NCBI RefSeq assembly: GCF_017349355.1
Contig: NZ_JAFMPM010000006.1
Coordinates: 1,054,001-1,118,000, forward strand
Source of the DNA: Thiothrix fructosivorans
Lineage (GTDB): Bacteria > Pseudomonadota > Gammaproteobacteria > Thiotrichales > Thiotrichaceae
Reading direction: 5' to 3'
Length of the DNA stretch: 64,000 nt
This document shows, in pieces, positions 1 through 64,000 of this stretch (position 1 is the stretch's first letter; each line of letters opens with the position of its first letter). The notes under the pieces were generated by a model. That model did no database searches. It worked only from the letters and a program-made list of their open reading frames with translations, and was not told the origin of the DNA. Both the position numbers and the translations under genes were made by a program.

Positions 1-526
1 CGCGTTGCGTCCTCACTTTGGGGGAACGGGTGAGTTTTGCGGGGTTGTTGTTTGCTTCCATCCAGCCCGTAGAAATAGCCTCAGTGAAAATGTCTGACAG
101 GCTGTTGCGTATGCTTTGCGCCGTCCGAGCCTTGCCCCGCTCAACGTATCCATCCATGAATTCACTGATTAGGCGTGTAGATACCTCTGTTAGTGGCTTT
201 TCTCCGAACTGCTTAACCAGTAGCTTTGCGTAATGCTTTCGCCCCTTGCGGGTACTTGGCTTCATGTCGGTGGCTTCGATCATTGGTAGATACTTGGTTT
301 CAATGAAGGTGGCGAATGTCTTACCGCTGCCGTTGATGCGGTTAAGTATTTGCTGCTCCCGATCGGTGCGGTATTGCGCTTGCAGAGAATGAAGGACTTT
401 GCAGGCGATAACAAAATCCTTTCCCAGTGAATGACGTTTGCCAGTTTCAGGGTGAAGGCAGGTGTAGTACACCGTGCCATTCGCCGCTTTGAAGCTATGC
501 AAACCTTGTGGCTTGCGTTTTTTCAC
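1..526 (-). CDS. Tyrosine-type phage integrase, N-terminal part (runs off window)
   Basis: The minus frame is open from a GTG at 526-524 to the window edge, giving about 175 residues. The start shows a short basic segment and a YYTCLHPETGKRHSLGKDF-type arm-binding beta-sheet region as in lambda-type integrases. It is followed by the SAM-like core-binding helices (FIETKYLPMIEATDMKPSTR, about residues 70-90). The catalytic R-H-R-Y domain lies outside the window. The GTG overlaps the TGA of the excisionase gene by four bases (GTGA), which fixes the start. The gene probably directs integration and excision of the element. The family call is firm; the specificity is unknown. Confidence 0.85.
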   Translation of the reverse strand, partial: MKKRKPQGLHSFKAANGTVYYTCLHPETGKRHSLGKDFVIACKVLHSLQAQYRTDREQQILNRINGSGKTFATFIETKYLPMIEATDMKPSTRKGRKHYAKLLVKQFGEKPLTEVSTRLISEFMDGYVERGKARTAQSIRNSLSDIFTEAISTGWMEANNNPAKLTRSPKVRTQR

Positions 527-711
527 TCACTGATACCCTCGTATGGGTCATAGAATTTCGCATCCTCACGAACGCGGTAGTATTTGCCGTGCCGGATTGG
601 TTGCGGCTGGATTTTCCCAGCTTTCACCCATGCACGAAGTACCCTAATGCTAGGGGTGTGATCTGGATAGCGCAATCCTGCCCATGTTTCAAGTGTGAGT
701 AACTTTTTCAT
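523..711 (-). CDS. xis: Lambda-Xis-like excisionase
   Basis: A 62-residue protein starting at the internal ATG at 711, which overlaps the stop of the upstream gene (ATGA). The order LTLETWAGLRY, then SIRVLRAWVKAGKI, then PQPIRHGKYYRV matches the winged-helix layout of lambda Xis (a LTLQEW start, an RRWVRE recognition helix and a GREYL wing). Such proteins bend attachment-site DNA and bias the integrase towards excision. The gene sits directly upstream of the integrase with a 4-bp overlap, as expected for an xis-int pair. The longer frame to 756 is unlikely because it would overlap the neighbour further. Confidence 0.8.
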   Translation of the reverse strand: MKKLLTLETWAGLRYPDHTPSIRVLRAWVKAGKIQPQPIRHGKYYRVREDAKFYDPYEGISE

Positions 712-1067
712 TGTGCAGCTCTCCGTAGCGGATAAACATAAGCAAACCATTCGCAAGCCTTGCGGATACCAGCAGGCGAAACACCGCCGCTCCCAAAGTC
801 GTGAATATCGCCATCAAAGAATGCTAATAGTTCGGCAAAGTCTAGGGGCAAGCCTTGCGCCGCCATTGATAGCAGTTCAACGCCATTGAGCCTGATTGCG
901 GCTCGTTGTGCTTCAAGCTCTTGCCTTATCGGCTCTTTTTGTTGCCGTGCAATCTCTAGCAAATCGTCCGGTATGGGGCGATCAAGCCACACATCGCCAG
1001 CATCCACCACGAAACGCGCACCAGTAGCGGTGATGTCATTGATAAAACGCTGCACCGGATTACTCAT
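708..1067 (-). CDS. Hypothetical protein with TubC-docking-like N-terminus
   Basis: A 119-residue protein translationally coupled on both sides: ATGA overlaps with the helicase upstream and with xis downstream. Residues 9-50 (GARFVVDAGDVWLDRP, then a helical stretch rich in E, Q and R) resemble the small TubC-type N-terminal docking fold seen as a stand-alone domain in some phage and plasmid replication operons. The C-terminal part is not recognised. Its position between helicase and excisionase suggests a replication or copy-control accessory role. That is inference only. Confidence 0.55.
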   Translation of the reverse strand: MSNPVQRFINDITATGARFVVDAGDVWLDRPIPDDLLEIARQQKEPIRQELEAQRAAIRLNGVELLSMAAQGLPLDFAELLAFFDGDIHDFGSGGVSPAGIRKACEWFAYVYPLRRAAQ

Positions 1068-2611
1068 AAATTCACCGCCTTTTTATGCCCGAATGTTGTA
1101 GACGTTTTAAGTTCATCACGTTCATCACATCCATCACTACTGCGGGTTTGCTTCATAACAACTTCATCACAAACACCCCTAAGTTCATCACAAGAAGATA
1201 TTAAGGGTAATTTCTTAGAGTCAAATTCTGTACGAAGTCTAAGTCCTGAAAGAATAGCGCCTTGACCACCTTTAGTTTTGAGGCGATAACCTTGCTTATG
1301 GGTTGTCTGGATGCCGTATGTCCGGCAATTGTCCAGCACAATGGAACTAAAGCGCTGAAGAGCCATTGGTTCGCGCCCTTGACCTTCACAGTAGTTGCAA
1401 TAGTTAGGGTAAAGCCCTTCGGATGGAAGTTGCTTTTTTGTGCCGATGTAATCCTCTTCCTGATTGGGCGAACACTGCACCACCCTTTCATCCAGCCACG
1501 CCAGCACGGGATTCACTTTTAGTTCCGCTTCAACTTTTTGGCGTTTCATTTCGCCGTCTGGATTGTTGATAAGCTCCACTACTTCGGATTCATCCAGCGA
1601 GAGAAGCCAATTCACTAATCCTGACATTTGCGCCTGCATAGCCTTGATGATGCCGCCGCGCTTGCGGTAGCGACGTTTTTGCTTTTCAGTTGCGCGGTGC
1701 TCAAATTGAACGGGTATTTTCCGACGTGCCAGACCGCTGGTGTAGTCGCTGCTTTGAATGGACTCATTTGCCGCGATCATCACAAGCCCACTAAATACGA
1801 ACGGTTCAGTAGCCTGAATGCCCTTTTTTTCGTAGCGTATAGGGTCGCCGCCTGTAATGGCTTTTAGTACAGCAACTTCGCCGCCGTGCCTGCCTGAATC
1901 TGTGATCTGTGCAAGACGCTTGCCTTTCAGGTTCGCGGTTTCAAACTGGCTTTTTTCCAGTTGCTTCAAGTCGGTAATCACGCGGTTTTCATCGCCCACA
2001 AGCATAGAGCAAAGGTCTAAGAAGGTGCTTTTACCCGTACCGCCTGAACCAGTGAGTTCAAGGTATTTTTGCAGGTCACTTCTGCCAGTGAGAACGGCAT
2101 ACATCCACGCCAGCAAAAAGCGGATAACGGACTTATCGCCGCCTGTTGCGGTCACAAGGTAGCGTTTGACTGTTGGGCAAGTTTCAAGCGGGTCAAATGC
2201 GTATGGTAATGACCAATCAAAAAGCCGTTCACCATATTGCTCTAGCGCCTTGGTGCGTAGATTCAGCACACCGTTAGCCATTGGCAACAGATGACGGCTT
2301 GTTTCCCATTGCTCAACCTGCAAATCAATACGCATAAACTTTTCAATGCTTGATACCAGATTAAAGGCATATCCAGTTTCAGATTTTGCTTTATCCAATT
2401 CGCGTTTAATAAGTTTCTGTGTGGCAATTTCGCGGGATGGTTTCCAGATATTGCCTGATTTGCTGAACCATTGCTGTGTGCTGTCATCCCAACGGATACG
2501 TTTAAGCAGCTTTTCAGCAATAGCACTGGCAAGTTTATTTTGTGGAAGTTCGCCGTCAATATCGGTGTTCGGGATTGTTTCGGCTTCGTGGTCTGCGAAT
2601 GACTTAAACAT
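1064..2611 (-). CDS. D5/P4-type SF3 DNA helicase (primase C-terminal half)
   Basis: A 515-residue protein. Residues about 40-140 match the D5 N-terminal region (QWFSKSGNIWKP, then LPMANGVLNLRT). Next come the SF3 Walker A GSGGTGKST near residue 188, a Walker B-like stretch (LKGKRLAQITD), and the MIAANE sensor followed by GLARRKIPVQFE. The C-terminal region carries a CNYC pair and DNA-binding-like basic residues. Such proteins unwind DNA at the element's own origin, like the P4 alpha protein. The zinc-ribbon/primase half is a separate upstream gene that is broken by an IS. The ATG overlaps the stop of that gene by 8 bases. The last 30 codons are built on repeated GTGATGAA octamers. Confidence 0.88.
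   Translation of the reverse strand: MFKSFADHEAETIPNTDIDGELPQNKLASAIAEKLLKRIRWDDSTQQWFSKSGNIWKPSREIATQKLIKRELDKAKSETGYAFNLVSSIEKFMRIDLQVEQWETSRHLLPMANGVLNLRTKALEQYGERLFDWSLPYAFDPLETCPTVKRYLVTATGGDKSVIRFLLAWMYAVLTGRSDLQKYLELTGSGGTGKSTFLDLCSMLVGDENRVITDLKQLEKSQFETANLKGKRLAQITDSGRHGGEVAVLKAITGGDPIRYEKKGIQATEPFVFSGLVMIAANESIQSSDYTSGLARRKIPVQFEHRATEKQKRRYRKRGGIIKAMQAQMSGLVNWLLSLDESEVVELINNPDGEMKRQKVEAELKVNPVLAWLDERVVQCSPNQEEDYIGTKKQLPSEGLYPNYCNYCEGQGREPMALQRFSSIVLDNCRTYGIQTTHKQGYRLKTKGGQGAILSGLRLRTEFDSKKLPLISSCDELRGVCDEVVMKQTRSSDGCDERDELKTSTTFGHKKAVNL
1112..1191. repeat. Cluster of GTGATGAA octamers (TTCATCAC on + strand)
   Basis: Exact TTCATCAC copies lie at 1112-1119, 1121-1128, 1163-1170 and 1184-1191, with a variant at 1131-1137. 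All are in one orientation inside the 3' end of the helicase gene. The same octamer recurs in the cluster at 13106-13256. Iteron-like binding sites for the element's replication protein are a reasonable reading, but this is inferred. Confidence 0.55.
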
Positions 2612-2800
2612 AATCCACCCCGCTTTTATGTGCGTAGGCTTCGAGTATTGCCGCGTTAAGCTCTTGCGCCGTGTTTACTTCGTCAATGGTAGGCTCTGCA
2701 ATATAACCGCCGTTAAAGCGCACCGCTTGGCGCTGTAGGTATTGACGATGGCGGATTTCATCAATCAGATTTTCGAGCATGGTTAATACATTGCTGTCAC

Positions 2801-4440
2801 GTAATTGATCACATCCCCACCCCTTGCGGTAAAGCGGGCAGGGCAAAGCCAGCGCGGGCAGCGGTAATAACACTGGCAAGATAAGCCAAGGCAGACTGTC
2901 CACGTTTGCGGCAAGTACCGATGATGCTGGCCAGCATGGCAAACGCACGGCTCCCCGTAGCACTCTTTGTGCCATGGTTGGTTTTGCGCAGGATCACCCA
3001 ATGGCGCAACGCCCGCTCAGCCTCATTATTGGTCAAGGGAAGCCACGGGTGGTCAAGGATTCGGAAAATGGCATCCCAATCATTGATGAACTCTTTCGCC
3101 AGTGCCGCCGTCTTGTCATGGGCAGATACGGCATGGATCAAGCATAATGCCCTGAATTCCAGGAGTTTTGCCTGATGGCGTTGACGGATCACGTCGGTTT
3201 GCGTCCCCACCGTGCCGCCTGCTGCCCGCCAAGCGTAAATGTCGTCCTGTAATACCCTCAGCCAAGCGAGGGTGAAGTTGCCAAACGTCCGCCCGTCTTT
3301 GTCCAGTGATTCTGCCAGCCCACGGGCTTTGCGGATCAGGTGCGCCCAGCAACGCAAGCGTTTGGGGTGGTGGCGGTAAGCGGCATAGCCATCACTCATC
3401 AGCCAGCCCCCAAAGTGGGGGCTAATCACGTTGTCGAGCATTTCAATGGTGCGCTGCCCTACGTAGAAACAAACGCTGAGGGTGGTGACGAATGTCCATA
3501 GCCACAGGGCTTCGCCACGCTCTTTCCAAGAGGTTTCATCAATATACAGCACCCCGCCGTCAGCGGTGGCTTCTGCCAACAGCCCTTCCACCAAGGCATC
3601 TTCCAATGGAGAAGCACTCGCGGCTGCTTCCTCAAAACATTGCTGCAACACCCCGACACTTAGGGGAATGCCCAACACCTCCCGCAACAGTTCTTGTGTG
3701 CCACGCAGTGACAAGCGTGAGCGCAGCCGTAGGTGGACAATAAGTGCCGCCAGATTGCCCCCAATCAGCCGCCACTCGCCCACATCAACCTCCGGGTATA
3801 ACGGGTCGGGAGCTTGGCGATGCGGGATATGGCGGCTCACATGACCGCAGGTGCATACGCTATCGTGAAGGTGGTGGCGGGTGGTGATGACGGTCAGTCC
3901 GGGGTTCCCATCCGTGCCAAACTGGATGTCCACACTGTCATAGGCGGTATAAATACGGGAGACAGCCGCATCCAGGGACCTGCCACAGGCTTCACATCGG
4001 CTGGGGTAATGGTGTTCGTCTGCATTGATGGGCGGATGCCATACCCGACCATAACCCGGTGCGCCGGGTTGTTTACCCGCTTTGCGTTTGGCTGGTTGGG
4101 CTGGCTTTGTGCCCGCCACAGCTTCTGGTTCCGGGGTTGGCTTTCCTCTGGCTGCACCCACCCCTTCTGTTTCGGGCAAAGCCACCGTTTTGGGTGACGT
4201 TTCCCACGGGAAACCGCTGCTGGGTGGTTTGGAGGAGTTGTTGGAGTTTTGGTTGATCTGTTCCCGCGCTTCTTTCAGGTCATGCAACAACTTGGTCGAC
4301 AGGTGCAGCAGTTCCTCCGGCGTGAGCTTGGCAAGGTACTGGCTGTTAAGCTGTTTGAGGCTGTGGTCTTTCAGTTGTTGGGTCATCGGGGGAGTGTCGC
4401 AAATTTAGTGCGTTTGGGTAAGGGGGGACTGTTCAGTTAC
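2801..4440 (-). mobile_element. IS66-family insertion sequence, single-transposase type
   Basis: A 1640-bp element. Both ends begin GTAA, as in IS66 elements: the left end reads GTAATTGATCACATCCCC and the inverted right end GTAACTGAACAGTCCCCCC (imperfect repeats). It is flanked by an exact 8-bp direct repeat, GCTGTCAC (2793-2800 and 4441-4448), the target duplication size of this family. It carries only the large transposase, with no TnpA/TnpB accessory genes. It splits the primase gene. Confidence 0.92.
2809..4386 (-). CDS. IS66-family transposase (TnpC type)
   Basis: A 525-residue protein filling the insertion sequence from 54 bp inside one end to 8 bp inside the other. It starts with a leucine-rich coiled-coil-like region and the NSNNSSKPPSSG motif typical of IS66 transposases. 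A zinc-finger region follows (CEACGRS ... CTCGHVS). The DDE core is recognisable in YIDETSW, then LMSDGYAAY and CWAHLIRKAR, with the closing glutamate in PLTNNEAERALR. The reading frame is intact, so the element may still be mobile. Confidence 0.93.
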   Translation of the reverse strand: MTQQLKDHSLKQLNSQYLAKLTPEELLHLSTKLLHDLKEAREQINQNSNNSSKPPSSGFPWETSPKTVALPETEGVGAARGKPTPEPEAVAGTKPAQPAKRKAGKQPGAPGYGRVWHPPINADEHHYPSRCEACGRSLDAAVSRIYTAYDSVDIQFGTDGNPGLTVITTRHHLHDSVCTCGHVSRHIPHRQAPDPLYPEVDVGEWRLIGGNLAALIVHLRLRSRLSLRGTQELLREVLGIPLSVGVLQQCFEEAAASASPLEDALVEGLLAEATADGGVLYIDETSWKERGEALWLWTFVTTLSVCFYVGQRTIEMLDNVISPHFGGWLMSDGYAAYRHHPKRLRCWAHLIRKARGLAESLDKDGRTFGNFTLAWLRVLQDDIYAWRAAGGTVGTQTDVIRQRHQAKLLEFRALCLIHAVSAHDKTAALAKEFINDWDAIFRILDHPWLPLTNNEAERALRHWVILRKTNHGTKSATGSRAFAMLASIIGTCRKRGQSALAYLASVITAARAGFALPALPQGVGM

Positions 4441-4958
4441 GCTGTCACGTCTTGCCTGTTCGTCTTTTTTGGCAATAGCGGCTAGCAAGTTTTTTGCCTG
4501 CTTTTCGGCAATCGCCCTGATTTTATCGCGCTCTTTGTTGTCCAGCGTGGACAAACCGAGATAATCAGCAACGGCTTTTAGTTGCTCTTGTGGAGTCCAG
4601 CCGAAAACATGCCCTAATAGGCTGAATCCATCGCCCGACTGTTGATCGCCGCCGCCACCGCAAAACCACTTACCTGTATTGGCGTAATCGGGCAACACCC
4701 TAAAGCGGTCTTTACCGCCACAACCTTGGCAAGCTGTATGCTTTGTGTGTGAGGTGCTTGCAAGCTGGATGCCCAAGGCGCGGTGAATGCTCTCCCATTT
4801 GCCGTGAGCAGCTTGACGGCAAATAGAGAAGCTAAGGTACTGATTATCTGTGTCGGGCGTGCTATAATTCGCCGCGTAATGTTTTTGATTCTCAGCCCTG
4901 CCAGTTTGTCCGCTGGTGGGGTTTATTCGTTTTGGGGCTTGTGATAATTGAGCGTTCA

Positions 4959-5153
4959 TTATTTGTCGCCCCCATTTAGCCACGCCTGAAAATCGGATTC
5001 CAGCCAGCCCACAAGCCAACTTCCCAGCTTGCGACGTTTTGGGAATTTGCCCTGCTTTTCCCAGCGCAGCAGCGTTGATCTAGATAACCCAGTTCTGTGG
5101 ATAATTTCGGGTTCACGGAGGATTCGATTATTTTGGGTGTTGTCATTGGTCAT
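4959..5153 (-). CDS. AlpA-family DNA-binding regulator
   Basis: A 64-residue protein from the internal ATG at 5153. REPEIIHRTGLSRSTLLRWEKQGKFPKRRKLGS is a MerR/AlpA-like winged helix-turn-helix, followed by WLESDFQAWL at the C-terminus. AlpA proteins activate integrase or excision genes of P4-like elements such as CP4-57. The longer frame to 5399 has no family support before this ATG. The stop overlaps the primase start (TAATG), so the gene heads the primase-helicase-xis-int operon. Confidence 0.8.
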   Translation of the reverse strand: MTNDNTQNNRILREPEIIHRTGLSRSTLLRWEKQGKFPKRRKLGSWLVGWLESDFQAWLNGGDK

Positions 5154-5487
5154 AATATGATTCTCGATATTATGCCGTGCGGTATTTTTTTGGAGCACGG
5201 CGAAAAACAGAAATAGCCTGACTGTTACATCAGAGTAATCCTTGTTTTGCTTCGCGCCGCCTTGCGGGTTGAGAGCTTGCCCCATCAGGGCAAAATACAG
5301 AGGGGTTTTAAACGCTGGTATCTGTTCTAGAAGCCTTGCCCGACAATCATTTATGCCGTACCGCGAATAATGTTTACTGAATGTAGCAGATTTATTCATT
5401 AGATGTCATCTAGGGTTTTAATGTTTAATGAGGTTTTTTTAAAACTGGCAGAACAAGGCGTTTAAGCCCTGCCCTGCCGTGTTTCAA
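5154..5487. promoter_or_regulatory. Intergenic region upstream of alpA-like gene with 13-bp palindrome
   Basis: About 330 bp with no convincing gene, although an upstream in-frame extension of the AlpA gene is open to 5399. A perfect inverted repeat TAGATG-T-CATCTA sits at 5400-5412 and could be an operator. The region is the likely promoter for the alpA-primase-helicase-int operon. No confident -35/-10 pair was picked. Confidence 0.4.
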
Positions 5488-7374
5488 TTAAGCCGCCAAC
5501 AAGTATTTCGGAAATGGTGGCTTTCCGGTGTACTTCGGATTCAGCAGCAACACGCCCTCTTTTGCCGCCCGTGCTTGCCAGATAACAATGAGCGCGTTCA
5601 TTCCTTCGGGTGTAATCGTGCGTTTTTTGCCTTGGCACAAATGAGCGTTAACGAATGAGCGTCCGTCACGGGTAGTCAGTTTCGCCTCTCTCGCTACAAT
5701 CGCCGCTTTCCACTGTTCATATAGCCCGTATCCCTCTTTAAGAATATCCGCGTCAACCTTACCTTGTGCATCCTTCATGGCTTCCAATAGCTCTTTTTCC
5801 GCATCAAATGAATGAGCGCGTTCATTGGTTGGAATGAGCGTGTCATCGGATGCAGTACGTTCATTCCGCTCACCAATGATCTGTTCATTGCTGGAATGAG
5901 CGCGTTCATTGGTTGGAATGATTTTTCCAGCGACGCGCTCAAGGATTGCATCAGAGAGTGGTGCAGGGTTTGGCATAGCTGCAAACGCATCGAATACCGC
6001 CGCCGTAATCGCTTCAGGTGAGCTTGCGCCGCTTGCCTTTACACTGGCTTGGATTTGCTTAACCGTATCCGTCACGGACAAACGCGGGGTTAAATACGCC
6101 AATGTATTTTCACCGGAAAGGGTAGGGGTTTTATCGGTACGCGGGATTAAGTCATAGTCCTCTGCTGTTTTACCTTCGCCCACTGGAAATTGAATTTTCT
6201 GCGGGTAGTTTTTACGGTTCTCAGCATTTAACGCGTCATCCAGCTTATTGCCGATCTTGCCAGCAAATGCGGCTGCGTCGGCTAATACCTGCTTATTGGC
6301 ATAATCAGCACGCGCATATTCAGTGGCGACAATTTCCGGTGCGGATTTTAAACCTTGCTCAAACTTTTTCGCGAATTCCGCAACGCCCTGTTTGGCGGAA
6401 TCTGCCAGCGGGGCAAATGCTGCCATTGGTGCGGATTCACCCGATAGGGCAGGGGGCGCTTCACGCGTATAACTCACGCCATCCACATAACGCGCCTTGA
6501 TTTTGTTGCTGGATACAGCAATGCCCAAAGCACGCATACGGTCTTTTAGCTGACGCAACAAGCCGCCTAGATACGCCATTGCTACTTCCATGCTGCCGAT
6601 AATGATAAAGGCGATTAGGAAAGAGGCAACGATAGCGGGCATCCCGAATGACACCAGTAATAAGACGATAGGCTGCAAAAAACCATCATCGGCTTCGAGT
6701 TCCTTCAACATACCCGTGTCTTGCTTCAATTGGCTGGATGATGCTGTGAGTGAGGCACTACCCGCCATCTGAAAGCCTTCAGCCTTCGCTTGTGCAGCGG
6801 CGATATTGCCCGTTTCGATGCGCTCACAGCGTTGGCGACGCGCTTCCACGGTGTAGCGGCTACAGGCTGCAAGTTCGGTTTGTGCCTTGGCTTTTTCCGC
6901 CATTGCCGCCGCCATTGCGCTACTGATACCCGTGTCAGAGGTAACACCCGCATTCTTAACCCGACCTGCCATGATTTTGAAGGCTTCGCTATTGGTAGCG
7001 GCTTCGTGGCGGGTATCTTCGGCACGGGTCATGCTTTGTCCGATCTCGGCAAACATCGGGAAGGCGATTGCTACAAATAGCACAAAGGCGCGTTGCTTGG
7101 CGTTCAATTCCATTTGGTAGAAAAAGTACGTAAACGCGTTGAAACCGAAGGCGAAGCCCACGGAGATAAACAAGTACGCCAGTTGACCGAATCCCCAATT
7201 CAGCCCGTTCACTGCGTCCCAGATGGGTTTGGATGTGCCTATCATGTTGTGCGTGACAAAAAACGTCATCGCCAAAAATGACGCGATGGTGATGATTAAG
7301 TAACCCGCCGTGATGACGCGGCGTTGTGCTTCGAGTTCATCGTGTGAATAGTTGTCGAACTGATTATTTTTCAT
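5488..7374 (-). CDS. Uncharacterised four-helix membrane protein of the element
   Basis: A 628-residue protein of unknown function. Three hydrophobic segments lie near residues 22-42, 62-86 and 93-112. An Ala/Glu-rich helical loop (about 113-230) holds two cysteines in the segment CSRYTVEARRQRC, and a fourth hydrophobic segment spans about 233-262. The remaining 360 residues are soluble. Near residues 490-525 the sequence repeats IPTNERAHS twice with a NERT variant between. The last 100 residues (KEGYGLYEQWKAA, then GKPPFPKYL) look like a compact domain. No ATPase motif is visible. It is the largest gene of a run of small membrane genes upstream. A role in an envelope structure or exclusion is possible but unsupported. 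Confidence 0.75.
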   Translation of the reverse strand: MKNNQFDNYSHDELEAQRRVITAGYLIITIASFLAMTFFVTHNMIGTSKPIWDAVNGLNWGFGQLAYLFISVGFAFGFNAFTYFFYQMELNAKQRAFVLFVAIAFPMFAEIGQSMTRAEDTRHEAATNSEAFKIMAGRVKNAGVTSDTGISSAMAAAMAEKAKAQTELAACSRYTVEARRQRCERIETGNIAAAQAKAEGFQMAGSASLTASSSQLKQDTGMLKELEADDGFLQPIVLLLVSFGMPAIVASFLIAFIIIGSMEVAMAYLGGLLRQLKDRMRALGIAVSSNKIKARYVDGVSYTREAPPALSGESAPMAAFAPLADSAKQGVAEFAKKFEQGLKSAPEIVATEYARADYANKQVLADAAAFAGKIGNKLDDALNAENRKNYPQKIQFPVGEGKTAEDYDLIPRTDKTPTLSGENTLAYLTPRLSVTDTVKQIQASVKASGASSPEAITAAVFDAFAAMPNPAPLSDAILERVAGKIIPTNERAHSSNEQIIGERNERTASDDTLIPTNERAHSFDAEKELLEAMKDAQGKVDADILKEGYGLYEQWKAAIVAREAKLTTRDGRSFVNAHLCQGKKRTITPEGMNALIVIWQARAAKEGVLLLNPKYTGKPPFPKYLLAA

Positions 7375-7384
7375 GGTATTGCCC

Positions 7385-7765
7385 TTAAATCCAAGATGTC
7401 ATTAGCGTTTGCGCAGCGGTGAACAGTACGGCGCGTGGCGTGTCGTGTAGTGCGTGTGCGACTGCGCCGCATACCACTAGCCCTAAGCCGTTGAAGATGA
7501 ACGGCAAGCCTGTGTGTACGCCCTGTACTAGCTCATAGCTCACTGGCACGAGATTCCCGCCGACGTATGCGCCGCCGTTGAATGCGACGATTAGCGCGGC
7601 AATAAAACGCGCCCATGTGACGTTGAAGAACGGGATTAATGCGTTATCCGTTGGGTGAGTGGATACAGTGTTCCCGAAATTGCTTTCGGTAACATGCGCT
7701 GCGCCGTTGCTGCGTAGCGCTGCCAGTTCCCCATTCTCTGAGGGTGAAAGTAGTGGGTTGCTCAT
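7385..7765 (-). CDS. Small two-helix membrane protein, unknown function
   Basis: 126 residues. After a hydrophilic N-terminus of about 45 residues there are two hydrophobic segments, about 52-75 (WARFIAALIVAFNGGAYVGG) and 88-110 (LPFIFNGLGLVVCGAVAHAL). The ATG overlaps the stop of the preceding gene (ATGA), and the 628-residue membrane protein starts 10 bp downstream, so both belong to one transcription unit. No family was recognised. Confidence 0.65.
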   Translation of the reverse strand: MSNPLLSPSENGELAALRSNGAAHVTESNFGNTVSTHPTDNALIPFFNVTWARFIAALIVAFNGGAYVGGNLVPVSYELVQGVHTGLPFIFNGLGLVVCGAVAHALHDTPRAVLFTAAQTLMTSWI

Positions 7766-7995
7766 AAGCGCACCTCCACGCGTCTGCCATCATCTGCCAG
7801 TTGGTAGATTTTCAGCTTTGCGCCGCCACGTTCGCGGGATAGGAACGCAAGCACCTTCTTAGCAATGGCTAAATCGTCGAACTGGTGCAGTTTTGCATGG
7901 TGGCTTGAACCGTCTTGAAGCGTCACGGGATAGGTGTTATCCCAGCTATACCCGCCCCAAAGTTGGTTGGGGGTTTCGATGATGTAACGGCTCAT
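7762..7995 (-). CDS. Hypothetical protein of the element
   Basis: A 77-residue soluble protein with ATGA overlaps at both ends. It reads as a beta-rich domain (YPVTLQDGSSHHAKLHQF), a helix and a short basic tail. No family was recognised. The strong translational coupling to two membrane protein genes supports it being real. Confidence 0.6.
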   Translation of the reverse strand: MSRYIIETPNQLWGGYSWDNTYPVTLQDGSSHHAKLHQFDDLAIAKKVLAFLSRERGGAKLKIYQLADDGRRVEVRL

Positions 7996-8180
7996 TTGCT
8001 GCCCCGCTTGCCCGTGGCGCTAAGGATGGTCAATACCACGATGACGGCAAACCCGATAAGCACGGGGTCAACTGCCAGCGTTTTGGGTAGGTGGAATGTG
8101 GGCATGTGCAGCACGTTGGTCTGTGCTGCGAGGTATGCGCCTGTGACGATTCCGATGATGAAGGTGATAACGGTTTTCAT
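7992..8180 (-). CDS. 62-residue double-hydrophobic protein (coat-like layout)
   Basis: The chosen ATG at 8180 overlaps the previous stop (ATGA). The protein has an N-terminal hydrophobic segment (MKTVITFIIGIVTGAYLAA) that could be a signal peptide, a short polar linker, a second hydrophobic segment (VLIGFAVIVVLTIL) and a basic tail (GKRGSK). This is the layout of filamentous-phage major coat proteins, but also of many small membrane proteins. No other filamentous-phage gene was found nearby, so the function is left open. Confidence 0.6.
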   Translation of the reverse strand: MKTVITFIIGIVTGAYLAAQTNVLHMPTFHLPKTLAVDPVLIGFAVIVVLTILSATGKRGSK

Positions 8181-8398
8181 GACTTCACCTCCGACAATTT
8201 CCGCCCGATGTATGCAGCCGCATCGTCGATAGCAGCGCAAAAATCAGCGTTTTCAGCATTCTGGATACGCAAGGCTTCGAGGGTGGAACTGTCACGCTCC
8301 ACAATCGCCACCATGACGTTAAAAACGAATTGCTTATGATCTGTCGGTAACGCGTCGAATTTCGCAAGGATGCGTTGTGCTTGCTGGTTATTTTTCAT
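8177..8398 (-). CDS. Hypothetical protein of the element
   Basis: A 73-residue mainly helical protein starting at the ATG at 8398, 2 bp after the preceding stop. Its stop overlaps the next start (ATGA). It has no membrane segment and no recognised family. The operon position between a soluble 109-residue protein and the coat-like membrane protein is the only context. Confidence 0.55.
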   Translation of the reverse strand: MKNNQQAQRILAKFDALPTDHKQFVFNVMVAIVERDSSTLEALRIQNAENADFCAAIDDAAAYIGRKLSEVKS

Positions 8399-8400
8399 GA

Positions 8401-8730
8401 TTACGCCCCCACCATGCCGATTAAAACAGCACGAAAGCCATTGATAGCTTGCTGGCGTTGGTCGATTGGTAGCGCGTCCACAAGGTGAAATGCCGTGATT
8501 GAATGACGGCAATACGCTGGTGCTTCGTGGTCTGCGAAAAGCGGTTCAAGGTCGCGGCTCACCAATCTAAGCAGCTTGATAGCACCATGCAGCGATTCGG
8601 TTTCCGGTTGCTCATTCAAGGCTAGGTATTGGTCGATAATGCACGCGATTGCCGCAATGTCGGCTTGTGCAGTTCCGGCAATGGAACGAATGTCGATATG
8701 CGCTTTAGGCGTTTTTGAGGTATGATTTTT
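8401..8730 (-). CDS. Hypothetical protein of the element
   Basis: A 109-residue helical protein starting at the ATG at 8730, behind an AGAAG ribosome site. The central part (ADIAAIACIIDQYLALNE, then AIKLLRLVSRDLEPLFADHE) resembles the short helical DUF proteins common in phage early regions. The assignment goes no further. The upstream in-frame extension to 8790 lacks support. Confidence 0.55.
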   Translation of the reverse strand, partial: KNHTSKTPKAHIDIRSIAGTAQADIAAIACIIDQYLALNEQPETESLHGAIKLLRLVSRDLEPLFADHEAPAYCRHSITAFHLVDALPIDQRQQAINGFRAVLIGMVGA

Positions 8731-8840
8731 CATACTGGTTACTTCTCTATAATGGTTGTCAGTAGTTGGCTGTTTTGGTGCTGGTAACACCTTGCAGCCC
8801 TTGAGCGCCTCACCCTTCGCAGAGTGGGGCGTTTTCGTTT

Positions 8841-9035
8841 TTAGTCGGCTTGCGTCTCAATCAAGCATTTGCATTTAGTGCCGACTTTGCCTAGGAACTC
8901 GTAATGGTTGTGCAGATACCAAATGCCGCTTTTCAGGTAAGAACATGATTCACTTGGATAGAGCGCTTGACCCATGCCGCCCGTCTTGGCTTCAACAGCC
9001 GCCGTGTAAATCCCTACTGCTTGTTCAAATTCCAT
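8841..9035 (-). CDS. Hypothetical small protein of the element
   Basis: A 64-residue protein with a good ribosome site (AAAGGAATCC) before the ATG at 9035. It carries three cysteines (ESCSYL, then KCKCLIE) and several aromatic residues but no recognised motif. It lies in the leftward operon that starts with the Arc-like gene at 9414. Confidence 0.5.
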   Translation of the reverse strand: MEFEQAVGIYTAAVEAKTGGMGQALYPSESCSYLKSGIWYLHNHYEFLGKVGTKCKCLIETQAD

Positions 9036-9076
9036 GATTGGATTCCTTTCGTTTAAAAATTAGTTAGTTGTAACGT

Positions 9077-9244
9077 TTATGCAGCATTACGCCGCGCTTT
9101 AATCCAGCCTTCCACCTCCGTTTCAGCCCAACGGCTTGCCTTACCAAACTTGTGGGGTGCAGGAAACCCGCTTGTTTTGATCAATTCATAAATGGTCGTT
9201 TTCGATAGATTCAGCATGGCGCGTAGCTGGTGCATGGTTAGCAT
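9077..9244 (-). CDS. AlpA-like helix-turn-helix regulator (second copy)
   Basis: A 55-residue protein: LTMHQLRAMLNLSKTTIYEL is the helix-turn-helix, followed by GFPAPHKFGKASRWAETEVEGWI, the wing and final helix of AlpA/Xis-like proteins. The ATG at 9244 overlaps the stop of the Arc-like gene upstream, so the two are co-translated. It differs clearly from the AlpA protein at 4959-5153, so the element has two such regulators. Confidence 0.72.
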   Translation of the reverse strand: MLTMHQLRAMLNLSKTTIYELIKTSGFPAPHKFGKASRWAETEVEGWIKARRNAA

Positions 9245-9414
9245 GGGTTTGTTGCCTCCGTTTGTTGCTGTTGCGCCGCATCTTTTGCCTGTCTCACGAT
9301 GCGGGTTAGTTCCGCGTTCATTGATCGGTCGCCAGTTTTTGCGCATTCTTTCACCCACTGGGATAGGTCGTGGTCAAGTCGTAGCGGGTAAGATTTCGGC
9401 TGTTTTTCTTTCAT
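9238..9414 (-). CDS. Arc-like ribbon-helix-helix repressor, left arm of a divergent switch
   Basis: A 58-residue protein read from the ATG at 9414. The ribbon strand SYPLRLDHDL is followed by the helices SQWVKECAKTGDRSMNAELTRIV, the Arc/Mnt fold. The partner at 9528 has the equivalent SYPLRLETETR strand and a SLNAQIVLML helix, so the two are paralogues facing away from each other across a 113-bp operator region. The stop overlaps the AlpA-like start. The arrangement suggests a genetic switch. Confidence 0.7.
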   Translation of the reverse strand: MKEKQPKSYPLRLDHDLSQWVKECAKTGDRSMNAELTRIVRQAKDAAQQQQTEATNPC

Positions 9415-9527
9415 TGGCTGTTCTCCTTTTTAAATCTCAATAAATTAAATAGAATCTTATACTGAGAATCTCATAGATTCAACTAAATTCATTGAATCGA
9501 ATAGAATCTTTCTGTGAGAATGACGGC
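9415..9527. promoter_or_regulatory. Divergent promoter/operator between two Arc-like genes
   Basis: A very A+T-rich 113 bp with repeated ATAGAATCTT (around 9449 and 9499) and GAATCT/AGATTC half-sites in both orientations, including GAATC-TCATA-GATTC. Ribbon-helix-helix dimers bind such short paired half-sites. It is the probable control region for both transcription units. Confidence 0.5.
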
Positions 9528-9863
9528 ATGAAGCAAGAACCAAGACAACCAGCCTCTTACCCGTTGCGCCTTGAAACAGAAACACGCGCAAAACTTGAAG
9601 CCTTAGCCAAGGCTAACGGTAGGTCACTGAATGCTCAGATAGTGCTTATGCTTGACGGGTTATTGCAATCTGATAGCGAGCAAACCACGCCTGATGGTCT
9701 GGTGGCTGAACGCATCAAGGAATATGTGCGGCAGGAAATGGCGGAACAACAGGCGAAACTTGAATCTATGGCTGAATCCATCAAGTGCGAATTTGCAGAA
9801 CTGTCCGCCCTGCACAATAGGGTTGCGCGTGATCTGGAAGAGCTAAACAAAAGCAGCAAGTAA
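9528..9863 (+). CDS. Arc-like ribbon-helix-helix regulator, right arm of the switch
   Basis: A 111-residue protein starting at the ATG at 9528. Residues 1-45 are an Arc-type domain (SYPLRLETETRAKLEALA, then GRSLNAQIVLML). The rest is a charged helical stretch (EYVRQEMAEQQAKLESMAE) likely to form a coiled coil for oligomerisation. It is one of only two rightward genes in the element and faces the smaller Arc-like gene. A repressor or immunity role is inferred from this layout, as in the P22 Arc/Mnt region. Confidence 0.7.
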   Translation: MKQEPRQPASYPLRLETETRAKLEALAKANGRSLNAQIVLMLDGLLQSDSEQTTPDGLVAERIKEYVRQEMAEQQAKLESMAESIKCEFAELSALHNRVARDLEELNKSSK

Positions 9864-10108
9864 CCGCCCCACTTTATCCGGTTTTCCATACAGCCACGTA
9901 CAGCCGCAACCAGTGGCGTACAGCAATCATGATTATCCACCATTAGTATATTAATCTCTGCAAAGCACTGGTTTTAAAGCGGTTTACCGTAAGCACCGGA
10001 TAACCTTATCCGGTTTGTTATCCGGTTTGGTGGAAAAAAGCCGAACGTAGGCGATTCTTCCAGACTTGCGCGGGTGATTGCCCCAAAGATTCGCCCACGA
10101 TTCCACCA
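9864..10108. repeat. TTATCCGGTTT iteron-like repeats with a DnaA-box-like site
   Basis: TTATCCGGTTT occurs at 9874-9884, 10006-10016 and 10018-10028, the last two 12 bp apart, with the inverted core CCGGATAA at 9996-10003. TTATCCACC at 9933-9941 is one base from the DnaA consensus. CGTACAG occurs twice near 9897 and 9917. No gene is seen here. The region could be an origin or a partition site. Confidence 0.45.
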
Positions 10109-10486
10109 ATGGTGGAAACGCCTTTCAAATCAAGACCATCCATATCTGGATTGGTGGGTGGCGGGAATGAGCCGCTTAAGTTCGTGCTATCCCTGAATCT
10201 TGCCCGTCGTCATCTCGATACGGTTGATGTTTGCAAGGTGGTCGATTCGGTTGCGGATATTTTTGAACGGCAGGCGAAGGAGAGGCAGGCGAAAGCACTT
10301 TTGCAGGGAAATATCACGCGGCATGTTGAATCCCCGATTAAGGCACTAGTGCCTGAATCGGCAGAGCAAGAAGCCGAACCAGCGCAAGCCAAGCCAACCC
10401 CAAAGAAACCAGAACCCCAAGCCCGTGATTTAGCGGTAGCAGCCGTAGGCAATCAGGTAAGCGCCCATCCATCACTGGTGGTTTGA
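10109..10486 (+). CDS. Putative ParB-N-like fragment or small DNA-binding protein
   Basis: 125 residues. FVLSLNLARRHLDTVDVCKVVDSVADI resembles the segment of ParB-related phage proteins that usually reads FVISLNLHRRHL. The following region is charged and then proline-rich (AEPAQAKPTPKKPEPQ). The ParB catalytic or CTP-binding motifs are missing, so it is either a trimmed partition protein or a decayed fragment. It lies just after iteron-like repeats, which fits a partition role. Confidence 0.4.
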   Translation: MVETPFKSRPSISGLVGGGNEPLKFVLSLNLARRHLDTVDVCKVVDSVADIFERQAKERQAKALLQGNITRHVESPIKALVPESAEQEAEPAQAKPTPKKPEPQARDLAVAAVGNQVSAHPSLVV

Positions 10487-10649
10487 AGTTCATCAGTGGC
10501 GTACTTGTTCACGATGCCCGAAAATGACACCGTAGACATTGGGTGTCCGAAAAATGCAGCCAATCCGACAAGTACGATGAATTCGTAGTGGTGTACTTGT
10601 TCACCCTCAGATTGAGGATGGAAACGTTGAAGCCCCCCAGTGAGGTACT

Positions 10650-10757
10650 TCATGCCATATCGGTTTCGAGTCGCAGCTCAACAAGCGCCAGTAGCGAGGC
10701 TAACTCTTCGGTGGTGGCGGTTTCCAGCCATTCGAGAATTGTTTTCAGGTCGGTCAT
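10650..10757 (-). CDS. Very small acidic helical protein of the element
   Basis: A 35-residue frame whose ATG at 10757 overlaps the end of the preceding gene. It begins MTDLKTILEWLETATTEELA and is strongly helical and acidic. No family was recognised. Support is limited to the tight coupling in a chain of overlapping leftward genes. Confidence 0.4.
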   Translation of the reverse strand: MTDLKTILEWLETATTEELASLLALVELRLETDMA

Positions 10758-10993
10758 GGTAAATCCTCATATTTTGGGCAATAGTCGGCAATCCGCTTTT
10801 TGTTGCGCCCGACCAATTCCGCCACGGTTGGAACTTGCAGGCGTTTGCCGCCGTGCTGGGTGAGTAGGTGAGCAACTGCATCATCGGCAACAGTCGCCCC
10901 GTGCAAGCCGTGTAAATTCCACCAAAGCGAGTGCAGGAAACCACGGGATTGAACCGCCTCAGAGATTGCCACGGTCAAAAGCACCGGATTCAC
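10754..10993 (-). CDS. Hypothetical protein of the element
   Basis: 79 residues starting with GTG at 10993, in a GTGA overlap with the preceding stop. It contains a Trp/His-rich stretch (GFLHSLWWNLHGLHGA) and a helical end with KKRIADY. No family was recognised. Confidence 0.45.
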   Translation of the reverse strand: MNPVLLTVAISEAVQSRGFLHSLWWNLHGLHGATVADDAVAHLLTQHGGKRLQVPTVAELVGRNKKRIADYCPKYEDLP

Positions 10994-11097
10994 TTACCAC
11001 CGTCCAGCAATCGCCCGATGTAATGCTGGATGACCAATAGCAGCACGTCGGCTTGTGATGCCGCCACGATTAGCCCGATACAGATTAAGTTATCCAT
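10990..11097 (-). CDS. 35-residue hydrophobic protein of the element
   Basis: A short frame from the ATG at 11097 that overlaps both neighbours. It has one hydrophobic helix (LICIGLIVAASQADVLLLVI) and a GGK end. It is probably a tiny membrane protein. Its reality is supported only by the overlap pattern. Confidence 0.4.
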   Translation of the reverse strand: MDNLICIGLIVAASQADVLLLVIQHYIGRLLDGGK

Positions 11098-11341
11098 GAA
11101 TCGCCCCCTCGCTACCAGCACGAAGCGCCGCAACGTAATCAAGCATGGTTTCCTGCTGATTTTCACCGTATCGCTTGCGGCGGTAGTCGATAATTGCCGC
11201 TTGCCATAATCGCGCCTCTAATGCCCATAGTTCGCGCTGAATCATTGCGGCTGTATCTTTTGCCCATCGGTCACTAGGGGGCGCTACAGGCTCAACAGGC
11301 TTGAAATTCGCGCATTGGCTGCACTGTGATTGCTGCATCAT
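11090..11341 (-). CDS. Hypothetical protein with N-terminal Cys pair
   Basis: 83 residues beginning MMQQSQCSQCANFKP, a CxxC pair that may bind zinc, followed by a basic helical region (YRRKRYGENQQETMLDYVAAL). The ATG overlaps the stop of the gene before. Short CxxC proteins of this kind are common in phage early operons. The function is unknown. Confidence 0.5.
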   Translation of the reverse strand: MMQQSQCSQCANFKPVEPVAPPSDRWAKDTAAMIQRELWALEARLWQAAIIDYRRKRYGENQQETMLDYVAALRAGSEGAIHG

Positions 11342-11556
11342 TTGCCTAACCCCAACTGGGCACGAACCGCCGATTTAAGCACCTGCAAGCCTTTTGCCTG
11401 CGCTAGCGTGTTTGCGAACCCGTCAATTTCAAGCGGGGAAACTCCGTACTGATTCGCCAGTGATTCGCGCTCTAAGCGGGTCATTTGCACCTCACCTGTT
11501 GCGCTGGCGTGTTTGTCTAGCGCGGATTCTAGCGCCTGTAAATCTTCTAATTTCAT
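11338..11556 (-). CDS. Hypothetical protein of the element
   Basis: 72 residues from the ATG at 11556, which overlaps the stop of the Mor-like gene. It is helical (MKLEDLQALESALDKHA, then LERESLANQYGVSPLEIDGF) with a possible helix-turn-helix in the second stretch. No family was recognised. Confidence 0.45.
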   Translation of the reverse strand: MKLEDLQALESALDKHASATGEVQMTRLERESLANQYGVSPLEIDGFANTLAQAKGLQVLKSAVRAQLGLGK

Positions 11557-12032
11557 GGGTTTTCTGCCTGTGCGTGTTCGAGTTCTTTGGGTAAAAGGAT
11601 TTTCAGCTTTCGCAATATTTCGCGCTGCTGGAAACATTGGCGTTTCAAGTCGGCAAGTTGTCGCTTTTTATCCGCAATTCGCCCACCGATGTCGGTAAGT
11701 TCCCGAAGGTCAGCAATCTGGCGCTGATAAACCCGACTTGGTGTGAGAGCCGCCCCTTTGCCGAATGCTTGTGACCTGTCGCGGCTTTGCATCAAGGCTG
11801 GCTTAGTTAAAAACGTCTTGATTCGCGGTATGTACATTTGCAGACCGCCCAAACCCTTAATAACCGCCAATTTGCAGGATTCCGCTGGTGAATATCCGCG
11901 CTCCAAGAAATTCCTCAGCTCACGGTCAATCAAGCCCAGCGACTCAGCCCACGCCGTTTTGTCGGTGAAATTGTCCAGAATTTCCAAAACGCGGTCGCAT
12001 TGGGAATCTGTAAGGTCAATGTCATTCGTCAC
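11553..12032 (-). CDS. Mor-like putative transcription regulator
   Basis: 159 residues. The segment AVIKGLGGLQMYIPRIKTFL matches the GG-x-x-x-YIP turn that links the dimerisation and DNA-binding parts of Mu Mor/C-type activators. The C-terminal third is a charged coiled-coil-like helix (QIADLRELTDIGGRIADKKR) unlike Mor, so the identity is tentative. It is the first gene of a leftward chain of six coupled genes. Confidence 0.45.
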   Translation of the reverse strand: MTNDIDLTDSQCDRVLEILDNFTDKTAWAESLGLIDRELRNFLERGYSPAESCKLAVIKGLGGLQMYIPRIKTFLTKPALMQSRDRSQAFGKGAALTPSRVYQRQIADLRELTDIGGRIADKKRQLADLKRQCFQQREILRKLKILLPKELEHAQAENP

Positions 12033-12125
12033 GCCAGCACCTCGATTAAATATTGTGATGCGCTCATTTTGGCGGATTTGGGTCGTTTCTTAATAACGAG
12101 CTGTGAGCGGGGCGATATGGTCAAA

Positions 12126-12221
12126 AAGGGGGTTTTGTCAGTTTTGGCAGTGCTACGGCGGCACACATTCCAGAAAAAAAACCCATCGAAGGGGGTTTTG
12201 TCAGTTTTGGCAGTGCTACGG
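12126..12221. repeat. Two exact 33-bp direct repeats
   Basis: Positions 12126-12158 and 12189-12221 are identical over 33 bp (core GTTTTGTCAGTTTTGGCAG), with starts 63 bp apart. They lie in the gap between the Mor-like gene and the resolvase terminator and give an apparent repeated peptide in one minus frame. A regulatory or recombination role is possible. No gene is supported at 12033-12264. Confidence 0.7.
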
Positions 12222-12264
12222 TGAGGCGCTTTCTTGTTTTTTTCTTTCTGTGAATGGCAGACAC

Positions 12265-12290
12265 AAAAAAGCCGCATCAGGTACGGCTCT
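12265..12290 (-). terminator. Rho-independent terminator of the resolvase gene
   Basis: On the minus strand an AGCCG/CGGCT hairpin is followed by a run of T residues (the A-run at 12265-12270 on the plus strand), 25 bp after the resolvase stop. A nearly identical copy is at 13296-13321. Confidence 0.65.
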
Positions 12291-12314
12291 CAATTCGTGA
12301 TGCTAGCGCGTGAT

Positions 12315-12887
12315 CTATGCCGATTCTTTCGCGCCTACCAGCCTGTAAACGCTGTTGCGTGCAATCTGGTACTTATCGGCAATGGCTTGCATGGAAAGGA
12401 TGCCAGCTTTAACGTCTGCTCTCAGTGCATCAAGCTGTTCATCGGTCAATTTCGCCTTTCTGCCAAACTGCACGCCTTTAAGTTTTGCCGCCCGTCTGCC
12501 TTCGTCACATCGAGAATTGATAAGGTCGCGTTCAAACTCTGCCAGACTGCCCAAAATGTTGAACAGTAATTTGCCCGTGGGTGTGGTGGTGTCAATGTTT
12601 TGGTCGAGCACAATAAAGCCCACGCCGTTTTTCTGTAGCTTGCTGGTGATGCTTGTCAGGTCATTCATGGAACGCGCCAGACGGTCGAGCTTTGTTACTA
12701 CAAGCGTCCAGCCCTCACCACCCAATTCTAAGAAGTCTAGCGCCTTCTGAAGCTCTGCCCGATCATCTGCGGATTTGCCTGATTGTTTCTCAAAGAATAT
12801 TTTTTTGCATCCAGCAGCTTGCAGCTTGTCCAGTTGGGTTTGGTAGTCTTGCCCCGTGCTTGAAACCCGTGCGTAACCGATTTTCAT
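12315..12887 (-). CDS. Serine recombinase (resolvase/invertase family)
   Basis: A 190-residue protein starting at the ATG at 12887. It shows the catalytic serine context IGYARVSSTGQD (Ser near residue 10), then LVVTKLDRLARS and FNILGSLAEFERDLI of the catalytic domain. A helix-turn-helix ends it (SMQAIADKYQIARNSVYRLV). The length is normal for Tn3-type or Pin-type enzymes. Its upstream gap carries inverted TACTAAA motifs that could be its target site. It may resolve multimers of a replicating form of the element. Confidence 0.92.
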   Translation of the reverse strand: MKIGYARVSSTGQDYQTQLDKLQAAGCKKIFFEKQSGKSADDRAELQKALDFLELGGEGWTLVVTKLDRLARSMNDLTSITSKLQKNGVGFIVLDQNIDTTTPTGKLLFNILGSLAEFERDLINSRCDEGRRAAKLKGVQFGRKAKLTDEQLDALRADVKAGILSMQAIADKYQIARNSVYRLVGAKESA

Positions 12888-13105
12888 GATGTCATCCCCT
12901 GTTTGTGTCATGCCGTTGCATGTTGTGTAAAAACTGTAACTTAACTTGCAACTATTGTACTAAATGTCCTAGATGTTGTCTAACTGTATTTTGTTACAAC
13001 TTTTAGTACAGTCATGACACGGCTTGAACCCGCATTCTACGCACTGATACAAACTTTCTTGATGTGTACTAAATATTGTAAGTTTTAGTACAGCCTGATT
13101 TGCTT
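12888..13105. repeat. Inverted TACTAAA repeats upstream of the resolvase (res-like)
   Basis: GTACTAAA or its complement TTTAGTAC appears near 12957, 13003, 13066 and 13086. The last two form a close inverted pair, GTACTAAA and TTTTAGTAC, around an A+T-rich core. Spaced paired sites just upstream of a resolvase gene are the usual layout of res sites. No gene is seen here. Confidence 0.45.
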
Positions 13106-13256
13106 GTGATGAACTCACCATCTGATGTGATGCAATGCGCCGTTATTCCCCCGCGCTGTGATGCTTGTTACGGACTTGTGACGGACTTGTGATGAAGGCA
13201 TTTTTTCAAGTGCTTGATTTTATTAAGGGTGTGATGAATGTGATGAATGTGATGAA
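13106..13256. repeat. Second cluster of GTGATGAA octamers
   Basis: Exact copies lie at 13106-13113, 13189-13196, 13231-13238, 13240-13247 and 13249-13256, the last three in tandem with a 9-bp period. Variants GTGATGCA (13127) and GTGATGC (13158) and two GTGACGG also occur. This is the same octamer and orientation as in the helicase 3' end. The stretch has no supported gene. Confidence 0.6.
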
Positions 13257-13295
13257 CTTTGAACGTGTGCAGAATTCAGGGAATGTGACGGACAC

Positions 13296-13321
13296 AAAAA
13301 AGCCGCATCAGGCGCGGCTCT
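13296..13321 (-). terminator. Terminator-like hairpin, near copy of the resolvase terminator
   Basis: An AGCCGC-7-GCGGCT stem with the T-run on the minus strand. About 29 of 31 positions match the copy after the resolvase. No intact minus-strand gene ends just to its right, so it may be a duplicated piece of the element or may block transcription entering from the flank. Confidence 0.5.
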
Positions 13322-13452
13322 TGGTGGGAAGTTATTTGTAAAACTAACAGGTAAGCGATTGTTTTTCATAGCGTCATAATGGTAACTATTGGTGTGCTTT
13401 TCCTTGCCTTATATGTGGTTTAAGTTATTGTTTTTAGTTGGAAAAAGTCAAT

Positions 13453-13557
13453 TTATCCGACTATGTTCCACGAGCAACCGTTGGTGACTTGCAGGATCAG
13501 CGATTCTGCTTCACTGGGCGGGCGGAATACGGGTTCGATGTAGGTGATGGTTTGCAT
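13453..13557 (-). pseudogene. Radical-SAM protein gene, 5' fragment at element border
   Basis: The ATG at 13557 opens a frame containing EPVFRPPSEAESLILQ and then VTNGCSWN, the characteristic start of a radical-SAM family whose next residues should complete the CxxxCxxC iron-sulfur motif. After 31 codons the match stops (IVG-stop), after only the first of the three cluster cysteines. The cut coincides with the end of the element's repeats. The most economical reading is that integration split this chromosomal gene, with the larger 3' part left of the window. Confidence 0.72.
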
Positions 13558-14045
13558 GGGGGGATATTACTGCTGATCGCCGGATATGGGAAATTCAAGT
13601 TTCATCAAGCAGAATTATGATTTACACTCGGTCAAATGATGCTCAGAGTAAACTTCATGCAACTTTTAGTGTGTAACGCTAGGGCGGTAGCGTCGGTTTT
13701 AGATGGGCGCTGGGTTTCCTGTCGTGTTTTACGGCAACTTACGTGGGCAATCCCTACGAATAGGATGGGCTGCGTGTGTTAACCGATTGAGTATTAAAGA
13801 GATTGGCTTTTCCCTTGATGATAAAATGCAGTGGTTACGTTCATTTACAACAATTGGTGGTTTCCCAACCTTCACCGTGCGCTAATGCGTGACAGACAAC
13901 TCCAACTTGAACAACCGAAAATAGAACGCTCGTCCTTTGCTGACAACAAAAGTGCTCCTGTTCATTTGCCCAGATTGGTGCCAACCCAAAAAAATCGTGC
14001 GCTGATGCGTGACACAAAATGCCAAATTTATGATCTGTTTTGACC
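13558..14045. other. Intergenic stretch without supported genes
   Basis: About 490 bp between the radical-SAM fragment and a small membrane protein gene. Short frames on both strands show no family signature. An 18-bp near-repeat (GCGCTRATGCGTGACA core) occurs at 13877-13894 and 13997-14014. The promoter of the broken radical-SAM gene should lie in its left part. Confidence 0.4.
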
Positions 14046-14049
14046 ATGC

Positions 14050-14571
14050 TTGAACCAAAGATTACGTTACAATTTAGTAACCAATAAAAACTTGAATTTA
14101 ATATTAAAAAAAATTGTCTTACTAGTGCTAATATTGTTTCCCGTATTGGCTTATGCAAATACAGGTATTCCAATTTTGCTTTATATGTCAGCATGGCAGG
14201 TCTTTTTGTTAATACCAATCATTGTAATTGAGGCCATCGTTTTACACAAAGGGACTGAGATAAGATTTCTTCACTCTTTATTGGCGGCATTTATTGCAAA
14301 TATAGCATCGACAATATTTGGCTTTTTGGTGTCATTTCCCACATACTTCATCCCTATCATGTTTCCATGGGGATATGGCACAGTCATTCTATTAATAATT
14401 CTAATGTATCCTTTTTATCTGTTATCTATCTGGTCTGAGTATCAAGTCCTAAAATTGAAATTGCGTCAAGATACTTTGCGCAATGCAGTTGTTACTGCAA
14501 ATAGGGCAAGTTATTTACTTTTGGTTACTTTCTTGTTGACTATTCTGGCTAAAAGCTATTTTATGCGATAA
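14050..14571 (+). CDS. Small multi-spanning membrane protein, A+T-rich
   Basis: Up to 173 residues with about four hydrophobic segments (ILLYMSAWQVFLLIPIIVI, a central IASTIFGFLVSF, a VILLIILMYPFYLL pair and a final LLLVTFLLTILA). The listed start is TTG at 14050; TTG at 14092 would give a signal-peptide-like beginning (LKKIVLLVLILFPVLAYA) and may be the true one. It is clearly more A+T-rich than its neighbours, which suggests transfer. A 30-odd-bp sequence just before it recurs imperfectly after it (14605). The function is unknown. Confidence 0.6.
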   Translation: MNQRLRYNLVTNKNLNLILKKIVLLVLILFPVLAYANTGIPILLYMSAWQVFLLIPIIVIEAIVLHKGTEIRFLHSLLAAFIANIASTIFGFLVSFPTYFIPIMFPWGYGTVILLIILMYPFYLLSIWSEYQVLKLKLRQDTLRNAVVTANRASYLLLVTFLLTILAKSYFMR

Positions 14572-14604
14572 AACCAACTCTAAATTTACAATTTATTTTA
14601 GCTG

Positions 14605-14870
14605 TGCCTGAACCAAAGATTACACCACAATTCAGCAAGTGATATTAATGCGCCAACAAGGGTGTCGACGACGGACGCGGTGACAGCCCGCGACTCCGCC
14701 CATTTTACTCCACGCCGCGCCCGTCAGATTTGACGTTGGCTTTTCAAATCAACGATAAGCATCACCAGATTTGAAGAGACTGTAAACTGACGGATGCCAT
14801 CGGCGGCGGCATCTGCGCTCACACGTTGGGCGGCGATACGTGCATATCAACAACCAAGCAAGAGATAAAC
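14605..14870. repeat. Repeat-flanked gap with attC-like inverted sequences
   Basis: 14605-14640 is a diverged copy of 14046-14082 (shared core GAACCAAAGATTAC). Further on, GCCAAC at about 14653 pairs with GTTGGC at about 14743, and a GATGCC/GGCATC hairpin precedes ACACGTTGGGC (14821). GTTGGGC fits the integron core-site consensus GTTRRRY. The same ACACGTTGGGC leader precedes the second SnoaL gene at 16514. No gene is seen. Cassette recombination sites are possible but unproven. Confidence 0.35.
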
Positions 14871-15197
14871 ATGAATCCAGAATTGCCACCCCCTATCGAC
14901 CGTTTCTTTCGGGCACACAACACCGGACACACGGAGGATTTCAACGCCTTGTTTACTGCTGACGCTATTGTCAGTGACGAGGCGCATGAGTATCGCGGCG
15001 CTGCCATCAAGGAATGGATCGACAATGCGGTTGAGCAATACAAGCCACACGCAGAGGTGATCACACTCGCGCCTACCGGAGACAAGACGATTGTTACAGC
15101 ACTGATCAGTGGCACGTTTCCCGGCAGCCCGATTCAGCTCCGTTACCAATTCACCGTCGAGGGCGAAAAAATTGGAGCTTTGAGCATTGGTGTTTGA
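14871..15197 (+). CDS. SnoaL-like/NTF2-fold protein, copy 1
   Basis: 108 residues from the ATG at 14871. The pattern FRAHNTGHTEDFNALFTADAIV followed by EYRGAAIKEWIDNA and a beta-rich C-terminal half is that of SnoaL-type ketosteroid-isomerase-like proteins (a cone-shaped fold with many functions). The actual substrate is unknown. An almost identical copy lies at 16568, preceded by the same 50-bp leader. Confidence 0.75.
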   Translation: MNPELPPPIDRFFRAHNTGHTEDFNALFTADAIVSDEAHEYRGAAIKEWIDNAVEQYKPHAEVITLAPTGDKTIVTALISGTFPGSPIQLRYQFTVEGEKIGALSIGV

Positions 15198-15256
15198 GTC
15201 GCACCTGTTCCGAGGGGAAATCTTGATTTTAATTCATGTACGAAAAGGAGATTAAT

Positions 15257-15667
15257 ATGGTTCAGGGTAGCTGCCTATGTGGACAGATAGAATATGAAGT
15301 GGAACTTATCCCAAACAAGATATTCAATTGCCACTGTTCATATTGTCGGAAAGCGCACGGCGCAGCTTTCGTAACGGTTGCTCTTGCAAAAGGCGACACC
15401 TTAAAAATCACCAAGGGAAACGAAGCCCTTAAAGAGCATCAGAACGAATTAGGCGGCTTTAGAGCATTTTGTTTTAACTGCGGAACGCGGTTAATGAACT
15501 ATGCACCCGATAAGTCTCTGTATCTAAGCGTTTCCCTGTCCACGATCGACACACCGATTGATGCTAAGCCCATTGCCCACGTAAACATCGAATCGAAAGC
15601 GTCATGGCACGAGCCTTATGAAGGCATTCCCGCGCTTGAAGGGCTACCCTTAGATATATTAAGTTGA
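15257..15667 (+). CDS. GFA-family (formaldehyde-activating-enzyme-like) zinc protein
   Basis: 136 residues from the ATG at 15257 with a strong AAAAGGAG site. The zinc-binding pattern of the family is complete: SCLCGQIEYE, then CHCSYCRKAHGAAF, then FCFNCGTRL. GFA-like proteins were named after a glutathione-dependent formaldehyde-activating enzyme, but most members have no proven reaction. The last 20 codons recur as remnants at 16932 and 19331, showing that the SnoaL-GFA unit was duplicated and the extra GFA copies then deleted. Confidence 0.85.
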   Translation: MVQGSCLCGQIEYEVELIPNKIFNCHCSYCRKAHGAAFVTVALAKGDTLKITKGNEALKEHQNELGGFRAFCFNCGTRLMNYAPDKSLYLSVSLSTIDTPIDAKPIAHVNIESKASWHEPYEGIPALEGLPLDILS

Positions 15668-15849
15668 AAACCCCACAATAGAATTTCTATCATGACTGAT
15701 CTATTTCCACCTTGGCATTTGTTCTCTACATTCTGAGTCTGTCAACTCCCGCCCTGAAATAGGCTGCACTTCCCCTGCTGTGACTGTTTGCAAACGTCAG
15801 CCACACCAATGTGGATGCCGTCGCGCCAGCTTTAAAAGCTCTTTACATT

Positions 15850-15867
15850 TGTATCTATTCGGATACA
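15850..15867 (+). promoter_or_regulatory. Operator-like inverted repeat of the toxin-antitoxin operon
   Basis: TGTATC-N6-GATACA lies 10-27 bp before the toxin ATG, overlapping a plausible -10 (GATACAAT). Toxin-antitoxin complexes commonly repress their own promoter through such sites. Confidence 0.5.
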
Positions 15868-15876
15868 ATCAGTGAC

Positions 15877-16185
15877 ATGAACATTATCCTGAAATCAGAT
15901 GAATTTGATGCTTGGTTGTCCAGCCTGAAAGACAAGAGGGCGAAAGCCAAGATTGCTTTACGGGTTGGTCGTGCTGAACTAGGTAACTTCGGTGATGTTG
16001 AACCTGTCGGCGAAGGTGTGTCCGAGATGCGCATCCACTATGGCCCCGGCTACCGCCTTTATTTCACTCGACGGGGGGAGGTCGTCTACCTGTTGCTATT
16101 AGGTGGCGACAAATCTACCCAACAGCGTGATATCAAAAAAGCGATAGAGATGGCAAACACTCTGCCAAAGGAACAGACTCCATGA
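15877..16185 (+). CDS. HigB/RelE-like toxin (addiction-module killer protein)
   Basis: 102 residues from the ATG at 15877. The sequence FDAWLSSLKDKRAKAKIALRVGRAELGNFGDVEPVGEGVSEMRIHYGPGYRLYF is the hallmark order of the RelE/HigB-type killer family, ending in LLLGGDKSTQQRDIKKA. These proteins are ribosome-dependent mRNA cleavers in characterised relatives. The toxin gene comes first and overlaps the antitoxin by 4 bp, typical of this subfamily. Confidence 0.88.
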   Translation: MNIILKSDEFDAWLSSLKDKRAKAKIALRVGRAELGNFGDVEPVGEGVSEMRIHYGPGYRLYFTRRGEVVYLLLLGGDKSTQQRDIKKAIEMANTLPKEQTP

Positions 16186-16463
16186 CAAAATTTACCCCAT
16201 TTGATGCTGCCGATTACCTCGATGATGAGGAAACCATCGCTGCTTATCTCTCCGAAGCATTAGAAGACCCAGACCCAGACGTATTCCTGATGGCAATCAG
16301 AACCGTGGCGCGAGCGCGTGGCATGACACAATTGGCGAAGGATTCAGGGTTAGGACGCGAGAGCCTTTATAAAGCCTTAGCTCCCGGTGCGAAACCCCGT
16401 TATGACACCATGATGAAGGTTGTCCGTGCGCTTGGAGTCAAGCTACACGCAGAGGCGGCTTAA
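16182..16463 (+). CDS. HigA-like antitoxin
   Basis: 93 residues. The N-terminal FDAADYLDDEETIAAYLSEA is the toxin-binding region, and ARGMTQLAKDSGLGRESLYKAL is a Cro/C1-type helix-turn-helix. The C-terminus (VVRALGVKLHAE) is typical of the addiction-module antidote family. The ATG overlaps the toxin stop (ATGA). Together they form a complete module inside the accessory patch. Confidence 0.88.
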   Translation: MTKFTPFDAADYLDDEETIAAYLSEALEDPDPDVFLMAIRTVARARGMTQLAKDSGLGRESLYKALAPGAKPRYDTMMKVVRALGVKLHAEAA

Positions 16464-16567
16464 GTCTAACTAGAACGCCGCTGGGCAGTCTCAATGTCTT
16501 GCCGGTAATTTGTACTCACACGTTGGGCGGCGATACGTGCATATCAACAACCAAGCAAGAGATAAAC

Positions 16568-16894
16568 ATGAATACAGAATTGCCACCCCCTATCGACCGT
16601 TTCTTTCAGACGCACAACACCGGACACACGGAGGATTTCAACGCCTTGTTTACCGCTGACGCTGTTGTCAGTGACGAGGCGCATGAGTATCGCGGCGCAG
16701 CCATCAAGGAATGGATCGACAATGCGGTTGAGCAATACAAGCCACACGCAGAAGTGATCGCACTCGCGCCTGCCGGAGACAAGACGATTGTTACTGCACA
16801 GATCAGCGGCACGTTTCCCGGCAGCCCGATTCAGCTCCGTTACCAATTCACCGTCGAGGGTGACAAAATTGGAGCTTTGAGCATTGGCGTTTGA
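16568..16894 (+). CDS. SnoaL-like/NTF2-fold protein, copy 2
   Basis: 108 residues from the ATG at 16568, differing from the copy at 14871 at only a handful of positions (for example QTHNTG for RAHNTG). The leader from GTTGGGC to the ATG is the same as for copy 1. Its last 48 bp and the DNA after it belong to the 813-bp block that is repeated beyond the IS66 element. A partial third end of this gene therefore lies at 19246-19293. Confidence 0.75.
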   Translation: MNTELPPPIDRFFQTHNTGHTEDFNALFTADAVVSDEAHEYRGAAIKEWIDNAVEQYKPHAEVIALAPAGDKTIVTAQISGTFPGSPIQLRYQFTVEGDKIGALSIGV

Positions 16895-16931
16895 GTCGCG
16901 CCTGTTCCGGGGAAAGTCTTGATTTTAATTC

Positions 16932-16994
16932 TCATGGCACGAACATTATGAAGGCATTCCCGCGTTTGAAAGGCTACCCGTAGGTATATTAAGT
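16932..16994 (+). pseudogene. GFA gene remnant (last 21 codons), left copy
   Basis: In frame it reads SWHEHYEGIPAFERLPVGILS, close to SWHEPYEGIPALEGLPLDILS at the end of the intact GFA protein. The rest of the gene is deleted between the common upstream ATTTTAATTC and this tail, and the stop has changed so the frame runs on. Confidence 0.75.
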
Positions 16995-17190
16995 TTAAAA
17001 CCCCACAATAGAATTTTTTGTTAAATCCCACCGTGAAATAGGCTACGCGACACCCTGTCGCGACTGCTTGCCAGCAGCAAGCGCTTCCAGCCATTTAAAA
17101 ATCCCTTAATTCTTCAAATACTTGCCGAGGACGATGCGCCTTGGCAAGTTTTGCCGTGTCCGTCTGATGGGTGAATATGAACCACGACTG

Positions 17191-17234
17191 CCATTCAGTT
17201 AAGATCTGCTGTAGGGTGGGTTTTAACTGAATGG
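17191..17234 (+). promoter_or_regulatory. NikR-type operator, left copy
   Basis: A perfect inverted repeat CCATTCAGTTAA-N20-TTAACTGAATGG ends in the ribosome site of nikR. The two half-sites separated by about two helical turns fit tetrameric NikR binding and imply autoregulation. An identical copy is at 19590-19633. Confidence 0.65.
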
Positions 17235-17243
17235 AGGAAAAAC

Positions 17244-17663
17244 ATGGAACGCATTACCGTTTCACTGGATGGCGAATTGGCAGAGCAGTTTGGTCAATTC
17301 ATGGCACAACGCGGCTACAGCAACCGTTCGGAGGCGGTGCGTGACCTGATCCGCACCAAGCTGGAAGCGGAACGTTTGCAAGCCCCCGCGCTCGACGGGT
17401 TTTGCATTGGCAGCCTGACCTACATCTACAACCACCACGAACGCGAACTCGCGAGCCGCATTACGCAATCCCACCATGATCACCACAACCTGACGGTTTC
17501 CATGCAGCATGTGCATTTGGATCACGATAACTGCATGGAAACGGTCATTGTGCGCGGTGCAGTGCGTGATGTGCAGGCATTCGCCGATAGCGTGATCAGT
17601 TCCCCCGGCATCCGTCACGGCAAGCTGCACCTGATTCCAGTCGCTGCCCAAATGGATAGGTAA
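17244..17663 (+). CDS. nikR: NikR nickel-responsive regulator, C-terminally truncated copy
   Basis: 139 residues. The ribbon-helix-helix start (MERITVSLDGELAEQFGQF, then GYSNRSEAVRDLI) and the nickel/ACT domain are present, with the metal ligands in SHHDHHN and MQHVHLDHDNCMET. The last 21 native residues are replaced by a single Arg and stop created where IS66 begins at 17660. The core is complete compared with the about 133 residues of E. coli NikR, so this copy could still be active. The operator upstream matches that of the full copy. Confidence 0.85.
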   Translation: MERITVSLDGELAEQFGQFMAQRGYSNRSEAVRDLIRTKLEAERLQAPALDGFCIGSLTYIYNHHERELASRITQSHHDHHNLTVSMQHVHLDHDNCMETVIVRGAVRDVQAFADSVISSPGIRHGKLHLIPVAAQMDR

Positions 17664-19245
17664 GCGTTCACGCCGTCTGTAGCGGGTTAGAAGCTAACGG
17701 TTGAGCCAAAGGGAAGCGCACCGAGACAGACTTATGAGCCAAGCCTTGTGAGCAAATGTCCCGCATCAATATCGCCATATTCATCCCCAATTGACGTGCC
17801 GTCCCCAGCACGGTCATCACCGTTGGACGGAATCTGTCACCTTGTGCCGACTGGCTGGCAAAGCTGGTTTTCCGCCATTGCACATACGGCCTGATCACCC
17901 GCTCGGCACGGTTATTGGTGAGGGGAATGCGACTATCCTTGAGGAAAGTCCAACACATCGCCTCATCCTTGAGCAAATGCTTGCATTGGTTGGTGGTGCG
18001 TTTGCAATTCTCCAATGCCAAGCCTTTGTTGAGCGTGGCTTGGAAGCTGCGGCGCAAGCGGAGTATCCGCCGTTGGTAGCGAGCGGCTTCATCGGGTTGT
18101 TGTTGCCAGCGGTGATGGGTGCGGACGGTGGTATAGGCGAGTAACAACAGGCGTTTGCCCACGCTTCCCCCTTCGCCGCAACGCCCCGCCATTTTGCGGA
18201 AGTGGCGGATCAAATGCGCCCAACACAGTTGCCGCCGTTCGGGTGGGACGTTGCCGTAACCACTGAAGTGGTCGGTGACCAGATAGCCAGTAAAGCTGCC
18301 CAACAAGGCATCGGCGGCGGCCTTGCCGCGTGAGTAATGGGTCATGAAGTAACTCACGCTATGGTCAGCCAATGCCCATAACCAGTAAGTGTTCGTACCG
18401 CGATAATGGCGGGTTTCATCGGCGTGGCATACCGCTTGTCCGCGTACATACTGACCTACTTGACGGTATAGCGGCCCCATCCACGGAATGGCTTTGCCTT
18501 GCGCCTTGCTGATAGCCCCAGTGCTAAAACGCACGTGGCACATTTCCCACAACAGAACCTGGATCTGGCGCATGGATAGGCGGAACTGACCACTCAAAAT
18601 CACCACCCAGGCGATCACGCCTGCACCCATTTGACCGCTCGGCACCCAATCCGGCCACTGGCTGTGGTGCTTGATGCCGCAGGATTGGCAAACACCCTGA
18701 TAAAACTGGTGTTCCGTCACGTCCGGTGGCGGCGGTGGAGCAATATCCGTGACCTGATGGCGGTAAGGGTTTCCCCAATCAATCGCCACTGCCCCACCAC
18801 AGGAACAGGTGCTTTCAGGGAAATACTGTTCGGTACGGGTCACTTGTTCGGGAGGATATAACGCCCGTTCGTGACGCGGATGCCCCGGTTGCCCACCGTG
18901 TGGGCGGCTACTCCCCTTGCGTTTGGGACGCAACGCCCGTTGTTCCGGGCTGTCGGAGGACGGCGCTTTGGAACTGTTACGCGAACTGCTGCCGAATTTG
19001 GCAACCAGTTCTTCCAGTTGTTTTTGCAGCATTTCGACTTGTTGCTCCAGCACCGCCACCCGTGCCACTTGCTTCTCCAACTCAGTTATCCGTTCCTGTT
19101 GGCGCACGATCACCTGATGCGCTTCATCCAGTGTCGTGGGTAAGGTAGGAACGGCGGCTAACAAGGGGTAAATGACTCGCTGTTGGGATGGGGTGAATTT
19201 ACTACAAGTTCGCTGGAATGCCTAATAGAGGGCGTGAACGCTTAC
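17660..19245 (-). mobile_element. IS66-family insertion sequence between duplicated blocks
   Basis: A 1586-bp element. The ends are perfect 15-bp inverted repeats GTAAGCGTTCACGCC, extending further with one mismatch. The flanking 8-mers differ (ATGGATAG on the left, TTCACCGT on the right), so there is no target duplication. Instead the right flank is the beginning of the 813-bp block and the left flank is its end. This is the product expected from unequal recombination between two IS copies. Confidence 0.92.
17668..19164 (-). CDS. IS66-family transposase
   Basis: 498 residues, intact. A coiled-coil N-terminus (ITELEKQVARVAVLEQQVEM) is followed by FGSSSRNSSKAPSSD, a zinc-finger pair (CSCGG ... 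CQSCG), and the DDE core seen in CHADETRHYR, LVTDHFSGY, CWAHLIRHFRK and PLTNNRAERVIR. It shares the family architecture with the transposase at 2809 but is a different element, with different ends and low similarity outside the motifs. Confidence 0.93.
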   Translation of the reverse strand: MLAAVPTLPTTLDEAHQVIVRQQERITELEKQVARVAVLEQQVEMLQKQLEELVAKFGSSSRNSSKAPSSDSPEQRALRPKRKGSSRPHGGQPGHPRHERALYPPEQVTRTEQYFPESTCSCGGAVAIDWGNPYRHQVTDIAPPPPPDVTEHQFYQGVCQSCGIKHHSQWPDWVPSGQMGAGVIAWVVILSGQFRLSMRQIQVLLWEMCHVRFSTGAISKAQGKAIPWMGPLYRQVGQYVRGQAVCHADETRHYRGTNTYWLWALADHSVSYFMTHYSRGKAAADALLGSFTGYLVTDHFSGYGNVPPERRQLCWAHLIRHFRKMAGRCGEGGSVGKRLLLLAYTTVRTHHRWQQQPDEAARYQRRILRLRRSFQATLNKGLALENCKRTTNQCKHLLKDEAMCWTFLKDSRIPLTNNRAERVIRPYVQWRKTSFASQSAQGDRFRPTVMTVLGTARQLGMNMAILMRDICSQGLAHKSVSVRFPLAQPLASNPLQTA

Positions 19246-19330
19246 TTCACCGTCGAGGGTGACAAAATTGGAGCTTTGAGCATTGGCGTTTGAGTCGCGC
19301 CTGTTCCGGGGAAAGTCTTGATTTTAATTC

Positions 19331-19393
19331 TCATGGCACGAACATTATGAAGGCATTCCCGCGTTTGAAAGGCTACCCGTAGGTATATTAAGT
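19331..19393 (+). pseudogene. GFA gene remnant, right copy
   Basis: Identical to the remnant at 16932-16994 because it lies in the duplicated block. It contains only the last codons of a GFA gene. Confidence 0.7.
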
Positions 19394-19589
19394 TTAAAAC
19401 CCCACAATAGAATTTTTTGTTAAATCCCACCGTGAAATAGGCTACGCGACACCCTGTCGCGACTGCTTGCCAGCAGCAAGCGCTTCCAGCCATTTAAAAA
19501 TCCCTTAATTCTTCAAATACTTGCCGAGGACGATGCGCCTTGGCAAGTTTTGCCGTGTCCGTCTGATGGGTGAATATGAACCACGACTG

Positions 19590-19633
19590 CCATTCAGTTA
19601 AGATCTGCTGTAGGGTGGGTTTTAACTGAATGG
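19590..19633 (+). promoter_or_regulatory. NikR-type operator, right copy
   Basis: The same 12-20-12 inverted repeat (CCATTCAGTTAA and TTAACTGAATGG) as at 17191, ending in the nikR ribosome site. It would control the nikR-cbiM-exbBD-tonB unit. Confidence 0.65.
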
Positions 19634-19642
19634 AGGAAAAAC

Positions 19643-20125
19643 ATGGAACGCATTACCGTTTCACTGGATGGCGAATTGGCAGAGCAGTTTGGTCAATTCA
19701 TGGCACAACGCGGCTACAGCAACCGTTCGGAGGCAGTGCGTGATCTGATCCGCACCAAGCTAGAAGCGGAACGCTTGCAAGCCCCCGCGCCCGATGGGTT
19801 TTGCATTGGCAGCCTGACCTACATCTACAACCACCACGAACGCGAACTGGCGAGCCGCATCACGCAATCCCACCATGATCACCACAACCTGACGGTTTCC
19901 ATGCAGCATGTGCATTTGGATCACGATAACTGCATGGAAACGGTCATTGTGCGCGGTGCAGTGCGTGATGTGCAGGCATTCGCCGATAGCGTGATCAGTT
20001 CCCCCGGCATCCGTCACGGCAAGCTGCACCTGATTCCAGTCGCTGCCCAAATGGATAGCCACTCGCACGGCAAAGTGCCGTATGCCAACCATTTTCAGCA
20101 TGTGCATTTCAGCCCGATTACTTGA
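19643..20125 (+). CDS. nikR: NikR nickel-responsive regulator, full-length
   Basis: 160 residues with the ribbon-helix-helix domain (1-45) and the nickel-binding C-terminal domain, including MQHVHLDHDNCMET. A His-rich tail (SHSHGK, then NHFQHVHF) is longer than in E. coli NikR and could bind extra metal. It stands directly upstream of cbiM, so repression of nickel uptake when nickel is plentiful is the likely role. Compared with the left copy it carries the native end. Confidence 0.92.
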   Translation: MERITVSLDGELAEQFGQFMAQRGYSNRSEAVRDLIRTKLEAERLQAPAPDGFCIGSLTYIYNHHERELASRITQSHHDHHNLTVSMQHVHLDHDNCMETVIVRGAVRDVQAFADSVISSPGIRHGKLHLIPVAAQMDSHSHGKVPYANHFQHVHFSPIT

Positions 20126-20210
20126 TGGACTTTACGGTAGGGCAGGGCTACACTTTTTAGTATTCATACGAATTTATTTTTCTTCATACCGTAGTAAAAG
20201 GAGGATAACC

Positions 20211-21110
20211 ATGCACATTCCTGATGCCATGTTACAAGGCGCAATCTGTCCGGTGACAGCGACTGTTAGCGTTGTCGGTGTGTTGGCGGCGGCTTGGTGG
20301 GCGACGAAAAGTGAGCGCAAGCCGAGTGCGGGGCGCTTTGCGGCTATCGTAGCGTTGCTGTTTGCGGCGCAGATGATGAATTTTCCGGTGATGCACGGTA
20401 CATCCGGTCACTTACTCGGTGGGGTATTGGCAGCCAGTGTGCTGGGGACGCCGTTGGGTGTGCTGGCAATCGCGCTGGTGGTCACGATCCAAAGTCTGGT
20501 GTTTGCGGATGGCGGGGTTACGGTGCTGGGGGCAAATGTCTTCAATATGGCGCTGCTGGGTGCGGGTGTTGGTGGCTGGTTGCAGCAACGGTTGGTTGGC
20601 GCATTGGGGCAATACGCCGCGACGGCAGTGGCAGCGTGGGGTGCGGTGATGCTGGCGGCATTGGCGGTGAGTGTGGAGTTGGCGCTGGATGGGCAAGTGG
20701 CTTTTGGCAGCGTGTTGGCAGCCATGCTTGGCACTCACGCGCTGATTGGCGTGGGCGAAGCACTGATTACCGTAGCAGCCGTGGCGTTGCTGGCAAATCG
20801 TTGGGGTCATGCTGAAGGTAAAGCGCAGGTGGCAGTGCCCTTGCTGACGGCGGCGCTGGTCGGTTTGCTGCTTAGCCCGTTTGCGTCTGGCTTCCCCGAT
20901 GGTTTGGAATGGGTGGCTGGGCAATACCAGTTCCTGCATGAAGCCGCGCCTGCGTTCGTGAGTGCAATGCCGGATTACAGCGTGGCAGCGATCAGCAATG
21001 CGAGCTTGTCGACTGGCTTGGCGGGTCTGGCAGGTGTGTTGATTTGTTTCACGCTGGGGTTTGGTTTGTTGCGTGGTTTGGAACGTGTGCCGCCATTGTG
21101 TGTGAAATAA
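20211..21110 (+). CDS. cbiM: CbiM/NikM-type nickel (cobalt) permease component
   Basis: 299 residues starting at the ATG at 20211 behind AAAAGGAGG. The mature N-terminus MHIPDAML is the hallmark of CbiM/NikM, where the second residue His helps bind the metal. NFPVMHGTSGHLLGG is the second conserved metal loop. About seven or eight hydrophobic segments follow. In energy-coupling-factor systems this is the substrate-binding subunit, but no CbiQ/CbiO (T component and ATPase) is in the window. Placement after nikR favours nickel over cobalt. Confidence 0.9.
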   Translation: MHIPDAMLQGAICPVTATVSVVGVLAAAWWATKSERKPSAGRFAAIVALLFAAQMMNFPVMHGTSGHLLGGVLAASVLGTPLGVLAIALVVTIQSLVFADGGVTVLGANVFNMALLGAGVGGWLQQRLVGALGQYAATAVAAWGAVMLAALAVSVELALDGQVAFGSVLAAMLGTHALIGVGEALITVAAVALLANRWGHAEGKAQVAVPLLTAALVGLLLSPFASGFPDGLEWVAGQYQFLHEAAPAFVSAMPDYSVAAISNASLSTGLAGLAGVLICFTLGFGLLRGLERVPPLCVK

Positions 21111-21172
21111 CCCAGTTACTGCATTTATCCACTAAGTTAAAATAGGTTTTGCTGTTTTAGCTAAGGTGGATA

Positions 21173-21607
21173 ATGGAATTTCTACAAGCCAATTTGGATT
21201 ATCTGGTGCTGGGTACGCTCGGTTTCATGAGCTTTGTGATGCTGGCGCTGGTGATTGAGCGTTACTTGTATTTGCGCAAGGTCAGCTTGCAACAGTTCGA
21301 CCACATCGAAACCCTGAAAATCGACCTGACCCGCAACCTCACCACCATTTCCAGCATTGGCTCGAATGCGCCTTACGTGGGCTTGCTGGGTACGGTGCTG
21401 GGGATTCTGGTGACGTTTTACACGATGGGTCAGGGCGGCAAGATTGAAGTCAATGCCATTATGCTGGGGTTGGCGTTGGCATTGAAAGCAACGGCTGCGG
21501 GTTTGCTGGTCGCGATTCCCGCCATCATGTTCTACAACGGTTTGCTGCGTAAAGTCGAAGTGCTGACCGCTCGCTGGCAGGCAATGCGTGACGGGAAAAG
21601 CGCATGA
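21173..21607 (+). CDS. exbB: ExbB-like proton-channel subunit (TonB system)
   Basis: 144 residues, a compact MotA/TolQ/ExbB protein. An N-terminal hydrophobic segment is followed by IERYLYLRKV, and the conserved SIGSNAPYVGLLGTVLGILVTF and ALALKATAAGLLVAIPAIMFYN segments carry the channel residues. The gene overlaps exbD by 4 bp. With ExbD it uses proton motive force to energise TonB in the inner membrane. Confidence 0.88.
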   Translation: MEFLQANLDYLVLGTLGFMSFVMLALVIERYLYLRKVSLQQFDHIETLKIDLTRNLTTISSIGSNAPYVGLLGTVLGILVTFYTMGQGGKIEVNAIMLGLALALKATAAGLLVAIPAIMFYNGLLRKVEVLTARWQAMRDGKSA

Positions 21608-21984
21608 AACGCTTCGATCAAATCAACATGATCCCCTTCATCGACATTATGCTGGTGCTGCTGGCAATCGTGCTGACGACCGCTTCGTTTATTTCGCAAG
21701 GGCTGATCCCCGTGGATTTGCCCAAAGCCGAGCAAAGCGAACAGGCAACGGGCGACGAAACGGTGCTGGAAATCGCCATCAATGCGCAAAACCAGATTTT
21801 CTTCGACGGCACGCCCATTACCGCAGTAGAACTGGGCAGCAAGCTGGAGGCACACCCCAACACCACACCCGTGCACTTGCGCGTCGACAAAGTGGCAGCG
21901 TTCGAGCATTTCATCAGTGTGGTGGATGTGTTGAAAGCTAAGCAGTTTGCCGCCGTCTCCATCCAAACTGAGCACGCGCAGTGA
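21604..21984 (+). CDS. exbD: ExbD-like subunit (TonB system)
   Basis: 126 residues. The single N-terminal transmembrane segment contains the proton-carrying Asp in NMIPFIDIMLVLLAIVL. A periplasmic domain follows with DGTPITAVELGSKL and PVHLRVDKVAAFEHFISVVDVL, typical of ExbD/TolR. Overlaps of 4 bp with exbB and with tonB indicate coupled translation. Confidence 0.9.
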   Translation: MKRFDQINMIPFIDIMLVLLAIVLTTASFISQGLIPVDLPKAEQSEQATGDETVLEIAINAQNQIFFDGTPITAVELGSKLEAHPNTTPVHLRVDKVAAFEHFISVVDVLKAKQFAAVSIQTEHAQ

Positions 21985-22766
21985 AAGGACATCTGACGGG
22001 TTTTGGTGTTTCCGCGTTGCTGCACGGTACGGTATTGCTGGCGGCACTGCCGTTGCTGTTGTGGCAAAATAAACTGAGTTTGCCAGAAGAACAACCGCTC
22101 ACATTATCGCTTGCCCAATTCCAGCCAGCGCCGCCGTTGCCCGAACCTGCGCCACCAGAGCCGATAGCACCACCGCCTGTTGCCCAACCAGAGCCGCCAC
22201 CACCCAAGCCTGAACCTAAACCGGTGGTAAAACCCAAGCCTGTCGATAAGCCTAAGCCGCCGGAAAAGCCCATCGAAAAGCCTAAGCCGAAACCCAAACC
22301 GGAAAAGCCCCGCGAGCAGCCTGAACCTAAACCAGACATTGCTCCTCAGCCAGCGCCAGTGAAGGAACTTGCCCCTGTGGTTGCGCCGCGTCCTGCACCT
22401 GCACCTCGTCCGGTACAGCGTGTCGTTGCATCCGCTCCATCTGCCGCGCCCGCGCCTGTCGTAAATAACGCTGCCGCCGAAGCCGCTTACCGCCAAAAAT
22501 TGCAAAGCCTGATTGCCGCCCGTAAGCAATACCCACGCATGGCAGAAAAAGCCGAAGTGGAAGGTACAGTCACGGTGTCCTTCACGGTATTGCCGAATGG
22601 CACGATCACGGGCGCACGGGTGAGTCAGAGTTCCGGCAATGAATGGCTGGATAAAGCAGCAGTGCAAGCGGTGAATGCCACTTCCGGCGCATTACCGTTC
22701 CCAGCGGGTATTCACAAAACGCAGTGGGATTTTGCCTTGAAGGTGAATTTCAAGCTGGATTGGTAA
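21981..22766 (+). CDS. tonB: TonB energy transducer
   Basis: 261 residues. An N-terminal membrane anchor (ALLHGTVLLAALPLLLW) is followed by a long Pro/Lys/Glu-rich spacer (about residues 45-155, repeats such as PKPEPKPVVKPKP) that spans the periplasm. The C-terminal TonB domain has YPRMAEKAEVEGTVTVSFTV and ARVSQSSGNEWLDKAAVQAV. It is linked to nikR-cbiM, so it probably powers an outer-membrane nickel receptor encoded elsewhere. Confidence 0.92.
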   Translation: MKGHLTGFGVSALLHGTVLLAALPLLLWQNKLSLPEEQPLTLSLAQFQPAPPLPEPAPPEPIAPPPVAQPEPPPPKPEPKPVVKPKPVDKPKPPEKPIEKPKPKPKPEKPREQPEPKPDIAPQPAPVKELAPVVAPRPAPAPRPVQRVVASAPSAAPAPVVNNAAAEAAYRQKLQSLIAARKQYPRMAEKAEVEGTVTVSFTVLPNGTITGARVSQSSGNEWLDKAAVQAVNATSGALPFPAGIHKTQWDFALKVNFKLDW

Positions 22767-22775
22767 AACGTGGGC

Positions 22776-22800
22776 AAAAAAATACGGGCCGAAGCCCGTA
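22776..22800 (-). terminator. Terminator downstream of the ATP-sulfurylase-like gene
   Basis: On the minus strand TACGGGC-TTCG-GCCCGTA is followed by seven T residues. It lies 36 bp past the stop of the leftward gene and also separates it from the converging tonB gene. Confidence 0.75.
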
Positions 22801-22835
22801 CCGGATCGCGCAACCTGAGGAGAGGTAGGTAAGTC

Positions 22836-23720
22836 TCAGGCAGCTTCACAAAGTGGATGACGTACCGTCGGTTTCACGGCTTGGGGGCGTTGCGCCCGTA
22901 CCGGAATAATGTCCAGCCCCAGTTCGTCATGGTGTTTCAAGAGCCAGCGGCGGGCTTCGGGCGAAATGTGTTTGCCGACCACAAAACCCGTTGCGCCGTA
23001 ATTGCGGCTGACCAGTGCTTGCAGCAGCAGGCAACGGTTTTCGCCCAGCCCTTCCACGCACGGTAACAGCGACAGTTTGACTTGACGCGCCGAGGTGCAT
23101 TTGACTTGATTGCGCAGTTCACGCACTTGCTGGTGGAAATCGGGGGACGTTTCATTGATGCCAATTTGTACCAGCAAGCCGCCGCCGGTTTCGGTATCGG
23201 TCAGCCATTCGCAGGCGCGTTGCAAGTCGTTGCTATCCAGCGTGGGCGCCGCTTGCACGGCAATAATGCTGTTCCAGTCTTGCACGTTTTGGCGCAGGGC
23301 GGGGACGTTGAAGCGCAGGCTGTTAAACGCCGGATGCAGGATTTTCTGCAACGGTTTGACTGCGCCGCTGGCATACCATGTGTCAGGGGTGCGTGCTGGG
23401 TCAAACGCTTGTGCCAGTTCAGCGACATCCGCAGGCAGACGGTAGAAGCTATCTACACTGACTTCGGCAATGGCGCGGCGTTCCAGCCCATCGACCAGCA
23501 CGATGCGCCCGCTGAGTTGTGCTTCGCGTTTTTCGGTTGGTGTGAGGGATAGTGCCAGTGGCAGCGGCCAGAGTGTGCCGTTTGCTAGGCGATTGCGTTG
23601 CAAGACGCTGCAATGGTCATCTTGATTGAGGTAGCCGTGCAACGGTGCGAATGCGCCATTCAACAGCAGTTCTAAGATACTGATTTCGTTGTGGTTGACG
23701 ATTTTGTGCAGGATGCTCAT
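22836..23720 (-). CDS. ATP-sulfurylase-like protein without catalytic motifs
   Basis: 294 residues. The N-terminal half follows ATP sulfurylase (Sat): LLNGAFAPLHGYLNQDDHCSVL, then RLANGTLWPLPLALSLT and a short loop after the PUA-like domain. Where active enzymes have the QTRNPxHRAH nucleotide-binding motif, this protein reads QAAPTLDSND (residues 156-165). The GRDHAG motif has become GKHISP (249-254, after RNYGATGFVV). It is about 100 residues shorter than Sat. The fold is therefore related but catalysis is very unlikely. It is transcribed away from cysB across a 105-bp gap, suggesting sulfur-responsive control or a sensor role. Confidence 0.75.
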   Translation of the reverse strand: MSILHKIVNHNEISILELLLNGAFAPLHGYLNQDDHCSVLQRNRLANGTLWPLPLALSLTPTEKREAQLSGRIVLVDGLERRAIAEVSVDSFYRLPADVAELAQAFDPARTPDTWYASGAVKPLQKILHPAFNSLRFNVPALRQNVQDWNSIIAVQAAPTLDSNDLQRACEWLTDTETGGGLLVQIGINETSPDFHQQVRELRNQVKCTSARQVKLSLLPCVEGLGENRCLLLQALVSRNYGATGFVVGKHISPEARRWLLKHHDELGLDIIPVRAQRPQAVKPTVRHPLCEAA

Positions 23721-23825
23721 GGGCTATGCCTCTCGGTAGTCTTTGGTTGCGGGCAAGTATGGGATAATGCGTAAATAATTAAAAACGCTATAATTCGCTA
23801 TAGTTATCTTAAAAAGCGATAAAGT
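23721..23825. promoter_or_regulatory. Divergent control region between the Sat-like gene and cysB
   Basis: 105 bp, A+T-rich near cysB, with CTATA-ATTCGC-TATAG followed by TTATC and a GCGATAAAG just before the cysB ATG. LysR-type regulators usually bind such interrupted dyads between divergent genes. No exact CysB box can be assigned by eye. Confidence 0.45.
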
Positions 23826-24731
23826 ATGAAACTGTTCCAACTACGCTTACTCAAAACGCTGCTGAATAACGGCATGAACGTGTCGCGAGCGGCGGATCAA
23901 CATTACATTGTGCAATCTGCCGTGAGTCGTCAATTGGGCTTGCTGGAAGAAGAGTTGGGGATGCCGCTGTTCGAGCGCAAAGGCAAACGGCTGGTTGAGC
24001 CAACCCCAGTATGCAAGGCGATTGTGCAGGAACTTGACCGTATCGAGCAGTCGATGGAAAACATCCGTGCGGTGGCGGACGATTACCGCCTGCAAACCCG
24101 TGGTGAAATTCGTATCGCCACCACGCACACTCAAGCCAAGTATTTTTTGCCCGAAGTCATGTTGGAATTTCGCCAGCGTTACCCCGATGTGGCGATTCAT
24201 TTTTTGCAAGGTACGCCCGTGGAATTGGTGCGGATGCTGCACGATGGCAAGGCGGATATTGCAGTGTGTACCGAGGAATTGGACAAAGATTCCGCGTTAG
24301 ACAGCCGCAAGTGTTACGACTGGAATCACGGGCTGGTGCTGCCGGATGGGCATCCGTTAGCGGAAGGAAAGTTGACGTTGGCACGCATTGCGGCGCATCC
24401 GGTGCTGACCTACATTTTCGGGTTTACGGGGCGTTCCAAAATCCATGAAACGTTTCGCAGTGCGGGGTTGGAATTGGATGTGACGTTTGCAGCGACGGAC
24501 ACGGATGTGATTATTAGCTACGTGCGGCTAGGATTTGGGGCGGGGATTATTGCGAAAATGGCGTATTCGCATATTCACGACGACGATTTAGTGCTGCGGG
24601 ATTTGTCGCACCTGTTCCCGCTTTCCACTACCCGCGTGGCGTGGATGAAAAATAAGTACCTCAAGCAGTATGTGATGGAAATGGTTGATCTACTGGTGGA
24701 GCAGGGCGAGAGTGAGGAGTGGTATGCGTAA
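23826..24731 (+). CDS. cysB: CysB-type LysR regulator of sulfur assimilation
   Basis: 301 residues. The LysR helix-turn-helix is at residues 1-60 (LLNNGMNVSRAADQHYIVQSAVSRQL). Next comes the CysB-specific IRIATTHTQAKYFLPEVM, whose threonines bind sulfate or N-acetylserine in characterised CysB, then FLQGTPVELVRMLHDGKADIAVCTE and GRSKIHETF. CysB normally activates sulfate and thiosulfate assimilation genes. The length is slightly under the usual 324. Its last 71 bp overlap the converging antitoxin gene. Confidence 0.9.
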   Translation: MKLFQLRLLKTLLNNGMNVSRAADQHYIVQSAVSRQLGLLEEELGMPLFERKGKRLVEPTPVCKAIVQELDRIEQSMENIRAVADDYRLQTRGEIRIATTHTQAKYFLPEVMLEFRQRYPDVAIHFLQGTPVELVRMLHDGKADIAVCTEELDKDSALDSRKCYDWNHGLVLPDGHPLAEGKLTLARIAAHPVLTYIFGFTGRSKIHETFRSAGLELDVTFAATDTDVIISYVRLGFGAGIIAKMAYSHIHDDDLVLRDLSHLFPLSTTRVAWMKNKYLKQYVMEMVDLLVEQGESEEWYA

Positions 24732-24996
24732 TGCCCAGCGTTAAGCCAAACGGTTGCAACAGCTTGCTGACAGTATTGATCGCAGGGTTAGCATTGCCCG
24801 CTTCAATGGCATGAATGGTACGCGGCGCAACCCCAGTCAGACGTGAATATTCCTGCACGGTCAACCGCAAGCCCGTGCGGAGTTGGCGGATGGCTTGCGC
24901 CAAGGGTATATCCGGTTGTTGTTGGATGGTGTCCAGCAGGGCAATGCGTTGCTGAAGTTGTTCGATGGGGGAAAGCGGGGTGTAGCGTTTGTCCAT
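24661..24996 (-). CDS. hipB: HipB-like helix-turn-helix antitoxin
   Basis: 111 residues starting at the ATG at 24996, which overlaps the stop of the hipA remnant (TAATG). IRQLRTGLRLTVQEYSRLTGVAPRTIHAIEAGNANPAINTVSKLLQPFGL is a Cro/C1 helix-turn-helix of the HipB type. The gene order hipA-hipB is reversed relative to the E. coli locus. With the toxin gene decayed it may persist as a free regulator. Its 3' end lies inside cysB on the other strand. Confidence 0.75.
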   Translation of the reverse strand: MDKRYTPLSPIEQLQQRIALLDTIQQQPDIPLAQAIRQLRTGLRLTVQEYSRLTGVAPRTIHAIEAGNANPAINTVSKLLQPFGLTLGITHTTPHSRPAPPVDQPFPSHTA

Positions 24997-25767
24997 TAGC
25001 GGCAATTCTCCAACTGCGTGGCGGCATCGCGGCAGACGGGGGCAAAGCGTTCCACCGTGTGGGGCGGAATACCCAGATGACGCATGACATTAGGCAGCGC
25101 CACCAACATTGGCGCTACCGCCGTTACGGCTTGTTGCAAAGGGGCAAGCGGCAATTGAGCAGCTTCAGCCGCTTGGCGGATGGCAGAACGCCAGTCGGGT
25201 GTGCCGTGGTCGTCTGCTTCCCAGCGCATACTGCGGGCAATGCCATCAGGGTGTAAGACCATCGGTGCGAAATCAAACAGCGGGGTTAGCCCAACCCAAC
25301 CATTTTCGCGCCGCTGAATCGCGGTATTGCGCCCGTGATTATCCTTGTTACCCAGCACGACATTGGCGATGTCACGTTTGAGGTATTCGACGATTTCGGT
25401 CATGGGGTCAGCCACCGCCAATCGGGTTGCCTGCACCTGCCATGAGTAATGCCCAGTCGGCGTGGGTTTCGGCGCGTTCGGTCAGCCCTAATTGTCGCAG
25501 TAATTCGCGTCGTCCGTAACCTTGCGGCAGCAAGTCCATGATGAATCCGGGCCAGTGCGGTGAGCGCAGCGGGGTGAGATTGACCGGAAATGTCCATGAC
25601 AGTGCTTTCGCATCGCGGCAGTCGGCGTAGTGGATGGCATGGTCAACGGCGTAACCCAGATACGTTCCACCTTGCCAGCCTTGCGTGCTGGATGTTAGCA
25701 ATGCCATGCTGCCAACACTCTGCCAAGTGCCGTTGAGGAAAAGCTCGAAGGTGCAATCTGTTTTCAT
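24996..25767 (-). pseudogene. hipA: hipA toxin kinase gene with internal deletion and frameshift
   Basis: The N-terminal frame (25767 to 25408, 119 residues) carries the HipA N-terminal domain, ending PGFIMDLLPQGYGRRELLRQ then AGAGNPIG. The C-terminal frame (25436 to 24996) carries the kinase catalytic loop GNKDNHGRN and LTPLFDFAPM. The frames overlap out of phase, and about 150-170 residues of the middle domain (P-loop and substrate region) are absent compared with HipA. The intact ends and the single out-of-phase junction indicate one deletion, leaving a non-functional toxin. Confidence 0.75.
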
Positions 25768-25888
25768 CCCTGCATTATAGCGCGGAAGTAGTGTGGGTAT
25801 TGGGGCTTTTTCTGCATCCTATTGCACGAATGCCTTGTAGGGAAAACTGCGCTATGATGCGCGGTATCGTCTTTTGAAAGGTTTCTGC

Positions 25889-26554
25889 ATGAAATACGCA
25901 TTACGCGCTAGCCTACTCGCCCTGACCCTCGGCATGAGCGGCTGCGACTCATCCCCCAACCAAAAGCCGGAAGATTTGCCTTGGCAAGTGACCAGTACGG
26001 CGGAAGGCAATACGCAAGTATTCCATTTGGATGTCGGTAAAGTGACGTTGAAAGAGGTGATTGAGCGTTTCCACAGCTTTCCTGAAATGGCGGTGTTTGC
26101 GCACGAAAGCGGCAAACGTAGTCTCGAAGCCTATTTCAGTACCATGCGGATTGGCTTGTTTGAAGCCAAAATCATTGCGGAATTGCAAGCCGAGCCTGCG
26201 CAGTTGGACAGTTTTCAGACCAACAATACCAAGCGCGAAGGCATGGCGAGTGGGCAGTGGAAATACACGCTCTCGGAAACCGATATGCAAATTGCCAACG
26301 GCTTGCGGGTACAGCGGTTGATTTACATGCCGATGATTGATTACGATCTCGACATCGTGGTGGCGCGATTTGGTGAACCGGAGGAACGCGTTGCGTCCCA
26401 GCAGGCGGGGATCGAATACTGGTTCTACCCCAGCAAAGGCTTGACGATTGCGATGAATACCGACGGCAAAGAGATCCTGTATTACACAGCTAAAGCGGAT
26501 TTCGCCGCCCTAAAACAGACTTTGCTGGAGGCAAAACCCACTAATGACCGATAA
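25889..26554 (+). CDS. Putative lipoprotein, unknown function
   Basis: 221 residues from the ATG at 25889. A signal peptide ends in the lipobox LGMSGC. The mature part has no recognised domain. Segments such as EPEERVASQQAGIEYWFYPSKGLTI resemble small outer-membrane assembly-type lipoproteins, but this is weak. It overlaps the following gene by 11 bp, so it is likely co-transcribed with the UPF0260 and Hsp15 genes. Confidence 0.7.
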   Translation: MKYALRASLLALTLGMSGCDSSPNQKPEDLPWQVTSTAEGNTQVFHLDVGKVTLKEVIERFHSFPEMAVFAHESGKRSLEAYFSTMRIGLFEAKIIAELQAEPAQLDSFQTNNTKREGMASGQWKYTLSETDMQIANGLRVQRLIYMPMIDYDLDIVVARFGEPEERVASQQAGIEYWFYPSKGLTIAMNTDGKEILYYTAKADFAALKQTLLEAKPTNDR

Positions 26555-27023
26555 ATTGCCTGCAAAACCCCGCGCCTTGCCGTGGTGGAAGCAAAAAAGC
26601 CTTGCGGAAATGAATGAAGCCGAATGGGAAAGCATTTGTGACAATTGCGCGAAATGCTGCCTGATCAAGCTGGAAGACGAGGAAGACAGCACGGTGTATT
26701 ACACCGATGTGGCGTGCGATTTGCTGGATGGTACGACTTGCCACTGCAAAGATTACGCGAATCGTGAAACCCTCGTGCCGGATTGTTTGCATTTAACACC
26801 GGATAATTTGGATGAGCTGTATTGGATGCCGCCGAGTTGCGCCTACCGATTGCTGCATGAGGGGAAAAACTTGCCGTCCTGGCATCATCTGGTGTCGGGT
26901 GATCGGCAAAGTATTCACCGCATGAAGCAATCGGTGATCGGGCGGTTTACCTATGCCGCTGAGGTGAAGGAAGAAGATTGGGAGGATAGGGTCGTTACAT
27001 GGCCGCTGAAGAAGAAAATGTAA
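26544..27023 (+). CDS. UPF0260/YcgN-type cysteine-cluster protein
   Basis: 159 residues. The family pattern is clear: WWKQKSLAEMNEAEWESICDNCAKCC, then DVACDLLDGTTCHCKDYANR and PDCLHLTP, then WMPPSCAYRLLHEGK. Eight cysteines probably bind zinc or an iron-sulfur centre. The function is unknown even in E. coli YcgN. It overlaps both neighbours (11 and 25 bp). Confidence 0.88.
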   Translation: MTDKLPAKPRALPWWKQKSLAEMNEAEWESICDNCAKCCLIKLEDEEDSTVYYTDVACDLLDGTTCHCKDYANRETLVPDCLHLTPDNLDELYWMPPSCAYRLLHEGKNLPSWHHLVSGDRQSIHRMKQSVIGRFTYAAEVKEEDWEDRVVTWPLKKKM

Positions 27024-27397
27024 GCCAACGGCTGGATAAATGGCTGTGGGCGGCACGGTTTTTTAAGACCCGCCCACTCGCGGTGGAAGCGATTGACGGC
27101 GGGCATGTGCGTGTCAATGATGAACGGGTAAAACCGTCGCGCACGGTGCGCCCCGGCGACAAGCTGCGTATCAAAAAAGGCTTTGAAACGTGGGTGGTGA
27201 CGGTGTTAGGGGTGAATGACTATCGCCGCCCTGCTGCTGAAGCTCGCTTGCTGTATGAAGAGTCTGAACACGAACGGGAACAGCGCGAAGCGGTGATCGA
27301 AGAACGTCGCTTGCACGGGGTCAATATTGCGGTGAAGAAGCCGGATAAGCGTGAGCGGCGCATGATCGACAAGTTCAAACAAGGCTGGGAAAGTTAA
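26999..27397 (+). CDS. hslR: Hsp15-like S4-domain ribosome rescue protein
   Basis: 132 residues. An S4 RNA-binding domain (RLDKWLWAARFFKTRPLAVEAIDGGHVRVNDERVKPSRTV) is followed by GDKLRI and a basic helical tail (PDKRERRMIDKFKQGW) characteristic of Hsp15. E. coli Hsp15 binds stalled 50S subunits carrying nascent chains. The frame begins inside the end of the UPF0260 gene. Confidence 0.88.
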   Translation: MAAEEENVSQRLDKWLWAARFFKTRPLAVEAIDGGHVRVNDERVKPSRTVRPGDKLRIKKGFETWVVTVLGVNDYRRPAAEARLLYEESEHEREQREAVIEERRLHGVNIAVKKPDKRERRMIDKFKQGWES

Positions 27398-27458
27398 GTA
27401 TTAGCAAATGCTTATGAATGGGTATAAACTGGTGAAACCACTAGAAGGAAACACCCTC

Positions 27459-27863
27459 ATGAGCACACGTATCATTATTTTCACTGCTTTGACCTTGCTA
27501 ACCAGTACCGCATCGGCTGATTTTTTCGATGGTTTCGATATGGGCAATTTTTTCGGCAATAACCGCCAAGATCAATCCCACCAAGCCAACACCAACGGGC
27601 AAACCTACGGGCATTCACGCGGGCGTGGCGAAGCTGACATTAATCTGGATTTCGACCTGAATTTCCGCGCCAAAGGCTTCACCCTGTTGAATACTGACAG
27701 TCGGGCGCACAGTCGCGGCGATGTGGCACAGTCTCAAAACGCGCAATGGAATGCTTACGGGACGGGCTATAACACGGTTTATCCTTACGGTTATTACTAC
27801 CCACACGCCTATTATCCGCAGCAGTACTACCCGCAAGCCTACTACCTGCCGCCTGTCCGATAG
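27459..27863 (+). CDS. Sulfur-globule-type secreted structural protein
   Basis: 134 residues from the ATG at 27459 (good AGAAGGAA site). The signal peptide is cleaved around TASA-DFF. The mature protein starts DFFDGFDMGNFFGNN, has an Asn/Asp-rich middle, and ends in a Tyr/Pro-rich tail (YPYGYYYPHAYYPQQYYPQ). Small secreted Tyr/Gly/Pro-rich proteins coat intracellular sulfur globules in purple sulfur bacteria and Thiothrix-like organisms. The assignment rests on this composition, not on a conserved catalytic motif. Confidence 0.65.
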   Translation: MSTRIIIFTALTLLTSTASADFFDGFDMGNFFGNNRQDQSHQANTNGQTYGHSRGRGEADINLDFDLNFRAKGFTLLNTDSRAHSRGDVAQSQNAQWNAYGTGYNTVYPYGYYYPHAYYPQQYYPQAYYLPPVR

Positions 27864-27909
27864 GTTATAGTCAGGCACAATATAAAAAGGCTATTGAAAG
27901 GACTATCGT

Positions 27910-29853
27910 ATGCCATTATTGCGCCCACTCGCTTGGTTATTAGGGTTATTGTTGCTGATTGTGGCGCTGCTTGCGGTGTTTGCACTGACCTTTGACGCCA
28001 ACCGTTACAAGCCAGAAATTCAAGCCCTCGTTAAGGAACAAACGGGGCGCGAATTGACTATCGACGGCAAGATTAATTTGTCGTTTTACCCGAATATCGC
28101 CCTGCAATTGGGGCAAGTGAAGCTCGGTAATGCGGTGGGTTTCGCGAAAGAAAGCTTTGCCGAAGCGGAGAATGCGCGTGTCGCCGTGCAATTTTTACCC
28201 CTGTTAGAACAGCAACTCAAAATCAATGACGTGCATTTGCAGGGCTTGAAGCTCAATTTGCATCGGGTGAAAAGCGGTAAAACCAATTGGCAAGATTTGC
28301 TGCCGGAAGGTTCTTCCCAAGCCACTGCGGATGCAGGTGAAGCCATGACCAGTCTGTTGGGCGGTTTAGTGATCACGGGGGTGAGCGTGAGCGATTCGCA
28401 AGTGCGCTGGCGTGATGATCAACATGGCAATGCGTTAACGCTAGCACCGCTGAATTTGCAGACAGGTACGTTTCACCCCGGTAAGCCCGTGGCGATTAGT
28501 TTGGATACGAATCTCAAGCAAAGCGCCCCCGCGTTGGATGTGCATTTTCACCTGACCACAACAGCGCAATTGGCGGATAACGCCAAGGATTTTTCCCTCG
28601 CCAATTTGAGTGTACAAGCGCAATTGCCCGACACACTGGAAGCAAACATCAGCGGCAATCTGCAAGGCAATCTGGACAAAAAGTCTGCTGAAATCCCCGA
28701 TTTTAAAGCCGATATTAACCTTGTGGGGCAGGGCACGTTTAACGTGGGCGGGCAGTTGGATGTGAATTTGGCAAAGCAGAAATTGGCGCTGGCGGCATTG
28801 ACCTTAGAGGCAGATCTGAAAACGGCGCAAGTGCCGGGTGGAACGCTACAGTCCAACGCCAGCGGTAAACTCGATGTGAATCTGGCAAGCGGCAAAGGCT
28901 TGCTGGATTTGCCGCACGTACAGCTTAACTTGTTGGATCAAGCATTGACGGGCGTGTTACAGGTGCAAGACCCTTTGCAGCCTAGCCGTGTGGTGGAAGG
29001 TAAATTCAAAACGGATCAGCTCAGTTACCCGCCGTTTGCTTTGCAACAAGCAACGTTGGGTGTCCATTTTGCGGATGGGCAGGTGAAACTGACCCCCAGC
29101 GGCAAGCTGTTTCAGGGCGATTACCACGGCACCATTAATGTTGATACCCTGTTAACGCCGCCGGTGGTGCGTACCGAACATAAAGTACAAAAGCTGCGTA
29201 CTGACGACTTATTGTTTGCACTGACCGATGATCGCTTAATCACGGGGGCGTTGGATATGACGGCGCAATTGGATTCCGTCGCGGGTGATGCGGAGGCTTT
29301 CAAGCAAAATCTGAACGGCAACATTGCGCTGGAATTAAACGACGGTACGATTCGGGATGCCAATTTTGCACAAAAAACCAAGGAGGTGGTCACGCTATTC
29401 GAGAAAGAGCATGTCAACGCACTGGGTGAAAAAGAAGTTGCTTTCACCAAGCTGGAGGGGCAGTGGCAGGTAGATAAAGGCGTGTTCCATACCGAAGAAA
29501 GCGTCATGACTGCGCCGCATTTTCAGGTGAAAGGCAGCGGTGACGTGAATATTGTGAATGAGTCGCTTGATGTCAAACTGCGTATCAGCGAAAAACCCAA
29601 AGCGGATAAGCCGCAAGGGCTGTTTGCGCCACTGCATATTGTCGGGGCGTGGGATAAGCCGAGTTATGCGCTGGAATTGGATGTATTGCTCAAAGAACTC
29701 GCTAAAAGTCAGCTCGACACCGAAAAGCAGAAGCAGATGGATGCCCTTCAGCAACAGCGTGATTCTGTCACTGAACGCTTGAAAAATGAATTGCAGGATG
29801 AGAAACAGAAACTGACCGATGAATTGAAGAACCAGTTGAAAGGCTTGTTCTAA
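27910..29853 (+). CDS. AsmA-family inner-membrane/periplasmic protein
   Basis: 647 residues. One N-terminal membrane helix (LAWLLGLLLLIVALLAVFAL) is followed by the AsmA start DANRYKPEIQALVKEQTGRELTIDGKINLSFYPNIALQLGQV. Repeated beta-strand units follow, then the AsmA C-terminal domain (DGTIRDANFAQKTKE, then TEESVMTAPHFQVKGSGDVNI). The last 60 residues form a charged coiled coil rich in Q, K, E and D. Relatives act in lipid or outer-membrane homeostasis. Confidence 0.85.
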   Translation: MPLLRPLAWLLGLLLLIVALLAVFALTFDANRYKPEIQALVKEQTGRELTIDGKINLSFYPNIALQLGQVKLGNAVGFAKESFAEAENARVAVQFLPLLEQQLKINDVHLQGLKLNLHRVKSGKTNWQDLLPEGSSQATADAGEAMTSLLGGLVITGVSVSDSQVRWRDDQHGNALTLAPLNLQTGTFHPGKPVAISLDTNLKQSAPALDVHFHLTTTAQLADNAKDFSLANLSVQAQLPDTLEANISGNLQGNLDKKSAEIPDFKADINLVGQGTFNVGGQLDVNLAKQKLALAALTLEADLKTAQVPGGTLQSNASGKLDVNLASGKGLLDLPHVQLNLLDQALTGVLQVQDPLQPSRVVEGKFKTDQLSYPPFALQQATLGVHFADGQVKLTPSGKLFQGDYHGTINVDTLLTPPVVRTEHKVQKLRTDDLLFALTDDRLITGALDMTAQLDSVAGDAEAFKQNLNGNIALELNDGTIRDANFAQKTKEVVTLFEKEHVNALGEKEVAFTKLEGQWQVDKGVFHTEESVMTAPHFQVKGSGDVNIVNESLDVKLRISEKPKADKPQGLFAPLHIVGAWDKPSYALELDVLLKELAKSQLDTEKQKQMDALQQQRDSVTERLKNELQDEKQKLTDELKNQLKGLF

Positions 29854-29987
29854 GCATAGTCTTCGATTAAACCGAACGTAACATTAGAAACAATTCACTG
29901 TAAATTTCATTAGCGGCTGCTTATACTGCGCAGCATCAAATCACTTTTATAGATCGTTTGTGAAAAATCAATTTAAGGAAACTACAT

Positions 29988-30722
29988 ATGTTTGAAAATA
30001 AAGAAGGTCAACGCGTTCCTAGCGTCACATTCCGTACTCGCCAAAACAATGCGTGGGTCGATGTGTCCAGCGCCGCGCTGTTCGCAGGCAAGACTGTCAT
30101 CGTTTTCTCACTGCCGGGCGCATTCACCCCGACGTGTTCTTCTACTCACGTTCCGCGTTACAACCAACTGGCGGATACGTTTAAGCAGAATGGCGTGGAT
30201 GAGATTATCTGCATGTCCGTCAACGACACGTTTGTCATGAACGAGTGGAAAGTTGATCAGAAAGCCGACAAAATTACCTTCATCCCAGACGGCAACGGCG
30301 AATTCACCGACGGCATGGGTCTGTTGGTGGACAAGCAAGACATCGGTTTCGGCAAGCGTTCATGGCGTTATTCCATGCTGGTGAAAGACGGTGTGGTGGC
30401 TAAGATGTTCATCGAACCGAACAAACCGGGCGACCCGTTTGAAGTTTCCGATGCTGACACCATGCTGGCTTACGTTGCGCCGCAAGTCACCGCACCGGCT
30501 GATATTGTTGTGTTCACGCGCCCCGGTTGCCCATTCTGCGCCAAAGCCAAAGGCATGTTGCACGATGCAGGCATGGATTTCGACGAACTGGTATTGAACC
30601 AAGACTACACCAACCGCAGTTTGCGGGCGGTCGCGGGTGTGGATATGGTGCCGCAAGTTTTCATCAACGGCGCATTGATTGGTGGGTCGGACAAACTCGA
30701 AGCGTGGTTGAACGCGAAGTAA
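29988..30722 (+). CDS. Hybrid peroxiredoxin-glutaredoxin (Prx5-Grx fusion)
   Basis: 244 residues. Residues 1-160 are a Prx5-type peroxiredoxin with the peroxidatic cysteine in [16 protein letters not shown]. Residues 170-244 are a glutaredoxin domain with CPFC and [15 protein letters not shown]. The fusion uses glutathione to reduce peroxides without thioredoxin. The glutathione reductase gene begins 17 bp downstream, giving a self-contained peroxide defence operon. Confidence 0.95.
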
Positions 30723-30738
30723 GCACAAGGAGCAAAGC

Positions 30739-32103
30739 ATGAGCCAACATTACGATTTAATCGCCATCGGCGCGGGCAGCGGTGGTTTGTCAGTGGTCGA
30801 AAAGGCTGCGAAACATGGCGCAAAGTGCGCGGTCGTGGAAGTCAATGACGACCTCGGCGGTACGTGCGTCAATCGGGGTTGCGTCCCCAAAAAAGTGATG
30901 TGGTTTGCCGCGAACTTGGCTCATGCCCAGCACGACGCACAGGATTACGGTTTCGCCACGGTTCCCGGCAAGCTCGATTGGGGCAAGCTGGTGAACAAGC
31001 GCGATAATATGATCGGCGGCATTACCGACTGGTACATGGATAGCTTTTTGTCCGAAGCGGGCATTGACCTGATCCAAGGGCAAGCGCGTTTTGTCGATGC
31101 GAAAACGCTGGACGTCAACGGCGAAACTTACACCGCTGACCACATTGTGATTTCCACGGGTGGTCGCCCGATTGTGCCGACCGATATTCCCGGCGCGGAA
31201 CATGGTATTAGCTCCGACGGCTTTTTCGAGCTGGACGAGCAGCCTGCGAAAGTCGCGGTTGTCGGCGGCGGTTACATTGCGCTGGAATTGGCGGGTGTGC
31301 TGAATGCCCTCGGTTCAGAAACGCACATGCTACACCAAGGTTTTCCTGTGCTAATTGGTTTCGATAGCCTGATGCAGAAAACCCTGCGCACGCAAATGGA
31401 AGCTGATGGCATTGTGTTCAATGACACGGCGAAAATTGCCAGCGTGGAAAAGCAGGCTGACGGCAAACTTACCGTGAACTATGCCGATGGCAGCACGTTA
31501 AGTGATTTGGATCAGTTGTTGTGGGCGATTGGTCGCAAAACCAACACCGACGATATTGGTTTGGAAAACATTGGTTTGGCGCTTGCCTCTGGTGGTTTCA
31601 TCGACGTGAACGACTATCAGGAAACCAGCGTTCCCGGTGTTTACGCGATTGGTGACATTATCAATAAGCGCGGGGTGCAACTGACTCCGGTAGCGATTGC
31701 GGCAGGTCGTCGTTTAGGTGATCGTTTATTTGGTGGCATGAAAGATCGTAAGTTGGACTACAGCCTGATTCCCACCGTCATGTTCACGCATCCGCCGATT
31801 GGCACGATTGGTCTGTCGGAAGAAGCGGCGCGGGAACAATACGGTGAGGCGGTGAAGGTATACAGCACCGAATTCACCCCGATGTATTATTCCTTCGTTA
31901 AGCACAAGGCCAAAACGGCGATGAAGTTGGTCGTGGTCGGTGAAGACGAAAAAATCGTCGGCTGCCACGCGATTGGTTTGGGTGTGGATGAGATGATGCA
32001 AGGTTTCGCGGTTGCTATCCGCATGGGTGCAACCAAGCAGGACTTTGACGACACCATCGCGATTCACCCTGTCAGCGCCGAAGAAATGGTGACGATGAAG
32101 TAA
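30739..32103 (+). CDS. gor: Glutathione-disulfide reductase
   Basis: 454 residues, a complete flavoprotein disulfide reductase. The FAD dinucleotide fold is [11 protein letters not shown], the redox-active disulfide [13 protein letters not shown]. The NADPH fold is [14 protein letters not shown], followed by the second FAD motif VYAIGDI. The dimer-interface domain ends with the catalytic His-Glu pair in AIHPVSAEE. It regenerates glutathione for the Prx-Grx fusion upstream. A terminator follows directly. Confidence 0.95.
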
Positions 32104-32112
32104 TCCCCGCAG

Positions 32113-32139
32113 GGGCAGACCCCATGTCTGCCCTTTTTT
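32113..32139 (+). terminator. Terminator of the prx-gor operon
   Basis: GGGCAGAC-CCCAT-GTCTGCCC followed by six T residues, 10 bp after the gor stop. Confidence 0.9.
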
Positions 32140-32149
32140 ACGCTCTGTG

Positions 32150-34021
32150 CTAATACAACTGCTTGCCCAGTGCCATGACCTTTTTGACGAGCTTTTTGTG
32201 GCTGACGCTGTTGACCACGAAAACCGTGTGTTGTGTTTGCAAGGCATTCAGCAAGTCTTGCTGCAAACGGGTGTCGTTCATGACAAAGCCTTTGATTTTG
32301 ACTGCGATGACAAACACGGGGTCTTGCGCGAAATTGCGTAGGCGTTTTTGTGCGACCCACACTTCGCTGACCTTGACGTGGTGGTGTAGCCCGCCGAGGA
32401 GTTCACGTTCAAACTCGTAGCCTGCTTCTTCCACCGCTGCGGGGGCGATCAGAATATCCACGTCATCCAGCACCGCCCGCTCTTGTTCGGCTTCCTGCAT
32501 TAAATCGCTGGCGGATTCTAGGCGGATCAGCCAATTCTGCGCTTGCTGAGTTTGCTGTTCGCGGGTGTAATAACGCCACGCCGCATCGGCGGCATACACG
32601 CGCAACGCCGGATTTTTCATGGCTTTTTCGAGGTAACGAATCCCCGTCATATTATTTTGTTCCAGCAATAAACGCCCGATGGCGAGGTCGGCGTCGCTGT
32701 CATCGGGGTTATTCGCGGCGTACTGCATGTACAACGCCAGCGCATCTTCTTCCGGCAAGTAACGTTCGGTCAAGTTGGCAAGCTGCCATTGTTCGTCAGC
32801 ACTCAGCGTGTGGTAGTCGCGGTTATTCATGTCAGCAACGCTGTGCTGCGCGGCTTGGGCGCGTTGGTAGAAAGCTTCCCATTGCGCGGCATTTTCATTG
32901 ATCCATTGCTGGTTGAAATGCTGAATCACGCGTTTGGCTTCGCTGCCTAGCCACAGAATCGCCTTGCTATCGTCGGTTTCTGGCTGCATTCCGGTGGCTT
33001 TGAGCGCTTTTAAGCGTTCCATCAAGGACGGATGCGTATCGGCGGGGTCCGTTTTCTGGGTGAGGACGGTGCGCAAATGGTGTTTGAAGGTGTCATCTTG
33101 CGCCGGTGGCTGGCGGTAGAATTGCTGCAATTGTGTGTAGGTGGTTTGTTCGGGTTGCGCTTGCGTGTGTGCTTTGCGGAAAAACGGTTTCCAGAAATGG
33201 GTGCTGGTGAATTCACCGTACACGTACACAGCAACCAAGGCGGAGGCGGTGGTGTCACGCGAGGTGAGTTTGCTGGCAAGGGCATCGGCTTCGTATTCGT
33301 TACTACGCGCTAATACGTAGGAATAGCCTGCAAAATAGGGGTTGTACCAATCCAGAAAGCGTCGGATTAGCCCCGTTCCCCACGCGTTGGATTGGTGAAA
33401 TGCGGTGCTGATTTGCGCCCAACTGCGCCGGACGCGGTAAATCCAACCTGCAAATTTGCTGTGATTGCCGGATAGGTGTGCGAGTTCGTGCGCCAATACG
33501 GCACGCGTTTGCGCGGGGGACAATGCCAGCAACAGTTCTAGCCCAAGGATTAGCGTATTCTGGTACGGGCCAAGAATACCCAGCCGTGGGGTTTGCGCAA
33601 TCGCGGCATTCAGGGCGGGCGTGAGTAAAAGGGTGTGGATGGGGGGCGTAGCGAGTTGCGTGTGTAAGGCATCGACTTCTGCCCATACCTGTGGAAACTC
33701 CTGTCGGGTTAATTCGTAGCCAGTCGGTGCATCAATACGCACTAACAGGGAACGCACTAAGACCCAGATCACGCCGCCGAGTACGATAAACAGCTTGCTT
33801 TTGAACAGCAATAACAACACCGCTGAGCTGCTGAACGCTAACCAGAGTGTGCCGCCTGCGAGGGCAATGACTAACGCGAGCAGCCCGAAAATAACACTGT
33901 AACCCAACAACGCCAGCCATTGCAGGTGACGTTTGTAGGTGGTGGGGTGTTGTGCCATTTCTTGTTCGGCACGCTGCACCAGTTCTTCAAACTGTTGACG
34001 GTATTCGGTCGAGGTTTTCAT
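32150..34021 (-). CDS. M48-family membrane metalloprotease
   Basis: 623 residues from the ATG at 34021. Two hydrophobic segments (about 40-62 and 66-90) precede the zinc motif HELAH in RAVLAHELAHLSGNHSKF (about residue 188), with the third ligand Glu probably in RSNEYEADALASKL. The C-terminal 250 residues are helical and TPR-like (ALALYMQYAANNPDDSDADLAIGRLLLEQ). Relatives such as HtpX and BepA act in envelope protein quality control. The added repeat region is closer to uncharacterised M48 proteins. Confidence 0.85.
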   Translation of the reverse strand: MKTSTEYRQQFEELVQRAEQEMAQHPTTYKRHLQWLALLGYSVIFGLLALVIALAGGTLWLAFSSSAVLLLLFKSKLFIVLGGVIWVLVRSLLVRIDAPTGYELTRQEFPQVWAEVDALHTQLATPPIHTLLLTPALNAAIAQTPRLGILGPYQNTLILGLELLLALSPAQTRAVLAHELAHLSGNHSKFAGWIYRVRRSWAQISTAFHQSNAWGTGLIRRFLDWYNPYFAGYSYVLARSNEYEADALASKLTSRDTTASALVAVYVYGEFTSTHFWKPFFRKAHTQAQPEQTTYTQLQQFYRQPPAQDDTFKHHLRTVLTQKTDPADTHPSLMERLKALKATGMQPETDDSKAILWLGSEAKRVIQHFNQQWINENAAQWEAFYQRAQAAQHSVADMNNRDYHTLSADEQWQLANLTERYLPEEDALALYMQYAANNPDDSDADLAIGRLLLEQNNMTGIRYLEKAMKNPALRVYAADAAWRYYTREQQTQQAQNWLIRLESASDLMQEAEQERAVLDDVDILIAPAAVEEAGYEFERELLGGLHHHVKVSEVWVAQKRLRNFAQDPVFVIAVKIKGFVMNDTRLQQDLLNALQTQHTVFVVNSVSHKKLVKKVMALGKQLY

Positions 34022-34147
34022 GCGCTGACGGCTCAATTTTATGGGGGTTATTGGTGAAGAGAGCGTAACAAATTTTACGGGAATGCTGCCGTTTTTCGGA
34101 TTGTAGGCACTATACTCAGCGCATTATTGACGATAAAACGGATAGTT

Positions 34148-34957
34148 ATGCGGTTAATACGCCTTGCTCTTGTGTGTTTTTGCTGCGGTCTTGGCGGTGT
34201 GGTGCAGGCGAATGAGCCTGCGTGGCGCAAGATTGTTTACCAAGTGCCTGCCGAAACGTCTGCTGCCGCGCAGATGGCGAGTAAACAGTACGACTTGTTC
34301 GCTTTTTTTGTGAGTAATGCGTTGCAGGGCAAAGGTAAAAAGGATTTTGAGACGGTTGCTAAGCGCGTTAAGAATAAGATTCAGTGGAAGGATAATAATG
34401 GCACGAATGCTTACAACGAGGCATTTTTGCGTTCCTTGCCGTTTGTGAAAGCGGTGGATTTGCAGGGGATGCCGGATAGCATTTTGTTGATTCCGTATCT
34501 GGAATCGCAGTGGCATCCGAAGCGTGGCGACAAAGCAGGGGATTACGGTTACTGGCAACTCACGCCAGAAGTGTTGAAGGAAATTCAAACACTGGATTAC
34601 GTGCCGACGGCGCTGAAAACCACGGGGATCAATAAGCTCCGTGCCGATGCGACTCTGAGTACGCAAGCGGCACAGGTGCATTTACACCGGTATCATTTCT
34701 ATTTTGCCAATGTGGCGGGATTTACGGAAAGCGATGCGTGGTTATTGACGTTTACGGCGTTTAATTGGGGGGCGGGGAATGTGAAACGGATGCTGGCGGC
34801 TATGCAGAGCGAGGGCATTGAGGCGAATTTCGCCAATTTCTACCACCGTTTGTACGCTGCACACCAAGCCAAGCCGGATGACATTTCCTTACGGGCAGGG
34901 GTCGAATACGTGCCGAGCTTGTGGAATATTGCGCAGTTGCTTAAGGATTCGCACTAG
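34148..34957 (+). CDS. Secreted lytic-transglycosylase-like (SLT fold) protein
   Basis: 269 residues from the ATG at 34148. The signal peptide ends near VVQANE. DSILLIPYLESQWHPKRGDKAGDYGYWQLTPEV matches the SLT catalytic region, with Glu in LESQW as the probable general acid and GYWQL for the usual GLWQ. TFTAFNWGAGNVKRML is the third conserved block. It probably trims peptidoglycan in the periplasm. Confidence 0.75.
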   Translation: MRLIRLALVCFCCGLGGVVQANEPAWRKIVYQVPAETSAAAQMASKQYDLFAFFVSNALQGKGKKDFETVAKRVKNKIQWKDNNGTNAYNEAFLRSLPFVKAVDLQGMPDSILLIPYLESQWHPKRGDKAGDYGYWQLTPEVLKEIQTLDYVPTALKTTGINKLRADATLSTQAAQVHLHRYHFYFANVAGFTESDAWLLTFTAFNWGAGNVKRMLAAMQSEGIEANFANFYHRLYAAHQAKPDDISLRAGVEYVPSLWNIAQLLKDSH

Positions 34958-34958
34958 C

Positions 34959-36245
34959 ATGACGGCTGACCCACTCATTTTCTATCACCTTGCGATTGCG
35001 TTGGGGATTGGTTTGTTGATCGGGGTGGAGCGTGGTTGGCAACATCGCGCTGCCCCTGATGGTCAGCGGGTCGCTGGGGTGCGTACTTATGGCTTGTTAG
35101 GTTTGTTGGGAGGGTGTAGCGCCCTGTTGGCGGAGCAATTGGGCGCGATGGTGGTCGGGTTGATGTTCATCGGGGTGGCGGGGGCGTTGACCGCTATTTA
35201 CAGTGCCAACCTGCGTGAAAGTCATGGTGAGGATGTGAGTATCACCAGCTTGGTGGCCGGTTTACTGGTATTCGTGTTTGGCCTGATGGCAACCGGCGGT
35301 ATGCAGGAGGCAGCAGTGGCAGCAGGCGTGGTGACGATGGCATTGCTGACCTACAAACCGCAATTGCATCGCTGGGTTCATGCGTTGGAAGAAAGCGAAG
35401 TACGGGCAGGCACGCAGTTGCTGCTGATTTCGGCGGTAATCTTGCCCATTTTGCCGCATCAGGGGTATGGACCTTGGCAGGCGTTGAATCCTTACGAATT
35501 GTGGTGGATGGTGGTGCTGATTGCGACCATTTCCTTCGTGGGCTATTTTGCGCTCAAGCTGGGCGGAGCACGCAAAGGTGCATTGTTGACGGGGTTATTG
35601 GGCGGGTTGGTGTCTTCGACGGCGTTGACCCTGAACTTTTCACGCCTCGCTCACCAAAAACAGGCATTAGCGCCCTTGCTGGCAACCGGTATTCTGTTGG
35701 CATGTGGCACGATGTTGCCCCGAATATTGTTGGTGGCAAGCGTGCTTAACCCGTCAATGTTTGCCTCGTTGTGGTTGCCGCTGACCCTGATGGCAGTGCT
35801 GACGTATGTGCCTGCGTTGGTGTACTGGTTTGTTATGCGCCACCAGCAAGGCGCTGATCCGCAGGTTATGCTGCAAAATCCGCTGGAATTACGCACGGCT
35901 ATCCTGTTCGGGGGCTTATTGGCGGTCATTATGTTGTTGGGCAAAGCGTTTCAGGATTGGGTGGGCGCTGCTGGTGTGCTGTTATTAGCAGCCGCTTCCG
36001 GGGTGGCGGATGTGGATGCGATTACCCTGTCGCTGGCACGTATGAGCCTGAACGGTAATGGCTTGGCACTTCCCACTGCTGTGTTTGGCATTGTGCTGGC
36101 GACAGCGGTCAATTCACTGGTGAAAGCAGGCATAGTGCTGAGTATCGGTGGCTGGGAAATCGGCTGGCGGGTGGGAATGCCACTGCTGCTGGCGGCAGTG
36201 ATGGGCATTAGCGTCGCGTGGTATCAGTGGTTAGCGACGGGTTGA
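34959..36245 (+). CDS. MgtC/SapB-type and DUF4010 membrane protein
   Basis: 428 residues from the ATG at 34959, only 1 bp after the transglycosylase stop. The N-terminal membrane domain has the MgtC-type start LAIALGIGLLIGVERGWQHR and RTYGLLGLLGG. The rest (KGALLTGLLGGLVSSTALTLNFSR, then SGVADVDAITLSLAR) is the DUF4010 part. About 11-12 hydrophobic segments are present. The longer in-frame start at 34818 lies inside the previous gene and is rejected. The transported species, if any, is unknown. Confidence 0.85.
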   Translation: MTADPLIFYHLAIALGIGLLIGVERGWQHRAAPDGQRVAGVRTYGLLGLLGGCSALLAEQLGAMVVGLMFIGVAGALTAIYSANLRESHGEDVSITSLVAGLLVFVFGLMATGGMQEAAVAAGVVTMALLTYKPQLHRWVHALEESEVRAGTQLLLISAVILPILPHQGYGPWQALNPYELWWMVVLIATISFVGYFALKLGGARKGALLTGLLGGLVSSTALTLNFSRLAHQKQALAPLLATGILLACGTMLPRILLVASVLNPSMFASLWLPLTLMAVLTYVPALVYWFVMRHQQGADPQVMLQNPLELRTAILFGGLLAVIMLLGKAFQDWVGAAGVLLLAAASGVADVDAITLSLARMSLNGNGLALPTAVFGIVLATAVNSLVKAGIVLSIGGWEIGWRVGMPLLLAAVMGISVAWYQWLATG

Positions 36246-36247
36246 CG

Positions 36248-37465
36248 TTAGTACAACAAAAACGGCTGGCGGCTGATTTCCCACGCGTGTTCATCTGGCA
36301 AAGCGAGCGCATCCAAATCCGCAGGAGTCGCTTGCGCATTATCCACCCATTCGCGTAATAGCGGTGAACCGTTGATCACGTCAATCGCCAGCTTGCCGAA
36401 TTCGTATTCGTAGGGAAAATCACGCCACAATGGGTAGTCGGGGTAGAGTTGGCGAATCGCTTTGAACGCCAAGGCTTGCACACGCCACGGGCGGAACGCG
36501 GCATGGTGGTAATGCGGTGCTTCGACGTGGATTTGCACACCGGCACACAGCTTGCCCATGTGTTTGTGGAAGGTGGGTTCAAACCAGCATTCGCGTAGAA
36601 CGCAGCCTTGCAACCAGTGCGGGGCAAGCGTTTGCATGGTGTTGATGACGGCACGTGCATCTATATCCGGTGCGCCGAATAGTTCTAACGGGCGGGTGGT
36701 GCCACGGCCTTCGGAGAGGGTTGCGCCTTCCAACATCACCGTTCCGGCGTAGCAGCGTGCCATCGACAGATTAGGGGCGTTGGGGCTGGGGTTGATCCAT
36801 TCACGTTTACCAAGCGGCCAGCCATAACCGGGGGCGAGATCCGGTTGCCAGCCTTCCATGCCGATGACGCGGTATTCCATGTCGAGTTTGAGGGTGCGGG
36901 TGAACCATAAGCCGAGTTCGCCCATCGTTAAGCCGTGGCGCATGGGCATTGCGCCTGCACCGACGAAACTTTCCCAACCTGCGCGTAAGGTTAAGCCTTC
37001 GATGGGGCGACCGGCAGGATTAGGGCGATCCAGCACCCAGATGGCTTTGCCGTGTTGCGCGGCGGCTTCTAGCACGTAGCGCAGCGTGGTGATGAAGGTG
37101 TAAATGCGGCAACCCAAATCTTGCAAATCCACCAGCAACACGTCGAAGGTATCAAGCATTGCCGCTGTGGGGCGACGTACTTCACCGTACAGGCTGAAAA
37201 TGGGAATGCCGTGTTGCGGGTCGATGACATCGGGTGATTCCATCATATTGTCTTGTTTGTCGCCTTTGATGCCATGCTGGGGGCCAAACGCGGCGCTTAA
37301 TGTTATGTCTGGCAAGGCAACGATGGCATCCAGCGCATGGGTGAGATCGGCAGTGACCGAAGCAGGATGCGCCAGTAATGCCACACGCTTGCCGCGCAAG
37401 GGGGCGCGAAGGCTGGCATCATGGAGAAAGCGATCAAGACCAAATTGCATGTGTAAATCCGTCAC
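36248..37465 (-). CDS. NamZ-like (DUF1343) exo-N-acetylmuramidase family protein
   Basis: 405 residues with family landmarks: GKRVALLAHPASV, then AAFGPQHGIKGDKQDNM, then YGEVRRPTAAMLDTFDVLLVDLQDLGCRIYTFITTL, WVLDRPNPAGRP, and EGRGTTRPLELFGAP. Characterised NamZ releases terminal MurNAc from peptidoglycan fragments. No signal peptide is visible, so it may act in the cytoplasm on recycled wall fragments. It overlaps the DOMON-like gene by 32 bp. Confidence 0.88.
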   Translation of the reverse strand: MTDLHMQFGLDRFLHDASLRAPLRGKRVALLAHPASVTADLTHALDAIVALPDITLSAAFGPQHGIKGDKQDNMMESPDVIDPQHGIPIFSLYGEVRRPTAAMLDTFDVLLVDLQDLGCRIYTFITTLRYVLEAAAQHGKAIWVLDRPNPAGRPIEGLTLRAGWESFVGAGAMPMRHGLTMGELGLWFTRTLKLDMEYRVIGMEGWQPDLAPGYGWPLGKREWINPSPNAPNLSMARCYAGTVMLEGATLSEGRGTTRPLELFGAPDIDARAVINTMQTLAPHWLQGCVLRECWFEPTFHKHMGKLCAGVQIHVEAPHYHHAAFRPWRVQALAFKAIRQLYPDYPLWRDFPYEYEFGKLAIDVINGSPLLREWVDNAQATPADLDALALPDEHAWEISRQPFLLY

Positions 37466-37967
37466 GATGATGAAAATCCGGGCGTTTGGTCGGATGTGCC
37501 AATGCCCAATACGTTTTCTCGCCCGCCGCTGTTTCGAGTACCGCCGTTAAGCCCAGTTGCAACGGTTGATGCGCTGGATTCGCCGGAAAATCCGCTACGG
37601 CAAGGTGAATATCGACCAATAGTTGCCCAGTCGTACCAGTCGTTACCATACGCGGTGCGTGGCTGGTTTGCCAGTCCACCCGCTGCCGATAGTCGCTAAA
37701 CGCATACGCCGCCCATTGATGCGATGGCGAAAAATTAAACTCATGATACGCCGCGCTATTTAATACACCAATAAAGGCTTCAAAGCAAGTGTGTTCCCAT
37801 AAGCCATCGACAGCGGCAGGTATTTGCGGCGCGGGGATACGTAGTTGCTGTAAATCCCCGCGCAAGGTGTAGCAGAGATGCCAGCCAGCGTTTACCCGCG
37901 TCATAGCAACATGCAGCGACTCGACCGCAGGGCAGGGTGTGGTGGGGTGGGGGATAAGTGTCAGCAT
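37434..37967 (-). CDS. DOMON-like domain protein
   Basis: 177 residues. The pattern LRGDLQQLRIPAPQIPAAVDGLWEHTCFEAFIGV, then YHEFNFSPSHQWAAYAFSDYR, then THAPRM-like strands and FHHRDGFTHAIW is that of the stand-alone DOMON-like family found beside DUF1343 genes. A ligand such as a sugar or heme has been suggested for DOMON folds; none is evident here. It is co-transcribed with the NamZ-like gene. Confidence 0.75.
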   Translation of the reverse strand: MLTLIPHPTTPCPAVESLHVAMTRVNAGWHLCYTLRGDLQQLRIPAPQIPAAVDGLWEHTCFEAFIGVLNSAAYHEFNFSPSHQWAAYAFSDYRQRVDWQTSHAPRMVTTGTTGQLLVDIHLAVADFPANPAHQPLQLGLTAVLETAAGEKTYWALAHPTKRPDFHHRDGFTHAIWS

Positions 37968-38049
37968 ATGGTGTGTCTCAAGGTAAGTTATCGCTATACT
38001 ATGATTCTATAAGCACAAGCACACACTACAGTTTAACAAGGACAGCAGC

Positions 38050-38415
38050 ATGAATATGACAAAAGTCGCCGATTTTTGGCGTGCGATGTTTTATTTCACC
38101 TCCACCGTGACGATGGGAATTATCTTATATCTGCTGGTCGTGGTGTGGCAGCCGTTGTGGACAGGTGGGTTTACGGATTTTGGCAATATCAGCAAAGCCA
38201 TCAGCCATTTGGATGAAACCGCTAAACCTGCCGCACAAATGGCCCCCCAGATGCTGGAACAGATCACCCAAATGAACCAGTCGGTGCGTAACATGGATCA
38301 AAACATCAACCAAATGCGGATGGTAATGGCGTATCAGATGGGCGCGATGAATGCGCAGATGGATCAGATGAATACGCGCATGTCACCGATGGGGATGATG
38401 CCGTTTAATTGGTGA
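38050..38415 (+). CDS. Single-pass membrane protein with Met-rich coiled coil
   Basis: 121 residues. A membrane helix at about 17-35 is followed by a Gln/Met/Asn-rich heptad-like stretch (about 60-115) with motifs such as QMNQSVRNMDQNINQMRMVM. Some 20 of 121 residues are Met. No family was recognised. Coiled-coil oligomerisation in the periplasm is likely, and methionine-based metal or oxidant binding is a further guess. Confidence 0.6.
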   Translation: MNMTKVADFWRAMFYFTSTVTMGIILYLLVVVWQPLWTGGFTDFGNISKAISHLDETAKPAAQMAPQMLEQITQMNQSVRNMDQNINQMRMVMAYQMGAMNAQMDQMNTRMSPMGMMPFNW

Positions 38416-38440
38416 TGTCGATAAATGGATAAGAAATCCA

Positions 38441-38677
38441 GACAAGCGGAATATCTGCGGCATCTGGTTTGAAACCGCTACGCCGTCGTTTTTGGTCGAT
38501 ATTTTGCGTAAACGTGCGTTCCATTTGCCTGACCTTGAAGCCGTGCGTATGGATTACAAAGCCTTGGGCGATTTTGATGTGGAACGGCTGCACTTGGAAA
38601 CACTGTTGTTCCAAACAGGCTACCTAACCATCTTCTCTGGATTCGGCTGGTATTACAGTGTGATGCCGGAAGGTTAG
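38441..38677 (+). pseudogene. AAA-ATPase-like/DUF1703 gene fragment
   Basis: The open frame reads GIWFETATPSFLVDILRKR, then FHLPDLEAVRMDYKALGDF and ETLLFQTGYLTI, matching the central segment of AAA-ATPase-like proteins with a C-terminal PD-(D/E)XK-like DUF1703 domain (about 500 residues when intact). The ATPase part and the end are absent, and the frame ends in unrelated residues. Confidence 0.65.
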
Positions 38678-38898
38678 AGCATCATATCGCTGCAATAATC
38701 CACGGCTTTGCCCATTTCTGTTTTCAGCCATGTGCCTTGGTTTGCGGTGATTTTTTCATACGATACGGCTAGGGTGCTGTCTGTTTTGTACTCGCAGCCT
38801 GCTTGTGCCAGTATTTTGTTTGACTTTTTATCGGTTAATTTCATGGCGGCACTGTAGTTGATGCCATAGCCGTTCGGGTAGACCAGCCAGCGGTTTTT
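38674..38898 (-). pseudogene. 3' fragment of an unrecognised gene
   Basis: A minus-strand frame of about 73 residues, open to 38898 without a start at its head: KNRWLVYPNGYGINYSAAMK, then AGCEYKTDSTLAVSYEKI and a CSDMML end. It has protein-like composition and a possible disulfide pair but no known family. An internal ATG could start a 57-residue product. A gene tail left by deletion is the more likely reading. Confidence 0.35.
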
Positions 38899-39284
38899 AC
38901 ATCCAGATCAACACCGTTATTCTGAACCTATACAAACCTACTCATGATAGATTTATTGTCAGATTTCTGCTTCATCGAGGCTGCCCAGAGGAACGGCTTG
39001 GTTATTGCCATTAAAACTCCCACAGTGGGGGGCTTTACGCTGATGAGGCGACCGCTTGCTCCCCCAGGTCTCACGACCTCTCCACAGACTTTACATCCGG
39101 CGTAACTCGCCGTAGGTGATTGTGCTAAAGCAACCGGACTTACCTCTCAAAGCAGGTTCGAGAAAACCGTCAATCTCCCCACTAATGTAGTAGATAGTGC
39201 GCTATTTCTCCACATTGATAACGACCAAGTTACCCATTTTGATGATATTTGGATAATTAGGTGCAACTTTTATGCTAACTGTTA
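38899..39284. other. Gap with possible transposase-tail remnant
   Basis: About 390 bp with no intact gene. On the minus strand (about 39150 down to 38930) a frame contains YAGCKVCGEVVRPGGAS and SVKPPTVGV. The CGExVRP pattern recalls the tails that follow tnpB reading frames in IS605-type elements. The evidence is thin, and the stretch may simply be debris. Confidence 0.25.
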
Positions 39285-39665
39285 CTAACCCTCTGTTGGT
39301 GCAGCTTGGGTTGTGTATGCCTGTGTTGTTGCTGGTTGGTATTTGGCTAATTCCTTAATAATATTGGCTTCAATGATTTTGGCAGGATCTTCAATGTCTG
39401 CGGTGGTGAGGGCGTTTTTGCCACGTCTGATGGAAATACTGGCAGAAACGGCAGCACCGATTGCGCCAAAGGCTACCAACGATGCGACGTTTTGAGTGCT
39501 TGTTTCCAGCACGAAATCAGAATTGTCGCTCTGGTTAATGTGCAGCGTTTTGCCTCGTAAGGTTTGTATTTCAGTGTCGCTGACCGCCATTTTTGCGGGA
39601 ATCGGTGTACAGCCAGTGCCGATGAGTGCCGTTGCGATGACAATGGCAGTAATGTTGGTTTTCAT
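39285..39665 (-). CDS. Putative lipoprotein
   Basis: 126 residues from the ATG at 39665. The signal peptide is MKTNITAIVIATALIGTGC, ending in a lipobox. A short mature part holds a Gly/Ala-rich hydrophobic stretch (VASLVAFGAIGAAVSASISI) and a Thr/Gln/Ala-rich end. No family was recognised. It faces away from the Cys-rich gene at 39755. Confidence 0.55.
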   Translation of the reverse strand: MKTNITAIVIATALIGTGCTPIPAKMAVSDTEIQTLRGKTLHINQSDNSDFVLETSTQNVASLVAFGAIGAAVSASISIRRGKNALTTADIEDPAKIIEANIIKELAKYQPATTQAYTTQAAPTEG

Positions 39666-39754
39666 CATGAGTGGTGAACTTATCGGCGATTCCTGCCGTC
39701 TTATCTCCCAGAAAATTGCCAATGAAAAACATAATTACGCACCAAGGACAAACA

Positions 39755-40349
39755 ATGAAAAAATTACTACTGACCACGCTTTGCATCGTAGGTTTGCATA
39801 CAGGCACGGCACAGGCACTATCCATTGCTGGCCTCCCCTTGCCCGACCTACATAATGTTGAAATATCTGGCAACGCCACTTTTGCAGATAAGCCTGTCGC
39901 TAATATTCAGGTGGAAGTATTAGCTTATAATTGTTCCGCGCCACTGGAGGTTATCGCCCAAGCAAAAACCGATCAGCACGGGTATTACCGTATATCCTGC
40001 CGCAAACCACCCGCTACCGCCAGATTGCCGTGAGTTGGCTAACCCCGACGCTGGCAAGCGGTGTACGGATGACGCGCAGTGCATCAGCAAACATTGCCTC
40101 AATGAGCATATTGATGGCACGAGTGATACAAATTTCTGCTCCAGAAATACCGACGACGATATGCACACCTACTTCGACGTAAACGCTACCAATGGCTACT
40201 ACAACTACGAAAAAAGCTACTACACCATCAGTGCGAGATTGGCTGCCGCTAAGAAGGCTGGCGAGGCTAATCCGCCTATTGAGCGTGAGCAGCCAAGCGG
40301 TTGGTGGTTTCAACAAGTCAGCCCAACCCTTGACGGCACGAACAAATAA
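39755..40349 (+). pseudogene. Secreted Cys-rich protein gene, probably frameshifted
   Basis: From the ATG at 39755 a signal peptide (MKKLLLTTLCIVGLHTGTAQA) leads into a beta-type domain (VEISGNATFADKPVANIQVEVLAYNC, then DQHGYYRI). This frame stops at 40033. Another frame continues at once with CTDDAQCISKHCLNEH and YFDVNATNGYYNYEKSYYTI to 40349 and lacks an ATG. The two halves together look like one 195-200 residue protein with a frameshift near 39990-40030. A sequencing error would also explain this. The function is unknown. Confidence 0.5.
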
Positions 40350-41095
40350 TGAAAAAGTCCCTGATTCTACTCATCTTTCTTGCTGCTACCGGCGGGATAT
40401 TTCTCACCCTATTTCCCGACAAGGTGGCAACCGTCATGGATTACGTGAAGCTACAAATCACCAGTAAATACAGCGTGGCGCAACGGCTGGAACAATTCGG
40501 CACTGCCGCCAGCCAACGCCTTGCCCCGCACTTCCAGCAAGCAGGCGTGGCGTTCCCACCGACCTCCATCACCTTGCTGGCATTCAAGGACAGCAAACGG
40601 CTGGAACTCTACGCCCGTGACCCGCAAGGCGCGTGGCAACAGGTACAAACCTACCCGATTCAAGCCGCCAGCGGGGTATTGGGGCCGAAACTACGCGAGG
40701 GTGATAAACAAGTGCCGGAGGGTATTTACGCCATCGAATCACTCAACCCCAACAGCCTGTTCCACGTATCGCTGCGCCTCAATTACCCCAACGCTGTTGA
40801 CCGCGAGCGGGGGCTAGCTGACGGGCGCGACAAGCTGGGGTCGGACATTATGATTCACGGCAAAGCCAAATCCATCGGCTGTCTGGCAATGGGCGATGTG
40901 GCGGCAGAAGAATTGTTTGCGCTGGCGGCGTGGGTCGGCAAGGAAAGCGTGCGCGTGGTGATTGCCCCGACCGATTTCCGGCAAACGGCAGCAGCAAGCG
41001 TGCCAGCCGCGAATTTGCCCGCGTGGACAGAGGGTCTTTACCAAAACCTGCGTACAGAACTCGCGCAATACCTGTTAGAAAAGCACCTTGAATAA
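40349..41095 (+). CDS. L,D-transpeptidase-family (YkuD) protein
   Basis: 248 residues. An N-terminal hydrophobic anchor (SLILLIFLAATGGIFLTLF) is followed by a YkuD domain. The catalytic block is IMIHGKAKSIGCLAMGD (His ... Ser-x-Gly-Cys), preceded by VPEGIYAIESLNPNS and FHVSLRLNYPN. Such enzymes make 3-3 peptidoglycan crosslinks or attach proteins to the wall. The ATG overlaps the last base of the preceding frame's stop. Confidence 0.85.
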   Translation: MKKSLILLIFLAATGGIFLTLFPDKVATVMDYVKLQITSKYSVAQRLEQFGTAASQRLAPHFQQAGVAFPPTSITLLAFKDSKRLELYARDPQGAWQQVQTYPIQAASGVLGPKLREGDKQVPEGIYAIESLNPNSLFHVSLRLNYPNAVDRERGLADGRDKLGSDIMIHGKAKSIGCLAMGDVAAEELFALAAWVGKESVRVVIAPTDFRQTAAASVPAANLPAWTEGLYQNLRTELAQYLLEKHLE

Positions 41096-41109
41096 TCTTG
41101 GATCAACAC

Positions 41110-41985
41110 ATGACCTCTCGTCAACGTTTCGACCTAATTCTACTGGCTGCACTGTGGGGCGGCTCGTTTATGTTTATGCGCTACGCCACGCCGGAATTTG
41201 GGGCGTTTGCTTTAGTGTGGCTGCGTGTGGCGATTGCGGCGGGGTGTTTGCTGCCGCTGTTGCTGTGGCGCGGGCAGGTGCATATTTTGTGGGAAAATGC
41301 GGGGGCGATGCTGTTGCTGGGTGTATTCAGCACGGCGTTGCCGTTTGTGTTGATTGCGTGGGCAATGTTGTCGCTGACATCGGGGCTGGCGTCGATTTTG
41401 AATGCTACCACGCCAATTTTTACCGCGATCATGGCGGCGTGGTGGTTGCGTGATCGCTTGGATAGGTCGCGGATGTTGGGGTTGGCGATTGGCTTTGCGG
41501 GCGTGTTGCTGTTGGCGGCGGATAAGGCGGAGTTTCACGTCGGCGGGTCAGGTTGGGCGTTGGTGGCGATGTTACTGGCTACGTTATCGTATGGGTTTGG
41601 GGCAAATCTGACACGGCGGCATTTGAGCCATGTGCCGCCATTGGCGAATGCGGCGGGTTCGCAGTTGGTGTCAGCGGTGGTGTTATTGCCGTTAGCGGTG
41701 TGGTGGTGGCCGGAAACCGTACCGAGTACGGGCGCGTGGTTGGCGGTGCTGGCGTTGGGCATTGGTTGTACGGCGTTGGCGTTTATGCTGTTTTTTCGCT
41801 TAATTGCGCAAGTGGGGGCGGCGCGTGCGATCACGGTCACATTTTTGATTCCGGTGTTTGGTATTGTGTGGGGTGGTTTGTTTTTGCACGAAAGCGTTAC
41901 GCTGTCGATGTTGCTTGGTGGCAGCGTGGTGGTGTTAGGTACGGCATTGGCAACGGGTGTGCTCAAAGTGTTTAAACCGCGTTAG
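41110..41985 (+). CDS. EamA/DMT-family transporter
   Basis: 291 residues from the ATG at 41110 (the TTG at 41098 is less likely). Ten hydrophobic segments fall in two EamA repeats, with the usual AALWGGSFMFMRYATPEFGAF start and LNATTPIFTAIMAAWWLRDRL at the first repeat's end. Substrates in this family are metabolites such as amino acids and cannot be read from sequence. Confidence 0.88.
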   Translation: MTSRQRFDLILLAALWGGSFMFMRYATPEFGAFALVWLRVAIAAGCLLPLLLWRGQVHILWENAGAMLLLGVFSTALPFVLIAWAMLSLTSGLASILNATTPIFTAIMAAWWLRDRLDRSRMLGLAIGFAGVLLLAADKAEFHVGGSGWALVAMLLATLSYGFGANLTRRHLSHVPPLANAAGSQLVSAVVLLPLAVWWWPETVPSTGAWLAVLALGIGCTALAFMLFFRLIAQVGAARAITVTFLIPVFGIVWGGLFLHESVTLSMLLGGSVVVLGTALATGVLKVFKPR

Positions 41986-42058
41986 GACGGTGGGGAATTA
42001 AGATGCTGACAATGTGGCTTGAAATTTAGCGGATAGTGGCATTATTTAGCCTGTGCAC

Positions 42059-42087
42059 TTGCAACATTGTCGACACTTGTTGATAAT
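42059..42087 (+). promoter_or_regulatory. Candidate sigma-70 promoter of the nqr operon
   Basis: TTGCAA (42059-42064), a 17-bp spacer, then GATAAT (42082-42087), 65 bp before the nqrA ATG. Both hexamers are close to consensus, and the spacing is optimal. Confidence 0.55.
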
Positions 42088-42152
42088 TCGCAACCTTCAG
42101 CACTGACCAAAGGCGGTTGGTGTACTTCCCCTCAAGAGCGTTGTTGCAAGAC

Positions 42153-43493
42153 ATGAAAATCAGTAAAGGTCTGGATTTGCCCATTATTGGCAAGCCGGAA
42201 CAAGCGGTTTATGCACATCCAGCCCCTCAGACCGTTGCCGTATTGGGGCGTGACTTCCACGACTTGCGCCCCGCATTGCAAGTTCAGGAAGGGGATCGGG
42301 TAAAACGTGGACAAGTTCTGTTCACTGACCGCAAGCATCCGGGCGTTAATTTCACCTCACCGGGCGGCGGTGTCGTCAAGTCGATTAATCGGGGGGCGAA
42401 GCGCGTCTTAAACGCGGTCATCATCCAGTTAGACGACCGAGAAGAAGACGTTGCGTTCACCGCGTATTCCCCCGCCGACTTGGCGACACTGGATGCCGAG
42501 ACGATTCGCCAGCAATTGCTGGATTCGGGGCAGTGGATTGCCTTCCGCACCCGCCCCTACAGCAAAGCCCCTTCCGCAGATAGTACGCCAGCCTCTATTT
42601 TCGTCACCGCTATTGATACCTATGCGATGTCAGCCGACCCGCTGGTAATCCTCCATGCCGAAAGCGCTGCGTTCCAACAGGGTTTGCAATTGCTGACGAA
42701 ACTTGCGCCTAAGGTGTTTGTGAATCATGCGGAAGGCGCGGCGATTCCTCGCGTTGAAGCCAGCAATATCACTTACACCGGCTGGTCGGGACCACATCCG
42801 GCAGGTTTGCCCGGTACGCACATCCATTTCCTTGACCCGGTAAGCGAACACAAAACCGTGTGGCATATTGGCTATCAAGACGTGATTGCGATTGGCAAGT
42901 TGTTTACCACCGGCAAATTGTACGTGGATCGGGTGATTTCCCTCGCAGGCCCGACGGTGTTAAAGCCGCGCCTGATTCGTACCCGTTTGGGCGCAAGTAC
43001 TGACGATATGCTCGAAGGGCAACTCGATTGCCAGCAATGCCGCGTGATTGCGGGTTCATTGCTGGCGGGTTTCCGTGCCGCTGGTTGGAGTGCGTATCTG
43101 GGACGTTACACCGTGCAAGTCGCGGTCGTGCCGGAAGGACAGCCGCGTGTATTTATGCACTGGCTCAACCCGCTGCTCAAACAGTTTTCTACCTTGAACG
43201 TCTTCTTCAGCCGTGGGGTGCGTCAGCAGCAATTTGCCATGAGCACGACGCAACACGGTAGCCATCGCGCCATGGTGCCGTTGGGCAATTACGAAGAAGT
43301 CATGCCGCTGGATATTTTGCCGACACAATTGCTGCGCTCCTTACTGGTACGCGACACGGTGATGGCGCAACAGCTTGGCGCCTTGGAACTGGATGAAGAC
43401 GATCTGGCGCTGTGTACCTTTGTGTGCCACAGCAAATACGAATACGGCCCCGCGTTACGCGACTGCCTGCGAATGCTGGAAAAGGGGGAGTAA
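42153..43493 (+). CDS. nqrA: Na+-translocating NADH:quinone reductase subunit A
   Basis: 446 residues from the ATG at 42153. It starts [19 protein letters not shown] and has [38 protein letters not shown], the biotin-like NqrA start. A C-terminal domain follows with [22 protein letters not shown]. NqrA is the soluble subunit that contacts quinone in the Na+-NQR complex. It is the first gene of nqrABCDEF, with nqrB 2 bp downstream. Confidence 0.96.
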
Positions 43494-43495
43494 CC

Positions 43496-44710
43496 ATGTC
43501 AGACAAACTACGTCGCTTATTGGATAAGGTCGAACCCAAGTTCGCTCGTGGCGGCAAATACCATCGGTACTACGGGCTGTTCGAGATGATCGATACCCTG
43601 TTGTATAGCCCACCCAACCGTACCATTGGCGCACCGCATGTGCGTGACGCACTCGATTTGAAGCGGGTGATGGGCTATGTGTGGCTGGCAACCTTTCCGG
43701 TTATGTTCATGGCGTGTTTCAACACGGGCTACCAAGCGAACCTTGCGATGCAGTCCATGGGGTTGGAACATGCTATCGGTTGGCGTGGCACGATCATGGA
43801 TATGGTCGGCTACGACCCCAAGAGCTTTTTCGATAACTTTTTGCACGGCTTGCTGTATTTCTTACCCGTCTATATGACCACGTTCATTGTGGGTGGGATA
43901 GCGGAAGTCGCATTTGCGCTGGTGCGTGGGCATGAGGTTAACGAAGGCTTTTTCGTTACTTCCATCCTGTATTCACTGGTATTGCCACCCGATATTCCGT
44001 TGTGGATGGTCGGCATGGGAATCTTGTTCGGGGTGATTCTCGGCAAGGAAGTGTTTGGCGGTACGGGTAAAAACTTCATCAATCCGGCGTTGGCTGGACG
44101 GGCGTTTCTGTTTTTTGCGTATCCTGCGTTCATGTCTGGCGATGCAGTCTGGGTAGCGGTGGATGGCTATTCCGGTGCAACCACCTTATCCGCCGCCGCC
44201 ATCGGTGGAATGCAGGCGGTCACGGTGAGCTGGTGGGATGCGTTTATTGGGCTTGAACCCGGTTCATTGGGAGAAACCTCGACGCTGGCAATCCTCATCG
44301 GTGGCGCGTTCTTGCTGTTCACCAAGATTGCGAGTTGGCGCATTGTGTCGGGGGTCATGTTCGGCATGATCATGATGACGATTTTGCTGAATACCATCGG
44401 CAGCGATACCAACCCGATGTTTGCGATGCCGTGGTGGTGGCACTTGGTCACGGGCGGGTTTGCGTTCGGGATGATGTTCATGGCGACTGATCCGGTGACG
44501 GCAGCACACACCAATGCGGGGCGTTGGTGGTACGGCGTATTGATTGGGGTCATGGTGATTCTGATTCGCGTGGTGAATCCGGCGTTCCCTGAAGGCATGA
44601 TGCTCGCGATTTTGTTTGCGAATATGTTTGCGCCGTTGATGGATTACACCGTGATGAAAGCCAATATCAAACGTCGCCTGAAGCGTCAAACGGTGGGGGT
44701 GAAATCATGA
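43496..44710 (+). CDS. nqrB: Na+-NQR subunit B
   Basis: 404 residues from the ATG at 43496. It is a multi-spanning membrane protein with the covalent FMN attachment motif in [15 protein letters not shown] (Thr of SGAT) and the conserved [23 protein letters not shown]. It carries FMN and the Na+ path together with subunits D and E. The ORF reaching back to 43412 lies inside nqrA and is rejected. Its stop overlaps nqrC. Confidence 0.96.
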
Positions 44711-45519
44711 GTCTGGTACGTCAATTCTTAGACATGCCTAACGACAGCAAGCAAAAGACGTTTATTGTCGCTTTGCTGCTGTGTTTGGTGTGTTCCGTCG
44801 CGGTATCTGCTGCCGCCGTGGCGTTAAAGCCAGTGCAAGATACCAATAAGTTGCTGGATAAAAAGCGCAATATTTTGCAAATCGCAGGCTTGGAGCAACC
44901 GGGTAAATCGGTGGAAGAAGCCTTCCAGCAAGTTGAAGCCAAAGTGGTGGATTTGCAAACGGGCGACTACGTGGACGGTGTGAATGCCGATACGTTTGAT
45001 GCGCGTGCTGCCTCGGTTGACCCCAAGCAAAACGTGGTGCTGACCAAAGAGCAAGACATTGCCTCGATCAAACGCCGTGCTAAATACGCTACGGTGTATC
45101 TGGTGAAAGATGCGCAAGGCAAGGTCGAAAAGCTGATTTTGCCGATTCATGGCTACGGCTTGTGGTCAACGTTGTACGGTTTCCTTGCTCTCAAAGGTGA
45201 TGCGAATACCGTGGTAGGCATGGGTTTCTATGAACACGCGGAAACCCCCGGTTTGGGCGGCGAAGTCGATAACCCTGCATGGAAAGACTTGTGGAAAGAC
45301 AAGCAAGTATTCAACGCCAATGGCGAAGTTGCCTTGCGCGTCATGAAAGGTGCAGCGCCTGCGGGTGACCCGAAAGCGGTGCATGAAATTGATGCGCTGT
45401 CCGGTGCGACCTTGACCAGCCGTGGCGTGGATAATCTGGTGCATTTCTGGATGGGTGAAAATGGTTTTGCCCCTTACCTGCAAAAATTCCGAACTAATCC
45501 TCAGGGAGGTGGCGTATGA
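44707..45519 (+). CDS. nqrC: Na+-NQR subunit C
   Basis: 270 residues. One N-terminal membrane helix ([21 protein letters not shown]) is followed by a periplasmic domain. The covalent FMN site is [13 protein letters not shown] (Thr of SGAT), and [15 protein letters not shown] plus [12 protein letters not shown] are conserved. It overlaps nqrB and nqrD by 4 bp each. Confidence 0.96.
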
Positions 45520-46184
45520 GTCTTAGCCCCGAAGCCCGCAAAGTGTTAACTGAGCCGCTGATTGGGAATAACCCGATTACGCTGCAAATTCTGGGTATCT
45601 GTTCCGCGTTGGCAGTGACCAGTTCCATGAAAACCGCGCTGCTGATGGCAGTCGGTTTGACCACGGTAACGGCGTTTTCCAATGCTTTTATCAGTGCGGT
45701 GCGTAATCACACGCCCGGTAGCATTCGTATTATTGTGCAAATGACCATCATCGCTTCTTTGGTTATCGTGGTCGATCAGTTGATGAAAGCCTATGCGTTC
45801 AGTACTGCAAAACAGCTCTCGGTGTTTGTCGGCTTGATCATTACCAACTGCATCGTGATGGGGCGAGCAGAAGCCTACGCCATGCAAAATCCGCCGGGGA
45901 TCAGTTTCCTCGATGGGATAGGCAATGGCTTGGGTTACAGCATTATCTTGGTGGGTGTGGCATTTGTGCGTGAATTGTTTGGCGCAGGTTCGTTGTTCGG
46001 TTACGAATTGCTGACGCTGACCAAGCATGGCGGTTGGTACACGCCGAACAGTTTGCTGTTATTGCCGCCGAGTGCGTTCTTCCTGATTGGGCTGCTGATT
46101 TGGATTATCCGCACCAAGTACCCCGCGCAGCAGGAAGTCCACGACTTCAAGATTCATGAGAAACACGGCTTGGGGAATCGCTGA
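45516..46184 (+). CDS. nqrD: Na+-NQR subunit D
   Basis: 222 residues, a six-helix membrane protein starting with the conserved [25 protein letters not shown]-type region. An inverted-topology pair with NqrE coordinates an iron centre through cysteines; the equivalents here are in GICSALA and [13 protein letters not shown]. Coupled by overlap to nqrC. Confidence 0.95.
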
Positions 46185-46185
46185 T

Positions 46186-46782
46186 ATGGAAGCCTTATTA
46201 AGTCTTTTCGTTAAGTCTGTTTTCATTGAAAACATGGCGCTGACGTTCTTTTTGGGGATGTGTACGTTTATCGCCATTTCCAAAAAGATCGAAACGGCAG
46301 TGGGTTTGGGGATTGCAGTGGTGATCGTGCAAGCGATTACCATGCCTGCCAATAACCTGATTCTGAATGTATTTCTCAAAGAAAACGTGTTGCTGGAAGG
46401 CGTGGATTTGCGCTTTCTGGGCTTGATCAGCTATATCGCGATCATTGCAGCGATTGTGCAAGTGCTGGAAATGGCGATGGATAAATTCGTACCATCACTG
46501 TATCAGGCGTTGGGGATTTACTTGCCACTGATTACGGTCAACTGCGCGATTTTGGGCGGTACGCTGTTCATGGTCGAGCGGGATTACACCTTCACCGAAA
46601 GCGTTGTGTACGGTTTCGGCAGCGGCTTTAGCTGGATGCTGGCGATTGTGGTGCTAGCGGGCGTGCGCGAACGCCTCAAATACAGCGATGTTCCCGCCGG
46701 TTTGCAAGGCTTGGGGATTATTTTTATTACCGTCGGGTTGATGTCGTTGGGCTTTATGTCCTTCTCCGGCATCCAGTTGTAG
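46186..46782 (+). CDS. nqrE: Na+-NQR subunit E
   Basis: 198 residues from the ATG at 46186, 1 bp after the nqrD stop. It starts [20 protein letters not shown]. The conserved cysteine segments [15 protein letters not shown] and [19 protein letters not shown] pair with those of NqrD. The frame beginning at 46156 is rejected because it lies inside nqrD. Confidence 0.95.
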
Positions 46783-46792
46783 GAGTGAGGCA

Positions 46793-48013
46793 ATGACAAC
46801 CGTTTTATTGGGGGTAGCCTTTTTTACCCTAATGATCATCGGCTTGGTGTATGGCATTTTGTTTGCACGTTCCAAACTGGTGGCGACTGGTGACATTCGC
46901 ATTCTGGTGAATGGCGAGAAAGAACTGATTGTGAAACCCGGCACGAAATTGCTGGGCGCATTGGCGGAAAAAGGGCTGTTTGTGTCCTCTGCCTGTGGTG
47001 GCGGCGGTACGTGTGCACAATGCCGTGTGAAGGTGCTGGAAGGTGGCGGGACGTTACTGCCGACTGAAGAAGGTCACATTAACCGTCGCCAAGCAGCGGA
47101 AGGCGAGCGTTTGGCGTGTCAGGTGGCGGTTAAGCAAGACATGCGCATCGAAGTGCCGGATGAAGTCTTCGGCGTGAAAAAGTGGCAATGTACGGTGCGT
47201 TCCAACGACAATAAGGCGACTTTCATCAAAGAATTGGTGGTGGAATTGCCGAAGGGCGAGAAGATCAACTTCCGCGCCGGTGGTTATATTCAGATCGAAT
47301 GCCCGCCGTATGATTTGAAATATGCCAGCTTTGATATTCCCCCTAAATTCCGTGGCGACTGGGACAAGTACAAGCTGTGGGACATTGAATCGCATGTGGA
47401 TGAACCGGTATTGCGTGCCTATTCAATGGCAAGTTACCCCGAAGAAGATGACATTGTGATGCTCAATGTGCGTATTGCAACCCCACCACCGGGTAAGAAT
47501 GACATCCCAGCGGGCAAAATGTCGTCGTACATTTTTAACCTGAAACCGGGCGATAAAGTGGTCGTTTCCGGGCCATTCGGCGAGTTCTTTGCGCGTGATA
47601 CCGATAACGAGATGGTGTTTATCGGCGGTGGTGCAGGCATGGCACCGATGCGTTCGCATATCTATGACCAGTTACGCCGTTTGAAAAGTAAGCGTAAAAT
47701 GTCATTCTGGTACGGAGCACGGAGTCTGCGCGAAGCGTTCTATGTCGATGAATTTGATACCTTAGCAGCGGAAAATCCGAATTTTACCTGGCACATGGGT
47801 TTATCCGAACCGCAGTCCGAAGATAATTGGACGGGGTATGTCGGGTTTATTCACGATGTCCTGTATAAGCATTATTTGAAGGATCATGTTGCACCGGAAG
47901 AGTGTGAATATTATTTGTGTGGTCCACCGATGATGAATGCCGCCGTGGTGCGGACATTGTTGGATATTGGGGTGGAGCGCGAGAATATCTTGCTGGATGA
48001 TTTTGGCGGTTAA
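46793..48013 (+). CDS. nqrF: Na+-NQR subunit F (NADH-oxidising)
   Basis: 406 residues. A membrane helix at the N-terminus precedes a 2Fe-2S ferredoxin domain ([16 protein letters not shown], fourth Cys in RLACQVAV). An FAD-binding region ([11 protein letters not shown]) and the NADH site ([15 protein letters not shown] ... [13 protein letters not shown]) follow. It is the electron entry point of the complex and ends the operon, with a hairpin 41 bp downstream. Confidence 0.96.
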
Positions 48014-48053
48014 GCACTAAATGAGTGCAAATTATTGATTCTCTTGTAAAGAG

Positions 48054-48073
48054 CGGGGTGGACATCCACCCCG
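48054..48073 (+). terminator. Hairpin after nqrF
   Basis: A perfect CGGGGTGG-ACAT-CCACCCCG stem without a following T-run. It may stabilise the nqr transcript end or weakly reduce read-through into nqrM rather than act as a full terminator. Confidence 0.5.
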
Positions 48074-48198
48074 AACCGCTAGGAGGAAATGGGTCAAAGA
48101 TTTGACCCAGCGCAATAGTAGCGCAAAATTAATGGGGATGAAACGTTTTTGCAGTGCAGCATGATAACTAAGTCCTTTACTAAGATTAACGGTGAAAA

Positions 48199-48435
48199 AT
48201 GATGAAAATATTTCTTTTAACGTTTTTGATTTTTTTGCTAGCGGTGCTGGGCTTGGCTTTGGGTTGGATATTCAATAGCCGGGTCTTAAAAGGCAGTTGT
48301 GGTGGTTTATCGGGTATTCCCGGTATAGAAAAAAGTGACTGTTCCTGTTCTAATCCCTGTGAGAAGCGTAAACAGAAAATGGCACAAGAACAACGCGAAG
48401 CCGTTTTGAAGCGGCAGGATATTTTGAAATCTTGA
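48199..48435 (+). CDS. nqrM: NqrM, Na+-NQR maturation factor
   Basis: 78 residues. A membrane helix (LLTFLIFLLAVLGLALGW) is followed by the Cys cluster LKGSCGGLSGIPGIEKSDCSCSNPCEKR, which is diagnostic for NqrM (formerly DUF539). It is needed for iron insertion between NqrD and NqrE. It follows nqrF by 185 bp, and its stop overlaps the frame leading to the CBS gene. Confidence 0.92.
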   Translation: MMKIFLLTFLIFLLAVLGLALGWIFNSRVLKGSCGGLSGIPGIEKSDCSCSNPCEKRKQKMAQEQREAVLKRQDILKS

Positions 48436-48455
48436 ATAAGCTGGAGGAGTCCATC

Positions 48456-48872
48456 ATGGCGGAAGTTTCATTGTCGGTGCGTCATTACATGTCAAGCCGC
48501 CTCGCCACCCTGTATGAAAATCAGGATATTCGCGAAGCCGTCAAGATTTTTACCGAGCGCAATCTTTTTGGCGGTGCGGTGATGGACAATCGAGGGAGTC
48601 TGGTGGGGATTCTATCCGTCACCGACTGCATTGATGCGGCATTGCGTTCGGGTTATCACTCTGGCTGGCGCGGTACGGTGGGGGAAAAGATGTCGCGGGA
48701 CATTCGCACGGTGGATGCTGAAGATAGCATTCTCGATGTGGCAAAAATGTTCATGGATGACCATTACCGCCGTTATCCAGTGGTTGATGATAACCGCGTC
48801 GTGGGTGTTATTACGCGGTTGGATGTGCTGAAAGCCTTACGCACCGTGAGTGCATCAGGATTTGCAGTGTAA
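48456..48872 (+). CDS. Two-CBS-domain protein
   Basis: 138 residues from the ATG at 48456 (GGAGGAG site); the in-frame start at 48432 is weaker. The CBS1 motif is YMSSRLATLYENQDIREAVKIFTERN, and CBS2 is KMSRDIRTVDAEDSILDVAKMFMDDHYRRYPVVDDNRVVGVITR. CBS pairs sense adenine nucleotides in many proteins. The link to NQR is only positional. Confidence 0.85.
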   Translation: MAEVSLSVRHYMSSRLATLYENQDIREAVKIFTERNLFGGAVMDNRGSLVGILSVTDCIDAALRSGYHSGWRGTVGEKMSRDIRTVDAEDSILDVAKMFMDDHYRRYPVVDDNRVVGVITRLDVLKALRTVSASGFAV

Positions 48873-48876
48873 GTAC

Positions 48877-49440
48877 TTAGGCGGCTGGTGTCTTGCGCAC
48901 TAACAGCCAAGCGACCACGCCGCCTGCTATTCCACCGAAAAGATGCCCATCCCATGATACACCTGATTGCCATGGCAAGATGCCAGTGAGTAAGGTTGTG
49001 CCGTAAGTAAATGTCACGAAGACGCTGACGAGTAGCGGCACAACGCGCCGTTCCAATGTGCCGGACACGATCAAAAACACCGCTAGCCCAAACACCAAGC
49101 CGCTTGCGCCAATGTGCAGCGAATGCCCCCGCCCAAACACCCACAGCAATACCCCGCCGAACACTGCTACCAGCGCCACCGCCGCGCGTGAATCGGTACG
49201 CGAACCTGCCAGCAAGGTCAGCAAGATTGCCAACGGCACGCTGTTATTCAGCAAATGCGTGAAGTTGGAATGCAGAAACGGCATGGTTACAATGCCGATC
49301 AACCCACCGAAGTCTCGCGGAATCAGCCCCAAGCGTTCCAGCGGCAGGATGCGATCCAATAGAAATACGCCCCAAATGGTGGCGAGAAACAGGAGAACCA
49401 ACGGTAATTCTTCGCGGATACGGTGGATGTGGCTTTTCAT
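48877..49440 (-). CDS. Rhomboid-family intramembrane serine protease
   Basis: 187 residues with six hydrophobic segments. The catalytic Ser is in HIGASGLVFG and the His in WDGHLFGGIAGG; the oxyanion-type motif LHSNFTHLLNNSVPL is also present. The targets are unknown. It overlaps the DUF1415 gene by 4 bp. Confidence 0.88.
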   Translation of the reverse strand: MKSHIHRIREELPLVLLFLATIWGVFLLDRILPLERLGLIPRDFGGLIGIVTMPFLHSNFTHLLNNSVPLAILLTLLAGSRTDSRAAVALVAVFGGVLLWVFGRGHSLHIGASGLVFGLAVFLIVSGTLERRVVPLLVSVFVTFTYGTTLLTGILPWQSGVSWDGHLFGGIAGGVVAWLLVRKTPAA

Positions 49441-50009
49441 TCGGATTCTTTTTTGGTTTGCAAACAGGTTTCCAACACCTGACGATGATGTGCTGTACCG
49501 AGTGCGTTCATGGTCTCAATATTGCGCTCAGGAATCGCATCGACATCAGGATAACTGTCAATGGCTTGCGCTAAGCTGTCTTCGCGGATGAGGTGTAGCA
49601 TTGGCCATGGCGAACGGTTAGTGAAGTTTTCCGCGTCATTCGGGCGTGTGCCCTCGAATTGGTAGTCGGGGTGGAAGCTCGCGACTTGGAATTCACCGTC
49701 AAAGCCGCCGTCTTCCAGCAGCGCATCGACCATATCGAGGAAGTCGTTGTATTCCATGAAATCCTCCAGCGTGCCGGGGTGAATTAGCAGGGTGGTTTCG
49801 ACTTCGCTCACAGGGGTGGCGCGGAGTTGTTCGAGTTCATGCTGCAAATCTTCCAGCAAGAATTCGGGGCGTGCGGAATCGGTGACGACGAAATGAATTT
49901 GCCCGCCTTTGAACGGTTTGTGTGCAAATGGGCACAGGTTGTGCTTGAGGACGACGTTTTCTAACCAGCAGCGGGTCTGGGCGATGTAGGTAGCGTTGGT
50001 GTGTTTCAT
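49437..50009 (-). CDS. DUF1415 protein
   Basis: 190 residues. Family landmarks are WLENVVLKHNLCPFAHKPFKGGQIHFVV, then TTLLIHPGTLEDFMEYNDFLD, and VASFHPDYQFEGTRPNDAENFTNRSPWPMLHLIRE. The biochemical role is unknown. A TnpB element begins just upstream of its start codon and has probably replaced its native promoter region. Confidence 0.88.
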   Translation of the reverse strand: MKHTNATYIAQTRCWLENVVLKHNLCPFAHKPFKGGQIHFVVTDSARPEFLLEDLQHELEQLRATPVSEVETTLLIHPGTLEDFMEYNDFLDMVDALLEDGGFDGEFQVASFHPDYQFEGTRPNDAENFTNRSPWPMLHLIREDSLAQAIDSYPDVDAIPERNIETMNALGTAHHRQVLETCLQTKKESE

Positions 50010-50019
50010 CCATCTTGCG

Positions 50020-51340
50020 CGAGATACCCCGTCCTTTAGGTCGGGGAGGGATAGCGCGTCGGCGGTAGCCGACCCTCTTCTCGCTCCTCTTTAGTTAAGC
50101 TATCTTGGTTAAACACGCATAACTCACAGCATCAACTATACTGAGAGCCATGCAAACGAAACGCGCCTACAAGTTCAGGTTTTACCCCGACCAGCAACAA
50201 GAAAAATTGCTGGCACAAACCTTTGGTTGTGTGCGCTACGCGTACAACAGCATTTTGCGTTACCGCACGGATGCTTATGATCAGACTCAAGAAAAAATTG
50301 GTTACATGGGCGCAAACGCTCGATTGACTGCCATCAAAAAACTGCCTGAGTCCCTGTTTCTAAACGATGTTTCTAGTGTCCCACTGCAACAATGCTTGCG
50401 AAACCAGCAAACGGCGTTCAAGAATTTCTTTGAAGGTCGGGCGAAATACCCTGTTTTCAAATCCAAAAAACACCGCCAGTCGGCTGAATTCACTTACCGC
50501 GCGTTCACTTTTAAAAACGGTGAACTGAAACTGGCAAAGTGTGACCAGCCATTGGCGATTAAATGGAGTCAGACGCTTCCGTCCGATCCCACCACCATTA
50601 CCGTTTCCAAAGATCAGGCAGGGCGCTATTTTGTGTCTTGCTTGTGTGAATTCGACTCCACGTTGTTGCCCGTTACCGATAACAAGGTGGGCATAGACGT
50701 AGGTATTAAGGATTTGTTCGTCACCAGCGACGGTTTTAAATCCGGCAATCCCCGCCACACCGCAGAATACGCGACCAAACTTACGAAGTATCAACGCCGT
50801 CTTGCCAAGAAGAAACTCGGCAGCAAGAACCGGCTGAAAGCCAAACGCAAGGTTGCCCGTATTCACGCGAAAATCGCCGATTGCCGTTCGGACAACTTGC
50901 ACAAGCTGTCCCGCAAACTGATTAACGAGAACCAAGTGGTTTGCGCCGAAAACCTCGCCGTGAAGAACATGATTAAGAATCCAACATTAGCCAAGCACAT
51001 TGCCGATGCAAGCTGGGGTGAGTTTACCCGCCAGCTTGCGTACAAAGCCAACTGGGCGGGCAGAACGTATGTCGAAATCGGCAGATTTTTCCCCTCCAGT
51101 AAACGCTGTTCCTGTTGTGGGTTCGTCAAAGACCAACTACCGCTGGACGTGCGGTCGTGGGAATGCCCTGAATGCAAGGTAATCCATGATCGCGATGTGA
51201 ATGCAGCGCGTAACATTTTAGCCGCAGGACTGGCGGTGTTAGCCTTTGGAGAGAATGTTAGTGGCAATGGCATTTCGGTGTCGTTGTCCTGTTCTCGATG
51301 AATTAGGAATTCCCTTCCTTTAGGGAGAGGAGGAAGTCAA
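50020..51340 (+). mobile_element. IS605/IS1341-type element carrying only tnpB (ends approximate)
   Basis: The left end has an imperfect hairpin (CCCCG ... CGGGG, 50027-50046) with a TCCTTTAGG loop region. The right end has TCCCT-TCCTTT-AGGGA (51311-51326), and both share CCTTTAGG. No inverted repeats or target duplication are present, as expected for this superfamily. The Y1 transposase TnpA is missing, so mobility depends on another copy. Exact ends were not fixed. Confidence 0.8.
50150..51301 (+). CDS. tnpB: TnpB RNA-guided nuclease of an IS605-type element
   Basis: 383 residues. The N-terminal helix-turn-helix region (AYKFRFYPDQQQEKLLAQTFGCVRYAYN) is followed by the RuvC nuclease. The catalytic Asp is in VGIDVGIKDLFVTSDG, the Glu in VVCAENLAVKNM and the final Asp in HDRDVNAARNIL. 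A zinc ribbon (CSCCG ... CPECK) lies between the last two. All residues needed for activity are present. Its guide RNA (omega/reRNA) would be encoded at the 3' end of the element and end with the right hairpin region. Confidence 0.93.
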   Translation: MQTKRAYKFRFYPDQQQEKLLAQTFGCVRYAYNSILRYRTDAYDQTQEKIGYMGANARLTAIKKLPESLFLNDVSSVPLQQCLRNQQTAFKNFFEGRAKYPVFKSKKHRQSAEFTYRAFTFKNGELKLAKCDQPLAIKWSQTLPSDPTTITVSKDQAGRYFVSCLCEFDSTLLPVTDNKVGIDVGIKDLFVTSDGFKSGNPRHTAEYATKLTKYQRRLAKKKLGSKNRLKAKRKVARIHAKIADCRSDNLHKLSRKLINENQVVCAENLAVKNMIKNPTLAKHIADASWGEFTRQLAYKANWAGRTYVEIGRFFPSSKRCSCCGFVKDQLPLDVRSWECPECKVIHDRDVNAARNILAAGLAVLAFGENVSGNGISVSLSCSR

Positions 51341-51389
51341 GTGTTCTGACTGACAGTAAATCAAGCGGACATCATAACACGCTCGTGTG

Positions 51390-52184
51390 TCAATGCTGCT
51401 GATGCCACCCCGCATCCTCGCGTCGAAACACTTGCTGGCGTGCAAAGCGAAAGCGCTGGCTGCCCCATTCCATCAATTCCACGCTGAGGCGTTGCCGATC
51501 TCCGCGAATCACGTTAAAACTATTGGTGTGATGCAGCAGCAGGCGGTTGGAGAGCGTTGTGCCTGCGTGCGAGACAATCACGCCTTGTGTCACTTGCGCG
51601 TAGGCGAGGTGCACATGCCCGCTCAAAATAATGTCCACTTCGGATTGGAACGCCTGCAACGCGCTTGCCCCGCGTTTCACCAATTCGCGGTGTGCAAACA
51701 TCGGTGGTAGCCAAAACGGGTGGTGGGCGGTTAATAGGCGTAAGTGCGTGGTAGGCGTGGTTTGCAATTGCCGCCGGATGCGTGCGACCTGCATTCGGCT
51801 GATGCTACCGCGTGACCAGTCGGGGTTGAGGCTGACGCGACGGGCGGTATTGACGCCAATGGCAACGTAAGCCTCTTCGTGTATGACGGGTTCGAGTTCA
51901 CGGGAAATATACTGCCGCCATTTCTGCCACGGAAACAGCAAGCGTTCCGGCAAATTGTTTTCGACCAAATCGTGATTGCCGGGGACAATCAAATAGGGGT
52001 AGGGCAGTGTTGCCAGAAAAGCGTGGGCAGCTTGAAACTCGCGGCGTTTGGCTTGCTGGGTCAGGTCGCCGCTGATCACGACCAGTTCGGGGTTGATGTG
52101 TTCCAGACTTGCCAGCAAGCCTTCGCGCACCATCGGCGCTTCGCAGCCGAAATGCAGGTCAGAAATATGCGCAATTGTTGTCAT
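51390..52184 (-). CDS. Metallophosphoesterase
   Basis: 264 residues from the ATG at 52184; the longer frame to 52445 is not supported. Calcineurin-like motifs occur in order: IAHISDLHFG, ELVVISGDLTQ, LIVPGNHD, LLTAHHPFW and IILSGHVHLA, giving the full dimetal site. The substrate (phosphodiester or pyrophosphate) is unknown. Confidence 0.88.
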   Translation of the reverse strand: MTTIAHISDLHFGCEAPMVREGLLASLEHINPELVVISGDLTQQAKRREFQAAHAFLATLPYPYLIVPGNHDLVENNLPERLLFPWQKWRQYISRELEPVIHEEAYVAIGVNTARRVSLNPDWSRGSISRMQVARIRRQLQTTPTTHLRLLTAHHPFWLPPMFAHRELVKRGASALQAFQSEVDIILSGHVHLAYAQVTQGVIVSHAGTTLSNRLLLHHTNSFNVIRGDRQRLSVELMEWGSQRFRFARQQVFRREDAGWHQQH

Positions 52185-52290
52185 ATTACGGATTTGGTTG
52201 TTGATTTTGACGGCTTCTATCATTAACCAAATCCGCACGTGCAGGAAATTCCCTGTATTGATGCCTTGAAAATTCCTTGAATGGATGTGT

Positions 52291-52722
52291 TTACAAAATA
52301 TCCAAAATTTCCAACTCAAAGCTAAGATGATGACCTGCAAGGGGATGATTAAAATCGACTTGCACGGTATCGGCGTGGATCGCGAGTATTTTTCCGGGGA
52401 TTTCTTGACCGGAGGGGAGGGTGAAACCGATGATTTGTCCGACAACTAGCGTCATGCTGGCGGGGAAATCGGTGCGTGGCACGGTTTGAATTGCATCGGG
52501 GTCAGGGTAGCCGAAGGCTTGGTCGGCCATAATGATCAGGCGTGTTTTTTCACCTTGCGGCAAGCCGATGAGGGCGGCTTCTAGGTTGGGGTGAATGTCG
52601 CTTTGCCCCAGTTGCAGCATGTCGCCGTCGGGGTCTTCGCTGGCTTCGACCAGATGACCATCGGCAAGGTAAAGGCGGTAATGCCAGAGGATGCGGCTAG
52701 TGGCTTGGACGGTGTTGCTCAT
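52291..52722 (-). CDS. slpA: FKBP-type peptidyl-prolyl isomerase, SlpA-like
   Basis: 143 residues. WHYRLYLADGHLVEASEDPD is followed by GQSDIHPNLEAALIGLPQGEK and the inserted IF domain (AFGYPDPDAIQTVPRTDF). DFNHPLAGHHLSFELEIL is the closing motif. It is the cytoplasmic SlyD/SlpA branch without a His-rich tail. Confidence 0.88.
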   Translation of the reverse strand: MSNTVQATSRILWHYRLYLADGHLVEASEDPDGDMLQLGQSDIHPNLEAALIGLPQGEKTRLIIMADQAFGYPDPDAIQTVPRTDFPASMTLVVGQIIGFTLPSGQEIPGKILAIHADTVQVDFNHPLAGHHLSFELEILDIL

Positions 52723-52768
52723 GGTGGCGGCTTACTTGCGTGGGAAAAGTTGCAGGATACCAAAATGC

Positions 52769-53104
52769 TCAGGAAACGGGCATTAAGTGCTGAATATTCA
52801 AGTAACAGGCGGGGCGATGCCCGCTACGTGGGTAAATATGCAGCCAATAGTCGCCATTGTGTTGCACCATGCCGTCTTGTATAGAAACTAGATCGACTAA
52901 TTGTTGGTGGTGCAGTTGTGTCACGAGCGGTGCATCAGCGGCGGGGTCGCGGTAGCACGGTATGTCACCCGCTGGCGAGTTGATGGCGTATACCGTGGCT
53001 ACCCGACGACCGGACGGTAATTCCATAAAAGATTGGGGAGCTTTTTGCCCACAACCCCCTAATAAGGCGGTCATCAGCAACAAGCTGCGGTAAGCGTTCT
53101 TCAT
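52769..53104 (-). CDS. Small lipoprotein with SH3-like region
   Basis: 111 residues. The signal peptide ends in the lipobox ALLGGC. The mature part carries IPCYRDPAADAPLVTQLHHQQLVDLVSIQDG and WLHIYPR, which resembles a bacterial SH3 fold. No enzyme motif is present. It faces purD across an intergenic gap. Confidence 0.6.
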   Translation of the reverse strand: MKNAYRSLLLMTALLGGCGQKAPQSFMELPSGRRVATVYAINSPAGDIPCYRDPAADAPLVTQLHHQQLVDLVSIQDGMVQHNGDYWLHIYPRSGHRPACYLNIQHLMPVS

Positions 53105-53222
53105 TTCGTCGATTTTCCTATGTTCTCGCCCTCAACTCATCTGAATTAAACGCATGAACGCTTGAAACGGCTACTCAATCCCGCTTTAATGGTACGTTTT
53201 TCAAGAATTAACGGGAGCAGGC

Positions 53223-54509
53223 ATGAAAGTTTTGGTGGTAGGCGGCGGCGGGCGTGAACACGCACTGGCATGGAAGATTGCACAATCGAAGCGTGTGAGT
53301 GAGGTGTTGGTTGCACCCGGCAATGCAGGCACGGCGTTAGAGCCAGCCATGCGCAATGTGCCGATTGCGGCGGAAGATGTCGATGCGTTAGTGGCTTATG
53401 CTAAGGAACACGCGATTGCATTGACTGTGGTTGGCCCCGAAGCGCCGCTATCTAAAGGCATTGTGGATAAATTCCGTGCGGCTGGCTTGCGTTGCTTTGG
53501 CCCTACCCAGCAAGCGGCGCAATTGGAATCGTCGAAAGCGTTTGCGAAAGATTTTCTGGCACGGCATCAAATTGCCACGGCGGCATACGCGAATTTCACC
53601 GAGATTGCGCCTGCGATTGCTTATATCCGCCAAATGGGAGCGCCAATTGTGGTGAAAGCTGACGGGTTGGCGGCGGGTAAAGGCGTAATTTTAGCGCAAA
53701 CCGAAGCCGAGGCGATTGCCGCCGTGCAGGATATGCTGGCAGGCAATGCTTTCGGTGCAGCGGGTAGCCGCGTGGTGATCGAAGAGTTTTTGCTGGGCGA
53801 AGAAGCCAGTTTCATCGTAATGGTGGATGGCGAGCACGTTTTGGCAATGGCGAGTTCGCAAGACCACAAAGCCCGCGATGACGGCGATAAAGGCCCGAAT
53901 ACCGGCGGCATGGGCGCGTATTCACCTGCACCCGTGGTCACGCCTGCGATGCACGAACGCATTATGCAGGAAGTGATTTACCCGACAGTACGCGGTATGG
54001 CGGCGGATGGCATTCCGTATACCGGCTTTTTGTACGCAGGTGTGATGATCAATGCGCAAGGCGTGCCGAAAGTGCTGGAGTTCAATTGCCGCTTTGGCGA
54101 CCCTGAAACCCAGCCGATCATGGTGCGTTTACAATCCGATTTCGTCGAGTTGCTGGAAGCAGCCTTGGATGAACGCTTGGATAAAGTGACTGCGCAATGG
54201 GATAGCCGTGCGTCCTTGGGCGTGGTGCTGGCTGCGGGTGGCTATCCCGATGTTTACCGCAAAGGCGATGTGATCCTCGGTTTGGAAGTGGCGGCGATTT
54301 TGGATGGCAAAGTATTCCACGCCGGTACAGCAATACACGATGACAAAATTGTCACCAACGGCGGACGCGTGCTGTGTGCGGTCGGTTTGGGTGCTTCGGT
54401 GACCAAAGCGCAAACAGCAGCGTATCGTTTGGTGGAAGCGCTGGATTGGAAGGGCGTGTATTACCGCCATGACATTGGGCATCGGGCGATTGCACGCGAA
54501 AAGGCTTAA
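53223..54509 (+). CDS. purD: Phosphoribosylamine-glycine ligase
   Basis: 428 residues, the normal length. MKVLVVGGGGREHALAWKI is the N-terminal signature, KADGLAAGKGVILAQTEAEA the ATP-grasp loop, and FNCRFGDPETQPIMVRLQSDF the family hallmark. It makes glycinamide ribonucleotide in purine synthesis. It stands alone, without purH. Confidence 0.97.
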   Translation: MKVLVVGGGGREHALAWKIAQSKRVSEVLVAPGNAGTALEPAMRNVPIAAEDVDALVAYAKEHAIALTVVGPEAPLSKGIVDKFRAAGLRCFGPTQQAAQLESSKAFAKDFLARHQIATAAYANFTEIAPAIAYIRQMGAPIVVKADGLAAGKGVILAQTEAEAIAAVQDMLAGNAFGAAGSRVVIEEFLLGEEASFIVMVDGEHVLAMASSQDHKARDDGDKGPNTGGMGAYSPAPVVTPAMHERIMQEVIYPTVRGMAADGIPYTGFLYAGVMINAQGVPKVLEFNCRFGDPETQPIMVRLQSDFVELLEAALDERLDKVTAQWDSRASLGVVLAAGGYPDVYRKGDVILGLEVAAILDGKVFHAGTAIHDDKIVTNGGRVLCAVGLGASVTKAQTAAYRLVEALDWKGVYYRHDIGHRAIAREKA

Positions 54510-54644
54510 TCCGACAGACGGTATATCTGGAAAATACGCTGCGTTATCCTCGTGCTAGTCGTTGATTTCCGGTGCTTTGTTATAGTGGGACTTCCATTTC
54601 GGTGTGGAATGGAGGTTTCGCTAGGTTAAAGCAAAGGAAATGTT

Positions 54645-55094
54645 ATGCCTAAGTTGCTCATTAAACGGGAAGTTGTTGCTAACAAAATCTTCCACCTTGC
54701 GTGGCAATCGCCGTTTATCTTATTGCTAGCATTTACCTGCGCGTGTGCGGCAGTATTTACGTTGCTGGCTGTCCACGCCTTGCGAGTTAATAATCGCCCG
54801 CTTGTAACAGCAACTACCCCTACTTTGCCATTGATGGCTACACCATCCCCGCGTGTGATTGCACCATTTACCGTTGAGCCTCCCGTAGACAGCTCAAGTG
54901 ATCGTGCAAGTGAACCCGTAAATGCTGCCGATTATCCGGGTGTCGCTCGCAAAGCCTTGCCACCTTCCTATAAAAAGCCCGTATCGACATTACCCCAATC
55001 GGCTGCTTCACCGCCTGTGCGTGTCAAAAAAACGCCGCGAACACCGCAGCGTGACTTCAAGGTGATCGAGCGCTCATTGGGTATCCCGCTGTAA
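54645..55094 (+). CDS. Proline-rich single-pass membrane protein
   Basis: 149 residues. One hydrophobic segment (PFILLLAFTCACAAVFTLLAV, about 25-45) is followed by a Pro/Thr/Ser-rich periplasmic stretch and a basic end (RVKKTPRTPQRDFKVIERSLG). An imperfect hairpin (CTTCCATT ... AATGGAGG) lies in the leader. It is 16 bp upstream of an OmpA-like lipoprotein gene, suggesting a shared envelope role. Confidence 0.6.
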   Translation: MPKLLIKREVVANKIFHLAWQSPFILLLAFTCACAAVFTLLAVHALRVNNRPLVTATTPTLPLMATPSPRVIAPFTVEPPVDSSSDRASEPVNAADYPGVARKALPPSYKKPVSTLPQSAASPPVRVKKTPRTPQRDFKVIERSLGIPL

Positions 55095-55110
55095 TTGCTA
55101 AGGATAGGGT

Positions 55111-56283
55111 ATGACATTACGTTTTTTGCTGTGCTTGGGTTTGGGCGCTTGGTTGAGTGGGTGTAGCCACCCTGTGCGTGACGTGCATCAAACCCACTTA
55201 CAACCTGTCTCGCTACAACAAGCTACCCAGACGGTGGCAAGTGATTTATTTGCACGAATTCGTGAAGACAAAGGCATGTTGGGGCGTTTTACCGAACAAA
55301 GCGTGGCGATTGACCCCATTACGGATCGTTATTCTCAAGAACAAGTGGCGGTCAGCGAGGAAATGACAGCGTACATCAAAGCCGTCGGCACCGCGTTACG
55401 CATGGCAAAACTGTCGGTTTTGTCCGCTCAAACCTTACGTTCGAGCCAATACGTGATTCAAGGCACGTTGGGGTTGGAAAAACATCCCAAGCAACCCAAC
55501 AAACTGTATCACTTACAAGCCGTGGCATTGAATGTGCGCAACGGCGAGTTGGTAGCCAGTGCTGATGCGTGGATTGATGATAAGCACTTGCGTTATCAAG
55601 CCTTGCCGGAATTTAACGATAGCCCGATGTACCTTGTGAATAAGCAAGCGGCGCGTCCCTTGGCAGAGAGCTATTCAGCCGCTCGTTTTCTGATGGATGT
55701 ACAAGCCACCGCGCTGTTGAATGATGCGGGGCAGGCGTATCGCCGTAAGCGGTATGCTGCTGCGCGGGATTTATACCGTCAGGCAGGTACACACGCGACT
55801 GCTGAACAGATGTTGCGGGTTTACGCGGGGCTTTACATGAGTCAGTTACGCTTGGGGCAGGCGGCTGCCGCAGAGCAGGCCTTTGAGCAATTGCTGGCAC
55901 TCAGTTTTGCGCAGCGGGATGTGTTAACCCTGAAAATCTTATTCAAGGTGGATTCCGAGGTGTTCTACGGCGATGCATTGGCACAACAGCAATACCAACA
56001 GTGGTTGCGTAAAATGACGGAGTATATGACGAAAAATCAACGTTGTTTGCATATTACGGGGCACAGCAGTCGTACTGGTTCGGCTGAATACAATGATGCT
56101 TTGTCATTAGCACGAGCGAACCGTATTAAAAGCGTTTTAGACGCGGGGCTGGGTGGTGATACCGCACAAGTGACGGCAGAAGGGCGTGGTTTCCGTGAGA
56201 ATTTGATCGGTAGTGGTACGGATGATGATCGTGATAGCTTGGATCGGCGTGTAGAATTTAGCGTGCCCGCTTGTGTGCGTTGA
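55111..56283 (+). CDS. OmpA-like lipoprotein
   Basis: 390 residues. The signal peptide has the lipobox WLSGC. The middle (YRRKRYAAARDLYRQAGTHA) is a TPR-like repeat pair. The C-terminal OmpA domain (CLHITGHSSRTGSAEYNDALSLARANRIKSVL, then RDSLDRRVEFSV) binds peptidoglycan. It probably tethers the outer membrane or a lipoprotein complex to the wall. Confidence 0.78.
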   Translation: MTLRFLLCLGLGAWLSGCSHPVRDVHQTHLQPVSLQQATQTVASDLFARIREDKGMLGRFTEQSVAIDPITDRYSQEQVAVSEEMTAYIKAVGTALRMAKLSVLSAQTLRSSQYVIQGTLGLEKHPKQPNKLYHLQAVALNVRNGELVASADAWIDDKHLRYQALPEFNDSPMYLVNKQAARPLAESYSAARFLMDVQATALLNDAGQAYRRKRYAAARDLYRQAGTHATAEQMLRVYAGLYMSQLRLGQAAAAEQAFEQLLALSFAQRDVLTLKILFKVDSEVFYGDALAQQQYQQWLRKMTEYMTKNQRCLHITGHSSRTGSAEYNDALSLARANRIKSVLDAGLGGDTAQVTAEGRGFRENLIGSGTDDDRDSLDRRVEFSVPACVR

Positions 56284-56374
56284 ATAAGACCGTGTGAATG
56301 CCTTGCAAATTGTTATTTTCCCCCAATGTGTGAAAAAATCCCTTGGAACTCACTACTCACTCAGGACAATAACA

Positions 56375-56923
56375 ATGACAGATGCCAGCCAACTCTATGC
56401 CGCGCTGATTACCAGCATCGGCGAAGACATTACCCGTGACGGGCTACAAAAAACCCCGGAACGCGCCGCCAAAGCCTTTGGTTTTCTGACCCAAGGCTAC
56501 CAGCAATCACTGGAAACGCTGGTGAATGGCGCGGTATTTGCTTCAGACAATGACGAAATGGTGGTGGTGAAGGACATCGAATTCTATTCCTTGTGCGAAC
56601 ACCATTTGCTGCCCTTTGTGGGCAAAGCGCACATTGCATACTTGCCCAAGGGCAAAGTGTTGGGGTTGTCGAAGCTTGCTCGCATTACCGATATGTATGC
56701 TCGCCGCTTGCAGATTCAAGAAAACATGACCAAGCAGATTGCTGATGCGATTCAGCAAGTCACGGGTGCAGCGGGGGTAGGGGTGGTGTTGGAAGCGCAG
56801 CATTTCTGCATGATGATGCGTGGGGTGCAAAAGCAGCAATCTTCCACCGTCACGTCAATGATGTTGGGGGAATTTCGTGATAACAGCCGCACGCGGCAGG
56901 AATTCCTGCATTTGATCAAGTGA
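56375..56923 (+). CDS. folE: GTP cyclohydrolase I
   Basis: 182 residues from the ATG at 56375; the in-frame start at 56294 has no ribosome site and extends past the family's N-terminus. The zinc site is [20 protein letters not shown] (Cys-Glu-His-His), and [14 protein letters not shown] is the second hallmark. It makes dihydroneopterin triphosphate for folate. Confidence 0.95.
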
Positions 56924-56927
56924 GGTT

Positions 56928-57092
56928 TTAGTCGCCGCTGACGACATCAACGACAGCGCCACCGACTTGGAAGGGCACTTTCGCCACGCCAATCGCCGTA
57001 CCAGCCACTACGCCCACGGCAGTGCTTGCCATTTGTACGGCACAGCCTTGCAGTAATCCGCTCAGTGTTAAAACCAGTAAGAGTTTTTTCAT
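56928..57092 (-). CDS. Small glycine/valine-rich lipoprotein
   Basis: 54 residues from the ATG at 57092. The signal peptide ends in the lipobox LLQGC. The mature part AVQMASTAVGVVAGTAIGVAK and a VVDVVSGD end are typical of short NF-type lipoproteins with a small membrane-associated segment. The function is unknown. Confidence 0.6.
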   Translation of the reverse strand: MKKLLLVLTLSGLLQGCAVQMASTAVGVVAGTAIGVAKVPFQVGGAVVDVVSGD

Positions 57093-57114
57093 GACAAATC
57101 TCTGGGTTGTGTTA

Positions 57115-57144
57115 AATAAAAAAAGGGGCTGAAACAGCCCCTTT
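57115..57144 (-). terminator. Terminator of typA
   Basis: On the minus strand AAAAGGGGCT-GTTTC-AGCCCCTTTT is followed by further T residues, 13 bp beyond the typA stop. Confidence 0.88.
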
Positions 57145-57156
57145 TCGTGGCGTGAT

Positions 57157-59022
57157 TTACGATGCCAGATCTTTCTTCGCAGCACCCGCACGCTTGCGGT
57201 CATTTTCCATCAGGAAACGCTTGCGAATACGGATGTTCTTTGGCGTGATTTCAACCAGTTCGTCGTCGTCGATGAATTCCATCGCCTGTTCCAACGTCAT
57301 GCGGATCGCGGGGACAAGGATCAGGTTTTCGTCAGTACCAGAAGCACGAATGTTGGTTAACTGCTTGGCTTTCAGCGGGTTAACTACCAGATCGTTGTCG
57401 CGGGTATGAATACCGATAACTTGACCTTCGTACACTTCTTCGGTGTGACCGACGAACAACTTGCCCCGATCTTGCAGGCTGAACAGGGCGTAAGCCAACG
57501 CTTTGCCTGTGCCGTTGGAAATCAATACACCGTTGTGACGGTTGCCAATCGCGCCTGCTTTGAACGGTGCATAGCTGTCAAATACGTGGTAAATCAAGCC
57601 AGTACCAGATGTCATGGTCATGAAGTCGGTTTGGAAGCCGATCAAACCGCGTGCTGGCATCAGGTATTCCAAACGCACGCGACCTTTGCCATCCGGTGCC
57701 ATGTCTTTCAGTTCGGCGCGGCGTTCGCCCAGCGCTTCCATGACTTTGCCTTGGCTGGACTCTTCGATGTCAACGGTCACGTTTTCAAACGGTTCCATTT
57801 TCACGCCGTCGATTTCACGGACGATAACTTCCGGGCGGGAAACCGCGAGTTCATAGCCTTCACGGCGCATGTTTTCGATCAGGATGCCCAAGTGCAATTC
57901 GCCACGACCGGAGACTTTGAATTTCTCAGGGTCATCGGTTTCTTCAACGCGCAAGGCGACGTTGTGCAGCAGTTCTTGGTGCAGACGCTCATTCAAGCGA
58001 CGTGAAGACGTGCCGGTTTTCACTTCTTTGCCCGCAAACGGTGAAGTGTTGACTTGGAACGTCATGGTGACGGTCGGTTCGTCAATCGTCAATGCTGGCA
58101 GCGCTACGACATTTTCCGGGTCACACACGGTGTCGGAAATGTGCAGTTCGTCCATACCGGAGAACGCGATAATGTCGCCTGCTTGCGCTTCGTTGACTTC
58201 GACGCGATCCAAGCCGTTGAAGCCGAGAATTTTCAGCACGCGACCGTTACGGACTTTGCCTTCAGTGTCGATGACTTTAACTTGGGTATTGGTTTTGACG
58301 CGACCTTGCTTGATACGCCCAATCCCGATAATGCCGAGGTAAGAGTTGTAGTCCAATTGGCTGATTTGCAATTGGAATGGCGCATCCGGGTCAACGTCTG
58401 GCGCGGCAACGCTATTGATAATGGTCTGGAACAACGGGGTCATGTCGCCGCTGTTGACGGTTTCTTCCAAGCCTGCGTAGCCGTTGATGGCAGACGCGTA
58501 GACGACGGGGAAGTCGAGTTGTTCGTCAGTTGCACCGAGGTTGTCGAACAGTTCAAATACCTGATCCATGACGCGGTGCGGGTTTGCGCCGGGGCGGTCA
58601 ATCTTGTTGACGACCAGAATCGGTTTCAAACCGTGGGAAAACGCTTTCTGGGTAACGAAACGGGTTTGTGGCATTGGGCCATCTACCGCGTCAACCAGCA
58701 GTAATACGGAGTCAACCATTGACAGTACACGTTCAACTTCGCCACCGAAGTCCGCATGTCCTGGGGTGTCGACGATGTTGATGCGGTATTCGATACCATC
58801 GGCTGGGTTAGTCCAGCGCAGGGCGGTGTTTTTCGCCAAGATGGTAATGCCGCGCTCTTTCTCCAGCGCGTTAGAGTCCATCATCCGTTCGGACACTTCG
58901 GCGCGTTCGCCTAAAGTGCCGGATTGTTGTAGCAGTTTGTCAACTAAGGTGGTTTTCCCGTGGTCAACGTGGGCGATGATGGCGATATTTCGCAGGTTCT
59001 GGATCACAGCTAAGGTACTCAA
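57157..59022 (-). CDS. typA: TypA/BipA ribosome-associated GTPase
   Basis: 621 residues. G1 is [17 protein letters not shown]2 and G3 are in [11 protein letters not shown] and [20 protein letters not shown], and G4 is [10 protein letters not shown]. The C-terminal TypA-specific region contains [20 protein letters not shown] and [14 protein letters not shown]. It is needed for ribosome assembly and translation under stress in other bacteria. The C-terminal tail ([17 protein letters not shown]) is slightly longer than usual. Confidence 0.95.
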
Positions 59023-59187
59023 ATGAATTCATGAAAGGCGCGATTATACTTGGAATATATTAATTTTCTAATGAATTTCATGTTTTAGTGCTTGATTTGG
59101 TTTTTTAAATGCAGTGGGGAGTGATTTGGTAGTGGTTTTTTATGGTACTATATCGGCACTTTGATATTTTTTGGTAAATGTTAGCTC

Positions 59188-60021
59188 ATGAATGCTGTTT
59201 CCTTGGCAATGCCTGCTTTTCACTTGGATGTTGGTTTAAATGCAGTGAACGACAGTACTGCGTTCATTCAGCGACTGAAACCGGATACGGGTATTGCCGA
59301 GCCAGTTTACCGGCAGTTACAACGGCAGATCGTCCAGATGATCCAGTCGGGGGAATTGGGAGAGGGTTATAGCTTACCATCCGAGCGTACCTTGGCAGAT
59401 GCACTGCGCTTGAGTCGCACGACTATCCGGCGTTGTTACGATGAATTACGTGAGCAGAATTATATCAGTACCCACGGTCGGGCGGGGGTGATGGTCAAAG
59501 CGCCGCCGCGTATTAACCCGGAGCTGGGTAAGCTTAAGGGATTTACTGAGGAAATGCACGACATTGGCGTAGAGCCATCGACCCAACTACTGGAACGTAA
59601 GGTCGTGTCTGACCGTGCGATTGCTTCGCTATTCAATCGCCCTTCATCTGCCCGTTTTCTGAAATTGGTACGTTTACGCTTGGGGGATGGTATGCCCATG
59701 ACCCGTGAAGTGGCGTGGTACGACTTGACCGCTGCCCCAGCATTGGTAGATTGGGATGTCACTGGTTCTGCTTACCAGTTTTTACAACAACACTGCGGCA
59801 TTGCCCTGACCGACGGTGAGCAGACCATTGAAGCGGCAATGAGCAATGCGGATGAAATGGCAGCCTTTGGGTTTGAAGAACCCGGCCCGTGTTTGCTGCT
59901 CAAGCGCAAAACCTATGCTACCAGCGGACAGATGGTGGAATACGTGGAGGGGACATTTCGGGGTGATGCTTACACCTACCGGATTACCTTGAAGATGAAT
60001 CCAGCATCTGTTCAGCCATAA
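59188..60021 (+). CDS. GntR-family regulator with UTRA domain
   Basis: 277 residues. An N-terminal extension of about 40 residues precedes the winged helix (PVYRQLQRQIVQMIQSGELGEGYSLPSERTLADALRLSRTTIRRCYDELREQNYI). A UTRA ligand domain follows (about 110-270; FLKLVRLRLGDGMPMTREVAWYDL). UTRA domains sense sugar or phosphonate-type ligands. Its 3' end overlaps the converging sugar kinase gene by 38 bp, hinting at a common metabolite. Confidence 0.85.
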   Translation: MNAVSLAMPAFHLDVGLNAVNDSTAFIQRLKPDTGIAEPVYRQLQRQIVQMIQSGELGEGYSLPSERTLADALRLSRTTIRRCYDELREQNYISTHGRAGVMVKAPPRINPELGKLKGFTEEMHDIGVEPSTQLLERKVVSDRAIASLFNRPSSARFLKLVRLRLGDGMPMTREVAWYDLTAAPALVDWDVTGSAYQFLQQHCGIALTDGEQTIEAAMSNADEMAAFGFEEPGPCLLLKRKTYATSGQMVEYVEGTFRGDAYTYRITLKMNPASVQP

Positions 60022-60925
60022 AGGTGGCGACCTGAGTGTGCGTGGGCAAAGCAGGCAGCACTGCTTGCTGGGCAGCCACCATCGCGCCACATGCATTGGC
60101 AAACTGCAAAGCATCGACCAAGCTCAACCCTGACATCCATGCTAGTGCCAACCCTGCGGTAAAGGCATCGCCTGCGCCGGTCGGGTCGGTGGGTGTAATG
60201 ACCCAAGCGGGTTGGTGGACGGCTGTTTGCCCTGATTGCAAGGCAACACACCCGCGTTCCGCCAGCGTTACCACCAGCAACTGTCCTTGCCAGTCCAGCG
60301 TTGGCAAGATTGTTAGCCATTGTTCTACGGCAAGCATTTCGCTGCTTTCCAGACAGAACAATGCGGCAGCTTCCGTTTCATTGAGCACCAAAATATCGGT
60401 CAAGCCCAACAAGCTGGGGCTGGGGACGCGCCACGGTGAGGGGTTCAGCAAGGTGTTGATACCACACACGCGGGCGTGCTGGAACGCTGCCAGTATCGGT
60501 TCATCTGGGATTTCAAACTGGGCACAGACGAGGTTGGCGCTTTCCAGTGCGCTAATGGCAGTCTGGACATGGGTTTTATCCAGCAAGGCGTTTGCTCCCG
60601 GATAAACCACGATGACATTGCTGCCATCTACGGCAATGAGACCAACCCCCAGCCCGGAACGTTCCCCGGCTTTGACGACCCAGCGGGTATCCAAGCCTTC
60701 AGTGTGCAAGAAGTTTAGCAAGGCATCCCCCGCCGCATCATTGCCCACCGCCAACAATACCTCGACACCAAGCCCCAAGCGATGCAAGCCCACGGCAAGG
60801 TTCAAGCCTTTGCCGCCGTGTTCCACCCACAAGGCTTGCGCCCCAAGCGATTCCCCCGCCAAGGGTAAGCGTTCAACGCATAGGCAATTCGCGCTGACAT
60901 AACTGCCAAGAACCAATACTTTCAT
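59984..60925 (-). CDS. PfkB/ribokinase-family sugar kinase
   Basis: 313 residues. HGGKGLNLAVGLHRLG is the substrate-side PfkB signature, and DPTGAGDAFTAGLALAW is the catalytic anion hole and base (GAGD). The closest recognisable type is ribokinase. The GntR neighbour is probably its regulator. The true substrate is open. Confidence 0.88.
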   Translation of the reverse strand: MKVLVLGSYVSANCLCVERLPLAGESLGAQALWVEHGGKGLNLAVGLHRLGLGVEVLLAVGNDAAGDALLNFLHTEGLDTRWVVKAGERSGLGVGLIAVDGSNVIVVYPGANALLDKTHVQTAISALESANLVCAQFEIPDEPILAAFQHARVCGINTLLNPSPWRVPSPSLLGLTDILVLNETEAAALFCLESSEMLAVEQWLTILPTLDWQGQLLVVTLAERGCVALQSGQTAVHQPAWVITPTDPTGAGDAFTAGLALAWMSGLSLVDALQFANACGAMVAAQQAVLPALPTHTQVATFMAEQMLDSSSR

Positions 60926-61111
60926 CCATTACCTCGCACTCAAAGCAGGGTGAATTGTAGACGTTCGGCTTAAGTGCTTGGAATGTTTATGTAAATTACT
61001 TTTTGGTATGTCTGTGGGCGAATATTTTTGATTTCCAGCAAAATTTTGTTGTAAACATGCTTTTTTGGCATTAGATTGGTTATTCAAAATAAAATTGCGA
61101 GGAGTAGCCAC

Positions 61112-62344
61112 ATGAATGAAAACACCGTGTTTCCTCATCTATCGGTGGTCGTGATGGCAATCAGCTTGTTGGTGTTTGCTCCGGTAGCTTTATCGACAGA
61201 TATTGGTTCCAGTCCGGCAGCGCCCAGCAGCATTCCTGCCCCACCTAATCCTGAAAAAGAGGATGTTCTCAAATCTGTACCCAGTGCTCCCGATGAACTC
61301 AAAGTCAAAGAGGTTACGGATAACGCCCCCGCCCCGATTGACCCGATCATTAGCCCCGGTCAGCAAGGAGCGCTTAAAACTTCCCCCATCACGAACTCCC
61401 TTGCACCGCCAGTTCCCCCAGATAAAGAGGCGGCACTGGCATCCGTTACTGAGCCAAATGCGGTGCATCCCAACGTTGCGCAATTGGAGAAACGCATTGC
61501 CGTATTGGAAGATGAAGTTCAGGCACTACTTGCCAAACAAGGCAAACCCAGTCAGGTTAAAGCCCCTTTTGAGGTGGTGGATGATAAGGGCATCGCGCTG
61601 ATGAGTGTTGCTGTTACTAACGGCATTACTCAACTGACATTGGGTGATTTGGGTACAATGGCTCGCTTTAAGATTCAAGGCATTTCAGCCAGCATGATTG
61701 TGACGGCGAATGAGCAAAACTATGTAACGCTTGATTCCAGCAAGGACGGCAGTCGTGCTATGACAAGAGGCGCTGGGATAACCACGAGTATTGGAAGATT
61801 TGCTGATGGTGTAAATGGTATTGTCATTACCGATACAGGTGGGGTAACGGCTAATGGTTCAAATCAGGCAGAGAAATCTTTGGCTGAAATAGCTACTCTT
61901 CCCGGTAAAAAAGTTGCCTTACGGCTGTATGACGAAACTGGCAACGCGGTGGTAATGGCTGGCACTAATCCAGCCGCAGCAGGCGCAGGTACAGTTAAGG
62001 TAGCGAACACCAAAGGCGAACCCGTCGCCTTCCTTGGCACATCAGAAAATGGGGTTGATGGTGCGTTAGGTGTCGCCAAGGCGGGGAAAAATGTTGCTGC
62101 CATGTTAGCTGAACCCGCGACAGTGGCATTGTATAATCAAGCAGGCTTGCCGATTGCAACCTTTAGTAAAAATGAGGGGACGGAGGGTGGAAACGTCACC
62201 ACACGTGACCCCAGCGGTGATGGTGTTTTTTCAGCGGGTTATTCCGAAGGGGAAAACGGTGGTCAAGCATGTGTCTACCGCGCCAAAAAGCAGAATGTGT
62301 TTTGTTTGGGGATTGGTGTTCCCGGTATGGGTACAGGGCGTTAA
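61112..62344 (+). CDS. Secreted protein of unknown function
   Basis: 410 residues from the ATG at 61112 (GCGAGGAG site). The signal peptide spans about 1-30 (MAISLLVFAPVALS). A Pro/Ala-rich low-complexity stretch (35-115), a short coiled coil (VAQLEKRIAVLEDEVQALLA) and a beta-rich domain with repeat-like Gly-x-x turns (KKVALRLYDETGNAVVMAG, then AGLPIATFSKNEG) follow. No family was recognised. It is 3 bp upstream of an OmpA-like gene and probably acts with it in the envelope. Confidence 0.65.
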   Translation: MNENTVFPHLSVVVMAISLLVFAPVALSTDIGSSPAAPSSIPAPPNPEKEDVLKSVPSAPDELKVKEVTDNAPAPIDPIISPGQQGALKTSPITNSLAPPVPPDKEAALASVTEPNAVHPNVAQLEKRIAVLEDEVQALLAKQGKPSQVKAPFEVVDDKGIALMSVAVTNGITQLTLGDLGTMARFKIQGISASMIVTANEQNYVTLDSSKDGSRAMTRGAGITTSIGRFADGVNGIVITDTGGVTANGSNQAEKSLAEIATLPGKKVALRLYDETGNAVVMAGTNPAAAGAGTVKVANTKGEPVAFLGTSENGVDGALGVAKAGKNVAAMLAEPATVALYNQAGLPIATFSKNEGTEGGNVTTRDPSGDGVFSAGYSEGENGGQACVYRAKKQNVFCLGIGVPGMGTGR

Positions 62345-62347
62345 CGC

Positions 62348-63757
62348 ATGAATACCCCCGCTATTCTGCTCACGGTTTCAACCTTGTTACTGGCTAGTGG
62401 TATTTGCACCGCAGAAGCTGTTGCCCCTGTCATCCCGCTTTGCCCCGGCATGAAAATCATCACCGCGATCAACCAACCCAGCGGTGACTACGAATCTATC
62501 AAACGCCTCACCCGTGTTAGCCCCGAAGGTATCACGCTCCATTATTCCAGCGAACATGAAGTCAGTGACCCTTTCAGTGATAAGCCGCCGGAACTGGTGG
62601 CAACTAACGTGACTCGCACCATACTCAGCGCCGACCAAAGCAAAGCCGCCTATTACATGGCAGCTTTCAGTGAAATTTTGCCTGAAACCCTGCCCAACAG
62701 CACGGCTATCACCGTTTCAACCAACCTTTACACCCAGCTCAAACAAACGGGTAAGGCTGAAATGTCGATCATTACCCTCATTAACGGCAGTGCTACCCCA
62801 GAAAACGTGATTGACCCGAATTCACCCTTCCGCTGGTGGTTTGCGCCTGCGGTGTACGCATTGGAATTGGCGGATAAAGCGCCTGTGAAAGTACCTGTGT
62901 TGGTGAATGGTATCCGCACCGATTTGCCTGCCCTCCACGCCAATGGTCAGTTTGGGACAGAAAAAGCCGAGTTTTTCATTCTGGATGACCCCCACAATCC
63001 GCTGATGCTGACATTTCGCTTGGGCTTTGGCACGGATGAAGCCTTGAAGGAGAAGTTTGCTTCAGACCCGGTGATGACCAAGATGCTAGAGGAATTGGCG
63101 GTTGCTTTGCCAGCACCAGCGGAACAAGAGCGGTTACAGGTGACGCAAATTACCTTCGATTGCCATGCGGGTGGCGATTTGCCTATACCGACCAATACGG
63201 GCAAACCGCTGGAAATATCCGGTGAATTCGCTACGGATGCTGAACCCTTTCCGGCAGGTAGTGGTGGTGCAGCCAGTGCAAATGGTACAAGCGCGGATAT
63301 CGGTAACGGTGGCAGCGGCACGGGTACAGGCGCAATGGGCAGTGGAGCAGGCAATCTGGCGCTTGGTGCAGGCGGTGGCAACAGAGCGGCTGAATTGGAA
63401 AAAGCCCTGCAAGAAGGTGAGAAAGTCGACATCTATGACATCTTTTTCAGCTTCAACAGTGCCACGCTGCGCCCAGAATCGGACGAAACCTTGACGCTAA
63501 TCGCTGACTTGCTCAACAAACATCCCGACTGGAAGCTGGCCATTGGCGGGCATACCGACAGCATTGCCAGCGACAGCTTCAATCTTGACCTCTCCAAGCG
63601 CCGTGCCGCTGCGGTCAAAACTGCCTTGGTGGAACGTTTCAAGATTACGGATAACCGTTTGAGTACCCAAGGCTATGGCGAAGCCAGTCCGCGTGATACT
63701 AATGACACCCTCGAAGGTCGCGCCCGTAATCGGCGGGTAGAACTGATGCGCCAATGA
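62348..63757 (+). CDS. Secreted OmpA-domain protein
   Basis: 469 residues. A signal peptide (VSTLLLASGICTAEA) leads to an unrecognised domain of about 270 residues, then a Gly/Ser/Ala linker (GNGGSGTGTGAMGSGAG). The C-terminal OmpA peptidoglycan-binding domain follows (FFSFNSATLRPESDETLTLIADLL, GGHTDSIASDSFNLDLSKRRAAAV, GRARNRRVEL). It is paired with the upstream secreted protein. Confidence 0.82.
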   Translation: MNTPAILLTVSTLLLASGICTAEAVAPVIPLCPGMKIITAINQPSGDYESIKRLTRVSPEGITLHYSSEHEVSDPFSDKPPELVATNVTRTILSADQSKAAYYMAAFSEILPETLPNSTAITVSTNLYTQLKQTGKAEMSIITLINGSATPENVIDPNSPFRWWFAPAVYALELADKAPVKVPVLVNGIRTDLPALHANGQFGTEKAEFFILDDPHNPLMLTFRLGFGTDEALKEKFASDPVMTKMLEELAVALPAPAEQERLQVTQITFDCHAGGDLPIPTNTGKPLEISGEFATDAEPFPAGSGGAASANGTSADIGNGGSGTGTGAMGSGAGNLALGAGGGNRAAELEKALQEGEKVDIYDIFFSFNSATLRPESDETLTLIADLLNKHPDWKLAIGGHTDSIASDSFNLDLSKRRAAAVKTALVERFKITDNRLSTQGYGEASPRDTNDTLEGRARNRRVELMRQ

Positions 63758-63787
63758 CAATCACTTTGAACGCCACAGGAGTTTTTT

Positions 63788-64000
63788 ATGAAAATACATG
63801 CCCTTATACCGGTCGTTATGGCACTGACGTTGGTTGCCTGCGGTGACAAGCAGGCGGATACCGCCGCAACGCCAGCCCCTTCCACGCCACCTGTTACACA
63901 AGCCCCTTCCGCAACAGTGCTACCTTCTGCCTGCCAGTTGGTGACAGCCGCTGATGTTCAAGCTGCGTTTGGGCAAACGGTAGCAGTTATGGCCGATGAG
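63788..64000 (+). CDS. Lipoprotein, N-terminal part (runs off window)
   Basis: 71 residues are visible from the ATG at 63788. The signal peptide has the lipobox TLVAC, followed by a Thr/Pro/Ala linker and the start of a domain (SACQLVTAADVQAAFGQTVA) of a type seen in small secreted proteins. It lies 30 bp after the OmpA-like gene, so it is the third gene of that unit. Confidence 0.65.
   Translation, partial: MKIHALIPVVMALTLVACGDKQADTAATPAPSTPPVTQAPSATVLPSACQLVTAADVQAAFGQTVAVMADE

Follow-up and report, generated by a model that had tools for sequence, protein, structure and literature searches.

The left part of a 64,000-nucleotide stretch of the Thiothrix fructosivorans genome (hereafter the window) carries integration and replication genes together with a group of membrane-protein genes, and it raises the question of what kind of mobile element this is and what the membrane proteins do for it. 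An initial annotation had proposed an undescribed P4-like satellite or integrative plasmid at 1..13462. In this filamentous sulphur bacterium, the patterns detected here are consistent with small integrative elements that are confined to one lineage, apparently an undescribed family that shares a membrane-protein pair and in which some elements have a reduced phage capsid gene set. Our searches of open-access literature listed no paper on elements of this kind.

Limits and integration genes

Comparison of flanking sequence gave an element of 14,112 bp, with its first base 649 bases beyond the window's left edge and its last at window position 13463; the proposed element was real, with its right end one base off and its left end outside the window. 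A 14-bp direct repeat, TGTTCCACGAGCAA, stands at both ends, at window -648 (L008 17352) and 13464. The insertion target is a radical-SAM host gene, the 5' part of which lies to the right of the 13464-13477 core and an unsplit homologue of which is present in G003. To the left of the window are 608 bp of int, then 41 bp, then the interrupted chromosomal gene. The annotation had allowed for capsid/terminase or conjugation genes on this side; because only the remainder of int is there, no such set is hidden outside the window. Its view that the element has no structural phage or conjugation genes held in a Pfam scan of the element's proteins, the outside-window part included, which found no ordinary prophage family (capsid, portal, terminase, tail) and no relaxase, coupling ATPase, mating-channel or type IV secretion family. 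There was no tRNA or Rfam match anywhere in the window. These comparisons support reading it as an integrative element of small size that lacks genes for a capsid or for conjugation. Its integration, regulatory and resolvase features are as follows.

1..526, minus: int, lambda-like tyrosine recombinase (PF22022 above cut-off; phrog_7244)
523..711, minus: xis, excisionase, 62 aa (PF07825 Exc, E=1.9e-9; clusters with the L061 xis)
4959..5240, minus: AlpA-type regulator 1 (PF05930, E=4e-16)
9077..9244, minus: AlpA-type regulator 2 / excisionase-like (PF12728, PF05930; phrog_66)
9238..9414, minus: Arc-type repressor, leftward (PF03869; relatives in 8 other fetched loci)
9466..9480, no strand: perfect palindrome GAATCTCATAGATTC, candidate operator between both Arc genes (read from sequence)
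9492..9863, plus: Arc-type repressor, rightward (PF03869; true start perhaps an ATG near 9528)
12315..12911, minus: serine resolvase, 198 aa (PF00239, E=1.6e-41; 84% identity to the L050 resolvase)
13464..13477, no strand: attachment core TGTTCCACGAGCAA, right copy (minus strand encodes part of CSWN of the radical-SAM motif)

Int is 377 aa in total, with its first 175 aa in the window and the rest at window -607 to 0 (L008 17393-18000). Against PF09003 the window part scores just above cut-off and the whole protein just below, and PF00589 is below cut-off. Both genes of the proposed P4/lambda-type xis-int pair were confirmed (PF22022, PF07825), with a look that is lambda-type, not P4-type. The two AlpA-like proteins, the divergent Arc-Arc switch and the serine resolvase were borne out by matches to PF05930 and PF03869 in both members of each pair and to PF00239. 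The divergent Arc pair is present also in L010, L056, L057 and L079 (tblastn). Our local gene caller, a simple codon-score method, misses genes such as the AlpA at 4959 and the Arc at 9238.

Replication genes and repeat clusters

1064..2611, minus: D5/P4-family replicative helicase, 515 aa
2800..4443, minus: IS66-type insertion, interrupting the zinc-primase gene (PF03050; transposase 2809-4386)
4405..5019, minus: zinc-ribbon primase, front part (PF08273, E=7e-8; phrog_510; own sequence from about 4441)
1112..1191, minus orientation: left cluster, 4 x GTGATGAA, candidate origin iterons (repeat count)
13106..13256, plus orientation: right cluster, 5 x GTGATGAA, candidate origin iterons (repeat count)

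The assignment of a D5 helicase stood, with D5_N, DUF5906 and TIGR01613 all above cut-off. What had been taken for a naturally split primase is instead a gene broken by a recent IS66-type insertion; the primase frame appears to resume beyond it at about 2604-2799 (ORF list). The IS66 copy is about 1.64 kb, with 99.9% and 99.8% identity to two further copies in the same genome (L144, L145), by comparison with which its ends were set. With respect to the composition of P4 alpha, the helicase half is matched by TIGR01613 and the zinc primase has a gene of its own, here IS-broken. The 14.1-kb element holds 9 copies of the octamer GTGATGAA, which form two groups, against an expectation of 0.47 copies, and the remaining 50.5 kb of the window holds two; other frequent octamers are scattered or confined within one gene. 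P4 has a two-cluster origin layout, ori/crr, and the two short-repeat clusters as candidate origins are a likeness to P4-like satellites. The architecture as a whole (ends, target gene, int/xis, helicase, primase, repeats, AlpA, Arc) is supported by the sequence comparisons.

The membrane-protein pair and adjoining small genes

5488..7374, minus: large membrane protein, 628 aa (hydropathy, alignment, models; relatives by search)
7385..7765, minus: small membrane protein of the pair, 126 aa (cluster c1; alignment A3; two hydrophobic peaks)
7762..7995, minus: 77-aa protein, 4-bp overlap with each neighbour
7992..8180, minus: 62-aa protein, hydrophobic by eye
8177..8398, minus: 73-aa protein
8401..8733, minus: 110-aa protein
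8841..9035, minus: 64-aa protein
11090..12032, minus: three small genes that overlap one another (83, 72 and 159 aa)
708..1067, minus: 119-aa protein (no Pfam match; partial relatives in L048, L050 by tblastn)

The proteins listed from 7762 to 12032 have no relative in the fetched loci. At least eight coupled small genes had been described as one run; this is not supported, the overlaps falling into two runs, one at 7385-8398, in which 4-bp overlaps couple 7385-7765, 7762-7995, 7992-8180 and 8177-8398 and from which 8401-8733 begins 2 bp away (ORF list), and one at 11090-12032.

The large protein has the layout TM1-TM3, a presumed extracytoplasmic helical hairpin holding the Cys pair C171 and C183 (hydropathy and Cys-pairing analysis), TM4, a presumed cytoplasmic linker and a basic C-terminal domain. 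It had no above-cut-off match in four profile libraries (none in Pfam; best E 0.17 in PHROG and 0.049 in NCBIfam; none in PADLOC at E 0.1). The annotation's statement that the membrane module has no known counterpart is not supported: counterparts were found in the same genome and genus. As a query, the window protein gave zero relatives in genome-contig and viral-contig searches. Alignment A2 and the L010 large protein likewise found no relative among viral contigs, yet L183 carries one (local profile, E 8.8e-13); absences from viral contigs mean little because that relative was overlooked. In alignment A1, comprising 33 of 49 large-protein ORFs (fragments and near-duplicates omitted, the broken-up locus L053 retained), E263 and S129 are invariant in all 33 rows.

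Relatives of the large protein have two kinds of C-terminus. Zinc ribbons were read by eye at the C-termini of four relatives; Pfam gave a single weak match, in L077, and no zinc-ribbon match for the L061 or L052 C-termini. In a weak model of one relative the C-terminal domain is winged-helix-like; the structure models have mean pLDDT of 57 and 63, with 40-67 at the window protein's C-terminus. A fold search of solved structures gave no match at E <= 0.001, and PDB sequence and fold searches returned only long-helix and coiled-coil look-alikes that barely covered the C-terminal domain. Two candidate functions were set aside: a holin or release role of the small protein, given the retention of lexA-linked copies and the lack of any endolysin family match, and a Zorya-like motor, suggested by acidic residues conserved at both TM3 and TM4, which had no PADLOC match.

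Distribution of the pair in Thiothrix

All 16 Thiothrix genomes have large-protein relatives, the backbones being of rolling-circle, primase/helicase and plasmid kinds, and a class-wide sample gave matches in 3 of 369 genomes, all three in the same family-level group. By these comparisons the small and large proteins together are a cassette recurring on unrelated replication backbones in Thiothrix. The annotation had looked to conservation of the module beside int-xis-helicase elsewhere, and this was found at locus L061 of a second Thiothrix genome, where int is 52% identical, xis and a primase fragment fall in the same clusters, the large, small and Arc genes are present, and an AAA_25 helicase stands in the place of D5. 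Close membrane cores are paired with different replication modules in L009/L011, L042/L055, L046/L050 and L061/L079; on the core tree, loci with like replication labels nevertheless tend to group (13 changes, compared with a mean of 19.9 after shuffling). The window core's own position on that tree is unsure because its branch is very long (3.75). A replication gene lies within the same element or plasmid at 28 of 31 non-lexA loci, such closeness being weak evidence alone because any gene in a 13-kb element adjoins one. In L010, L045, L047, L174 and the plasmid contig L013, the replication initiator is joined to the small gene by 4-bp overlaps.

A lexA-linked version of the pair is present in 15 of 16 Thiothrix genomes, and lexA is directly upstream at 15 of 15 such loci. 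This version suggests a host role, an observation that runs against a tether serving the element. The gap from lexA to the pair is 21-146 bp; at 6 of the 15 loci it is 91-146 bp with a terminator apparently inside (by eye), so a single lexA-pair transcript is not assured. The E. coli-type LexA box is CTGT-N8-ACAG, which occurs upstream of lexA at one of the 15 loci, and an exact GTTC-N7-GTTC box is found there at 14; the latter is absent inside the window element.

Sister elements in 8 of the 16 genomes carry P2-type O, N and M genes (scaffold/protease, major capsid and small terminase) without a portal, and no tail genes were recognised in them. The portal family PF04860 was found in none of the 16 genomes in a profile search with positive controls. 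Psu (PF07455) was likewise found in none, and the 14 control genomes also gave none.

Possible roles of the pair

We favour, tentatively and at somewhat below an even chance, the reading that this 14.1-kb integrative element is probably satellite-like, brings genes for its own replication and has its DNA tethered at the membrane by the pair. We infer that the pair is anchored in the membrane and reaches into the cytoplasm with a tail that binds nucleic acid, in a link with element replication. The excised circle would be replicated by the helicase and primase from the GTGATGAA clusters, and the pair would form an inner-membrane complex anchored by the periplasmic disulphide-bonded hairpin and TM core; the cytoplasmic C-terminal domain may then bind element DNA or the replication complex and keep it membrane-bound while the element replicates, segregates or is passed on for packaging. 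Transfer would be by a helper phage, a step proposed because sister elements have P2-type head genes and no recognised portal or tail. A possible parallel in working principle, proposed by analogy and implying no relation of sequence or fold, is p16.7 of phi29, which organises phage DNA replication at the membrane and is described in an excerpt of PMC4974454 as an integral membrane protein binding viral DNA and a replication protein; the large Thiothrix protein differs in having four TM helices and a large hairpin.

For the membrane module the annotation had offered exclusion, release or helper parasitism as possible functions. Alternatively, and rather improbably, the pair could act in defence or superinfection exclusion on satellites, plasmids and the host, with the periplasmic hairpin sensing or blocking incoming DNA and the cytoplasmic domain sensing phage nucleic acid. 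Some satellites carry anti-phage genes, according to a passage of PMC10803314, many elements that share a host have the pair, as does the site next to lexA, and swapping of core and tail would suit an arms race. This would not account for the pair's occupying, at at least five loci, a place in the row of genes that follows a replication initiator and not an accessory slot, nor for a relative keeping its place by lexA in 15 of 16 genomes, and the pair has no PADLOC match; the only match of PADLOC defence models to 10 element proteins was weak (the 73-aa protein, E 0.008, 13 bits). Membrane proteins adjoining lexA are division inhibitors in several bacteria, and the constant lexA neighbour (15/15) with its GTTC-N7-GTTC box (14/15) would fit a checkpoint on the envelope or on cell division that is linked to SOS and has been taken over by mobile elements. 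We regard this as decidedly unlikely: the window element has no such box, the 91-146-bp gaps at six of 15 loci contain an apparent terminator, and a nucleic-acid-binding-like tail is, to our knowledge, unusual for a division inhibitor.

The recent IS66 copy broke the primase gene, so this copy of the element may be unable to replicate, as would be expected of a decayed prophage or plasmid with membrane genes as accidental passengers. The similar plan of L061 and many Thiothrix elements, the retention of E263 and S129 in 33 of 33 rows and the intact attachment repeats make such decay very unlikely. Membrane proteins with a nucleic-acid-binding-like tail, the resolvase here and rolling-circle initiators in relatives could belong to a mobilizable, conjugation-helped integrative element in which the pair serves DNA transfer or coupling; as the Pfam scan of the element's proteins gave neither a relaxase nor a coupling ATPase nor a mating-channel family, and as PLSDB rates the five relative-bearing Thiothrix plasmids non-mobilizable, there is little chance of this. 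The pair is a recurrent, testable membrane module.

Relation to known satellites

The family is read as satellite-like from the P2 head genes of sister elements, not from the window element itself. A P4-like satellite, as annotated, is partly supported: int, AlpA and an alpha-like helicase are present, and the element's proteins gave no match to Psu, Sid or delta (Pfam), nor is there a known helper. Small integrative size, a tyrosine integrase, AlpA and, as far as the helicase goes, a D5/P4-family primase/helicase are shared with the P4-like satellites of Enterobacterales, whereas the Thiothrix int is lambda-like and accompanied by its own Xis gene, two genes encode the zinc primase and the helicase, the membrane cassette is extra and the genus gave no P2-type portal. 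The lack of that portal, the broken primase gene and the absence of any packaging gene from the window element also count against the favoured reading.

PICMIs, which are minimal satellites, integrate at fis and occur in Vibrionaceae, as stated in part of PMC10803314. AlpA, integrase and primase without capsid genes are common to PICMIs and the window element, and a need for a virulent helper would agree with the fact that no helper prophage was detected; the Thiothrix element differs in its radical-SAM target and in having xis, repeat clusters and the membrane cassette. The capsid-forming PICIs (cf-PICIs) encode also portal, connectors, large terminase and HNH (PMC10690885, in part). Like them, Thiothrix sister elements have, close to int, a major capsid gene, a scaffold/protease gene and a small-terminase gene of their own, and they differ in that only O, N and M were found; the cf-PICI set (own capsid, portal, terminase, connectors) is absent from the window element.

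A broader proposal, speculative and rather doubtful, is that Thiothrix and close kin hold a large undescribed family of integrative satellites with a shared membrane cassette and swapped replication modules (rolling-circle gpA, toprim/DUF3987, D5, AAA), many members of which would make a P2-type shell from three genes and depend on a virulent helper for portal, motor and tail. In that case the cassette would be a new element-specific membrane tether for DNA undergoing replication, with exchangeable nucleic-acid-binding tails, SOS-linked via its lexA neighbour. The three-gene capsid set without a portal, if functional, would represent a satellite strategy between P4, with no capsid genes, and cf-PICI, with a full head.

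Location, ends and gene content of the element

The window corresponds to G000:C6:1054001-1118000 of a Thiothrix genome, and the element at its left edge has a length of 14,112 bp. The initial annotation had named a capsid/terminase set or a full conjugation system to the left as what would make this an ordinary prophage or ICE; what lies there is the remaining 608 bp of int and 41 bp, followed by an interrupted gene. The genes it had named were recovered in profile searches: int, xis, a D5/P4-family helicase, a zinc-ribbon primase fragment, two AlpA and two divergent Arc genes, and a serine resolvase. The membrane proteins and adjoining small genes gave nothing above curated cut-off in Pfam/NCBIfam, nothing better than E 0.04 in PHROGs and one weak match in PADLOC, the set of small genes scanned varying between libraries.

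A 14-bp direct repeat occurs at position 17352 of L008, the locus covering the left flank (window -648, counting 0), with its second copy at window 13464. When a 600-bp and an 8500-bp region were compared for matches of at least 11 bp, it was the longer of the two obtained. The right copy closes a minus-strand frame '...ESLILQVTNGCSWN', the left copy opens a minus-strand frame 'CICSWNNCTFCEMYTAPQKRF...', and an uninterrupted homologue in the genus genome G003, 55% identical, reads through the insertion point as 'SLILQVTNGCSWNKCSFCEMYTAPQKKF'. Together the two frames and this homologue place the insertion point in a CxxxCxxC motif of the host gene, which from that motif we take to be a radical-SAM gene; it was matched in four of 16 genus genomes, strongly in the window genome and G003 and weakly in two.

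What had been described as a split primase is a zinc-primase gene interrupted by an IS66-type unit (2800-4443), 99.9% and 99.8% identical to two further copies in the same genome, with the frame seeming to resume beyond the IS at about 2604-2799. The split is a recent accident, and the window copy of the element may be impaired.

The octamer GTGATGAA, chosen post hoc once it had been noticed, has nine copies in the element, four at 1112-1191 in one orientation and five at 13106-13256 in the other, against an expectation of 0.47 under a first-order model and a maximum of three in 200 simulations; two copies occur in the other 50,523 bp of window sequence. Other octamers reach similar counts in the element (CATCCAGC eight, several at seven), but of four checked three were scattered over the element and one (AATGAGCG) lay mostly inside the large gene, so that clustering is the distinctive part of GTGATGAA. 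Four copies within about 70 bp were present in the L061 stretch, a related element in a second Thiothrix genome. The two clusters of the window element are candidate origins.

Distribution and settings of the membrane pair

The membrane module had been thought to be without known counterpart, yet relatives were found in the same genome and in all 16 genus genomes. The 628-aa protein had six further match places, representing five further proteins, in its own genome. With the 33-row alignment as query, matches came from 34 of the 63 genomes in the family-level group (a search at order level covered the same 63 genomes), and from three of 369 in a class-wide sample, all from that group. The lexA-linked relative, used to scan genome contigs, hit 18 loci whose records are titled Thiothrix, Thiolinea, Thiotrichaceae or unplaced Gammaproteobacteria/Proteobacteria. 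Five plasmid records, all Thiothrix, and none of 50,697 phage records matched the window protein. The small membrane genes beside the large gene fall in clusters c1 (21) and c2 (18), and at L061, L077, L079 and L080 other small genes occupy that place. The pair is a recurrent cassette.

Two settings were distinguished. In the first, lexA is followed after a gap of 21-146 bp by the small and then the large gene, in 15 of 16 genomes (L012 8339-10821 and 14 further loci); G005 was the one genome in which this arrangement was not seen. In 14 of the 15 loci lexA is preceded by an exact direct repeat GTTC-N7-GTTC, a type known from alphaproteobacteria. In the second, a replication gene in the same element or plasmid was verified for 28 of 31 non-lexA loci, the remaining three being L077, L078 and L081.

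Replication genes in the same element or plasmid as the pair
gpA-type rolling-circle initiators (PF05840)
toprim primase and/or DUF3987
D5; AAA_25
Rep_O or related, or annotated plasmid initiators
phrog_453

For L053 the gpA gene sits across ISs, in L176. At L010, L045, L047, L174 and the plasmid contig L013 the initiator leads to the small membrane gene via 4-bp overlaps, directly or through a small gene, with the large gene following 11-13 bp later in the first four and 203 bp later in L013. The pair on contig C4 of the window genome adjoins a replication protein identical to that of T. fructosivorans plasmid pTfr153.

Architecture of the large protein

In the tree of N-terminal cores, closely related cores lie on different replication modules (L009/L011, L042/L055 and L046/L050, pair branch lengths below 0.03; L061/L079 also close, at about 0.2), yet overall the replication labels remain clustered (13 changes, shuffled mean 19.9). 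Residues 422-627 of the window protein are 79% identical to a protein of the C5 element in the same genome and residues 486-627 88% identical to one in G014, while residues 23-383 share 32-33% with these same proteins, making the window protein a mosaic.

Four or five hydropathy peaks are seen in 28 of the 33 rows, three in the other five. A loop of roughly 120 residues precedes the last transmembrane segment, and structure models place two long helices there. Cysteines within predicted transmembrane segments or at the TM4 edge left aside, this loop has exactly two in 29 rows and none in four, the pattern expected of a disulphide. E263 and S129 do not vary across the 33 rows, and at E110 the residue is conserved in 32 rows and replaced by D in the remaining one. 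Most rows end in a basic domain with a terminus like '...EGVLxLNPxYxxGKPKYLLA', and four (L052, L061, L077, L081) in a CPxC zinc-ribbon-like end, recognised by eye. Residues 391-480 of the lexA-linked relative were modelled as helices with a beta hairpin (block pLDDT 70-89), a predicted winged-helix-like arrangement for which structure searches gave no confirming solved structure; the window protein's own C-terminus was modelled less well. The C-terminal domain may bind DNA.

Sister elements with P2-type head genes

Another element of the window genome, C8:1438, has genes for a P2-type scaffold/protease (O), major head protein (N) and small terminase (M) (phrog_73, 70, 74); the window element lacks all three. 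The head gene was matched in nine of 16 genus genomes, eight at E < 1e-100 and G009 weakly, and in all eight it adjoins relatives of the other two, in the order O-N-M (five) or N-M-O (three). Outside C8:1438 itself these relatives were named by their similarity to that element rather than by profile. In G013 the O gene is split by an IS.

Loci with the three head genes
L011 1764-4185
L045 15359-17780
L051 17943-20385
L173 8832-11353
L174 9165-11819
L175 8597-11033
L176 8161-10689
L177 6912-10868
L182 and L183 (IMG/VR)

In these integrative elements the head genes mostly neighbour int and a ProQ/FinO-type gene, and no portal was recognised. Portal PF04860 was found in none of the 16 genus genomes; the same model did detect the portal in two P2-type contigs from IMG/VR and matched in four of 14 control genomes. 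Terminase_5, the sole large-terminase model used, matched weakly in two of 16, away from these elements. Six of the eight hold the large membrane gene (L011, L045, L051, L173, L174 and, in G007, L176/L053); in G007 ISs separate small from large, and at L051 9404-12645 a 448-aa gene (cluster c103), by eye probably a transposase, cuts the large gene in two. At L175 the large gene is replaced by one for a 389-aa protein with cysteines and a zinc-ribbon-like end, not recognised by profile (E 0.16), and L177, broken by ISs, has no large gene within the fetched stretch. In IMG/VR at least 80 loci match; of four inspected, L182 and L183 have the three head genes but not the Q and P that neighbour them in P2, and L183 also has the large gene; L184 and L188 are P2-type with both Q and P.

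Interpretation

The element is a site-specific integrative one, and we would call its family satellite-like. It has int, AlpA and a P4-type helicase in common with P4-like satellites, but Psu, Sid and delta were without match, the Psu model also giving no match in control genomes. The sister elements suggest transfer by a helper. No helper prophage was seen, and a virulent one would therefore have to be assumed, as for PICMIs (PMC10803314). cf-PICIs carry a full head set (PMC10690885), whereas the Thiothrix elements do not. Among open-access papers listed for Thiothrix prophages or satellites, none was on such elements, judged by title and abstract start.

The likeliest role of the membrane pair is to anchor the element DNA or replication complex at the membrane, which would in principle resemble p16.7 of phi29 (PMC4974454). 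The main rivals are that the pair is an exclusion or defence device, or an SOS-linked checkpoint.

Flanks and plasmids

To the right of the element, near-duplicate 82-aa frames occur at 14949-15197 and 16646-16894; the two genes between them at 15877-16463 look by eye HigB-like and HigA-like. In plasmids of about 153 kb (L013 and L084) the membrane pair, in its plasmid version, is found close to cas1/cas2 and a Cas4-type gene (L084) and to an apparent CRISPR array. T. unzii pTunz5 (L082, 14837 bp) is an apparent head-to-tail dimer of a 7.4-kb unit, with most protein accessions present twice and the gene for a free-standing C-terminal domain annotated shorter in one of the two copies.
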